Assembly (NCBI GenBank): GCA_018058685.1
Contig: JAGOZL010000010.1
Location: 1-35,357 of the forward strand
DNA from: Sulfurospirillum sp.
GTDB lineage: Bacteria; Campylobacterota; Campylobacteria; Campylobacterales; Sulfurospirillaceae
Direction of reading: 5' to 3'
DNA length: 35,357 nucleotides
Each line of letters opens with the position of its first letter. Within the stretch, counting starts at the first letter, position 1. A model generated the notes under the pieces. The model saw nothing but the letters and a program-made list of their open reading frames with translations, made no database searches and was not told the origin of the DNA. Positions 1 through 35,357 of this stretch are shown here, piece by piece. The translations under genes were made by a program, and so were the position numbers.

Positions 1-224
1 ACCACGATATTGATGTGGCAAAAGGTATTAGCCTTGTTCAACGCGCACTTGAGCTTGAGCCAAACTCTCCTTACTACTTAGACTCACTGGCATGGGGTTT
101 ATACAAACAAGGAAAATGTGCCGAAGCTTATGAAATTATGAAATATTTTGGTGAGCATGTTTATGAAGAAGAAGTGATTGTGCATATTGAAGCGATTAAA
201 AAATGTTTGAAAGAGAAACCATGA
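1..224 (+). CDS. Tetratricopeptide repeat protein, C-terminal part
   Basis: The frame is open from base 3 and runs to TGA at 222-224, so the gene starts upstream of the window; a GTG at 15 is an internal codon, not a start. The visible 74 residues contain a TPR-like unit: [17 protein letters not shown] followed by [14 protein letters not shown], with the helix-turn-helix spacing and the Pro/Asn-Ser-Tyr-Leu-Asp-Ser-Leu-Ala signature usual for the last repeats of bacterial TPR proteins. TPR proteins are protein-protein interaction scaffolds; the partner cannot be told from this fragment. The stop overlaps the trpC start as ATGA (221-224), so the two are probably translationally coupled. Confidence 0.8.
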
Positions 225-1009
225 TACTTGATGAAATTATCCAAAAAACCAAAGAGGATTTAGAAGAACGAAAAAAAACATACACGATGGACTGGCTAGG
301 ACGTAGTCTTGCCTTCAACCCTTTCATGCCGCGCGATGTTAAGCCTTACCTTAAAGCAACGCCCGAAAATCCTTACCGCATTATTGCAGAAGTCAAAAAA
401 GCGAGTCCTAGTAAAGGTGTTATCAAGGAAAATTTTGACCCATTGATGATTGCAAAAGCGTATGAACTCGGAGGTGCGGATGCTATTTCTGTCTTAACAG
501 AGCCTCATTTTTTTCAAGGTAATTTAGAATATCTCACCCAAATCAGACGCTACGTTCCTACACCTTTACTCCGTAAAGATTTTATCGTAGATGAGTATCA
601 AATCTTAGAAGCGCTTGTGTATGGAGCGGATTTTATTTTATTGATTGCAAAAGCCCTAAGCAAGCAAGAACTCAAACATTTACTAGAATACGCACTCAGA
701 CTTGGTTTAGAAGTTTTAGTGGAGATTCATGATAAAGAAGATTTGATTAAAGCGATTTTTGCGGGAGCAACTATTATTGGCATTAACCATCGCAATTTAG
801 AAACCTTTGAGATGGATATGAGCTTAACGGAAAAACTGATGCCTCTCATTCCTAATGGTAAAATTATTGTCGCGGAAAGTGGTCTTAAAGATAAAGAGAC
901 GATTAAACACTTAAGCACAGTTGGAGCCGATGCTTTTTTAATTGGTGAATATTTTATGCGTGAAGATGACATCGAAGCTTCACTGCGTGCTGTTAAAAAG
1001 GTGGATTGA
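221..1009 (+). CDS. trpC: Indole-3-glycerol phosphate synthase TrpC
   Basis: Converts carboxyphenylamino-deoxyribulose phosphate to indole-3-glycerol phosphate in tryptophan synthesis, in the cytoplasm. The 262-residue protein is the usual length for a monofunctional (beta/alpha)8 enzyme. Family motifs are present: [13 protein letters not shown] near residues 54-66 carries the active-site lysines, followed by [23 protein letters not shown] and IVAESGL near the C-terminal phosphate-binding end. The ATG at 221 is chosen because it overlaps the upstream stop (ATGA) and gives the normal N-terminus; an in-frame ATG at 203 would add six residues inside the TPR gene. No other trp gene is in the window, so the pathway is dispersed. 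The stop overlaps the next start by one base (TGATG). Confidence 0.95.
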
Positions 1010-1500
1010 TGGATTACATGTACGCACCTTGGCGGAGTGCTTATTTTACGGAGAAAAGCGAAGGATGTGTGTTTTGCCATATCACGGAGCATCCTGAGTG
1101 TGACACGGAGCATCATGTCCTTTACCGAGATGAGCACTGTTTTATCGTGATGAACCGCTATCCGTATTCACCAGGGCACTTTATGGTGATTCCGCATCAT
1201 CACACAGACGCACTTGAAGAGCTTTCGCCTGAGACATGGTTACATCTCTCCTTAATTGCTCAACGCTGTGTCAAAATGATGAAAGAAGGATTTGGTGCGC
1301 AAGGTGCCAATTTAGGGATGAATTTAGGAAAGAGTGGGGGTGCTGGGATTGCGGAGCATATCCATTATCATATTATTCCTCGCTGGCTTGGCGACACAAA
1401 TTTTATCACGACGGTAGCGCATACAAGGGTTTATGGAACCGATTTTGAAGCCATCTATTCTACGATGAAAGCTTTAGTACCAAAGTATATTGAATGTTAA
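1009..1500 (+). CDS. HIT-family nucleotide hydrolase/transferase
   Basis: A 163-residue histidine-triad protein. The HIT active site HIHYHIIPRW (His117, His119, His121) is intact, preceded by NLGMNLGKSGGAGIAEH, typical of the Ap4A-phosphorylase/Fhit-like branch rather than the short HinT branch. Cys20 and Cys23 (CVFC) match the zinc-binding pair of many bacterial HIT proteins. Such enzymes hydrolyse or phosphorolyse dinucleoside polyphosphates or nucleoside phosphoramidates; the substrate here is not decidable from sequence. ATG 1009 overlaps the trpC stop by one base (TGATG). The gene ends seven bases inside mnmH, so it is the third member of a compact operon. Confidence 0.88.
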   Translation: MDYMYAPWRSAYFTEKSEGCVFCHITEHPECDTEHHVLYRDEHCFIVMNRYPYSPGHFMVIPHHHTDALEELSPETWLHLSLIAQRCVKMMKEGFGAQGANLGMNLGKSGGAGIAEHIHYHIIPRWLGDTNFITTVAHTRVYGTDFEAIYSTMKALVPKYIEC

Positions 1501-2489
1501 CCATTTTGGATGTTGAAACATTTGTCCAGCAAAAGAACAATTTTGACCTTTTAATCGACGCAAGAAGCCCTAAAGAATTTTTCGAATCTCACATTCCTCA
1601 TGCGCAAAATTTCTATGCTCTAAGTGACGCCGAACACCATGAAGTTGGCACCATCTATAAACAAAGCTCACGTAACGATGCAAAAGCTTTAGGGGCTTCT
1701 TACATCTGCGCCAATGTCGCTTCGTACATTCCTCGTATTTATGCACAGTACAAAATAGGCTCACGTATTGGTATTTATTGTGCGAAAGGAGGGCTTCGTT
1801 CAAGCTCTATTGCACTCATTCTCTCTAGCATTGGGTATCAAGTGTTTAAACTAGAAAGTGGGTACAAAAGTTATCGAAACTACGTTTTAGCTTACCTTGA
1901 GCGCTTTACTCATGAGAAGTTTATTGTCCTTGGAGGCAATACTGGATGTGGAAAAACAGAACTTTTGAGCGCTCTTTCTCCCTCCATCGACCTTGAAGGC
2001 TTGGCCAATCATATGGGCTCTTCTTTTGGCGCTATCAAAGGAGCACAACCCACTCAAAAAGCTTTTGAAAACATGCTGTGCGATATTTTGCACACAATAA
2101 ACCCTGATGAGACAATTTTTATCGAAGGGGAGAGTAAACGTATGGGAAATATTACCATTCCATCCCATTTACATGTAAAGATGCAAGAGGGGAAACGCAT
2201 CGAAATCACAGCACCACTTGAACAAAGAGTGATGCGCATTTTAAAAGATTATGAGAGTATTGATCCTGATTTTTTCGCGCAAGCGATGGAAAAAATCACT
2301 CCCTACATCAAAAAAAGTGCTAAAGAAGAAGCTATAGCAGCGTTTAATCAGCATGATTTAACGCGCGTTGCCACACTGTTACTGACAGAATATTACGATA
2401 AAGTTTACAAAAAACCTTCTTTTGTGGCTCATCGCATCGAAAATGATGATTTTTCTTCAACCATTGAAAAACTCCAACAACTCGTCTGA
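1494..2489 (+). CDS. mnmH: tRNA 2-selenouridine synthase MnmH (SelU)
   Basis: Replaces sulfur by selenium in the wobble 2-thiouridine of tRNAs for Lys, Glu and Gln, using selenophosphate, via a geranylated intermediate in the characterised enzymes. The N-terminal half is a rhodanese domain: IDARSPKEFFESHIPHAQN near 21-39 and the catalytic loop YCAKGGLRSSS with Cys96. The C-terminal half is a P-loop domain with Walker A GGNTGCGKTELL near 147-158 and a later IEGESKRMG motif. At 331 residues it is somewhat shorter than the E. coli protein. It starts inside the end of the HIT gene (overlap 1494-1500). It implies that the host makes selenophosphate; selD is not in this window. One exact TTACATGTAA copy lies at 2169-2178. 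Confidence 0.93.
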   Translation: MLTILDVETFVQQKNNFDLLIDARSPKEFFESHIPHAQNFYALSDAEHHEVGTIYKQSSRNDAKALGASYICANVASYIPRIYAQYKIGSRIGIYCAKGGLRSSSIALILSSIGYQVFKLESGYKSYRNYVLAYLERFTHEKFIVLGGNTGCGKTELLSALSPSIDLEGLANHMGSSFGAIKGAQPTQKAFENMLCDILHTINPDETIFIEGESKRMGNITIPSHLHVKMQEGKRIEITAPLEQRVMRILKDYESIDPDFFAQAMEKITPYIKKSAKEEAIAAFNQHDLTRVATLLLTEYYDKVYKKPSFVAHRIENDDFSSTIEKLQQLV

Positions 2490-2564
2490 ACATAAAAATA
2501 TCTCATTTTTTATTACTTTTAGGTTTTGGCTTTTTTAAGCTCGTTTTTACATACTTCATGCAAA

Positions 2565-2593
2565 AATAACACTAATTTAATATCAGTATTATT
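2565..2593. promoter_or_regulatory. Inverted repeat upstream of the nickel operon, possible NikR-type operator
   Basis: AATAACACT (2565-2573) and AGTATTATT (2585-2593) form a 9-11-9 inverted repeat with one mismatch, 16 bases before the nikK start codon. Position and AT-rich dyad form fit an operator overlapping the promoter. The left arm resembles, from memory, NikR sites of Helicobacter. That the binder is NikR is an inference; no nikR gene is in the window. Confidence 0.45.
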
Positions 2594-2609
2594 TATGAGG
2601 AGTATTTGT

Positions 2610-3356
2610 ATGAAAGTATTACTAGCATCACTTGTGTGTGCATCGTCGTTGTTTGCCCATTTCCAAACTGTTATGACGGATAAAACGGTCATTGAACAAG
2701 GTGGAAATCCTAAAGTTACGATTCACTATGAATTTACACACCCATTTGAGCAAGAACTCATGCATATGGAAAAACCCAAAGAAGCAGGTATCTTTAGTGA
2801 GGGTAAAAAAACCTCTCTTCTTTCAAATCTTCAACTCGTGCAAAAAGACAAGTTAAGCAGTTGGAAAAGTGAATATGTGATTAAAGAACCCGGTGTTTAT
2901 CAACTTTATGTTGACCCCATTCCTTATTTTGAGCCCTCAGAAGAAAAATTTATCCGTCATCAAACCAAAACAATCATCGATGCTTTTGGTTCAGGGGAGG
3001 GTTGGGATCAGCCTATTGGACTAAAAGCAGAGATTATTCCTCTTGCTCGTCCTTATTCACTTTATGCAGGAAATCTTTTTAGCGGACAAGTCCTCTACAA
3101 AGGAAAACCTGTTCCCAATGTAGAAATCGAGTATGAATTTTACAACACCAAAGGTTTTAAAGCTCCCAATGATATGTACATCACGCAAGTGGTCAAGGCT
3201 GATAAAAATGGTATTTTTCATGTAGCGCTCCCTGAAGAAGGTTGGTGGGGTTTTGCCGCATTGATGGAAGACGATGAAAAAATTAAAAAAGATGGAAAAA
3301 GCTATCCAATAGAATTGGGTGCTGTACTTTGGATTAAAACAGAAGCGATGAAATAG
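2610..3356 (+). CDS. nikK: NikK-like exported nickel-binding component (DUF4198)
   Basis: A 248-residue exported protein of the DUF4198/NikK type that accompanies ECF nickel transporters and probably presents Ni(II) to the membrane part. A signal peptide is clear (MKVLLASLVCASSLFA), and cleavage after FA would leave a mature N-terminal histidine (HFQTV), a plausible metal ligand. The body is predicted mainly beta (TVIEQGGNPKVTIHYEFTHPF and GKPVPNVEIEYEF, an Ig/carboxypeptidase-regulatory style repeat). ATG 2610 is preferred over an in-frame ATG at 2526 because it has GAGGAG at 2597-2602 and a proper signal peptide. It is the first gene of nikK-M-L-Q-O; the nikM start follows one base after its stop. 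The function rests on this context as much as on sequence. Confidence 0.85.
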   Translation: MKVLLASLVCASSLFAHFQTVMTDKTVIEQGGNPKVTIHYEFTHPFEQELMHMEKPKEAGIFSEGKKTSLLSNLQLVQKDKLSSWKSEYVIKEPGVYQLYVDPIPYFEPSEEKFIRHQTKTIIDAFGSGEGWDQPIGLKAEIIPLARPYSLYAGNLFSGQVLYKGKPVPNVEIEYEFYNTKGFKAPNDMYITQVVKADKNGIFHVALPEEGWWGFAALMEDDEKIKKDGKSYPIELGAVLWIKTEAMK

Positions 3357-3357
3357 T

Positions 3358-3963
3358 ATGCATTTAAGCGAAGGGATTTTAAAACCTGAGATTTTAATGG
3401 TAGGTGCAGGTATATCGGCTGTGCTTACCTTTTATGCTTTTAAGACACTCAAAGATGAAGAAATCCCCAAAACTGCTGTTCTCTCAGCACTCTTTTTTTT
3501 AGCTACCTTTATTCATATCCCCATTGGTCCAACCTCTGTTCATCTGGTTTTAGGTGGCTTGGTTGGTGCACTTTTAGGAATGCGTGCTTTTATTGCGATT
3601 TTTGTTGCTTTGTTACTTCAAGCTCTTTTATTTGGCTTTGGAGGCATCACGACACTGGGTATCAATCTTTTCAATCTTGCCACGCCTGCACTTCTTGCAG
3701 GATTTCTTTTCACGATACCCGTTAAACACGCATGGCAAAAAAATATACTTTGGTTTGCGTTAGGATTTATCCCTTTATGCCTTTCAGCACTTTTACTCTC
3801 TTTGACACTTTCTCTCAATGGTGAATTATTTGTTGATGCAGCAAAACTAGCACTTTTAGCGCATCTTCCTGTGATGATTATCGAAGGGTTGATAACACTG
3901 TTTGCACTGCGTTTCATTGAAAAAGTCTCTCCTGCTTTATTATTACATGTAAAGAAACACTAA
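3358..3963 (+). CDS. nikM: NikM/CbiM-type substrate-specific ECF component
   Basis: The membrane S-component that binds the metal in energy-coupling-factor nickel/cobalt transporters. The protein begins MHLSEGIL, the family N-terminus in which the amino group of Met1 and the ring of His2 are metal ligands, which fixes the start at 3358. Several hydrophobic helices follow, with FIHIPIGPTSVHLVLGG near residues 56-72 containing the further conserved histidines. Length 201 is normal. Nickel rather than cobalt is inferred from the accompanying NikK and NikL proteins and the absence of cobalamin genes or CbiN. An exact TTACATGTAA lies at 3943-3952 and encodes the C-terminal LHV. The stop overlaps the next start (TAATG). 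Confidence 0.92.
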   Translation: MHLSEGILKPEILMVGAGISAVLTFYAFKTLKDEEIPKTAVLSALFFLATFIHIPIGPTSVHLVLGGLVGALLGMRAFIAIFVALLLQALLFGFGGITTLGINLFNLATPALLAGFLFTIPVKHAWQKNILWFALGFIPLCLSALLLSLTLSLNGELFVDAAKLALLAHLPVMIIEGLITLFALRFIEKVSPALLLHVKKH

Positions 3964-4373
3964 TGCGCTTCTTTCTCCTTTTCACACTTTTTTTTACGTC
4001 ATCACTGTTGGCACACAAGCTCAATATTTTTGCTTATGATGAAGCGGGGAAGCTTTTTATACACAGTTATTTTACAAAATCATCTCCTTGCAAAGGGTGT
4101 CAAGTCTACCTCTTGGATGAAAATCAGCATGAATTAACACAAACAAAGACGAATGATGAAGGTAAGGTGTCACTTTCATTACCTTCTTCTTCCTTTTTCA
4201 TTGTCGTTGAAGCGGGCATGGGGCATCAGCAACAGATTCATTATATCGCTCAAAGTGAACCAAAAAAAGAGCCAACGGAACATGCATGGGTTAAAATAGC
4301 ATTAGGACTTGCTATAATTTTCCTTTTCTTTGGAGTCTTAACGTGGTTCAAAAAACACCCTCTATCTCGATAA
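3963..4373 (+). CDS. nikL: NikL-like auxiliary membrane-anchored component
   Basis: A 136-residue protein with a signal peptide (MRFFLLFTLFFTSSLLA), then HKLNIF, again a histidine at the predicted mature N-terminus as in NikK. It has an extracytoplasmic beta domain with CKGCQVYLLD and DEGKVSLSLP, resembling a small carboxypeptidase-regulatory fold, and one C-terminal membrane helix (IALGLAIIFLFFGVLTWF). This is the NikL layout, which replaces the two-helix CbiN of cobalt systems. Its exact role is unclear; it is thought to be needed for full transporter activity. It overlaps nikM by one base, and its end overlaps nikQ by 31 bases. Confidence 0.8.
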   Translation: MRFFLLFTLFFTSSLLAHKLNIFAYDEAGKLFIHSYFTKSSPCKGCQVYLLDENQHELTQTKTNDEGKVSLSLPSSSFFIVVEAGMGHQQQIHYIAQSEPKKEPTEHAWVKIALGLAIIFLFFGVLTWFKKHPLSR

Positions 4374-5020
4374 CCCCTAGTATTGCACTGCTTTTAGCGC
4401 TTAGTTATAGCACTATCATTGCTTTACAAACCCATCTTTTTTTTCCTATGCTTTTTCCTTTGATATTTATGATGATGATTGCACGTAGCCATTGGGTTAT
4501 ACTTTTAAAGCGTCTTTTTTGGCTCAACACCCTTATCCTCTTAGTCGTACTCACCCTTTTCATACAAAATAACGTCTCTCTTGCATTATTGATTTTTATA
4601 CGCTCAAACCTTATCTTGGCGTTTATTCTTTTACTTTTTTACGATAAAGATGAGTTTGCCATCTCTTTAGGGATGCGACAATTACGATTTCCACACAAGC
4701 TTACAGCCCTTTTTTTCTTTACTGCTAAGTCTATTTTCCTTATCAAAAGAGAGTTTGAGCTTTTTAAAAACACCTTACATGTAAGAGGTTTTTCTCCTAA
4801 AACAGACCTTCTCACCTATAAAACGATGGCTGGCTTTGTGGGTATTTTATTGATAAAAGCACTGGAGCGTTCAACACAGCTTCAAAAAGCAATGCACCTT
4901 AGAGGGTTTAAAGGCGAAGTTTACACACTAAACTCCCACGTCACTCTCTCTGGCTATGATATACTCTTGTGTGCTATAACGCTTCTAGCCCTTACTTTAC
5001 GAATAGGAATGTTGATATGA
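4343..5020 (+). CDS. nikQ: NikQ/CbiQ-type ECF transmembrane (T) component
   Basis: The T-component coupling the ATPase to NikM. The 225-residue protein has several hydrophobic helices in its first 105 residues, then the two short coupling-helix motifs with conserved Arg-Gly: LHVRGF (Arg148) and MHLRGF (Arg187), which insert into the ATPase dimer in ECF transporters. Start GTG at 4343 is chosen because GGAG (4332-4335) lies seven bases upstream and the next ATG would remove the first helix; it makes the gene overlap nikL by 31 bases. The first Arg-Gly motif is partly encoded by an exact TTACATGTAA (4775-4784). The stop overlaps the nikO start (ATGA). Confidence 0.9.
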   Translation: MVQKTPSISITPSIALLLALSYSTIIALQTHLFFPMLFPLIFMMMIARSHWVILLKRLFWLNTLILLVVLTLFIQNNVSLALLIFIRSNLILAFILLLFYDKDEFAISLGMRQLRFPHKLTALFFFTAKSIFLIKREFELFKNTLHVRGFSPKTDLLTYKTMAGFVGILLIKALERSTQLQKAMHLRGFKGEVYTLNSHVTLSGYDILLCAITLLALTLRIGMLI

Positions 5021-5735
5021 GTTGTTCTGTCACACTTAAAAATCTCTCCACCTCACGTGAAGGTATTCAACTGTATCAAAACATTACGCTTGATGTCTCA
5101 CATAAAGAAAAAATTGCTATTATTGGACCTAATGGCTGTGGTAAAACAACACTGCTTGAGACCATTGCAGGGCTTCGTGGCATCGAACAAGGAACCTTAG
5201 AACTCTTCCACAAACCGATGCTCTGTGCGAATGATTTTAAAGTTATGCGCCCTTTAATAGGCTATCTTTTTCAAGACTCTGACAATCAATTTTTAGCACC
5301 TGTTGTCGAAGATGATGTTGCCTTTAGTTTACTTGCCCTTGGCGCAACAAAAGAAGAGGCAAAGCTTAAAACAGCGATGATACTTCAAGATTTAGGGATT
5401 TCGCATTTGGCTAAAAAGATTGTCTATCATCTCTCAGGTGGAGAAAAAAAGCTTGTTGCACTAGCTGGTGTATTGATTGTTGAGCCAAAACTGATGCTTC
5501 TTGATGAGCCGACCAATGGCTTAGACCATGCGATGCAACTACGTTTAATTGAGATTTTACGTAAAATTGATAAAAGCATTATCATTGTCTCACACCACAA
5601 AGAGTTCATTGAATCTGTGGTTGAGAAAATATATGAAATTACGCCGCAAGGCTTAGTTTGCTCTATCAATATTAGAAATGAGCACGCCCATGACCACCAT
5701 CATCATCATCACGACCATGATGGTCATCATACGCA

Positions 5736-5739
<4 letters not shown>
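5017..5739 (+). CDS. nikO: NikO/CbiO-type ECF ATPase with histidine-rich tail
   Basis: The ABC ATPase that powers nickel uptake. In the 240-residue protein Walker A is GPNGCGKT (37-44), the Q-loop is FQDSDNQF (Gln86), the signature is LSGGEKK (139-145), Walker B is LMLLDEP (159-165) and the switch histidine is in VSHHKE. The last about 20 residues are almost all His and Asp (HAHDHHHHHHDHDGHHTH), a cytoplasmic metal-binding tail not part of the ABC fold. It could buffer incoming Ni or sense it; that is inference. ATG 5017 overlaps the nikQ stop; an in-frame ATG at 4969 lies inside nikQ. The gene ends tail to tail with pdxA, sharing four bases (5736-5739). Confidence 0.93.
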
Positions 5740-7528
<1,789 letters not shown>

Positions 7529-7559
7529 CTAAATTATTTCAGTTTGTTTCAAAGTGTGT

Positions 7560-7565
7560 TATACT
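7560..7565 (+). promoter_or_regulatory. Probable extended -10 box of the small gene at 7602
   Basis: TGTTATACT gives TG-n-TATACT, 36 bases before the start codon at 7602. It is back to back with the pdxJ promoter. Confidence 0.45.
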
Positions 7566-7601
7566 TTATTTTTGAAATTGCTTATTAAAAAAAGGAAGCC
7601 G

Positions 7602-7976
7602 ATGCTAACATTTCGTGTCGATAAAGAAAACAATATTTTATTTATTAATATTATTGGCATGACTCCTAAAGATAAACTAGCAGAGTATATTAATGAGTTT
7701 AGTCAAAAATGTTCAGAGTTTAAAAAAGAGTTTATTATCGTCAACGATATGAGTTTATGCAAAATCTCTTCTGAGTATGATGTTGAGGTCATGTGTAAAT
7801 TAAGCCAGATGATGCTTCAAAAGTTTTCTATCTCAAAAGTCATTAGAATAACAGGGGCAAATACTGAAAATTTAAAAAAATTGATGCGCACCGATAAAAA
7901 AATCGGACTTCAAAATATTCACTACGCTTCAACACGCAAAGAAGCTGAAGCCCTTTGGTCTAAGGTAAGCGAATAA
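7602..7976 (+). CDS. Conserved-looking small cytoplasmic protein of unknown function
   Basis: A 124-residue protein I do not recognise. It has no signal peptide or membrane helix. The N-terminus MLTFRVDKENNILFINIIGM, with alternating hydrophobic residues, then a helix (KLAEYINEFSQKCSEF), a strand (EFIIVNDMS) and a later helix/strand pair ending in ISKVIRITG, suggest an alpha/beta fold of STAS-like size; that is a shape impression, not an assignment. ATG 7602 has AAGGAAG just upstream, whereas an in-frame ATG at 7554 lies in the -10 region. It stands alone between divergent and convergent neighbours, and its last 17 bases overlap the cytochrome b gene on the other strand. Confidence 0.75.
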   Translation: MLTFRVDKENNILFINIIGMTPKDKLAEYINEFSQKCSEFKKEFIIVNDMSLCKISSEYDVEVMCKLSQMMLQKFSISKVIRITGANTENLKKLMRTDKKIGLQNIHYASTRKEAEALWSKVSE

Positions 7977-9087
7977 GTGCATTATCAAAAATACCGTATT
8001 CAAAATTTTGGTGACAAACAAAACAGTTTGATTTATCTTTCACCTCAGGATGTTTAAAAAACGAATCATCGATATGCCGATGTGCTTCACGCCAATAGGG
8101 TGATTTTGTGATAGAAATAGGGCGCATCTCTCCTAACGATTCTAAGGTTTTAAACGCTAACTTATGCGTTGAGCTCTCCGCACTATTGCCCACCAAATAA
8201 GCTCGAATGCTCTTCTGATCTGGTTTAGAAATATTATGCTCTAAAATCTCTTCACCGAAATGATTGTGCAACCCATCCATCAATTTTTCCCATGATGCTT
8301 GAGGTAACATAAAAGGAGGGTAGTGTTTATGACACTTACCACACTTGATATCAAAAGCATGATTTTCTTCAGCATAGACTTTTTTTTGAAAAACACTGCT
8401 TGTGAATAAACTCTCATGTTTAAATGCTACCGTATAAAAAATACCGCATGCTAAAATGATTGCGCTATACGCTAAGAGTTGATGTAAAAATGAGATAGAA
8501 GTATCATCTCCCTCACAACGTTTATAGCCTGAGAGCATGGCAAAAACCATCTGTGTTTTATGATAAAACTGCTCAATTAACACACCAAAAATATGAATAA
8601 ATGCCCATACCAATAAAATAAAAGAGACAATCCGATGGAAGTGGTCAATATAAAAACTTTTAGAAAAATAGTTTGCATTTAAAAAACCAAAAAAACCACT
8701 GCCTTCTTGAATACCATACAATAAAAGACCACTAAAGACAATACTGAGTCCCAAACTAAGAACAATCAATGTAAACCAACTAGAAGCAGGATTGTGTCCT
8801 GGATGAATTTTACGCCAACGATTTTTAACTTTTTCTTCAAAATAGAAGCGTAATGCATCTAAGCGCCATGTAAACATCATAAATGTACCATAATCTGGAC
8901 CTATAAATCCCCAAAGAAGCCTAAAAAGAAGAATAACTCCAAAAAGATAACCAAACGCACTATGCAGTGTAAAGTAGTGATGAAAAAAAGCCGTTATGAA
9001 AGAAAATAAAAAAGAGAGTGCAAGCATCCAATGAATGATGCGTGTACACAAGGGCCAAACGTAAACTAAGCCTTTTTTTTGATGCAT
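7960..9087 (-). CDS. Cytochrome b561-type membrane protein fused to a two-haem c domain
   Basis: A 375-residue membrane electron carrier. The N-terminal about 225 residues have around five hydrophobic helices with histidines spaced for b-type haems (IIHW, HSAFGYLFG, HFHRIVS, FIHIFG), like the cytochrome b561 family. The C-terminal about 135 residues carry two c-haem motifs, CGKCH (249-253) and CFVCH (355-359), resembling the dihaem cytochrome c (DHC) domain that in other bacteria is encoded beside a b561 protein; here both are one chain. It probably links the quinone pool to periplasmic c haems. It lies last in the module with the SQR-like flavoprotein and the cytochrome c lipoprotein, after a 16-bp hairpin. 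The ribosome site is weak. The 3' end overlaps the convergent gene by 17 bases. Confidence 0.85.
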   Translation of the reverse strand: MHQKKGLVYVWPLCTRIIHWMLALSFLFSFITAFFHHYFTLHSAFGYLFGVILLFRLLWGFIGPDYGTFMMFTWRLDALRFYFEEKVKNRWRKIHPGHNPASSWFTLIVLSLGLSIVFSGLLLYGIQEGSGFFGFLNANYFSKSFYIDHFHRIVSFILLVWAFIHIFGVLIEQFYHKTQMVFAMLSGYKRCEGDDTSISFLHQLLAYSAIILACGIFYTVAFKHESLFTSSVFQKKVYAEENHAFDIKCGKCHKHYPPFMLPQASWEKLMDGLHNHFGEEILEHNISKPDQKSIRAYLVGNSAESSTHKLAFKTLESLGEMRPISITKSPYWREAHRHIDDSFFKHPEVKDKSNCFVCHQNFEYGIFDNALIRLP

Positions 9088-9100
9088 TTAAAAACACTTT

Positions 9101-9136
9101 ACTATTTTTTGATGGGAAATCCCATCAAAAAATAGT
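9101..9136 (-). terminator. Perfect 16-bp hairpin between the two cytochrome genes
   Basis: ACTATTTTTTGATGGG (9101-9116) and its exact complement (9121-9136) are separated by four bases. It sits in the 61-base gap after the cytochrome c lipoprotein gene and before the cytochrome b gene on the minus strand. The T-run is within the stem and the tail after it is poor in T, so it may be a partial terminator or mRNA-stability element that lowers b561 expression relative to the upstream genes. Confidence 0.6.
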
Positions 9137-9148
9137 GCTTTTACATTT

Positions 9149-9523
9149 TTATTTAGCACGATTAAACGAATTGTAAATATAATTTGCCATCGCTTTAACA
9201 TCGTATTCGTAGCCTTTTTCTTTGAGCTTTTTCATATTATGTTCCATAACATCATGCTCACTCGCTGTTGACTGCCCAAGTCCACCATTTTTGATATCAA
9301 ACAAGTCCATCTCAAGTTCAGGAATGGTTTTTTTATCAATCGCAGGCCCTTTTTTCTCAGGCATTCCTTCGCCTTTATCACCATGACAATGCGCACATGT
9401 TGCTTTATACACTTCAGCAGGTGTGTATTTATATGTAACAATATCTGACTTTGGTTTATCTCCACAGCCACTTAGAACCAACATCGTAGTAAGCGTAAAA
9501 AGCGTTAATGTTATTTTTTTCAT
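9149..9523 (-). CDS. Monohaem cytochrome c lipoprotein
   Basis: A 124-residue exported class I-like cytochrome c. The N-terminus MKKITLTLFTLTTMLVLSGC is a lipoprotein signal with lipobox LSGC (Cys20), so the protein should be lipid-anchored on the periplasmic side. The haem site is CAHCH (43-47), followed by GDKGEGMPEKKGPAI; later methionines, for example in DVMEHNM, could be the distal ligand. The C-terminal AMANYIYNSF is the helix typical of this fold. A good ribosome site (AAGGAAAA) precedes ATG 9523. It lies 30 bases after the SQR-like gene and is its likely electron acceptor or donor; that pairing is inferred from position. Confidence 0.9.
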   Translation of the reverse strand: MKKITLTLFTLTTMLVLSGCGDKPKSDIVTYKYTPAEVYKATCAHCHGDKGEGMPEKKGPAIDKKTIPELEMDLFDIKNGGLGQSTASEHDVMEHNMKKLKEKGYEYDVKAMANYIYNSFNRAK

Positions 9524-9553
9524 AAGTTTTTCCTTTTATTATTATAACTAAAA

Positions 9554-11023
9554 TTAAGCTCTGCCTGAAAGCATACCGTAAATTGTCATTGGTTTGAGAG
9601 CATACACTTTAAGTAACCACCAAATCCAACGTTCTTGTGAAGGATCAAGAGGGAAAGAAGGTGTAGGCTTTGCTGTCCAATTAAATTCAGCTAACATGAC
9701 TGTTCCAAGACTAGTAATCAACGGACACACTGTATAACCATCATACTTTGCAGGCAAGGCCTCTTTTTTCTCCATAACAGCAATGAGATTTTCAGCCACA
9801 ACATTGTATTGCTTTCGTGCACTTCCTCCCGTTTTTCCCATTGGAACAGCAGCCACATCACCCAGTGCAAAAACATTTTTATACGTGACATGTTGTAAGG
9901 TTTCTTGAACCACAGGTACCCAGCTTTTTGCTGATCCAATTGGAGATTTACCAACAGCATCGGGTGCTTTTTGAGGAGGGGTAATATGGATAAAATCATA
10001 CTTTTTCTCGACGTTTTTACTCATCGAAATCATTGTGTATTCTTTAAGATCCTCATCGAATTCACCTTTTTCAAGCCATTTTTTCTCAAATGTAGCTATT
10101 TTTTTCTCTGTATCGATGGCAACCAGATTGGTTTTAAATTCCCATTTAAAATCTCTTACCTTAAATTGTTCAAAAATAGCCGTGTTATATTCAGGTACAC
10201 CGAACATTTTATCACCACTCGGAAGGAAAATGAGCTCTACTTTATCTCTTACACCTGCCTTAACTAATAAATCATGCACGATATACATAATCTTTTTAGG
10301 GGCACCTCCACACTTAATCGGTGTTGCTGGATCGCTAAAAAGTGCTTGAAGCTTTTCAGCCCCTTTATGTGCTTTTGCTTTGACAATCAACTCTTGGATA
10401 CCTTTGTATGTATCAACTGCACCATCAGCAAAATAGATAGAATAAACCCCGTTTTTACCTACTTTTTGTTTTACAACATCATTGGCACCATACGATGTAA
10501 TGACACCTTCCAATCCTTTAATCGCAGCAAAATCAAGCACCAATCCTGTTGCCACAACCATATAGTCATAACTAATTTCTTGTCCACCCGATGTTTTGAC
10601 AGTGTTACTTTTTGGATCAAAAGAGACAACACTCTCTTTAATCCACTTCACACCTTTTGGCATAAATTTTTCTGTTTCGTACTCAATGTCACTTTTTTGC
10701 CATACACCGCCAGCAATAAGTGTTTGCCCAGGTTGATACGAAACCGATTTGGGATTAGGCTCGATAATGGTTATATCAGGATTTGAAAGTCTACTGGTCA
10801 GTTTAGCCGCCGTAGCAACACCCGCTAACCCTCCACCAACAATCAAAATTTTTCCCTTTGCATCTGATGCTGCGAGTGCTTCTGTCGCTGTTGTCGTACT
10901 TGCGAGTACACTTGCGGCAACAGGAGAAACTGCTAAAAACTTCATCGCATCACGACGTGACATCACACCTTCGTGCTTTTCAATATCGCGCAGAATCTCT
11001 TCGATGATTTTGTCTGACTTCAT
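9554..11023 (-). CDS. Tat-exported sulfide:quinone oxidoreductase-like flavoprotein
   Basis: A 489-residue FAD protein of the SQR / flavocytochrome c sulfide dehydrogenase superfamily. A twin-arginine signal is present (MSRRDAMKFLAVSP, Arg23-Arg24, then an Ala-rich stretch), so the folded enzyme should be exported, unlike most SQRs. The Rossmann motif ILIVGGGLAGVATAAKL follows at 59-75. There are exactly two cysteines, Cys238 in TPIKCGGAPKK and Cys433 in TVCPLITSLG, at the positions of the redox disulfide of SQRs. NVFALGDVAAVPMGKTGG is the second FAD site, and a Trp-rich amphipathic end (SQERWIWWLLKVYALKP) would sit on the membrane. ATG 11023 is preferred over ATG 11056 because AAGGA lies seven bases upstream. 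It leads the cytochrome module. Sulfide or polysulfide is the expected substrate, not proven. Confidence 0.82.
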   Translation of the reverse strand: MKSDKIIEEILRDIEKHEGVMSRRDAMKFLAVSPVAASVLASTTTATEALAASDAKGKILIVGGGLAGVATAAKLTSRLSNPDITIIEPNPKSVSYQPGQTLIAGGVWQKSDIEYETEKFMPKGVKWIKESVVSFDPKSNTVKTSGGQEISYDYMVVATGLVLDFAAIKGLEGVITSYGANDVVKQKVGKNGVYSIYFADGAVDTYKGIQELIVKAKAHKGAEKLQALFSDPATPIKCGGAPKKIMYIVHDLLVKAGVRDKVELIFLPSGDKMFGVPEYNTAIFEQFKVRDFKWEFKTNLVAIDTEKKIATFEKKWLEKGEFDEDLKEYTMISMSKNVEKKYDFIHITPPQKAPDAVGKSPIGSAKSWVPVVQETLQHVTYKNVFALGDVAAVPMGKTGGSARKQYNVVAENLIAVMEKKEALPAKYDGYTVCPLITSLGTVMLAEFNWTAKPTPSFPLDPSQERWIWWLLKVYALKPMTIYGMLSGRA

Positions 11024-11095
11024 TGGCCCATCCTTCTTTTTGGTATATTTCGTCATTCTACATATTAAAATATAAGATTTTCTTTATTTTGTAAT

Positions 11096-11101
11096 ATTAT
11101 A
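11096..11101 (-). promoter_or_regulatory. Probable -10 box of the flavoprotein-cytochrome operon
   Basis: TATAAT on the minus strand (context CAACTATAATATT), about 73 bases before ATG 11023. The -35 region is simply AT-rich. Confidence 0.45.
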
Positions 11102-11142
11102 GTTGATAATTTTAGTTATTTATAATACTCTAAAATTATCCC

Positions 11143-11159
11143 AATAATGTAACATTATT
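11143..11159. promoter_or_regulatory. 17-bp perfect palindrome in a divergent promoter region
   Basis: AATAATGT-A-ACATTATT is a perfect 8-1-8 palindrome, about 42 bases upstream of the minus-strand -10 box and about 50 bases before the plus-strand small gene. Size and odd-length symmetry resemble Fur-family (Fur, PerR, Zur) operators; the regulator is not identifiable from this alone. Confidence 0.45.
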
Positions 11160-11208
11160 CGAAACCTATGATTAAGTCTTTTTTTCATACAATTATTTAA
11201 ATTTTTTG

Positions 11209-11445
11209 ATGAAAGTATTTTATATGTTAAAAAAAGAATTATTGATTTTTAGTGTCTTATTTTTATTTCTTGCTTTGGGTATGCACATGACCCAGTGGCT
11301 AAGTCATCCTCTTGAACACCTCAATCATTTAGCAACCCACAAAATGCCTTATCATCCTTTACTCTACACCTTTTTACTTTATCTTGTAGTTGCGATTTTA
11401 CGTGGTTTCTGGCTTATTATAAGAAAAATTTTCAGCAAATCATAA
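11209..11445 (+). CDS. Small two-helix membrane protein, unknown
   Basis: A 78-residue protein I do not recognise. There are two hydrophobic segments: LLIFSVLFLFLALGMHM and LLYTFLLYLVVAILRGFWLII. They are joined by a loop rich in His (HPLEHLNHLATHKMPYHP) that would face the periplasm if the basic ends stay inside. The start is uncertain: ATG 11209 or ATG 11224 (73 residues); neither has a strong ribosome site, and a possible -10 box TACAAT at 11188-11193 favours the later one. Its stop is three bases before the Ppx/GppA gene, so they are probably cotranscribed. The clustered histidines might bind metal or haem; this is a guess from composition. Confidence 0.65.
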   Translation: MKVFYMLKKELLIFSVLFLFLALGMHMTQWLSHPLEHLNHLATHKMPYHPLLYTFLLYLVVAILRGFWLIIRKIFSKS

Positions 11446-11448
11446 TCC

Positions 11449-12354
11449 ATGATAGCTTGTGATTTGGGCTCCAATACCTTACGTATTGCTCAATTTGATA
11501 CATTTACATGTAAACGTACACGCTGCTTTGAAAAAATTGTTCGTACGGCTAAAGATTTACACCTTACGCGATGTATTGGGGAAGAGGCACAAACGAATAT
11601 TTTAAATGCACTTCAAGAAGCTTCTAGTCTTTTTGATTTTGCACATGAACCAAGCTTTTGTGTTACAACAGAAGCTATGCGAGTTGCTAGCAATGCGCAT
11701 GAAGTTTTGGCACTCATCAAAAAAGAATTTGGATTATCGTTTATTATTATCAGTGGAGAAGAAGAGGCATCTTACACAGCTTTAGCCATTGAACACGCCT
11801 TAAGACGAGAGGGATTATGCGATGATACCTATGTCCTTTTTGATTTAGGAGGAGGTTCGACAGAAATTACTTTATGTTACCAATATGTAAAAAAAAGCAG
11901 AAGCTTTCCTTTTGGTATCGTAACCACAGCTGAACGTTTTAAAGAGCATTTAGATGAAAACATTTCATCACTTCTTTCAATGAGCGATTCTTTTCTCAAA
12001 GAAGAGAAGAACCTCCACAAAACCTACAAACAGCTTATTGCCACAGCAGGAACACCCACAACGGTTGCTGCTTTTTTACAAGGCTTAGACTATGAACATT
12101 ATGCACCTGAAAAAGTCAATGGAAAATGCTTACATGTAAATGATTTTGATGCAGCACTTAAAGAGCTTAGTGCTATGCCTTTACATGTAGCAGAACGTTA
12201 CACGGGAACCAATCGGAGAGATTTGGTAATTGTTGGCATTGTTTTGGTGAAAGGGATTATGAAAAAACTAGGCTTTGAAAGCTGTATTGTGATGGATGAT
12301 GGGTTGAGAGAGGGTGTGGCTATTTCAAATTGTAACAAAGCTGTGAGTTCTTAA
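11449..12354 (+). CDS. Ppx/GppA-family phosphatase
   Basis: A 301-residue member of the exopolyphosphatase / pppGpp phosphohydrolase family (actin-like ATPase fold). Motifs: MIACDLGSNTLRIAQFD at the N-terminus, IISGEEEASYTALA, the phosphate loop VLFDLGGGSTEITLCY and LIATAGTPTTVAA. It consists only of the core N-terminal domains; the C-terminal HD-like region of E. coli Ppx and GppA is missing, as is common in shorter bacterial homologues. It may degrade polyphosphate or pppGpp; the sequence does not decide. Exact palindrome copies at 11504 and 12130 and a one-mismatch copy at 12181 lie in this gene. A short gap and a clear promoter separate it from ilvB. Confidence 0.88.
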   Translation: MIACDLGSNTLRIAQFDTFTCKRTRCFEKIVRTAKDLHLTRCIGEEAQTNILNALQEASSLFDFAHEPSFCVTTEAMRVASNAHEVLALIKKEFGLSFIIISGEEEASYTALAIEHALRREGLCDDTYVLFDLGGGSTEITLCYQYVKKSRSFPFGIVTTAERFKEHLDENISSLLSMSDSFLKEEKNLHKTYKQLIATAGTPTTVAAFLQGLDYEHYAPEKVNGKCLHVNDFDAALKELSAMPLHVAERYTGTNRRDLVIVGIVLVKGIMKKLGFESCIVMDDGLREGVAISNCNKAVSS

Positions 12355-12394
12355 CAATTCTTAAGCAAAAGAGCCTTATTTAATCTTTATTTGT

Positions 12395-12400
12395 TATAAT
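12395..12400 (+). promoter_or_regulatory. Extended -10 promoter of ilvB-ilvN
   Basis: TGTTATAAT gives TG-n-TATAAT (12392-12400), followed by an about 50-base leader to ilvB. I looked for a leader peptide or attenuator hairpin in the leader and saw none. Confidence 0.65.
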
Positions 12401-12458
12401 GTCCCACTTTTTTAGAGTAGCACTTTAAGAAAAGCAATATTTTTGTAAAGGAGAGGTC

Positions 12459-14150
12459 ATGGAGTTAAGCGGTTCCCAAATGGTCATAGAAGCACTACGC
12501 AAGGAGAATGTCAGCGTCGTCTTTGGCTATCCTGGTGGTGCTATTATGAATGTTTATGACGAAGTGTATAAACAAAACTATTTTAAACATATCTTAACCA
12601 GACACGAACAAGCAGCGATTCATGCAGCTGATGGCTATGCCAGAGCAAGTGGTGAAGTCGGAGTTGCTTTTGTAACCAGCGGACCTGGTTTTACCAATGC
12701 GGTCACTGGTCTTGCAACGGCGTATATGGATTCGATTCCTATGGTTGTCATTAGCGGACAAGTTCCTATTAGTATGATAGGTACCGATGCGTTTCAAGAA
12801 ATTGATGCCGTGGGCATTAGTCGTCCGTGTGTTAAACACAATTATTTAGTCAAAGATGCGAAAGATTTAGCACGTATTTTAAAAGAAGCCTTTTACATTG
12901 CGCGCAGTGGTCGTCCGGGTCCTGTTCATGTGGATATTCCAAAAGATGTCACCGCTCAGATGGCAAAATTTGAATACCCTGATGAAATCAAAATGCAAAC
13001 GTATAAGCCAACGTATAAAGGCAATCCTCGCCAAATCAAAAAAGCAATTGAAGCTATTGTTACTGCGAAACGCCCTGTTTTATACATCGGTGGTGGTGCA
13101 ATTAATTCAAACGCGAGTGCAGAAGTACGAGAATTTGCACATATTTGTGGCATCCCTGCTGTTGAAACCTTGATGGCACGGGGTGTTATGGGTGATGAAA
13201 ATCCATTATTGCTTGGAATGCTAGGAATGCACGGCTGTTACAGTGCCAATATGGCGATGAGTGAAGCAGACCTCATGATAGCGTTTGGTCCTCGTTTTGA
13301 TGACAGAGTGACTGGAAAACTCAGTGAATTTGCCAAACATGCCAAAATCATTCACGTCGATATTGACCCTAGTAGCATTGGTAAAATTGTTCCGATTGAT
13401 TATCCTATTGTAGGTGACCTTAAAAACGTTGTTGAAGCGATGATTCCACTGGCAAAAGAACACGTTAATGCGGATAAATACAAGCCTTGGCGAGATTTAT
13501 TGAAACGTTACGATGAAATTCATCCTCTTAAATACGAAGACTCTAATGAAATTTTAAAACCACAATGGGCAATTGAGCGCGTAGGAGAGTTATTAGGAGA
13601 AAAAGCCATCATCTGCACCGATGTTGGACAGCATCAAATGTGGTCTGCACAGTTTTATCCGTTTTCCTATCCACGACAATGGGTGAGCAGTGGAGGACTA
13701 GGAACCATGGGGTTTGGTCTTCCCGCAGCTCTTGGTGCAAAAGTCGCTAAACCAGAAAAAACGGTCATCAACTTCACCGGTGATGGTTCCATTTTGATGA
13801 ATATTCAAGAGCTGATGACAGCCGTTGAGAGTAAAATTGCAGTCGTCAACATTATCCTGAATAACCAATTTCTAGGGATGGTTCGCCAGTGGCAAACCTT
13901 CTTTTACGATAAACGCTATTCATCAACGGATCTTACTATGCAACCTGACTTTGTCAAGCTCGTTGAGAGTTTTGGAGGGCGTGGGTTTAGGGTTAAAACA
14001 AAAGAAGAGTTTGATAAAGCACTTGAAGAAGCTATTGCTTCTAATACAGTGTGTATGATTGATGTTCAAGTCGATCGTTTTGAAAATGTTTTACCCATGG
14101 TTCCAGCAGGTGGAACCCTTTATAATATGATGTTAGAGTACAAGGAGTAA
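12459..14150 (+). CDS. ilvB: Acetolactate synthase large (catalytic) subunit
   Basis: Thiamine-diphosphate enzyme that makes acetolactate or acetohydroxybutyrate, the first step of valine, leucine and isoleucine synthesis. The 563-residue length is normal. Motifs: VFGYPGGAIMNVYDE near 20-35, HEQAAIHAADGYARASG with the catalytic glutamate, FVTSGPGFTNAVTGLATAY, and the TDP/Mg site GDGSILMNIQELMTAVE with a downstream NN (NIILNNQFLG). AAAGGAGAGG precedes ATG 12459. Anabolic rather than catabolic identity is supported by the regulatory subunit gene ilvN, which starts three bases after its stop. It could equally be named ilvI by position. Confidence 0.95.
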   Translation: MELSGSQMVIEALRKENVSVVFGYPGGAIMNVYDEVYKQNYFKHILTRHEQAAIHAADGYARASGEVGVAFVTSGPGFTNAVTGLATAYMDSIPMVVISGQVPISMIGTDAFQEIDAVGISRPCVKHNYLVKDAKDLARILKEAFYIARSGRPGPVHVDIPKDVTAQMAKFEYPDEIKMQTYKPTYKGNPRQIKKAIEAIVTAKRPVLYIGGGAINSNASAEVREFAHICGIPAVETLMARGVMGDENPLLLGMLGMHGCYSANMAMSEADLMIAFGPRFDDRVTGKLSEFAKHAKIIHVDIDPSSIGKIVPIDYPIVGDLKNVVEAMIPLAKEHVNADKYKPWRDLLKRYDEIHPLKYEDSNEILKPQWAIERVGELLGEKAIICTDVGQHQMWSAQFYPFSYPRQWVSSGGLGTMGFGLPAALGAKVAKPEKTVINFTGDGSILMNIQELMTAVESKIAVVNIILNNQFLGMVRQWQTFFYDKRYSSTDLTMQPDFVKLVESFGGRGFRVKTKEEFDKALEEAIASNTVCMIDVQVDRFENVLPMVPAGGTLYNMMLEYKE

Positions 14151-14153
14151 ACG

Positions 14154-14624
14154 ATGGAACATATCAGAAGAGTTTTATCGGTTATTGTATTAAACGAAGA
14201 TGGTGTTTTATCTCGTATTTCGGGTCTTTTTGCGGGACGAGGGTATAATATTGACTCCTTAACCGTAGCACCGATTCCTAAGACAAATTTATCACGTCTG
14301 ACAATTGTAACATCGGGAAATACACACGTACTAGAGCAAATCGTTAAGCAGTTGCACAAGCTCATCCCTACGTATAAAGTTATCGAATCAGGTGAGTTTG
14401 TTGAAAAAGAACTCGCCCTTGTTAAAATTCCTTTGAGTGAAGATTTTAATGGTCTTGATGCGATGCTTAAAGCGTACAATGGCACAATTGCGAGCAGTGG
14501 AGAAGATTTTATCGTGGTCATGGTAGCGGATGATTACAACCGCATCGATAATTTTTTAAAAGCGGTTAAAAAATATAATCCTATCGATATGGTACGAAGC
14601 GGCTCCGTCGCTATGGATGTTTGA
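14154..14624 (+). CDS. ilvN: Acetolactate synthase small (regulatory) subunit
   Basis: The ACT-domain subunit that activates the catalytic subunit and usually gives valine feedback inhibition. The 156-residue, two-domain form is the long type found in many bacteria. The ACT domain is at the N-terminus ([43 protein letters not shown]), and the second half ([28 protein letters not shown]) matches the C-terminal IlvH domain. An AAGGAG ribosome site lies in the end of ilvB. The stop overlaps the lpxD start by one base. Confidence 0.95.
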
Positions 14625-15574
14625 TGTTTCTAAGTGATCTTGCCCAAAAATTGGGTCTTTGTTTTTCAGGAAAAGATAGTGAAGTTACCTCTTTAGGCAC
14701 ACTTAAAGAGGCGACTTCGTCTCAGCTTACCTACTTTGACAATCCTAAGTTGCTTGAAGATTTAAAAAAGACACACGCAGGAGCCGTGCTCGTATCTGAA
14801 AACTTTGCATCGTTTCTCCCTTCTACCACACAAGCACTCATCACACCAACTCCCCATTTGAGCATGGCGTACGCAAGTGCACTCTTTACATGTAAACCAT
14901 TTGATACTTCAACACCTGCAACGATTGCTCCTAATACTTTTATCGCGACAAATGTCATCCTTGGTAGTAGAAGCGTGATTGAAGAAGGTGTACACATCAT
15001 GCCCAATGTTACCATTGGAGCAGATGTTTCTATCGGTAAAAATGTAATAATCTATCCCAATGTCGTTATCTACGATAAAAGTGTCATTGGAGCAAACTGT
15101 ATTTTACAAGCAGGTGTCATTATTGGCGGTGATGGATTTGGTTATGCGCATACTGCAAAAGGTGAGCATATTAAAATTCATCATAGTGGCAATGTTATTT
15201 TAGAAGAAGATGTGGAAGTTGGAGCTAATTCTACGATAGATCGAGCCGTCTTTGGCTCAACCATCATTAAAAAAGGAACAAAAATAGACAATCTTGTTCA
15301 AATTGCACATAATTGTGAAATAGGACAAGGCTCCATCATCGTAGCACAAACAGGAATTTCAGGTTCGACAAAATTAGGTAGAAATGTTATCATGGGTGGG
15401 CAAAGTGCCACAGCAGGTCATCTTGAAATTGGAGACTTTGCTGTGATTGCTGCACGTGGTGGTGTTTCAAAATCAATCGAAGGAGGTCACACCTATGGTG
15501 GTTTTCCTCTGAGTTTGCACAGCGAATGGCTTAAAACACAAGCTAAAATTGCGCGATTTTTCAAAAAAAATTAA
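14624..15574 (+). CDS. lpxD: UDP-3-O-acylglucosamine N-acyltransferase LpxD
   Basis: Transfers a 3-hydroxyacyl chain from ACP to UDP-3-O-acyl-glucosamine in lipid A synthesis, showing a Gram-negative outer membrane. The 316 residues include an N-terminal uridine-binding domain ([16 protein letters not shown]) and a left-handed beta-helix of hexapeptide repeats from about residue 105. The catalytic histidine region is DGFGYAHT followed by [17 protein letters not shown], and [17 protein letters not shown] follows. ATG 14624 overlaps the ilvN stop (TGATG). An exact palindrome copy is at 14886-14895. Its place behind ilvBN is a translational-coupling arrangement rather than a pathway link. Confidence 0.95.
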
Positions 15575-15585
15575 AAGGATTTCAC

Positions 15586-15834
15586 ATGGGTGGTAAAAAT
15601 ACTATTCTGACACAATTTCCCTTAGCGGGCACAAAAAATGGCATTATCTCTATTTCGCATTTAGAAGAACCTTACGGAAATGGCTCATTTCCTGTCGTAA
15701 GCATTGGGATTTCACTCAAAAAAAATGCGGATGAGCCAGATTGGAAAGCACATATCCCTTACGAAAACCTAGATGAACTTATCAACGCTCTTAATACAGC
15801 TAAATCACAATTTGGTGATCAAACCAAACAATAA
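15586..15834 (+). CDS. Small conserved-looking protein of unknown function
   Basis: An 82-residue soluble protein I cannot assign. Features: MGGKNTILTQFPLAGTKNG, a glycine-containing beta-like start, then PVVSIGISLKKNADEPDWKAHIPY and a C-terminal helix (LDELINALNTAKSQF). No signal peptide, cysteine or known motif is seen. AAAAGGA stands before ATG 15586, and the gene begins 11 bases after lpxD, so it is probably the last gene of the ilvBN-lpxD unit. A palindromic hairpin follows directly (15842-15871). Confidence 0.75.
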   Translation: MGGKNTILTQFPLAGTKNGIISISHLEEPYGNGSFPVVSIGISLKKNADEPDWKAHIPYENLDELINALNTAKSQFGDQTKQ

Positions 15835-15841
15835 ACACTTT

Positions 15842-15871
15842 TACATGTAAGGCTTTTATGCCTTACATGTA
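15842..15871. terminator. Hairpin built from two TTACATGTAA-type palindromes, likely bidirectional terminator
   Basis: TACATGTAAGGC (15842-15853) and its exact complement (15860-15871) surround the six-base loop TTTTAT. It lies between convergent genes, and the stop codon of the minus-strand gene is in the loop. Neither side has a long T-tail. Each arm contains a copy of the genome-iterated palindrome. Confidence 0.55.
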
Positions 15872-17058
15872 GCCACATACTCTTCAATCGCAACTGCAAC
15901 GCGTTTTGAAAATGCAACCGCCTCAACAACCGTTCTAGCTCCTGTAACAGCATCACCCGAAGCAAAAACACCTTCCATCGTTGTGCGTCCACTTTCATCG
16001 GTAATCACTAGTCCTTTTCCATCGACTTCAATTTCACGTGTATTTTTAACAATATTATCAGTAGGATTTTGACTAATCGCTACAAGAATGGTGTCAGCTT
16101 CAATAAAACCTTCCTCTTCATCGCCATTCGTTGCTAAATACTTCACACCTTCTTCTGTGATTTCAATAGGTTGTTTATAAAGTTCAAACTTCACACCATC
16201 GATTTTTGCACACTCAACTTCATGATGTGATGCGGGAATATCCTCCATCCCTCTTCGGTACAAGATAATCACTTCTTTAGCATGATTCCTTACCGCTGTT
16301 CGAGCCACATCCATAGCTACATTTCCCGCACCTAAAACAACAACACGTTTGCCTAAACGGTATACCGATGGACTTTTGAGATAATCTATCGCAAAATGAA
16401 CGTGTCCTAAACTCTCGCCTTTAATGCCAAGCTTCTTGGATGACCAAACCCCTGTTCCTATAAAAACTGCTTTAAATTCGTCACGGAATAGGTCACTAAT
16501 CGTAATGTTTTTACCAATTGTGATATTGGGACGAATACATACATCGAGTTGTTCAAGTTTTGTAACAATCGTGTCTAAAATACTTTTATTGAGTCTAAAA
16601 TCAGGAATACCATAACGCAAAACTCCACCGATTTTATCATGCGCATCATACATAGTAATTTCATACCCTTTGGCACCTAAAAGAAAGGCTAAAGCAATAC
16701 CAGCAGGACCACTTCCAATAATAGCAATTTTGTGACCATTTTTTGCAGGCTTCTCAAATTGCAAATCATTCATATACAAATCAGAAATATAATTTTCAAT
16801 ACTTCCAACACTCACCGCTGTTCCTTTTTTATTAAGAACACAATGCCCTTCACAATGCTTTTCATGGGGACAAACTAAAGAACAAATGGCAGAGAGTGGA
16901 TTATTTTCAAAAAGCATTTTGCCAGCTTTTTTAATATCACCTGCTAAAAAAAGACGTATCATTTCTGCGATAGGCGTTCCTACGGGACAACCTGTTTGAC
17001 AGGAAGGTTTTTTACAGCCTAAACACGTTTTGGCAAGTGTAATGGCATACTTGTTCAT
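15856..17058 (-). CDS. Stand-alone GltD/NfnB-like NAD(P)-dependent Fe-S flavoprotein
   Basis: A 400-residue oxidoreductase related to the glutamate synthase small subunit. The N-terminal domain has two four-cysteine groups, CLGCKKPSCQTGC (Cys12, 15, 20, 24) and CSLVCPHEKHCEGHC (Cys59, 63, 69, 73), expected to bind two [4Fe-4S] clusters. FAD site: KIAIIGSGPAGIALAF. NAD(P) site: RVVVLGAGNVAMDVART. The C-terminal FASGDAVTGARTVVEAVA closes the FAD domain. No large subunit (gltB) is beside it, so the partner is unknown. Relatives act in glutamate synthase, NADPH-ferredoxin transhydrogenase (Nfn), sulfide dehydrogenase and dihydropyrimidine dehydrogenase. AAGGA precedes ATG 17058 and a -10 box lies at 17093-17098. 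Confidence 0.85.
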   Translation of the reverse strand: MNKYAITLAKTCLGCKKPSCQTGCPVGTPIAEMIRLFLAGDIKKAGKMLFENNPLSAICSLVCPHEKHCEGHCVLNKKGTAVSVGSIENYISDLYMNDLQFEKPAKNGHKIAIIGSGPAGIALAFLLGAKGYEITMYDAHDKIGGVLRYGIPDFRLNKSILDTIVTKLEQLDVCIRPNITIGKNITISDLFRDEFKAVFIGTGVWSSKKLGIKGESLGHVHFAIDYLKSPSVYRLGKRVVVLGAGNVAMDVARTAVRNHAKEVIILYRRGMEDIPASHHEVECAKIDGVKFELYKQPIEITEEGVKYLATNGDEEEGFIEADTILVAISQNPTDNIVKNTREIEVDGKGLVITDESGRTTMEGVFASGDAVTGARTVVEAVAFSKRVAVAIEEYVATCKA

Positions 17059-17092
17059 TGTAATCCTTATATTATGTAAAAATTATGTCGGA

Positions 17093-17098
17093 ATTGTA
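17093..17098 (-). promoter_or_regulatory. Extended -10 box of the GltD-like gene
   Basis: On the minus strand TGGTACAAT gives TG-n-TACAAT, 34 bases before ATG 17058. Confidence 0.5.
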
Positions 17099-17134
17099 CC
17101 AAAAGAATGAGACTTTTGTGCGATTTTCAAGAAG

Positions 17135-17158
17135 AGGGCACCTGAAAAAAAGTGCCCT
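17135..17158 (-). terminator. Hairpin after the aminotransferase gene
   Basis: AGGGCAC (17135-17141) pairs with GTGCCCT (17152-17158) across a ten-base loop. On the minus strand it lies 8 bases after the aminotransferase stop, and the loop contains seven T. A likely terminator, although the T-tract is in the loop rather than behind the stem. Confidence 0.55.
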
Positions 17159-17166
17159 AAATAAGC

Positions 17167-18339
17167 TTACTTAGAGTAATTTTCAACAAAAGAAGCAATA
17201 CGTGCAATACCATCTTTAATGGTCGCATCATCCGTTGCAAATGAAAGTCTAAAATAACCTTCACTTCCAAAACCAATACCAGGAACAACGGCAACCCCTT
17301 TTTCTTCAAGAAGCTTTTGGCAAAACTTCATCGAATCAACTTCTACAGCTTTCGTGTTGATGTAAAGATAAAAGGCGCCATCAGGTTTTAAAACACTTAA
17401 GCCTTTAATTTGATTTAAAAGCTCATACGCCATATTACGACGATTTTCAAAGGCAATACGCATTGTTTCAATATCAGCATCTGCCAATCCATCGAGTGCT
17501 GGAACAGCCGCTTTTTGTGTAATGGAGTTAATATTAGAAGTACTTTGACCTTGAAAATCGACAATCGCATCAGTTATCTCTTTGATAGGACAAGCCATAT
17601 AACCAAAACGCCAACCTGTCATTGAAACTGATTTACTAAGTCCATTGACCGTAATTGTACGTTTAAACATATCTTCACTAATAGAAGCGACTGATGTAAA
17701 TTTTTTACCATCAAAAATAATTTTTTCATACATTTCATCAGAAACCACTAAGATATTTGTACCTTTTAAGACTTCCGCAAGTGCTGTTAGCTCTTCTTTA
17801 GAGTAAATAGAGCCTGTTGGATTTGACGGTGTGTTGATAAGCAAAACTTTTGTTTTTGGTGTAATAGCCGCTTGAAGTTGTGCTGGGGTAATTTTAAACC
17901 CACTGGTTTCATCGGTATCAATAAATACAGGCTCTCCGCCACTGTATTTTACGATTTCAGGATAAGTTACCCAATATGGAGCTGGGATAATGACTTCATC
18001 ACCATCATCAATAATCGCTTGAAAAATATTAAACAACGAGTGTTTAGCACCAACATTGACGACGATGTCTGAGGGTTTGTATTCAAGATTGTTTTCACGT
18101 TTGAGTTTTCCAGCAATGGCTTTGAGAACTTCAGGAGTTCCTGCAACGGCTGTGTATTTTGAAAAACCACCGTTAATCGCAGCAATGGCAGCATCTTTGA
18201 CAATTTGTGGTGTGTCAAAATCAGGTTCACCTGCTGAGAAGCTAAGTACATCGCGACCTTGTGCTTTTAAGTCTCTGGCTAAAGAGGTAATTGCCATCGT
18301 TAAAGATGGTGACAATACTTGAATACGTTTTGATAACAT
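17167..18339 (-). CDS. aspC: Aspartate-type pyridoxal-phosphate aminotransferase
   Basis: Class I aminotransferase (Ib-like), probably exchanging aspartate/oxaloacetate with glutamate/2-oxoglutarate; substrate width is not visible. The 390-residue protein has SFSAGEPDFDTP near residues 34-45 (substrate-binding glycine loop), VNVGAKHSLFNIF, PYWVTYPE, NTPSNPTGSIYSKEEL (Asn of the PLP site), VSDEMYEKI, and the PLP lysine in VNGLSKSVSMTGWRFGY. YFRLSFA carries the C-terminal arginine that binds the alpha-carboxylate. AAAGGGAGAG precedes ATG 18339, and a TATAAT lies at 18368-18373. It is bounded downstream by a hairpin, so it is probably monocistronic. Confidence 0.9.
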   Translation of the reverse strand: MLSKRIQVLSPSLTMAITSLARDLKAQGRDVLSFSAGEPDFDTPQIVKDAAIAAINGGFSKYTAVAGTPEVLKAIAGKLKRENNLEYKPSDIVVNVGAKHSLFNIFQAIIDDGDEVIIPAPYWVTYPEIVKYSGGEPVFIDTDETSGFKITPAQLQAAITPKTKVLLINTPSNPTGSIYSKEELTALAEVLKGTNILVVSDEMYEKIIFDGKKFTSVASISEDMFKRTITVNGLSKSVSMTGWRFGYMACPIKEITDAIVDFQGQSTSNINSITQKAAVPALDGLADADIETMRIAFENRRNMAYELLNQIKGLSVLKPDGAFYLYINTKAVEVDSMKFCQKLLEEKGVAVVPGIGFGSEGYFRLSFATDDATIKDGIARIASFVENYSK

Positions 18340-18367
18340 CAGACTCTCCCTTTAAAATATCGACGTG

Positions 18368-18373
18368 ATTATA
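18368..18373 (-). promoter_or_regulatory. -10 box of the aminotransferase gene
   Basis: TATAAT on the minus strand (context TTTAGATATAATCACG), 28 bases before ATG 18339. The 101-base gap to cysE holds no other clear element. Confidence 0.5.
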
Positions 18374-18440
18374 TCTAAAAAAGGGAGTTTCTACATACAT
18401 TTTTTACGTTGAGAAAGCCGTAATGGATAAAATAAAGGAT

Positions 18441-19154
18441 TTACTCTTTAACAGATTCCAAATAACATTTATAAATGGCTTCTAATTCATCATCTTTAAT
18501 TTTAAGGTCTTTATTGGTGGTCAAGACAGCTTCTTCTAAAATCTTAATACGTTTAAACATGTAAATAAAAAGCTCTTTGTTAATATCGGGAATTTTATTA
18601 TGCGCCATAGGACTTTTATCTCGTCCTTTTTCGATAATCCGAGCAGGGATTCCCACTGCCGTAGAATCATCAGGAATACTCTTCACCACAACCGAATTTG
18701 AGCCAATACGACAATTTTCACCGATTTTGATATCACCTAAAATCTTCGCTCCAGAACCAATCACCGTTTTATTGCCAATCGTAGGATGACGTTTGACACC
18801 TCGTTCTAAGCTTACACCACCAAGTGTTACTCCTTGATAAATCAATACATCGTCACCTACCACAGCGGTTTCACCAATCACCACACCAAAAGCATGGTCA
18901 AAAAAAACGCGTCGTCCAATCGTACACGCAGGGTGAATGTCCATATTTGTAATAATTTGAGAAAGCCCCATGACTGCTCGCGCAATGACTTTGAAACCTT
19001 TTACATGTAATGTATGGGCAATGCGATAATTAACAAGTGCCCAAACACCAGGATAATTAAAAAAAAGCTCTATTTTAGAATTAAGAGCGGGATCATTGAG
19101 CACAGGCTGTGCAAAATCTTCCTTAATCTGCGCCCATAAACCAATGTGACTCAT
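18441..19154 (-). CDS. cysE: Serine O-acetyltransferase CysE
   Basis: Makes O-acetylserine from serine and acetyl-CoA, the first step of cysteine synthesis. A 237-residue protein with an N-terminal helical domain and a left-handed beta-helix. The catalytic and CoA segment is FFDHAFGVVIGETAVVGDDV followed by QGVTLGG, KRHPTIGN and GIPARIIEKG, all typical. The extended C-terminus after about residue 190 is long, helical and charged; the usual short cysteine-feedback tail ending in Ile is not evident, so the form of feedback control is uncertain. Its start overlaps the speA stop by four bases. It is last in the long flgA-to-cysE operon. Confidence 0.93.
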   Translation of the reverse strand: MSHIGLWAQIKEDFAQPVLNDPALNSKIELFFNYPGVWALVNYRIAHTLHVKGFKVIARAVMGLSQIITNMDIHPACTIGRRVFFDHAFGVVIGETAVVGDDVLIYQGVTLGGVSLERGVKRHPTIGNKTVIGSGAKILGDIKIGENCRIGSNSVVVKSIPDDSTAVGIPARIIEKGRDKSPMAHNKIPDINKELFIYMFKRIKILEEAVLTTNKDLKIKDDELEAIYKCYLESVKE

Positions 19155-20995
19155 TTCACCGTATCCTCGTTATTAATCGTCTTCAAATAACCATTATCAT
19201 TTAAGAAGAGGTAGATTTCACCTAAGATATGTTTTTTCTCTTTTTCACTGATAATCGTTGATGCTTCAATACGATCGTTGAGATTTTCTTGCACCTCTTT
19301 AATATCATAATCCAAATCTTCCAAAATATCACTAATACTTTGAGACTCCAACATATTTTCAATTTCAAAGCCATCATCATCAATAATCACTGTAGCTTCT
19401 GTAGGATGTGTAAATAAATTGTGTTTCATGCCCAAAACTTCTTGATACGCGCCTACTAAGAAAAAGCCTAAGAAATAATCTCGGTTTTTAATATCCACAT
19501 CATGTAAGAAAAGAGGCGTTTCCGTGTTAAATCCTATCTCACCATCACTATCGCAGGTGATATCCCACAAAGATGCCGAACGGGTTGGCACTTCATCTAA
19601 CCTATCAAGTGGCATTACAGGAAACGTCTGTCCAATACCCCAAAAATCAGGCAAACTTTGAAAGAGTGAAAAGTTTACCAAATAACGCTCTTGTACACGG
19701 TCTTGAATATCTGAAATCTCACTAAATTTTTTATCGGCTAATAATCCAACTGCTTTTTTGATAATCAAATTGACCAAAATCTCTGTATTGGAACGATCTT
19801 GTAGATCAATATAACCCAAATCAAATAAAGTCAAAAGTGATTCCATATGGTCGATACTATCGTGTAAAAACTCCAGCGCATTCTTACGCGTCATACTGCC
19901 AAAAAGATCATATAATTCTTGAACCAACGGAGGATTTTTATCTTTAAGTTTCAACTTTTGGTCGGTGTATTCTTGAGAAAAGAGCTCCAACACAGGTGCG
20001 ATCAAAACAGCATGATGTGCAGCGACAAAACGTCCTGATTCGATAAAAATATCAGGTTCAGGAACATTTTTTTGATTGGCAATGTCTTTTAAAAGATAGA
20101 CCACGTCATTGGCGTATTCGCTTAGGGTATAGTTTTTGTGAAGCGTTGTTTTATGTTGTGAATACTCAACTGCCAAACCACCCCCTAGATTAATCGCTCG
20201 AAGGTTTGTTGCTCCCATACGGTTAAGCTCGGCATAAATATTCCCTGCTTCTCTGAGAGCTTTTTTCAAAGGTGCAATGTCGGTAATTTGTGAACCAATA
20301 TGAAAATGAATCATGGTAAATTGCTCGAGTAAATTAGCTTCTTTAATCATACTTACCGCTTCTAAAAGCTCCGTAGAAGTCAAACCAAATTTAGAATTAA
20401 TCCCTCCACTTTTTGCCCAAATACCAATACCCGAGCTATGAAGACGGATACGAAGACCAATATTAGGCACACATCCAAAACGATCTTTTGCGATAGCAAT
20501 GATGCTTTCTAATTCATTCAACCCTTCAATGGTTAAAGTAATGTTATGTCCCATCTCCGCGGCGATAAACCCTAAAGAAATCATCTCATTATCTTTAAAA
20601 CCATTGACAGTAATGTGAGCGTTTGGATTATTATATGCCATCGCTAAAATAAGCTCTGCTTTTGAACCCGCTTCCAATCCATAGTTGTATTTTTGCCCCA
20701 AAGAAACGAGGTTTTTTACAAAATTAGGAAATTGATTTACTTTTAATGGATAGACAGCGTTAAAACTACCTTCATAATTAAACTCTTTTTTAGCATCCGC
20801 AAAACTTTTATAAATCATGCGTATCTGTTTATGAATTAAATGAGGAAAGCGAAGCAAAATAGGTCCACGAATCCCATCTTTGCGTATCTCTTTGATAATT
20901 TCAATCAGTGAAGGTTCACACCCCGTATTGACTTTAACTTTTCCATCCTCGATAAAAAAGTTATCATTTCCCCATGTTTTTATTCCATAATCCAA
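19151..20995 (-). CDS. speA: Biosynthetic arginine decarboxylase SpeA
   Basis: Decarboxylates arginine to agmatine for polyamine synthesis, a PLP enzyme of fold III. The 614-residue length matches the family. The N-terminus carries GIKTWGNDNFFIEDGKV, the PLP lysine is in VYPLKVNQFPNF, and YGLEAGSKAEL, TMIHFHIGSQITD, NLGGGLAVEYSQHKT and FIESGRFVAAHHAV follow in the usual order. LWDITCDSDGEIGFNT carries the conserved cysteine of the second active-site half. It is 11 bases after hisS and overlaps cysE by four bases. Downstream polyamine genes are not in this window. Confidence 0.95.
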   Translation of the reverse strand: MDYGIKTWGNDNFFIEDGKVKVNTGCEPSLIEIIKEIRKDGIRGPILLRFPHLIHKQIRMIYKSFADAKKEFNYEGSFNAVYPLKVNQFPNFVKNLVSLGQKYNYGLEAGSKAELILAMAYNNPNAHITVNGFKDNEMISLGFIAAEMGHNITLTIEGLNELESIIAIAKDRFGCVPNIGLRIRLHSSGIGIWAKSGGINSKFGLTSTELLEAVSMIKEANLLEQFTMIHFHIGSQITDIAPLKKALREAGNIYAELNRMGATNLRAINLGGGLAVEYSQHKTTLHKNYTLSEYANDVVYLLKDIANQKNVPEPDIFIESGRFVAAHHAVLIAPVLELFSQEYTDQKLKLKDKNPPLVQELYDLFGSMTRKNALEFLHDSIDHMESLLTLFDLGYIDLQDRSNTEILVNLIIKKAVGLLADKKFSEISDIQDRVQERYLVNFSLFQSLPDFWGIGQTFPVMPLDRLDEVPTRSASLWDITCDSDGEIGFNTETPLFLHDVDIKNRDYFLGFFLVGAYQEVLGMKHNLFTHPTEATVIIDDDGFEIENMLESQSISDILEDLDYDIKEVQENLNDRIEASTIISEKEKKHILGEIYLFLNDNGYLKTINNEDTVK

Positions 20996-21006
20996 CGCAT
21001 TGCTCC

Positions 21007-22215
21007 TTAAAAATCTTCAATCTTAACGATTGTTTCTTCTTTTGTTTCTAAATTTTTAACCCATACACTTTTTCGTTTTAACTCGTCTTCACCTAAACAT
21101 ACACAAAATTTTACATATAATTTATCAGCTATTTTTAAATGGTTTTTGAGTGATTTTGACTCATATGCGCTCAAAACTTTATCGCTTTTTCGCTTTTTAA
21201 TCGCCAAATCAAAAACAAGCTCTAACGCTTCATCACACAATGCACCTAAATAATAGCCCTCACGCGAAACTTCAGGCATCTTCACAAGTTCCATCAAACG
21301 CTCAATGCCCATTGCAAAACCAACACCTGGAGTTGGTTTACCATCCAAAAACTCAACCAATCTATCGTAACGTCCACCACCGGCAATCGCACTTTGCGCT
21401 CCAATTTCTGAGCTTACAAATTCAAAAGCACTCTTTGAGTAATAATCAAGCCCACGAACTAATTTAGGATTGACTGTGTAGCTTATATCAAAGCGATTTA
21501 AGGTATTTTTGAGTACTTCAAAATCATCCGAACAATTTTGACATAATTGGTTGACTAAAATGGGTGCTTTTTCAAGCAAGCCTTTACACGTCTCATTTTT
21601 ACAATCAAGAACACGAATAGGATTGGTTGCCTTTCGTCGCTCACAATCTTCGCACAAACCCTCCAATGAGTCTAAAAATGCTACGAGCTTGGTTTTATAG
21701 ATGGGCATACATTCAGGACAGCCTAAAGAGTTAATTTCTAAGGTATAGCCAATCCCTAAAGCGTGAAACATCTCGGAGAGCATCAAAATGATGGTCGCAT
21801 CTTCTTTAACACTTCCCTCACCAAAGGTTTCTGCACCAAATTGGTGAAATTGTCTTAGGCGACCTTTTTGAGGTCTTTCATAGCGAAACATAGGACCGTG
21901 ATAGAAAAAGCGTCTTGTGCCACCTGCTTTATCGTATTTTTGTTGTATAAAAGCACGCACAACACCCGCCGTTCCTTCTGGACGTAAGCAGACATCATTG
22001 CCACCTTTATCGATAAATTGATACATCTCTTTGCCAACGATATCACTGCTTTCACCCACACTTCGTTTGAACAAAGCCGTCTCTTCTAAAATCGGTGTTT
22101 CAATAAATGAAAAGCCATAGTTTTGAGCAATCTTCGTACATGTATTGATAACATGCGCATAGATTTCACTCTCGGGGGAGAGGGTATCTTTCATTCCACG
22201 TAATGCATTAACCAT
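21007..22215 (-). CDS. hisS: Histidyl-tRNA synthetase HisS
   Basis: Charges tRNA-His. In the 402-residue class II synthetase, motif 2 is MFRYERPQKGRLRQFHQFGAE, the histidine-specific segments are CLRPEGTAGVVRA and LVRGLDYYSKSAFEF, and motif 3 is GVGFAMGIERL. A cysteine-rich stretch, with CPEC, CEDC, CKNETC and CQNC pairs around residues 168-225, looks like a small zinc-type insertion seen in a subset of bacterial HisRS. ATG 22215 is used because GAGGAA lies seven bases upstream; an in-frame ATG at 22230 adds only MRNLF. It overlaps the end of tmk by eight bases. Confidence 0.95.
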   Translation of the reverse strand: MVNALRGMKDTLSPESEIYAHVINTCTKIAQNYGFSFIETPILEETALFKRSVGESSDIVGKEMYQFIDKGGNDVCLRPEGTAGVVRAFIQQKYDKAGGTRRFFYHGPMFRYERPQKGRLRQFHQFGAETFGEGSVKEDATIILMLSEMFHALGIGYTLEINSLGCPECMPIYKTKLVAFLDSLEGLCEDCERRKATNPIRVLDCKNETCKGLLEKAPILVNQLCQNCSDDFEVLKNTLNRFDISYTVNPKLVRGLDYYSKSAFEFVSSEIGAQSAIAGGGRYDRLVEFLDGKPTPGVGFAMGIERLMELVKMPEVSREGYYLGALCDEALELVFDLAIKKRKSDKVLSAYESKSLKNHLKIADKLYVKFCVCLGEDELKRKSVWVKNLETKEETIVKIEDF

Positions 22216-22792
22216 AAATAAATTCCTCAATTTTCTGATAAATACTTTCTCTATCTAAGCTTGCATCCACTTCTAAAAAAGGGATTGAGAGCTTATGTAA
22301 TATTTCTCGCATTATAGCTTGAATCTGTAACAAATAGCTTACACCCCGACTTTCAATCGCATCGTGAGTTTTTCCTTGTAACCGCGCGCGCAAAAGCTCT
22401 TCGTTGGTGATAAATAAAACAATTTTTTCAGGATACTGCTCACGGAGTGCAAAATGATTTAAAGAGAGTAAAAACGCTCTATTCATTTCTGGATGATTTG
22501 CGCACGCATACGCAACACCCGATAAAAATCCTCTATCACTGATGACGATTTTCTCGCATCGTGCTTCTTTCACGATGGTATCGTAATGCAATGCACGGTC
22601 TGCTAAAAATAAAAACAACTCAGCATTAAACGAGAGCTTGTCTTTACCATCCAATAAAATAGAGCGCAATTTTTTACCTGTCGGTGTTCCTCCTGGCTCT
22701 TTTGTTGCAATCACATCATGGTGCCTCGCTGCAAAAAAATCCACTTGTGTGCTCTTTCCACACGTATCAACGCCTTCGAAAATTACGTACAT
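22208..22792 (-). CDS. tmk: Thymidylate kinase Tmk
   Basis: Phosphorylates dTMP to dTDP for DNA synthesis. A 194-residue P-loop kinase: FEGVDTCGKSTQ (phosphate loop, with the dTMP-kinase Asp), EPGGTPTGKKLR, the DR motif in ISDRGFLSGVAY and the LID region RLQGKTHDAIESRG. The start codon at 22792 lies inside a one-mismatch copy of the iterated palindrome (22787-22796) and within the last codons of coaD, a 10-base overlap. Unusually, the palindrome here therefore touches a translation start. Confidence 0.93.
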   Translation of the reverse strand: MYVIFEGVDTCGKSTQVDFFAARHHDVIATKEPGGTPTGKKLRSILLDGKDKLSFNAELFLFLADRALHYDTIVKEARCEKIVISDRGFLSGVAYACANHPEMNRAFLLSLNHFALREQYPEKIVLFITNEELLRARLQGKTHDAIESRGVSYLLQIQAIMREILHKLSIPFLEVDASLDRESIYQKIEEFIYG

Positions 22793-23268
22793 GTAAATCT
22801 ACTTTTAAAATAAGGTTTAATCACGGAAGGTACCAAATGGCTTACTTCTCCGCCATGCTTTAACACGGAGCGCACGACAGATGAGCTAATAAATGCATGT
22901 TTAAGGCTTGGCATCAAATAAAGTGTCTCCACTTCATCCCACAAAGATGCATTGGCATAACCCATTTGAAGTTCGTATTCAAAGTCACTCACCGCTCTAA
23001 GCCCACGAATGATAACGCGAATATTTTTTTGCTGTGAAAAATGCACCAAAAGACCATCAAAAGGTTCTACGTCCACACCTGCAATATCCTTAGTGGCTGC
23101 TTTTGCCATCTGTACACGGGTTTCGATGTCAAACATAGGGCGTTTGTCTTCAGAGAGGGCAACACCAATGAGGACTTTATCAAAAAGTTTCTTCGCTCGT
23201 TTAATAACATCCAAATGACCATTGGTGATAGGATCAAACGTTCCAGGATAAATCGCAATCGTTCTCAT
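22783..23268 (-). CDS. coaD: Phosphopantetheine adenylyltransferase CoaD
   Basis: Adenylates 4'-phosphopantetheine to dephospho-CoA. The 161-residue length is normal. The N-terminus MRTIAIYPGTFDPITNGHLD carries the nucleotidyltransferase (T/H)xGH motif; RGLRAVSDFEYELQM and the ISSSVVR signature follow near the C-terminus. ATG 23268 is chosen because it overlaps the ubiX stop as ATGA and has GGGAGG just upstream; an in-frame ATG at 23280 would add MGGC. It overlaps tmk by ten bases. Confidence 0.95.
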   Translation of the reverse strand: MRTIAIYPGTFDPITNGHLDVIKRAKKLFDKVLIGVALSEDKRPMFDIETRVQMAKAATKDIAGVDVEPFDGLLVHFSQQKNIRVIIRGLRAVSDFEYELQMGYANASLWDEVETLYLMPSLKHAFISSSVVRSVLKHGGEVSHLVPSVIKPYFKSRFTCT

Positions 23269-23792
23269 ACACCCTCCCATCGTTTAAATAACGTGTGTTC
23301 AATGCCCAACAAGTCAAACCATTTCCCAATTAAAAAATCTTCCATCGCTTCTAAAGTATTGATGTTGGCGTAATAGCCTAGTACGGGCGGCGCAATATGA
23401 ACCCCTATCATCGAAAGTTTATGCATATTTTCTAACGCAATCGGTGAAAAAGGCATTTCGCGAGGGGCTAATAGAAGAGGGCGTTTTTCTTTTATCATCA
23501 CGCTGGCTGTACGTGTCAAAAGGTTATCGGCAATGCCATGTGAAATCTTTGCCAATGTGTTCATGCTACAAGGAACGATGAGCATTCCATCATTTTTAAA
23601 TGACCCAGAAGCTGTGATGGCACCAATATTAGCATCATCAAGCATAAATTGGTTTTCTTCTTTTTCAAGAACAACTTCAGCATGCTCTGAAACGATAATA
23701 TATTTTTCTATTTCGCTAGGTAAAGAGCGAATAAGCTTAAGTCCCAATCCTACACCACTAGCGCCACTCATACCAATAATAAGTCGTTTCAT
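23265..23792 (-). CDS. ubiX: UbiX-type flavin prenyltransferase
   Basis: Makes prenylated FMN, the cofactor of UbiD-type decarboxylases. The 175-residue protein has [20 protein letters not shown] (FMN loop), the PCSMNTLAKISHGIADNL segment and RPLLLAPREMPFSPIALENM, all typical. No ubiD lies in the window. It overlaps flgA by four bases and coaD by four bases. Confidence 0.92.
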   Translation of the reverse strand: MKRLIIGMSGASGVGLGLKLIRSLPSEIEKYIIVSEHAEVVLEKEENQFMLDDANIGAITASGSFKNDGMLIVPCSMNTLAKISHGIADNLLTRTASVMIKEKRPLLLAPREMPFSPIALENMHKLSMIGVHIAPPVLGYYANINTLEAMEDFLIGKWFDLLGIEHTLFKRWEGV

Positions 23793-24690
23793 TCGAGTAT
23801 CATTGCCTCTTTTTCCGATAATATTTTTGCATTCAATACTTTACCTTGCTCTGTTTTCACTTTGACGATATCACCAATATTGGCATCATCAAGAGGCGTT
23901 ACATGTAATTCTATCACTAAACTACCTTCTGATAAAAATGCTTTAATACTCTCTTTTTTCATGACATCTTTTCGTGTGTCAAAAAAGTACTCACTAAAAA
24001 TTTGTCCCTCTTTTACATAGTTTTTCACAATAAGATTTGGGGATAGTGCTCCTACAATCGCTTTTGAGGGGAGAGAGTCGATGTCTATGAATACTCGCTC
24101 AAAGTCATCATCTTGAAGGATTTTACCGCTTTGCAAATTACGTTTTGCTTTAAATACAGCCATTTTAGCCTGCATCTCATAGTAAAAATAGATTTTTTTT
24201 CGTTTGTTCCCTACCGTAAAATTCGCTACAAAAGAACCATTGCCTTTACGAAGCATATTCTCAGCAATACTCACTGAATCAAAGATATAATGCTCAAAAT
24301 CATTGGGTAAAGAAGCTTTCACGGAAATAATAGGCTTTCCTTCAATGACAACCTCAGGAGAAAGTTCACTAAACTTTTGAAGAAATGCTGATTCTATTGC
24401 ACCCAATTTTCCCATCAAATGACAGTGGCGTTTAAAAGTGACCACGCCTTCGCTGCTATCAACAATGGTCACATTTTTATCTTGAAATGCTGAAAGGATA
24501 TGCTGTGAGGGGACAACAAATTGAGAGCGATCTTTAGGAATGATGACAATATTTGCTGTCTCTTTTGTATCGTTATAGCCAAAAAAAGAAGCTTTGAGGT
24601 GAATTTCATCATTGATACAATAATTGCTTTTAATTAAAATAGTTAAAGGCGTAGAAGCATACAAGGGGAGGAAAGTTAAAAGAAGAAAAA

Positions 24691-24691
<1 letters not shown>
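23789..24691 (-). CDS. flgA: Flagellar P-ring assembly chaperone FlgA, start codon unclear
   Basis: A periplasmic chaperone that helps FlgI form the P-ring of the flagellar basal body. The C-terminal half has the SAF domain: [34 protein letters not shown] and [19 protein letters not shown], as in FlgA. The N-terminal side keeps a secretion-like hydrophobic run [13 protein letters not shown]. No ATG, GTG or TTG stands between the tRNA 3' end and that run. The frame continues open through the whole tRNA-Gly. Candidates are ATT at 24691 (its A is the last base of the tRNA CCA), TTG at 24664 (loses most of the signal) or GTG/ATG codons in and before the tRNA. I give 24691 as the outer limit. An exact palindrome lies at 23899-23908. 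Confidence 0.75.
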
Positions 24692-24765
<74 letters not shown>

Positions 24766-24777
24766 AAAACGGACGGA

Positions 24778-24806
24778 ATTTTAGCAAAAAAAACCCTTTG
24801 TGTCAA
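24778..24806 (-). promoter_or_regulatory. Strong sigma-70 promoter of tRNA-Gly and the flgA-cysE operon
   Basis: On the minus strand TTGACA (24801-24806) and TAAAAT (24778-24783) are exactly 17 bases apart, and TGC before the -10 box makes it extended. Transcription should start a few bases before the tRNA. It is the only promoter I see for the seven-gene operon behind it. Confidence 0.8.
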
Positions 24807-24880
24807 ATTGTCATAAGATTGATTGTATCACAATTTAATTTCAAAGGACTTTAATGCTTGATTTGCAATGCTAATAAAGA

Positions 24881-26506
24881 TTAAACTTTAAAGATATTTA
24901 TCTCACTCTCAAGCTCTTGCGTAGACATATTTAAATCTTTTGATACCCCTATAAGATTATCTGCAATCTTTTTATTTTCATGCGCTAATCCTGTTGCTTC
25001 TTCCACGCCACGGGTCAGTTCATCTATCTCTTTTGAGATACTGACGGCTTTTTTATACGCGATATTGGTGATTTCCAAACTTTTAGAAGTTTTTTCTTTT
25101 GTTTCATTTGCCATTGCGGAGATTTTAATGGCATCTTCATTTAATTCAACGACTTTTTGACTATTATCTCGAATATTTTCACTTGCACTTGAGACACTTT
25201 GCACAACAACACTTATGGTAACGTCTATCTCAGAGAGGGATTTTTGAGTGCGTTCAGCCAGTTTTCTCACTTCATCGGCAACCACCGCAAAGCCTCTACC
25301 ATGTTCTCCTGCTCGTGCAGCTTCAATGGCAGCATTTAACGCTAGAAGGTTAGTTTGATCAGCAATATCTTTTATCATCTCTAAAATAGAGCGAATTTGT
25401 GCTGTTTGTTGTGCTAAATCATGCATTTGCGTTGAGATATGCTGTTCATCTTGGCTCACACGATTGATACTTTCGACAATTTTATCAAGTGTTTCTATCA
25501 TCATATCGAGCATCACATAATCTTCTTTCATGTACGTAGCTGATGTTTCAGAAATATCACGAGATTCTTGAAGTTCTTTATTAATTTTTGTGGTTAAAAG
25601 CTTGACATTATCTACGATTTTATCCTGTTCTTGAGCGATACTTGTAATCTGGGCAGAAGAAGCTTGCATACTTCGGTTAATATCCGAATTAGAAGCCATA
25701 GTCATCTTTGCTTTAATCATCGCTTGTTGAAGGGTTGTTAGTAATATGTTGATATTATGACTTATTTGTCCAATTTCATCATGATTGCAAATAATAATAG
25801 GGCGATTGAGCGCTAAATCATTGGTTACATCGGCTAAATGTGTTCCTATGCGTCTAATTCTACGCACAATATAACGACTCACGGCCAAAAGTAAACTAGA
25901 TGTTAGTACAAGAATAAGAGAAGAGAGAATCACAACAAGATAAAGATTTTTACTGAGTTTCCCACTAATTTCGAAACTAATGTCTTTAACTCTTTGATTG
26001 GTGAATTTTGAGATGTTATCAAAACGCTGGCTGATGTATTTGCAATCCGCTTCGATTTCAACTGCCATATCACCGATATCTTCTCTATTGTCTTTGACAT
26101 AAAGCTCATGGATTTTTTTAAAATTTGGAACGATTTTTTGAGTGTACCTCGTATGTGCTTCGTTAAGGTTCTGTTTTAAAGAAGGCTCTGCGTAAAAATC
26201 ACTTTTAAGTGCTTTTTCAAAAAAATCATCCATCTTTTTTTGTGTTTGAGGAATGCGATCTCGTGCTTGTCCTGTAGGTAAAAATTCACTGGTAACATGA
26301 ATCAAGTCGTTGAGAATACTATCAAAGGTGTTGCGTGCAGCAGTAATTTCATTATCAGGGACAACATTTTTTTCATAGATAGTCTCTAAAGAATCTTTCC
26401 CAATAATACTTGAGTTGATACTCACATACGAAAGAACGGCTAAACCAAAAACCGTAATTAAAGAAATAGAAAGTAACTTCGTCGAAATCTTGATATCTTT
26501 AAACAT
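24881..26506 (-). CDS. Methyl-accepting chemotaxis protein
   Basis: A 541-residue transmembrane chemoreceptor. Membrane helix 1 is around 11-30 and helix 2 around 187-208 ([20 protein letters not shown]). The periplasmic part of about 155 residues between them is helical (four-helix-bundle type, ligand unknown). HAMP covers about 209-262, followed by the long cytoplasmic coiled coil. The CheA/CheW-contacting hairpin tip (about 380-420) is conserved: [20 protein letters not shown], then [18 protein letters not shown]. No C-terminal CheR-tether pentapeptide is visible. ATG 26506 is chosen over in-frame ATG 26578 because AAAGGTG precedes it and it gives a short cytoplasmic N-terminus. An inverted repeat at 26546-26569 lies between it and moeA. 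Confidence 0.93.
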
Positions 26507-26545
26507 ACTGCACCTTTGCGTAATAAACATTAAATATAATTCATG

Positions 26546-26569
26546 AGTCATTCTAATAAAAAAATGACT
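26546..26569. terminator. Inverted repeat between moeA and the chemoreceptor gene
   Basis: AGTCATT (26546-26552) and AATGACT (26563-26569) with a ten-base AT loop. It may end the murA-moeA transcript or shape the receptor leader; there is no T-tail, so the role is unclear. Confidence 0.35.
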
Positions 26570-26588
26570 AAAGGTCAAGTTTACTAAA

Positions 26589-27824
26589 CTAATTCTTAAG
26601 AGATGCTATTACTTTGGAAAAGAGTGACTTAAAAATAACTATTTTTACAGTTTTACCCATTTCAATACTTTTGGTTTCTTCGTCGCAAATGGCTATAGCA
26701 TTGGTTTTGTGAAGCGGTGTAATCATCCCAGAACCATAGCGATTATCATCATAAGCATAAAATTTTTCTTGCCTTAATTCGCCTAAAACGAGATTGACTC
26801 GCCCTGATTTCACTTTAAAGTCAGCTCCATTAAGTGCTAAAATACAATTAAAGTTAAAGTTTTTTTGACCTTGTTGTTTTTTCAAAAGAGGTATCAAAAA
26901 CAAAAAAGCATTGACATATGCGGCAAGCGGATTACCTGGCATAGAAGCCACGATCGTTTGGTTCATAACTCCAAACATTGTTGGTTTACCTGGTTTAATA
27001 TTAATTCCATGAAAAGAAGCTTTAAAACCATTGCTCTGAAGGGCTTTTTCAACAAAATCAGCTTCTCCCATACTGACACCACCACTGGTAACAATGACAT
27101 CATATGCTTGCATCGTACTAAAATAATGGGTCGCAATGCTCAAATCATCAGGAATAACACCGCCATAGTGTGCATCAAAACCTTGTTCTTTCAGTAAAGC
27201 AATCAGTGCAAAAGCATTGACATCGTAAATTTCATCTTCACTGGCATTTTCCCACGGCTTTTTGAGTTCATTTCCCGTCGATAAAACAGCGATTTTAAGC
27301 CCACGATAGACTTCAATATGGGTAATGCCCTGAGATGCGAGTAATGCGATAGCAGAGGAAGTAATCACTTCTCCTTTTTCGATAAGCAAAGAGCCTATTG
27401 CCTGCTCTTCACCTTTTAAGCGCAAGGCATTACCTTGTTTTACATGTAAAGGTATTTCAACTGATATATCATTGTAAGAAAGAGACTCTTCAAAAGGAAT
27501 AATTGTATCGGCATCATCAGGTACTTTTGCACCTGTCATGATTTTATAGCACTCACCACTTTCCAAACATGGCTCAACGCTATCTCCTGCTAAAATTCTG
27601 CGTTTGATGCGCAGTGTTTGAGCTTTGTGCGTGTAGTTAATAGCAAAACCATCCATCGCAGCATTATTGTAAGAGGGAAGATTTTTTTGGCACACTATAT
27701 CTTGTGCCACAGTTCTTCCAAGAGCTTCCATCAAGGACACCCACTCTGAAGAAAGAGAAATGTTTGCTAAATCCAAAGAAAGTCTTAGTGCTTCATCAAA
27801 ACTAACCGATACACTTTTGTCCAT
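26589..27824 (-). CDS. moeA: Molybdopterin molybdenumtransferase MoeA
   Basis: Inserts molybdate into adenylylated molybdopterin to form the molybdenum cofactor. The 411-residue length is normal. Motifs: [16 protein letters not shown] near 49-64, [45 protein letters not shown] and [15 protein letters not shown], in family order. Its start lies three bases after the murA stop, so it is cotranscribed with murA. The cofactor would serve molybdo- or tungsto-enzymes elsewhere; none is in the window. One exact palindrome lies at 27440-27449. Confidence 0.95.
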
Positions 27825-27827
27825 AGT

Positions 27828-29090
27828 CTACTCCTCTAAACGCTCAATCTGCGCACCAAGAGCTGAAAATTTACCTTCTAGATTTTCATACCCACGGTCT
27901 AAATGGTAAATTCTGTGAATGCGTGTTGTTCCCTCCGCTACAAGAGCGGCTAAAATAAGCGCTGAACTGGCTCGAAGATCTGTTGCCATCACATCCGCCG
28001 CATTCAGTTTTGCTTTACCCTCAACCGTAGCACTATGCCCTTTGAGCTTGATATTAGCGCCCATACGTGAAAGTTCACTCACATGCATAAAGCGATTTTC
28101 AAAAAGCCTCTCATCGATAATACTGGTTCCTTTTGCTTGTGTGCACAACGCCATAAATTGTGCTTGCAAATCAGTCGGAAAGCCCGGATACTCTGAGGTT
28201 TCAATATCAGAAGGTAAAATTTTCTCCGCAGGGTGAATAGTTAGGCTATCTTCTTTCTCATCGATTTTAAAACCCATTTGTTCAAGTTTTAAAATAACCG
28301 CTTCAAGGTGTTTTGGATTGACTTTTTTGAGTGTTATTTTAGATTTGGTAATTGCTCCTGCACAAAGGTAGGTTCCCGCTTCAATGCGATCTGGAATCAC
28401 GGTAAAATCTTTAATATCAAGCAATTTTCCACCACTGCCTTCAATCACCAACTTCGAGCTTCCAATGCCTTCGATTTTTAAACCCGCATCGGCTAAAATC
28501 TCACACACTTGCACCACCTCTGGCTCTTTTGCTACATTAACCAGTGTCGTCGTCCCATGTGCAAGGGCTGCTGCCATGATGATATTTTCACTCCCCGTCA
28601 CCGTCACTTTATCAAAAATAATCGTAGCCCCTTTGAGCCCTTTAGGCGCTTTAGCGATGACATAGCCTTGCTTAATTTCTATCTCAGCACCCATCTGTTC
28701 TAGTGCTTTTAGATGCAAATCAATTGGGCGCTGACCAATAGCGCAACCACCAGGAAGAGATACTTCACAATGCCCAAAACGTGTTAAAAGAGGTCCTAGT
28801 GTTAAAATAGACGCGCGCATTTTGCGTACAATGTCATAATTCGCACATGTTGAATTCACAGTCGTGCTATCAACCCTGACCGTATTATCGTTACATGTAA
28901 AGCTTGCACCAAGATTTTGTAGCAATTGTAACAAGGTTTTGACATCTGCTACTTGGGGCATATTGTCGATGTTAATAGGGTTTTTAGAGAGTAGGGTTAA
29001 TGTTAAAAGCGGAAGTGCCGCATTTTTAGCTCCTGAAATCGTCACAGAGCCCTTAAGTTTTTGCTTACCTTTAATTGTTAAATAGTGCAT
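27828..29090 (-). CDS. murA: UDP-N-acetylglucosamine 1-carboxyvinyltransferase MurA
   Basis: First committed step of peptidoglycan synthesis, joining enolpyruvate to UDP-GlcNAc. A 420-residue protein with [16 protein letters not shown] at the N-terminus (catalytic Lys-Asn), the active-site cysteine in [17 protein letters not shown] (the fosfomycin-reactive residue is Cys, not the resistant Asp), [15 protein letters not shown], and [23 protein letters not shown] stands before ATG 29090 and a possible -10 box TACAAT is at 29120-29125. An exact palindrome encodes FTCN at 28891-28900. Confidence 0.96.
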
Positions 29091-29119
29091 GAATTATTTT
29101 CCTTATAAAATATGAAGAA

Positions 29120-29125
29120 ATTGTA
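29120..29125 (-). promoter_or_regulatory. Possible -10 box of murA-moeA
   Basis: TACAAT on the minus strand, 30 bases before ATG 29090, in a 103-base divergent gap. Confidence 0.35.
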
Positions 29126-29157
29126 GTTAAAATATGATTAAATTATTTATATTTTGG

Positions 29158-29163
29158 TAAAAT
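29158..29163 (+). promoter_or_regulatory. Extended -10 box of the PilZ-domain gene
   Basis: TGGTAAAAT gives TG-n-TAAAAT (29155-29163), 31 bases before ATG 29194. Confidence 0.5.
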
Positions 29164-29193
29164 AGATTACTTTAGCTCAAGAAAGGCTATCCC

Positions 29194-31095
29194 ATGCTTT
29201 TAGAGAAGTTTTTGCAAGAAACGGGCAAAATGAGAATTTCTCACCTTTTCTTTGACACAAAGCAATTAGGTATCTTAGAACCTCTTCAAAAAGAGCATCC
29301 CCAATTTACAGTTTATCCGCTGACTGAGCAAACCCATGTGATTCCATCTTCCGAAGTTCTTTTTATTGAATTAGGACAAAGTACTAAAGAAAAATTTAAA
29401 ACCTTAGTGGGAATCTTTACCAAACATAAACCTCTCGTTTCATATATCTTTGCAGATGATGTTGAAGACAGACTTTTACTTAAGTTTGCACTGCACTTTG
29501 GTATCACCGATGTGTTACCTCTGCGTAACGATGAAGCGCTATTACATTCTATTTTTACTAAAAATGCCAACAAGCTTGACACAACACTGGAAACATTTAA
29601 ACGCCTTGATATCGAACAAAAAATGGAGCGTTGTTTTGCTTTTTTGATTTTTAAAGAAGGCTCTCTCGTCTATGCTAACACGAAAGTCAAAAGGCTTTTT
29701 GGGGAAACCTGTGTACATACTATTGAAAAATGCCTTTATGAAGACAATGTCATTTCTAAACTTTTAAGTTCTGATGAAGATGCACAGACCAATATCGTTA
29801 TAGAAACGGAAGAGAATGAGAAAGAACTTTATGTCTGTTTGTTAAATAATTTTCCAAGCAGCAATGAAAAAATGCTAAGTTTTTTACCTCATTCGATAGA
29901 TCCAGACCACAACAGTTGTTCTACAATCCTCAATCGCTTTGATTTTGTGGATAAACTCAAAGACAAATTGGCACAACAAAGTATCAGCCAAAAGCCTATT
30001 TCACTTATTTTTCTCAATATTTCAAACCTTGATAAACTCAACACCTCTTTTACCAATATTACACTCTACGAATCCCTCAAACGCCTTTTATCAAAAGTTT
30101 TTCAGCTCAAAGAAGATGCCCAAGACATAGCACAATGGAGTCCTAATCTTTACATTCTCTTATGTGAAAACTGCAATTTTGAGGAATCGTGTGAGCAAAC
30201 ACGTTTTTTACATCAAGAATTAGTACATTTTTCTTTGGAAGAAAAAGTATCACCCATTATTATCTCTTCCACGCTTTCAAGTGAAAAGCATAGTCTCAAT
30301 GATTTGCTCACATACATCGAAAAAATTAACACCCAAAATTTACTCAGCTCCGATATTGAAAAATTACATTACCATGAAATTGGATATTTAGAAAATATCG
30401 CTGATACAAAAGAGCAGATTAACTATCTGATGCGAAATTGTATTAACAATAAAATTCCTATTAAACTTCTCAATATCTACAAAGGCTTGTGTATCAACAC
30501 GCAGTCGTATGTTATTAAGTACAGTGATGATACGTATCATCTTCATTGTGAAAATTTACAAGGTTATGCGATGCAACTTGAAGGTGAAACGGTTCTGCAA
30601 GCACCAAACTTTCCTAAAGATATCAAAGCAGAAGTCACTTTGGTTGATATCAAAAAAGGTTTTGTGATTATTAAAAACTTAAATTTCATGCCTTACAGCG
30701 CTAATAATCGCCAACATACCCGAGTTCAAACCACTATCCGAACCCCCATTCTCATACGTTATGCACAAAAGTCATCTGCACAAGGTGAGATTATCGATAT
30801 TTCCATCAACTCAATTGCTATTCGCTGTAATAATAAGCTGATGAAACACGAGCTTTTAAATCAACCTGTACGTTTGAATTTTTCGTTGCCATCAGAAGAG
30901 GGTGAAAATGGCTATGTTATTATGGACATAACTGCTAAAGTAACTTATGTGAGTGAGAGCGAAGACCATACCAAAGTTGTTGTGATGCTAGGAGCTTTGA
31001 AAAAACCTTACGATGACTACCTTTTAAGTTACATGTATTCACGCCAAAAAGAGCTCATCTTGGAGATACGCAGAGCAACAAAAGTGTACAATTAA
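29194..31095 (+). CDS. PilZ-domain protein with degenerate receiver/GGDEF-like N-terminus
   Basis: A 633-residue soluble protein, probably a c-di-GMP responder. A PilZ-type domain starts near residue 500: RQHTR (506-510) fits the RxxxR motif, and DISINS (535-540) fits DxSxxG except that the glycine is serine. About 115 residues at the start (ISHLFF, VLFIELGQ, IFADD, FGITDVLPL) look receiver-like without a clear phosphoacceptor set. The region around 265-385 (ISLIFLNISNLDKLN, then ESLKRLLSKVF and a WSPNLYILL strand) resembles a diguanylate cyclase fold whose GGDEF signature is gone. AAAGG precedes ATG 29194. It is transcribed alone, away from murA. Domain calls before the PilZ part are by pattern only. 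Confidence 0.78.
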   Translation: MLLEKFLQETGKMRISHLFFDTKQLGILEPLQKEHPQFTVYPLTEQTHVIPSSEVLFIELGQSTKEKFKTLVGIFTKHKPLVSYIFADDVEDRLLLKFALHFGITDVLPLRNDEALLHSIFTKNANKLDTTLETFKRLDIEQKMERCFAFLIFKEGSLVYANTKVKRLFGETCVHTIEKCLYEDNVISKLLSSDEDAQTNIVIETEENEKELYVCLLNNFPSSNEKMLSFLPHSIDPDHNSCSTILNRFDFVDKLKDKLAQQSISQKPISLIFLNISNLDKLNTSFTNITLYESLKRLLSKVFQLKEDAQDIAQWSPNLYILLCENCNFEESCEQTRFLHQELVHFSLEEKVSPIIISSTLSSEKHSLNDLLTYIEKINTQNLLSSDIEKLHYHEIGYLENIADTKEQINYLMRNCINNKIPIKLLNIYKGLCINTQSYVIKYSDDTYHLHCENLQGYAMQLEGETVLQAPNFPKDIKAEVTLVDIKKGFVIIKNLNFMPYSANNRQHTRVQTTIRTPILIRYAQKSSAQGEIIDISINSIAIRCNNKLMKHELLNQPVRLNFSLPSEEGENGYVIMDITAKVTYVSESEDHTKVVVMLGALKKPYDDYLLSYMYSRQKELILEIRRATKVYN

Positions 31096-31113
31096 CCTTT
31101 AAAGGTGGTTAAT
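31091..31113. terminator. Nested inverted repeats at a convergent junction
   Basis: ATTAACC (31091-31097) pairs with GGTTAAT (31107-31113), and the 12-bp palindrome ACCTTTAAAGGT (31095-31106) lies inside. Both convergent genes end within it, with three bases between their stop codons. A compact bidirectional terminator is plausible. Confidence 0.4.
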
Positions 31114-31845
31114 AATGCTCGCGTTATATGCCGCACCAAAGCCATTGTCGATATTGACGACACTCACACCACTTGCACAGCTATTGAGCATAGAAAGAAG
31201 TGCTGCAACGCCTCCAAAACTAGCACCATAACCTACACTGGTAGGTACAGCGATGACAGGTTTATCAACCAAACCTCCAATAACACTAGCAAGTGCTCCC
31301 TCCATCCCTGCGATGACGATGACCACTTTAGCTTTTTGAATGACCTCTAAATATGCGAACAAACGATGAATCCCCGCGACACCCACATCGACTATTTTTG
31401 TAACGTGATTACCTAAAATGCGAGCTGTCTCATAGGCTTCCTCTACCACATACAAATCAGACGTTCCTGCTGCGACAATGGCGATGTAACTGGGAGGTGG
31501 TGTCGTGATCTCGCGCTCGATGGTGATGGTTCGACCCATTACATTGTATTTGGCTTCAGGAGCGATGCCTTGAACGGCTTTATACGCCTCTTCATTGGCG
31601 CGGGTGATGAGAATGTTATTGTCACGATCGAGCAATTTTTGGGTAATTTGAGCGATCTGATCAGGCGTTTTACGCTCACCGTAAATCACTTCAGGATAGC
31701 CCAAACGAACCCCTCGATGATGGTCGATTTTGGCAAAGTCTAACTCTTCAAAGGGTTGCGCTTTGATCTTTTGGAGTGCGTCTGTAACACTCACTTCGCC
31801 CTTTTGCACAGATTCTAAAAGTTTTTCAATGCTTTGTCCACACAT
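31099..31845 (-). CDS. larB: LarB, pyridinium biscarboxylic acid mononucleotide synthase
   Basis: Carboxylates and hydrolyses nicotinic acid adenine dinucleotide to the pyridinium-3,5-biscarboxylic acid mononucleotide, the first step of nickel-pincer nucleotide synthesis. The 248-residue length fits. The N-terminus (LESVQKGEVSVTDALQKI) leads to the PurE-like domain: DHHRGVRLGYPEVIYGERKT near 41-60, IVAAGTSDLYVVEEAYETA, VGVAGIHRL, VIAGMEGALASVIGGL and PVIAVPTSVGYGASFGGVA. AGGAG precedes ATG 31845, which directly follows the larE stop. It is last in larA-C-E-B. Confidence 0.95.
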   Translation of the reverse strand: MCGQSIEKLLESVQKGEVSVTDALQKIKAQPFEELDFAKIDHHRGVRLGYPEVIYGERKTPDQIAQITQKLLDRDNNILITRANEEAYKAVQGIAPEAKYNVMGRTITIEREITTPPPSYIAIVAAGTSDLYVVEEAYETARILGNHVTKIVDVGVAGIHRLFAYLEVIQKAKVVIVIAGMEGALASVIGGLVDKPVIAVPTSVGYGASFGGVAALLSMLNSCASGVSVVNIDNGFGAAYNASIINHL

Positions 31846-32649
31846 TTAGGCTCCTAAATTTAAAGATTCTGCAACAGAATTGTGTCGATAGCCTTCAAGA
31901 TCAAGCGTTACATGTAAAAATCCAAGCGACTTAAGATGTGCACACATTTCATTCAATCGTTGGTCTTTTAAAAGATGAAGCGCGTGCGATTGGGGCATTT
32001 CAATCCTTGCCAACCCCTCTTCATAACGCACGCGTATGTTGCCATAGCCTTGTTCTATCATGTATCCCTCCGCCATTCCTACCATGCCCATTGCTTTTTC
32101 ATCAATGATTTTATCGTAAGGAAACCGCGTCAGTAAGCACGCATAAGAGGGTTTATCCCATGTGGAGAGCTCCATATCTTTGGAAAGTGCGCGTATCTCC
32201 TCTTTGGTCAGCCCCACATCGAGAAGTGGCGTTTTGATGCCAAGCTCACCCAGTGCCACGCGACCGGGTCGGTACTCTTTGGTATCGTCAACATTACTCC
32301 CTTCGGCTACGGCGCTAAAACCTTTTTGTTTCGCGACGTCAAGGAGTGAAGAGAAGAGGGCGTGTTTGCAGAGGTAACATCGGTTTTTAGGGTTCTCACG
32401 AATCGCTTCGATCCAAGGTTTAACAACGACTTCATGACATGCACCGATCTCATCGGCGATGCAAATCGCATCTTTAACTTCCCAATCTGCAATATACGGT
32501 GTTGATACTGTAATACCGATGACTTTGTTTCCCAAAACATCATGCGCCGCTTTGAGCAAAAAACTGCTGTCAACACCACCCGAAAAGGCGACCACAAGGC
32601 TGTCGTAAGAGCCGATAATTTCCACTAAACGTTCGTATTTTTTATACAT
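31846..32649 (-). CDS. larE: LarE sulfur insertase, three-cysteine type
   Basis: ATP-dependent enzyme that turns the two carboxylates of the LarB product into thiocarboxylates. A 267-residue PP-loop protein: VAFSGGVDSSFLLKAA at 19-34, NVDDTKEYRPGR, and PSYACLLTRFPYDKI. Cys171 in that last motif matches the sacrificial cysteine of the Lactiplantibacillus enzyme. In addition there is a CxxC pair, Cys91 and Cys94 (NRCYLCKHA), absent from that enzyme. The three together match the type, known from Thermotoga maritima, that holds a [4Fe-4S] cluster and may carry sulfur catalytically instead of sacrificing its cysteine. It overlaps larC by eight bases. An exact palindrome lies at 31908-31917. Confidence 0.94.
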   Translation of the reverse strand: MYKKYERLVEIIGSYDSLVVAFSGGVDSSFLLKAAHDVLGNKVIGITVSTPYIADWEVKDAICIADEIGACHEVVVKPWIEAIRENPKNRCYLCKHALFSSLLDVAKQKGFSAVAEGSNVDDTKEYRPGRVALGELGIKTPLLDVGLTKEEIRALSKDMELSTWDKPSYACLLTRFPYDKIIDEKAMGMVGMAEGYMIEQGYGNIRVRYEEGLARIEMPQSHALHLLKDQRLNEMCAHLKSLGFLHVTLDLEGYRHNSVAESLNLGA

Positions 32650-33829
32650 TTTCTTTTCCCATCGCTAAAGTGACACTTTCATAGACCAATGTTATGGGCA
32701 CATTATGTTCACGTGCGGCTTTTTTGCACTCTTCGTATTCGGCTTTGTATTTCACGCGTTTCCCCTCAAAATAGGCACATTTGACACTAATCTCACCGTA
32801 AGGCGTTTTTACATGTAAAACGTTACGCTCCAACGCAATTTTTTGAACCAACGAGCGTCTAAGCCCAATAGATGTTGTCTCCGAAAAGATAATGCGCTTC
32901 GCCTCAGCTTCTTTGTCCAGACTGACTAGGACACTGAGCTTCACACCCAAACGGTTTTTCTTTGTCGTAATGGCAGTCGTGTAGACATCTTTCACACCCG
33001 CTTCAAACAGTTGCTCTTGTACAAAAGAGAGTATTTCAGGGCTCATATCGTCGATATTTGTCTCTAAAATAACCTCTTCGTCCACGCGCTCCTCTTCCTC
33101 GCCCAAATAGACACGCAAAACATTGGGAATACTAAAATCCTTATGCCCGATGCCATATCCGATCTTCTCAATCACCAAAGAGGGCTTAGCTTCATACGCA
33201 TCGACATTGGCTTTGAGAATGGCAGCACCGGTGGGCGTTGTTGTTTCAGAAGCCACGCGTCCTAGGGTGATAGGTACGTTTTGAAGGATTTCTACGGTTG
33301 CAGGAGCAGGCACAGGAAGCGTACCATGCGCACACGTAACAAATCCACCACCTAATTCAATTTTTGAAGCGATTATCTTTTTTACATGTAAAGCTTCCAA
33401 ACAGATGGAAGCGCCCACAATATCGACGATGGAGTCAATCGCACCCACTTCGTGAAAACCAACTTCATCAGGCGCTTTACCGTGGATTTTCCCCTCCGCT
33501 AAAGCGACTGTCCAAAACATCTTCAAGCTTCGCTCTTTGATGCTTTGAGCCAGCGTACTAGCATTGATAATCGCTTCAATGCTTTTAAAGGTTCGATGTT
33601 CATGTGTATGCGGATGTGCGTGCCATTGAGGTATTAGTTTAACGCTCACTTTAGTTCCACTAATACCCATTTTACTAGCTTTTTCAATAACCAATTTAAA
33701 GGCAAAATTCAAAGAGAGCTTGGAGAGTTCTTGCCTTAAATATTCTTCTTCCACACCCAAATCCAGTAGTGCGCCTAGATTCATATCGCCGCTGATACCA
33801 CTAAAGCAATCGTAGTAGAGAACTCTCAT
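32642..33829 (-). CDS. larC: LarC nickel insertion protein, single frame
   Basis: CTP-dependent cyclometallase that inserts Ni into the pincer nucleotide. The 395-residue protein has the family start YYDCFSGISGDMNLGALLDLG, a histidine-rich loop WHAHPHTHEH near residues 69-78, GFHEVGAIDSIVDIVGA, the GGGFVTCAHGTLPVPAPATVE segment and TNIDDMSPE in the C-terminal part. LarC1 and LarC2 form one continuous frame here, whereas the Lactiplantibacillus gene needs a ribosomal frameshift. It starts 14 bases after the larA stop. Two exact palindromes lie inside (32809 and 33382). Confidence 0.95.
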   Translation of the reverse strand: MRVLYYDCFSGISGDMNLGALLDLGVEEEYLRQELSKLSLNFAFKLVIEKASKMGISGTKVSVKLIPQWHAHPHTHEHRTFKSIEAIINASTLAQSIKERSLKMFWTVALAEGKIHGKAPDEVGFHEVGAIDSIVDIVGASICLEALHVKKIIASKIELGGGFVTCAHGTLPVPAPATVEILQNVPITLGRVASETTTPTGAAILKANVDAYEAKPSLVIEKIGYGIGHKDFSIPNVLRVYLGEEEERVDEEVILETNIDDMSPEILSFVQEQLFEAGVKDVYTTAITTKKNRLGVKLSVLVSLDKEAEAKRIIFSETTSIGLRRSLVQKIALERNVLHVKTPYGEISVKCAYFEGKRVKYKAEYEECKKAAREHNVPITLVYESVTLAMGKENV

Positions 33830-33843
33830 ATTTATCCTTAAAC

Positions 33844-35103
33844 TTAGTTACTCACGACTTTGGGAACCGTAATTGAACCAAAAGGAAGCACGATGATACT
33901 CGCGTTTTCACCTTTTTCTTTAATCGCCTCAGCGAGTGCTACATGTAAATCATGGTAAGGCTTTAAATGTACCGCTTTCATCTCTTCATCACTCAGTTCA
34001 CTGACCGCCCAACTTTGCGCCCAAAGGTTGATTTCCGCCATTTTTGCCGCCTTGTGGTAGCCTAGTTTGTAACCGCATTTGATTTTATTGAGCACTTCTT
34101 GTGGGCAGTGCGCTGAACTCATCAGTTTAAAGAAACCCTCTTCGCCGATGCCCGTACGACATTTCGCAACCATGATGAGAATACCTTTGTCTTTAAGCGC
34201 TAATTTACCATTATCCAGTGCTTTTTGAGACTGATAGAGGTCGATGTCCATCGGATAGGGAGCAACAGAGATAACGATGTCTGCTTTTTGCGGAATATTC
34301 ACACAAAAAACTTCATCGGCTTTATCAATCGCAGCGTAAAACGAATCACTCAAATCGCCTGCCGTTACAGCACAAATGTCATGATCGCTGTCCAAAACGG
34401 TCATAATCGCAAAGACATCAATGTGGCTTAACACGTTCATCGCGTCCATCATATCTTCATGCACAGGATTGCCTTTTAAGCAGAGCGCTTGAGCATTGGG
34501 ATGAAGCGCTAAGAGGTGATTTTGCTCAATCGTCTCAAATGCCGCAACACCAGGTAAAAACGCTTTGCGTCCACCCGTGTAACCTGCAAAATAGTGCGGT
34601 TCTACAGAGCCAATTGCGCAGACTTTCTTCGCTTCAGCAACGATTTTATTGAGGTACATTTCTGTGCCATTGGTGGATTTTCCAAGATATACCATCGTAT
34701 CCTTGCGTGAATCGTGACTCCAAAGGCGATTCTTTACATGTAAATCTTCGTAGATCTCTTTGCCTAAGATAAAATGCCACTCTTCTTCGGTAGGTGCGCG
34801 ATGACAGCCCGTTGCAACGATAAAATAGATATCTTTGTCTTTAACTTTGGGGTACATACGTGCGAGCACTTTACGCGTTGGAGTAGGGCGCGTGCCATCA
34901 TTGACGATGAAAACAATACGCTCATCGGTGTCGATAAAATGATCGAAACTCTCTTTGCCAAGAGGCTGCACAAGCGCTTCATCAAGTGCTTGATTGTAGT
35001 CAATTTTAGCAACACTATTAGGGTTATAAACACCCACCAGTTGTTTCTCGCATATCTCTAACTCAAATGTTTCATCTTTGCCATAACCAACACTTACTTT
35101 CAT
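33844..35103 (-). CDS. larA: LarA-family nickel-pincer racemase
   Basis: Racemase or epimerase of 2-hydroxyacids that uses the nickel-pincer nucleotide. The 419-residue protein keeps the residues known in lactate racemase: His101 in ATGCHRAPTEEE, His170 and the cofactor lysine Lys180 in SVEPHYFAGYTGGRKAF, and His196 in TIEQNH, with spacings 170-180-196 equal to 174-184-200 of the reference enzyme. NDGTRPTPT (69-77) carries the substrate arginine. The substrate is uncertain, because LarA homologues also include malate and other racemases; the adjacent hydro-lyase suggests considering a C4 acid. ATG 35103 has AAGGAT six bases upstream and is preferred to ATG 35160. An exact palindrome is at 34734-34743 and a one-mismatch copy at 33939. 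Confidence 0.93.
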   Translation of the reverse strand: MKVSVGYGKDETFELEICEKQLVGVYNPNSVAKIDYNQALDEALVQPLGKESFDHFIDTDERIVFIVNDGTRPTPTRKVLARMYPKVKDKDIYFIVATGCHRAPTEEEWHFILGKEIYEDLHVKNRLWSHDSRKDTMVYLGKSTNGTEMYLNKIVAEAKKVCAIGSVEPHYFAGYTGGRKAFLPGVAAFETIEQNHLLALHPNAQALCLKGNPVHEDMMDAMNVLSHIDVFAIMTVLDSDHDICAVTAGDLSDSFYAAIDKADEVFCVNIPQKADIVISVAPYPMDIDLYQSQKALDNGKLALKDKGILIMVAKCRTGIGEEGFFKLMSSAHCPQEVLNKIKCGYKLGYHKAAKMAEINLWAQSWAVSELSDEEMKAVHLKPYHDLHVALAEAIKEKGENASIIVLPFGSITVPKVVSN

Positions 35104-35209
35104 ACAATATCCTTTATCATATTTATTTTTTGAACAAAAAACCTCTTTAATTTTTATCACTACCTAACATTATCAAAGAGTGCGGAAGGATTTTTTTGAA
35201 TTAAAGAGC

Positions 35210-35244
35210 AAAACCAAGAGGGAGGGTATCCCTCTTTGGGTTTT
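35210..35244. terminator. Hairpin between the hydro-lyase gene and larA
   Basis: AAAACCAAGAGGG (35210-35222) pairs with CCCTCTTTGGGTTTT (35230-35244), with one bulged and one unpaired base and a seven-base loop. On the minus strand it follows the stop of the gene entering from the right and ends in TTTT, so it probably terminates that gene and separates it from the lar operon. Confidence 0.65.
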
Positions 35245-35256
35245 ACATGTAAAGGC

Positions 35257-35357
35257 TTAACTAAAGACTTCGAATTTCGCACGACCTATTTTATAAAGGT
35301 CAGCTCCAAATGTATCATTGATAACGGTGAGTGGAAAATCAACTACTTCTAGTCTTC
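35257..35357 (-). CDS. C-terminus of a probable class I fumarase / tartrate dehydratase beta-type subunit
   Basis: Only the last 32 residues are in the window, ending FEVFS before TAA at 35257-35259; the gene continues to the right. The pattern VVDFPLTVINDTFGADLYK resembles the C-terminal strand of class I fumarate hydratase and L(+)-tartrate dehydratase beta domains (a DFP motif, then hydrophobic residues, Asp and Gly). The fragment is short, so this is a likely but not firm call. If correct, it lies directly upstream of larA on the same strand, separated by a hairpin. Confidence 0.5.
   Translation of the reverse strand, partial: RLEVVDFPLTVINDTFGADLYKIGRAKFEVFS

What the first reader, a model, noticed from the sequence alone, without database searches (positions are those of the whole stretch)
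2169..35252. A highly iterated palindrome, TTACATGTAA, saturates the window
I count 18 exact and six one-mismatch copies in 35 kb; at roughly 60% A+T, composition alone predicts about 0.1 exact copy (own rough estimate). Eighteen of the 29 ACATGT cores carry the full TT...AA flanks. Copies lie in unrelated genes (mnmH, nikM, nikQ, pdxJ, ppx/gppA, lpxD, cysE, flgA, moeA, murA, larE, larC, larA) and between genes. They write Leu-His-Val or Thr-Cys at positions with no common protein role, so selection seems to act on DNA. The third frame would read TAC-ATG-TAA with a stop. The two copies using that frame (1014, 31029) have the last base changed to C or T, exactly removing the stop. Cyanobacterial HIP1 and the uptake sequences of Neisseria and Pasteurellaceae are analogues. 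Possible roles: DNA uptake tag, methylation target, or binding site of a chromosome-organising protein. I know of no description of this motif.
Basis: partly seen in the sequence, partly recalled or inferred. Interest (0 to 1): 0.85.

Follow-up and report, generated by a model that had tools for sequence, protein, structure and literature searches.

The report
Genome-wide ten-letter palindrome in Sulfurospirillum
Most Sulfurospirillum bacteria examined carry roughly a thousand copies of one ten-letter DNA word that reads the same on both strands, kept letter-perfect between species even where the surrounding genes have drifted, which points to an undescribed genome-wide DNA signal, perhaps a mark of self-DNA.

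Summary
The window has 18 exact TTACATGTAA (0.08 expected, order-3 Markov). Its own draft genome has 840, the reversed control 0; 19 of 24 genomes of the genus (Sulfurospirillum) have 605-1,496. Of 374 sampled genomes elsewhere in the phylum 363 have 0-19, but six scattered ones have 194-1,059. No other 10-bp palindrome comes near (at most 5.5-fold, against 110-580-fold in five samples). Aligned sites are exact in 80% of comparisons between motif-rich species, control 10-mers in 21%. End-base variants follow the reading frame, including stop avoidance; between genes 108 of 113 copies are exact. In G006 intergenic copies favour the position just behind genes; inverted pairs form hairpins. An adenine methylase of the HpyIM/NlaIII (CATG) family, apparently solitary, tracks the motif in one half of the genus: a nested species pair without it has few motifs. 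In the other half, including the window's own assembly, this type was not found, though some species keep many motifs. I describe it as an AT-rich relative of the 'highly iterated palindromes'. My preferred mechanism, a self-DNA (uptake) signal with a methylatable core, is inference (0.4). The named searches found no description in print.

The parts
2169..2178 (.). exact TTACATGTAA, in rhodanese-domain gene (mnmH)
3943..3952 (.). exact TTACATGTAA, in CbiM/NikM-type gene
4775..4784 (.). exact TTACATGTAA, in ORF 4343-5020
6886..6895 (.). exact TTACATGTAA, in pdxJ
7477..7486 (.). exact TTACATGTAA, intergenic
11504..11513 (.). exact TTACATGTAA, in ppx/gppA (Thr-Cys frame)
12130..12139 (.). exact TTACATGTAA, in ppx/gppA (Leu-His-Val frame)
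14886..14895 (.). exact TTACATGTAA, in lpxD
15841..15850 (.). exact TTACATGTAA, first arm of a hairpin between convergent genes
15841..15872 (.). inverted pair of motif copies with G+C-containing stem extension (13-bp stem, 6-nt loop); short matches to it elsewhere in the genus; the second arm overlaps the end of ORF 15856-17058
15863..15872 (.). one-mismatch copy TTACATGTAG, second arm of the hairpin
23899..23908 (.). exact TTACATGTAA, in flgA
27440..27449 (.). exact TTACATGTAA, in ORF 26589-27824
28891..28900 (.). exact TTACATGTAA, in murA-type gene
31908..31917 (.). exact TTACATGTAA, in ORF 31846-32649
32809..32818 (.). exact TTACATGTAA, in ORF 32642-33829
33382..33391 (.). exact TTACATGTAA, in ORF 32642-33829
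34734..34743 (.). exact TTACATGTAA, in larA
35243..35252 (.). exact TTACATGTAA, intergenic
1014..1023 (+). TTACATGTAC, stop frame with the stop removed
31029..31038 (+). TTACATGTAT, stop frame with the stop removed
12181..12190 (+). TTACATGTAG, end variant in Leu-His-Val frame
22787..22796 (+). GTACATGTAA, end variant
33939..33948 (+). CTACATGTAA, end variant
9429..9438 (+). TTATATGTAA, interior one-mismatch copy (interior variants are at background level in motif-rich samples)
21111..21120 (+). TTACATATAA, interior one-mismatch copy (as above)

Best explanation
TTACATGTAA is a genome-wide highly iterated palindrome of Sulfurospirillum and a few other Campylobacterota, maintained at the DNA level. 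The most likely mechanism is recognition of self-DNA: a cellular DNA reader, most likely in natural transformation, prefers DNA carrying this symmetric site, so copies accumulate and are restored by uptake and recombination. The CATG core is probably adenine-methylated in many species by a solitary HpyIM/NlaIII-type methylase, comparable to CtsM and RAATTY in Campylobacter jejuni. Shown: genome-wide enrichment, site-by-site conservation, DNA-level constraint, symmetric flanking preferences, 3'-of-gene and hairpin-pair placement (one genome sampled), and association with the methylase in one clade. Inferred: that the site is methylated, that a reader exists, and that uptake is the function.
For: 869-1,496 copies in the 15 genus genomes that carry the methylase, a range I recall as like that of known uptake sequences. 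80.5% exact conservation of 1,024 aligned pair-sites among 13 motif-rich species against 21.2% of control 10-mers; only 2.8% are one-off. 610 of 799 coding pair-sites between motif-rich species keep all ten letters while flanking codons are 73% (kept sites) and 61% (unkept sites) identical in amino acid. Variants bend to the codon frame, and copies between genes are exact in 108 of 113. In G006 66 of 175 copies are not wholly inside an ORF; 21 of 31 copies between codirectional genes start within 21 bp of the upstream stop, against 9.5 expected in the same gaps; convergent and codirectional gaps hold 1.8-1.9 per kb, divergent gaps 0.97. Three inverted pairs folded as hairpins, z -6.7 to -7.5. 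Plasmids of S. diekertiae hold 4 copies in 39.9 kb and 4 in 38.0 kb, against 1,220 in the 2.8-Mb genome G005. ComEC, the inner-membrane uptake channel, was found in 48 of 50 genomes tested, the two misses being incomplete assemblies. C. jejuni imports only DNA methylated at RAATTY by CtsM (passages of PMC10046745). In the genus tree the nested pair G010/G018 lacks the methylase and has 19 and 85 motifs per Mb, against 406-512 in its methylase-bearing relatives.
Against: Known uptake sequences are directional (recall); this site is symmetric and its two flanks are not anticorrelated. Spacing is clumped, not even: CV 1.24 against 0.99 +/- 0.07 at random, 1.18 without close pairs. ComEC is also in motif-poor genomes, so it does not discriminate. 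The methylase was not found in the window's own assembly (840 motifs) or in G014, G019, G021, G022, G035, G168, G333 and G346, which hold 78-934 motifs. Methylases of the same wider family occur in motif-poor genomes. No competence or methylation data exist here.
Confidence: 0.4

Rival explanations
1. Methylation and repair ratchet or strand mark. A solitary methylase modifies the palindrome, and a methyl-dependent repair or replication process favours its creation and retention, as Elhai proposed for cyanobacterial HIP1; the sites themselves may be a by-product or may mark the old strand.
For: Deviations concentrate at the outer base, as in HIP1 (84 seen against 3.3 expected at the ends, 37 against 31.0 at the eight inner positions, five samples). 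The CATG-family methylase tracks the motif in clade I; G043 has a fragment of such a gene with stop codons and G034 a C-terminal fragment.
Against: Epsilonproteobacteria are described as lacking multiple mismatch-repair genes (PMC2147049 passage; not tested here). The methylase is absent from several motif-rich genomes whose sites are still well kept (towards G014 79.6% of 49 exact). Much of the end variation follows codon frame, which looks like selection for a complete site rather than a stepwise ratchet.
Confidence: 0.25
2. Binding site of a dimeric chromosome-organising, segregation or replication protein, recognised over about 16-26 bp: a strict 8-bp core, T/A at the ends, then T, C and A-rich flanks arranged with dyad symmetry.
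For: Symmetric extended flanks: -1 T and -2 C in G006, G001 and G361, -1 C in G156, weak in G168. All-or-none inner core. Chromosome-rich and plasmid-poor in S. diekertiae. Lower density in divergent (promoter) gaps argues against a simple regulator.
Against: Near-loss in G010 and strong decline in G018 and G022, and presence in only scattered lineages outside the family, are odd for an essential chromosome function. Density shows no large-scale structure in the sampled G006 blocks (per-20-kb variance/mean 0.97, 20 windows), though ori-ter position was not mapped. No candidate protein was found, and none was searched for.
Confidence: 0.2
3. Transcription terminator or RNA-level element spread through genomes.
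For: Inverted pairs near gene ends form stable hairpins; at the aligned sites the only exact copy left in G010 and in G018 is part of such a pair.
Against: Most copies are inside genes (109 of 175 in G006), where termination makes no sense; close pairs are a minority (11 of 172 neighbour spacings under 60 bp).
Confidence: 0.05
4. Compositional or codon-usage accident.
For: None found.
Against: 840 against 0 for the reversed control; no other 10-bp palindrome comparably enriched; conservation and exactness in two coding frames and between genes.
Confidence: 0.01

Closest known systems
Cyanobacterial HIP1 (GCGATCGC) and alternate HIPs (Elhai 2015, PMC4390886; abstract, section 2.6 and the first two of three parts of the Discussion read)
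   Same: Short palindrome enriched far beyond chance genome-wide; outer base is the tolerant one; exceptional relatives with low frequency; generally a methylase specific for an internal part of the word.
   Different: Different phylum and sequence. AT-rich (2 of 10 G/C), whereas Elhai describes HIPs as mainly GC-rich. 10 bp rather than 8. 362-520 per Mb in the methylase-bearing species rather than 1,000-2,000. Enriched behind genes (G006). Mismatch-repair genes reported lacking in the group.
DNA uptake sequences DUS (Neisseria) and USS (Pasteurellaceae)
   Same: From recall: similar copy number, over-representation between genes, inverted pairs acting as terminators, A/T-rich flanks in USS.
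   Different: Those are directional and evenly spaced (recall); this site is symmetric and clumped. No uptake data.
CtsM / RAATTY methylation-dependent DNA discrimination in Campylobacter jejuni (PMC10046745 passages; Beauchamp 2017 not held)
   Same: Same phylum; an adenine methylase marks self-DNA for uptake. Many genomes of the family labelled f3 (which I take for Campylobacteraceae) hold a remote relative of the Sulfurospirillum methylase, often at E about 1e-45 to 1e-60; that this relative is CtsM is recall.
   Different: RAATTY is a short degenerate site; I tested only GAATTC, AAATTT and GAATTT in one f3 genome, G068, with no strong enrichment (0.9-1.4-fold).
HpyIM / M.HpyAI / NlaIII-type CATG methylases
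   Same: Sequence family (PADLOC MTase_II, E 8e-110). In two Helicobacter-like genomes (G098, G062) the homologue lies between a 171-aa hexapeptide protein and a 578-aa ABC transporter (clustered, G098 copies scanned), which I recall as the H. pylori cysE-iceA-hpyIM locus. H. pylori hpyIM recognises CATG (PMC4450513 passages).
   Different: Motif-associated copies show no restriction gene among the neighbours I scanned, are diverged (38-56% identity to G001 outside the genus) and several lie on long branches; their own specificity is untested.

Membership tests
Highly iterated palindromes (HIP class) | palindrome hugely over-represented genome-wide | tested here: met
Highly iterated palindromes (HIP class) | deviations concentrated at outer positions | tested here: met
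   84 seen against 3.3 expected at the ends, 37 against 31.0 inside, five sampled genomes; much of the end variation follows codon frame
Highly iterated palindromes (HIP class) | methylase specific for an internal part present whenever the word is frequent | tested here: inconclusive
   present in 15 of 24 genus genomes (G013 in two pieces) at 362-520 motifs per Mb; not found in G000, G014 and others with many motifs; specificity CATG is inferred from family only
Highly iterated palindromes (HIP class) | GC-rich word, as described for cyanobacteria | tested here: not met
   TTACATGTAA has 2 G/C of 10; this is a description of the cyanobacterial cases rather than a requirement
HIP1 proper | sequence GCGATCGC | tested here: not met
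   the enriched word is TTACATGTAA; GCGATCGC is not among the top 8-bp palindromes listed for the window or the four samples
DNA uptake sequences (DUS/USS) | directional, non-palindromic core | tested here: not met
   core is a perfect palindrome and flank halves are not anticorrelated
DNA uptake sequences (DUS/USS) | over-represented between genes, close inverted pairs forming terminator-like hairpins | tested here: met
   placement counted in G006 only
DNA uptake sequences (DUS/USS) | even spacing along the chromosome | tested here: not met
   CV 1.24 against 0.99 random, 400 kb of G006 only
DNA uptake sequences (DUS/USS) | DNA with the word is taken up preferentially | not testable with these tools
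   needs a transformation assay; ComEC is present in 48 of 50 genomes
CtsM-type methylation-dependent uptake | solitary adenine methylase whose mark is required for uptake | tested here: inconclusive
   D12 methylase without restriction genes among the scanned neighbours in part of the genus; uptake not testable
HpyIM/NlaIII-type CATG methylase (the associated protein) | D12-class N6-adenine methylase with DPPY motif and family-level similarity | tested here: met
HpyIM/NlaIII-type CATG methylase (the associated protein) | methylates CATG | not testable with these tools
   no methylome data

The most novel reading that the evidence does not exclude
A new kind of genome-wide self-tag in Campylobacterota. 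A fast-evolving solitary relative of the HpyIM methylase has extended its specificity from CATG to the whole TACATGTA or TTACATGTAA word, and a conserved reader (uptake or other) drives about one complete site per 2 kb into the chromosome. The pair has been gained and lost repeatedly across families, in a group reported to lack standard mismatch repair.
Probability: 0.25. Interest if true: 0.92.

Novelty: new variant of a known kind. Interest (0 to 1): 0.8.

Why it matters
The function of cyanobacterial HIP1 was still called a mystery by Elhai in 2015. This is an independent, AT-rich case in a different phylum, with a natural near-knockout pair (G010/G018) nested among motif-rich relatives, a candidate methylase, and members of the genus that can be cultured (recall). 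If it is a self-DNA signal, it adds a palindromic, methylation-linked type of uptake specificity. If it is methylation-driven, it shows that highly iterated palindromes need neither a GC-rich word nor the cyanobacterial setting.

Tried and rejected
PF01555 methylases: 4 of 15 genomes matched (G017, G010, G038, G361); missing from G001, G006, G168, G381, G156 and G391, so not the common partner. PF07669 methylases in 12 genomes: all matched, mostly long proteins that I read as type I or IIG enzymes (recall). G168 and G014, both motif-rich without the D12 methylase, share a 70%-identical 488-504-aa protein that I read as HsdM-like (recall). HsdM does not set specificity (recall), so I did not pursue it, but it is not excluded. 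ComEC presence does not discriminate. Asymmetric hidden direction in the flanks: rejected. Even spacing: rejected for G006. An alternate 10-bp palindrome in motif-poor species: none above 5-fold in the G010, G018 and G022 samples; two 8-bp words are mildly raised there (TCACGTGA 5 against 0.68 in G022, TTCGCGAA 5 against 0.71 in G018). G033 has a mild TCATGA/ATCATGAT excess, largely in one codon frame; further samples could not be fetched. The two-clade methylase tree (28-row clade 95/96) weakened with 28 more sequences: fork 82/67, with G156, G041 and G042 falling among the others; one motif-associated clade is not rejected (p-AU 0.505), but neither is it shown. The restriction link of the other clade is also mixed: of seven copies whose neighbours I looked at, G354, G221 and G037 lie beside restriction-type genes, G033, G201, G011 and G015 do not among the genes scanned. 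Viral contigs with close motif pairs: 42 stretches, judged unrelated phage repeats only by the look of the pairs and density. An amino-acid figure of 100% at motif codons among keepers is true by construction, since both sequences hold the exact word, and is not used as evidence.

Limits: ORF calls are simple longest-ORF calls. Pair-site counts repeat the same loci across related species. Searches used samples, not whole genomes. G013, G016, G020 and G023 are not in the genus tree.

Full report
Observation. The window holds 18 exact TTACATGTAA and 8 one-mismatch copies; shuffles give 2.15 for both. An order-3 Markov model expects 0.08 exact copies. The same genome (1.82 Mb, 86% complete, 157 contigs) holds 840 copies and none of the reversed control word.

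Spread. All 24 held genomes of the genus have the word: 49 to 1,496 copies, 19 of 24 with 605 or more, reversed control 0-10. Within the family (44 genomes, 5 genera) one genus of 10 genomes has 6-97, the three other genera 22-733. In the phylum sample of 397 genomes, 374 lie outside the family; 363 of these have 0-19 copies, and eleven stand out: G361 1,059; G391 380; G156 367; G381 354; G168 340; G333 194; G221 96; G346 78; G354 77; G201 48; G234 31. The genus is taken as Sulfurospirillum from a plasmid match to S. diekertiae and a contig of equal length. Among 80 named loci (1.31 Mb, the best 80 of 485) around methylases of the wider family in many phyla there are 27 copies: 26 in nine Campylobacterota loci, one in a Bacteroidota locus.

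Anatomy. In samples of G006 (400 kb), G001 (100 kb), G361 (120 kb), G168 (140 kb) and G156 (140 kb) there are 174, 41, 50, 23 and 28 copies against 0.30, 0.11, 0.09, 0.21 and 0.13 expected with the word masked from the background; with it unmasked the window and G001 give about 220-fold. Other 10-bp palindromes in the lists are at most 5.5-fold. One-letter variants at the two outer bases are enriched (84 seen, 3.3 expected); variants at the eight inner bases are at background (37 seen, 31.0 expected). In motif-poor G010, G018 and G022 the inner variants are three times the expectation (36 against 12.0), as expected of decayed relics. Outside the ten letters, T at -1 and C at -2 are preferred in G006, G001 and G361, C at -1 in G156, weakly in G168; A is avoided next to the core and somewhat raised at -4 to -8. 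Left and right flank scores are not anticorrelated in 215 sites, so no hidden direction was seen.

The DNA is the target. In pairwise alignments of window 1-20,000 orthologs among 13 motif-rich species (mean identity 0.80), 80.5% of 1,024 pair-sites are exact and 2.8% one-off; control 10-mers of equal G+C are 21.2% identical. Towards five motif-poorer species (G010, G018, G011, G015, G021) 15.9% of 327 are exact and 21.1% one-off (control exact 14.0%). Of coding pair-sites between motif-rich species 610 of 799 keep all ten letters, although flanking codons agree in only 73% (kept) and 61% (unkept) of cases. Where the relative lacks the word, the motif codons agree less than their flanks (53% against 73% towards G010 and G018; 49% against 61% between motif-rich species), so the word sits at protein positions that are free to vary. 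End variants follow the reading frame (six samples pooled, copies of the 8-bp core): in the Leu-His-Val frame 31 of 47 variants change only the last base to G; in the Thr-Cys frame 16 of 30 change only the first base, to C (12) or G (4); in the stop frame 14 of 20 copies end in C or T, against 11 of 299 in the other frames. Between genes 108 of 113 copies are exact, in genes 227 of 319. Pair counts repeat loci across related species and rest on simple ORF calls.

Placement (G006, 400 kb). 66 of 175 copies are not wholly inside an ORF: about 1.7 per kb of noncoding DNA against 0.30 per kb in genes. Of 31 copies between codirectional genes 21 start within 21 bp of the upstream stop, against 9.5 expected for random placement in the same gaps (0 of 20,000 simulations reach 21); 6 of 31 lie that close to the downstream start. 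Divergent gaps have half the density of the others. Close inverted pairs fold as hairpins, including window 15841-15872 (z -7.5; three folded); at the aligned sites the only exact copy left in G010 and in G018 is part of such a pair. Spacing is clumped rather than even. S. diekertiae plasmids hold 4 copies in 39.9 kb and 4 in 38.0 kb.

Candidate partner. A PF02086 search of 20 genomes found a D12-class adenine methylase of about 328 aa in several motif-rich genomes. It matches PADLOC MTase_II; its Helicobacter-like homologue lies in what I recall as the cysE-iceA-hpyIM locus, and hpyIM recognises CATG, the centre of the palindrome. The neighbours I scanned around the copies of G001, G038, G042, G156, G361 and G381 are not restriction genes; G002, G003, G006 and G012 share gene clusters with G001 there. 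In a tree of 49 copies, all 21 sequences outside one 28-row clade come from genomes with 264-1,496 motifs; the 28-row clade comes from genomes with 0-107, except G043 (446), G011 (411) and G015 (605). A wider tree weakens this split. In the genus tree, clade I carries the methylase and 406-512 motifs per Mb in the 11 species placed, except the nested pair G010 and G018, which lack it and have 19 and 85 per Mb. Over all 24 genus genomes the 15 with it (G013 as two pieces) have 362-520 per Mb; the 9 without it (G011 and G015 have a copy of the other branch) have 19-461 (Mann-Whitney p 5e-4, not corrected for kinship or assembly completeness). G043 has a fragment with stop codons, closest to the motif-associated copy of its genus-mate G041 (69% over 62 aa); G034 has a C-terminal fragment that is closer to the other branch.

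Against the partner. Clade II (G000, G014, G019, G021, G022, G011, G015) has no methylase of the motif-associated type, yet G000 and G014 have 461 and 389 motifs per Mb, and of aligned sites 69.2% of 65 (G000) and 79.6% of 49 (G014) are exact. G035, G168, G333 and G346 also lack it, and G391 has only a remote relative. Either another methylase replaces it or methylation is not the cause. The methylase family alone is not enough: many motif-poor genomes have members.

Mechanism. I rank a self-DNA (uptake) signal first (0.4): the copy number, 3'-of-gene placement, hairpin pairs, turnover between lineages and the CtsM precedent in the same phylum fit, while symmetry, clumped spacing and universal ComEC do not help. 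A methylation ratchet or strand mark in Elhai's sense is next (0.25), weakened by the reported lack of mismatch-repair genes in the group and by the exceptions. A chromosome-protein site follows (0.2). None was tested directly.

Novelty. Searches of the held library for the literal word (18 papers, by the listing none on this topic), for highly iterated palindromes with Campylobacter (one, on Spirulina) or with methyltransferase (ten, by the listing nearly all on cyanobacteria), for Sulfurospirillum methylation motifs (none), for ACATGT with Sulfurospirillum (one, on Nitrospira) and for Sulfurospirillum with uptake or palindrome terms (two, neither naming Sulfurospirillum) gave no description. 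The main text of Elhai 2015 does not mention Campylobacter or Sulfurospirillum. Subscription journals, supplements and REBASE were not searched.

Noticed in passing
G033 sample, L344-L348: TCATGA is 2.0-fold and ATCATGAT 3.8-fold over expectation in a motif-poor genome that has a methylase of the CATG family; 21 of 31 ATCATGAT lie in one codon frame, so it may be codon use rather than an alternate iterated palindrome.
   Followed up: partly
G345 (L349-L353) and G068 (L354-L358): CATG is depleted (0.52 and 0.59 of expectation), and non-palindromic 10-mers such as CCCATCATAT (G345, 14 copies, 21-fold) and CTAGATTTTC (G068, 19 copies, 36-fold) are over-represented.
   Followed up: no
L102:1692-2732 and L343:7141-7687: Two S. 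diekertiae plasmids carry a relative of the methylase; it is one gene in pSDCE1 and annotated in pieces in pSDIE1.
   Followed up: no
window 9101-9136: A near-perfect inverted repeat between genes, a likely ordinary terminator.
   Followed up: no
G391 contig 17, L046:1468-2715: A 416-aa remote D12 methylase in a motif-rich genome that lacks the usual one; possible functional replacement.
   Followed up: no
G168a and G014c (L196, L211): Two motif-rich genomes without the D12 methylase share a 70%-identical 488-504-aa methylase that looks HsdM-like.
   Followed up: partly

Follow-up and report, generated by a model that had tools for sequence, protein, structure and literature searches.

Two components of the locus described here are already published. 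Tat motifs occur on campylobacterotal type II SQRs, and all the type II SQRs examined from the Epsilonproteobacteria bear one (Han and Perner 2015, PMC4584964). A cytochrome b561 fused to a dihaem cytochrome c, the CytB/mDHC chimera, has been described in the context of SHP, including in S. deleyianum, W. succinogenes and A. butzleri (Meyer 2010, PMC2909971). Within the window, the whole 35,357-nucleotide stretch of Sulfurospirillum sp. DNA analysed here, the two stand together on the minus strand (7960–11023), in the gene order SQR-like flavoprotein, cytochrome c lipoprotein, b561-dihaem fusion (b561-DHC). All three genes of the set proposed in the initial annotation are present, and their conservation both inside and outside the genus shows that they have not come together by chance. 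Each part being already known, the novelty seems to lie in the combination and in a small membrane protein found with the enzyme in many relatives. The unit had been put forward as undescribed; searches of an open-access library found no published description, which is no proof of absence.

The flavoprotein gene (9554–11023, minus strand) lies in a reading frame that is open from 9554 to 11056, corresponding to 500 aa. Translation probably begins at the ATG at 11023, giving a protein of 489 aa; this codon is favoured because AAGGA lies upstream and because it agrees with the coordinate given in the initial annotation. The protein contains exactly two cysteines, C249 and C444 (ORF numbering), both invariant across 17 divergent homologues. 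The segments TPIKCGGAPKKIMY and YTVCPL align with the human SQR sequence at its redox cysteine sites, where the equivalent residues are C201 and C379. The best solved relative by sequence is human type II SQR (1.6e-70), with flavocytochrome c far weaker (1e-19). The AlphaFold model (pLDDT 83) superimposes on human SQR (8dhk) with Z 48.3 and 1.5 Å over 392 residues, compared with Z of about 36–37 for other SQR types and 36 for flavocytochrome c. By fold and by sequence, the flavoprotein is a type II SQR. The earlier reading of an SQR-like two-cysteine flavoprotein is thus borne out, while flavocytochrome c sulfide dehydrogenase, then named as the nearest concept, gives way to type II SQR on both measures.

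With human SQOR, the flavoprotein has in common the fold, both redox cysteines and the FAD motif. The two differ at the C-terminus: the model aligns only as far as human residue 435, and the end of the human C-terminus is without counterpart. A C-terminal helix is predicted at 477–495, with W480 fully and W477 almost fully conserved. Flavocytochrome c sulfide dehydrogenase (FccAB/SoxEF) is likewise a periplasmic flavoprotein of the same superfamily adjoining a cytochrome c, but the window flavoprotein is clearly nearer to SQR, its cytochrome is a lipoprotein, and a quinone-type b561 protein is added. Membership of the flavocytochrome c family is ruled out, the flavin subunit of flavocytochrome c ranking well below SQR by sequence and fold. 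PF09242, the FCSD flavin-binding C-terminal domain, is not among the Pfam matches of the window flavoprotein; a search of the genus genomes with PF09242 gave no matches, but the control genomes gave none either.

At the N-terminus of the flavoprotein, SRRDA precedes a hydrophobic stretch; all 17 of the divergent homologues compared keep the twin arginines. TatC is found in 24/24 genus genomes. The twin-arginine signal and the presence of a Tat system mark the flavoprotein as a predicted Tat substrate. The Tat signal had earlier been set against the behaviour of most SQRs; the predicted signal stands, but it is not unusual, since Han and Perner found the TAT motif throughout, so that, by the published record, Tat export is general among campylobacterotal type II SQRs and no oddity of the window. 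The flavoprotein is 78–88% identical to its counterparts in other genomes of the genus, whose named members include S. cavolei and S. diekertiae. The Tat-type II SQR of this locus is the sole SQR detected in 17 of the 24 genus genomes; six carry an additional SQR, type VI-like by sequence, and one, 86% complete, yields no SQR.

Behind the SQR gene, after a gap of 30 nt in the window (2–36 nt in most loci), lies the gene of a predicted monohaem class I cytochrome c lipoprotein (9149–9523, minus strand, 124 aa). The protein has a single CxxCH (CAHCH), a lipobox (LSGC) and a Pfam Cytochrom_C match of 1e-6, in agreement with the lipid-anchored cytochrome c that had been proposed to follow the flavoprotein. 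Its M93 is invariant, and the haem is probably Met-ligated, as judged from the sequence.

The third protein (7960–9087, minus strand, 375 aa, two CxxCH) fuses a cytochrome b561 domain (PF01292, 1e-16) to a dihaem cytochrome c domain (PF09626 DHC, 1.1e-29), which confirms the b561 protein with a two-CxxCH domain that had been annotated, and the DHC of R. sphaeroides, a solved structure, matches its DHC part at 8e-16. The invariant His 19, 42, 151 and 165 are candidate haem b ligands, and the invariant His 276 and 336 candidate haem c ligands. The protein is the known CytB/mDHC chimera, with the same b561 and DHC fusion as in the SHP operon. The chimeras fall into two groups, an SQR-linked one scoring E < 1e-150 against a second at 1e-95 to 1e-123. 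Among 299 Campylobacterales genomes there are 31 high-scoring, SQR-type chimeras, of which 30 have an SQR gene no more than 15 kb away and 28 no more than 1.5 kb away; the paralogous second group is mostly found away from SQR. In genome G023, a second-group chimera sits beside genes for a dihaem cytochrome and DUF1924 (SHP), at a locus separate from the SQR set. The SQR-linked chimera differs from that of the SHP operon in forming a separate subgroup with no adjoining SHP gene. The SHP signature PF09086 (DUF1924) is absent from the window's three-gene set, the neighbouring cytochrome c matching PF00034 instead, and membership of an SHP operon is ruled out.

Synteny confirms the conserved three-gene unit that had been claimed. 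The three genes are together in 22/22 testable genus loci, comprising the window's own genome and 21 others; 22 genus relatives have the SQR, and the one remaining locus is cut by a contig end. The triad recurs in Sulfurovum-like and Arcobacter-like genomes and occupies several separate branches of the SQR tree (FastTree), where 11 changes account for the 'b561' label and shuffling the labels gives an expectation of 34. Its flanks vary by lineage, with pdxJ and ppx in Sulfurospirillum and other genes elsewhere. The retention of the triad within the genus and on separate branches despite different flanks argues that the linkage is selected. Many SQRs of the same family, close relatives included, have no cytochrome gene alongside, which makes the cytochromes look more like an add-on module than a part on which the enzyme depends. 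The window SQR stands apart from the known type II SQRs in that its gene is linked to those of the lipoprotein cytochrome c, the b561-DHC chimera and a membrane protein with two helices.

The explanation we prefer, with roughly even confidence, is that the module serves periplasmic sulfide oxidation by a Tat-exported SQR, with electrons passing through cytochrome c and b561-DHC to menaquinone. The Tat system would export the folded, FAD-loaded type II SQR, which would be held on the periplasmic face of the cytoplasmic membrane by its tryptophan-rich C-terminal helix. There HS- would be converted to polysulfide or persulfide via C249, C444 and FAD. Electrons would move from the SQR to the lipid-anchored cytochrome c, then to the dihaem domain of b561-DHC, and would cross its two b haems to menaquinone; nitrate or low oxygen may be the final acceptor thereafter. 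The grounds for this explanation are the SQR fold and sequence, the invariant twin arginines, the conservation of the triad, the SQR-linked chimera and the sulfur enzymes that neighbour the unit in relatives. We infer what the substrate is, that it is oxidized, in which order the carriers act and that they make contact with menaquinone; the haem route is drawn from the tight gene pairing and the haem motifs. Oxidation is the likeliest direction because the enzyme is the only SQR detected in 17/24 genus genomes and because growth of S. deleyianum on sulfide and nitrate is recorded (Eisenmann 1995, as cited in PMC3035281).

Several features bear against the cytochrome route: the invariant M93, a broken cytochrome c gene in one genome, a hairpin before b561-DHC, and the close SQRs that lack cytochrome neighbours. 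The invariant Met would suit a Met-ligated haem of high potential, and passing electrons from such a haem to menaquinone would be uphill. In genus genome G015, loss of about 23 bp shifts the frame of the cytochrome c gene, and SQR and b561-DHC are intact. A 15-bp perfect hairpin (9102–9135, minus strand) separates the SQR-cytochrome c pair from b561-DHC and is kept in the genus, where 10 of its 13 pairs show compensatory changes (17 sequences). Its covariation score is 0.425, compared with 0.167 for shuffled sequences and at most 0.135 when slid. A short T-run follows the hairpin in the window but is missing in most relatives, and in some other genera terminator-like sequences lie between the SQR-cytochrome pair and b561-DHC. 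The hairpin may cause b561-DHC to be made at another level than the SQR-cytochrome c pair; with such sequences preceding its gene, b561-DHC is perhaps expressed separately.

Divergent from the SQR gene, a 79-aa two-helix membrane protein is encoded on the plus strand (11206–11445); it was absent from the gene set of the initial annotation. It has no Pfam or NCBIfam match, and relatives are absent from the plasmid collection searched. It is predicted to fold as a helical hairpin plus a short interfacial helix (pLDDT 86), and H27, P35, H50 and P51 are invariant in the family. Relatives occur in 132 of 299 Campylobacterales genomes, 126 of which also have the SQR, itself present in 170/299. The co-occurrence has an odds ratio of 58.7 (Fisher p 1.2e-37, a value that overstates independence across 299 related genomes). 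Of 136 copies of the gene, 77 are within 300 bp of SQR, and the linkage holds with the gene upstream, downstream or several kb off. The 79-aa protein is thus an SQR partner by co-occurrence; its role could be docking, or the binding of quinone or haem, though this is a guess.

These features give weight to a strong rival, possible although on balance improbable, in which the SQR reduces menaquinone directly, as human SQR does. Cytochrome c and b561-DHC would then be linked to it by regulation and would serve a parallel quinol or cytochrome c pool route, for instance alongside the polysulfide reductase encoded after them in relatives, and the two-helix protein may dock the SQR on the membrane. 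The nearest fold is that of a quinone-reducing SQR, and the many same-family SQRs without cytochrome neighbours suggest that this one may also reduce menaquinone directly. The tie of the two-helix protein to SQR across the 299 genomes and the hairpin that parts the pair from b561-DHC fit the same view. Direct reduction stays strong because of the cytochrome-less close SQRs, the probable Met ligation and the G015 frameshift, in which the SQR survives a broken cytochrome c gene. Against it, the cytochrome c gene follows SQR at the short distance given above in most loci, the pairing recurs in separate SQR clades, and a class I cytochrome lipoprotein encoded right after a flavoenzyme is an arrangement often seen for electron acceptors.

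The surroundings of the unit in relatives point to sulfur metabolism, through polysulfide/thiosulfate reductase, SoxCD, rhodanese and SoxH-like neighbours. In several other genera, polysulfide/thiosulfate reductase (PsrABC/PhsABC) comes after the triad in one gene run, which continues into genes for a molybdopterin PsrA/PhsA-like protein (NCBIfam PhsA, 2.7e-144, under the model cut-off), a PsrB-like 4Fe-4S protein and a PsrC-like protein of the NrfD type. Other members of the SQR family adjoin SoxC/SoxD, a triple-rhodanese protein or a SoxH-like metallo-beta-lactamase. In Sulfurospirillum the arrangement differs, the reductase genes not being beside the triad: PsrA relatives up to 71% identical lie at loci apart from it in other genomes of the genus, and the window's own genome (86% complete) has distant PsrA relatives only.

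The reductase operon downstream of the triad in relatives could also agree with a reversed flow, from menaquinol through b561-DHC and cytochrome c to the flavoprotein, which would then reduce polysulfide, sulfur or persulfide. This we consider unlikely. Electron transfer from menaquinol to polysulfide is, as general knowledge has it, energetically uphill; polysulfide reduction is already assigned to PsrABC, with relatives at other loci in other genus genomes; and the SQR fold and cysteines fit a sulfide-oxidizing enzyme. For the reversed flow speak the SHP-operon chimera, thought to pass electrons outward from quinol (PMC2909971), and the fact that the genus respires sulfur (PMC3035281). It is very unlikely that the locus contributes nothing to energy conservation and serves instead to detoxify sulfide, to sense sulfane sulfur or to act on a thiol or some other sulfur compound. 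Type II SQRs have been proposed to take part in assimilation, metal tolerance and signalling (PMC4584964), and clusters of relatives also contain rhodanese and metallo-beta-lactamase proteins, but a respiratory function is suggested by the linkage to PsrABC, SoxCD and membrane cytochromes of respiratory type.

Beyond the preferred periplasmic oxidation of sulfide by way of the haems, a speculative and rather doubtful extension makes the triad the electron-input half of a sulfide-driven redox loop, in which menaquinone would be reduced on the inner side and membrane potential built. The proposed likeness is to formate dehydrogenase-N, with b haems linking periplasmic oxidation to inner-side menaquinone. 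In the same extension, the His-bearing 79-aa protein would belong to Tat-exported type II SQRs as a membrane subunit so far overlooked.

In conclusion, what is new here is the unit running into a reductase operon in relatives, the 79-aa partner, the covarying hairpin and the sole-SQR status in 17/24 genus genomes. The two-helix protein offers an entry point to the membrane docking of Tat-exported SQRs. Since growth of S. deleyianum on sulfide with nitrate is recorded and no other SQR is detected in most genus genomes, the locus is a concrete, testable candidate for the sulfide/nitrate growth activity of the S. deleyianum type. It also provides a setting in which an SQR might route electrons via haems and not straight to quinone, which, if true, would alter how much energy sulfide oxidation yields in a bacterial phylum of ecological importance.

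Between the genes for the monohaem cytochrome c lipoprotein and the cytochrome b561-dihaem cytochrome c fusion, a hairpin with covariation (window 9102-9135, minus strand) is conserved genus-wide. In G015, a genome of the same genus, a deletion of approximately 23 bp has frameshifted the cytochrome c gene (locus L019, 3021-3369), yet the genes for the SQR-like flavoprotein and the b561 fusion are intact. Near the SQR in other genera lies a gene for a predicted secreted protein of 104-107 aa (L062, 9717-10040; L101, 3277-3591; L106, 6391-6714), which looks like a cytochrome c having lost its CxxCH motif; the L106 copy, the sole one scanned, had no Pfam match.

In several relatives, the three genes are in line with PsrA/PhsA-, PsrB- and PsrC-like genes (L069, 11316-15599; also L131, L132, L134-L136 and L142), and the PsrA/PhsA-like proteins, where read, carry a twin-arginine motif.

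Elsewhere in the window, cobalt/nickel transporter genes (DUF4198, CbiM and CbiQ) occupy 2526-5739 on the plus strand. The minus-strand region 31099-35160 encodes a lactate racemase (Lar_N/LarA_C); adjoining it are LarB/LarC-like genes, with an AIR carboxylase domain and a nickel insertion protein among their products, and the gene for a possible LarE, a PP-loop protein. An uncharacterised membrane protein with two predicted helices and invariant histidines (11206-11445, plus strand) co-occurs with the Tat-signal type II SQR across Campylobacterales.
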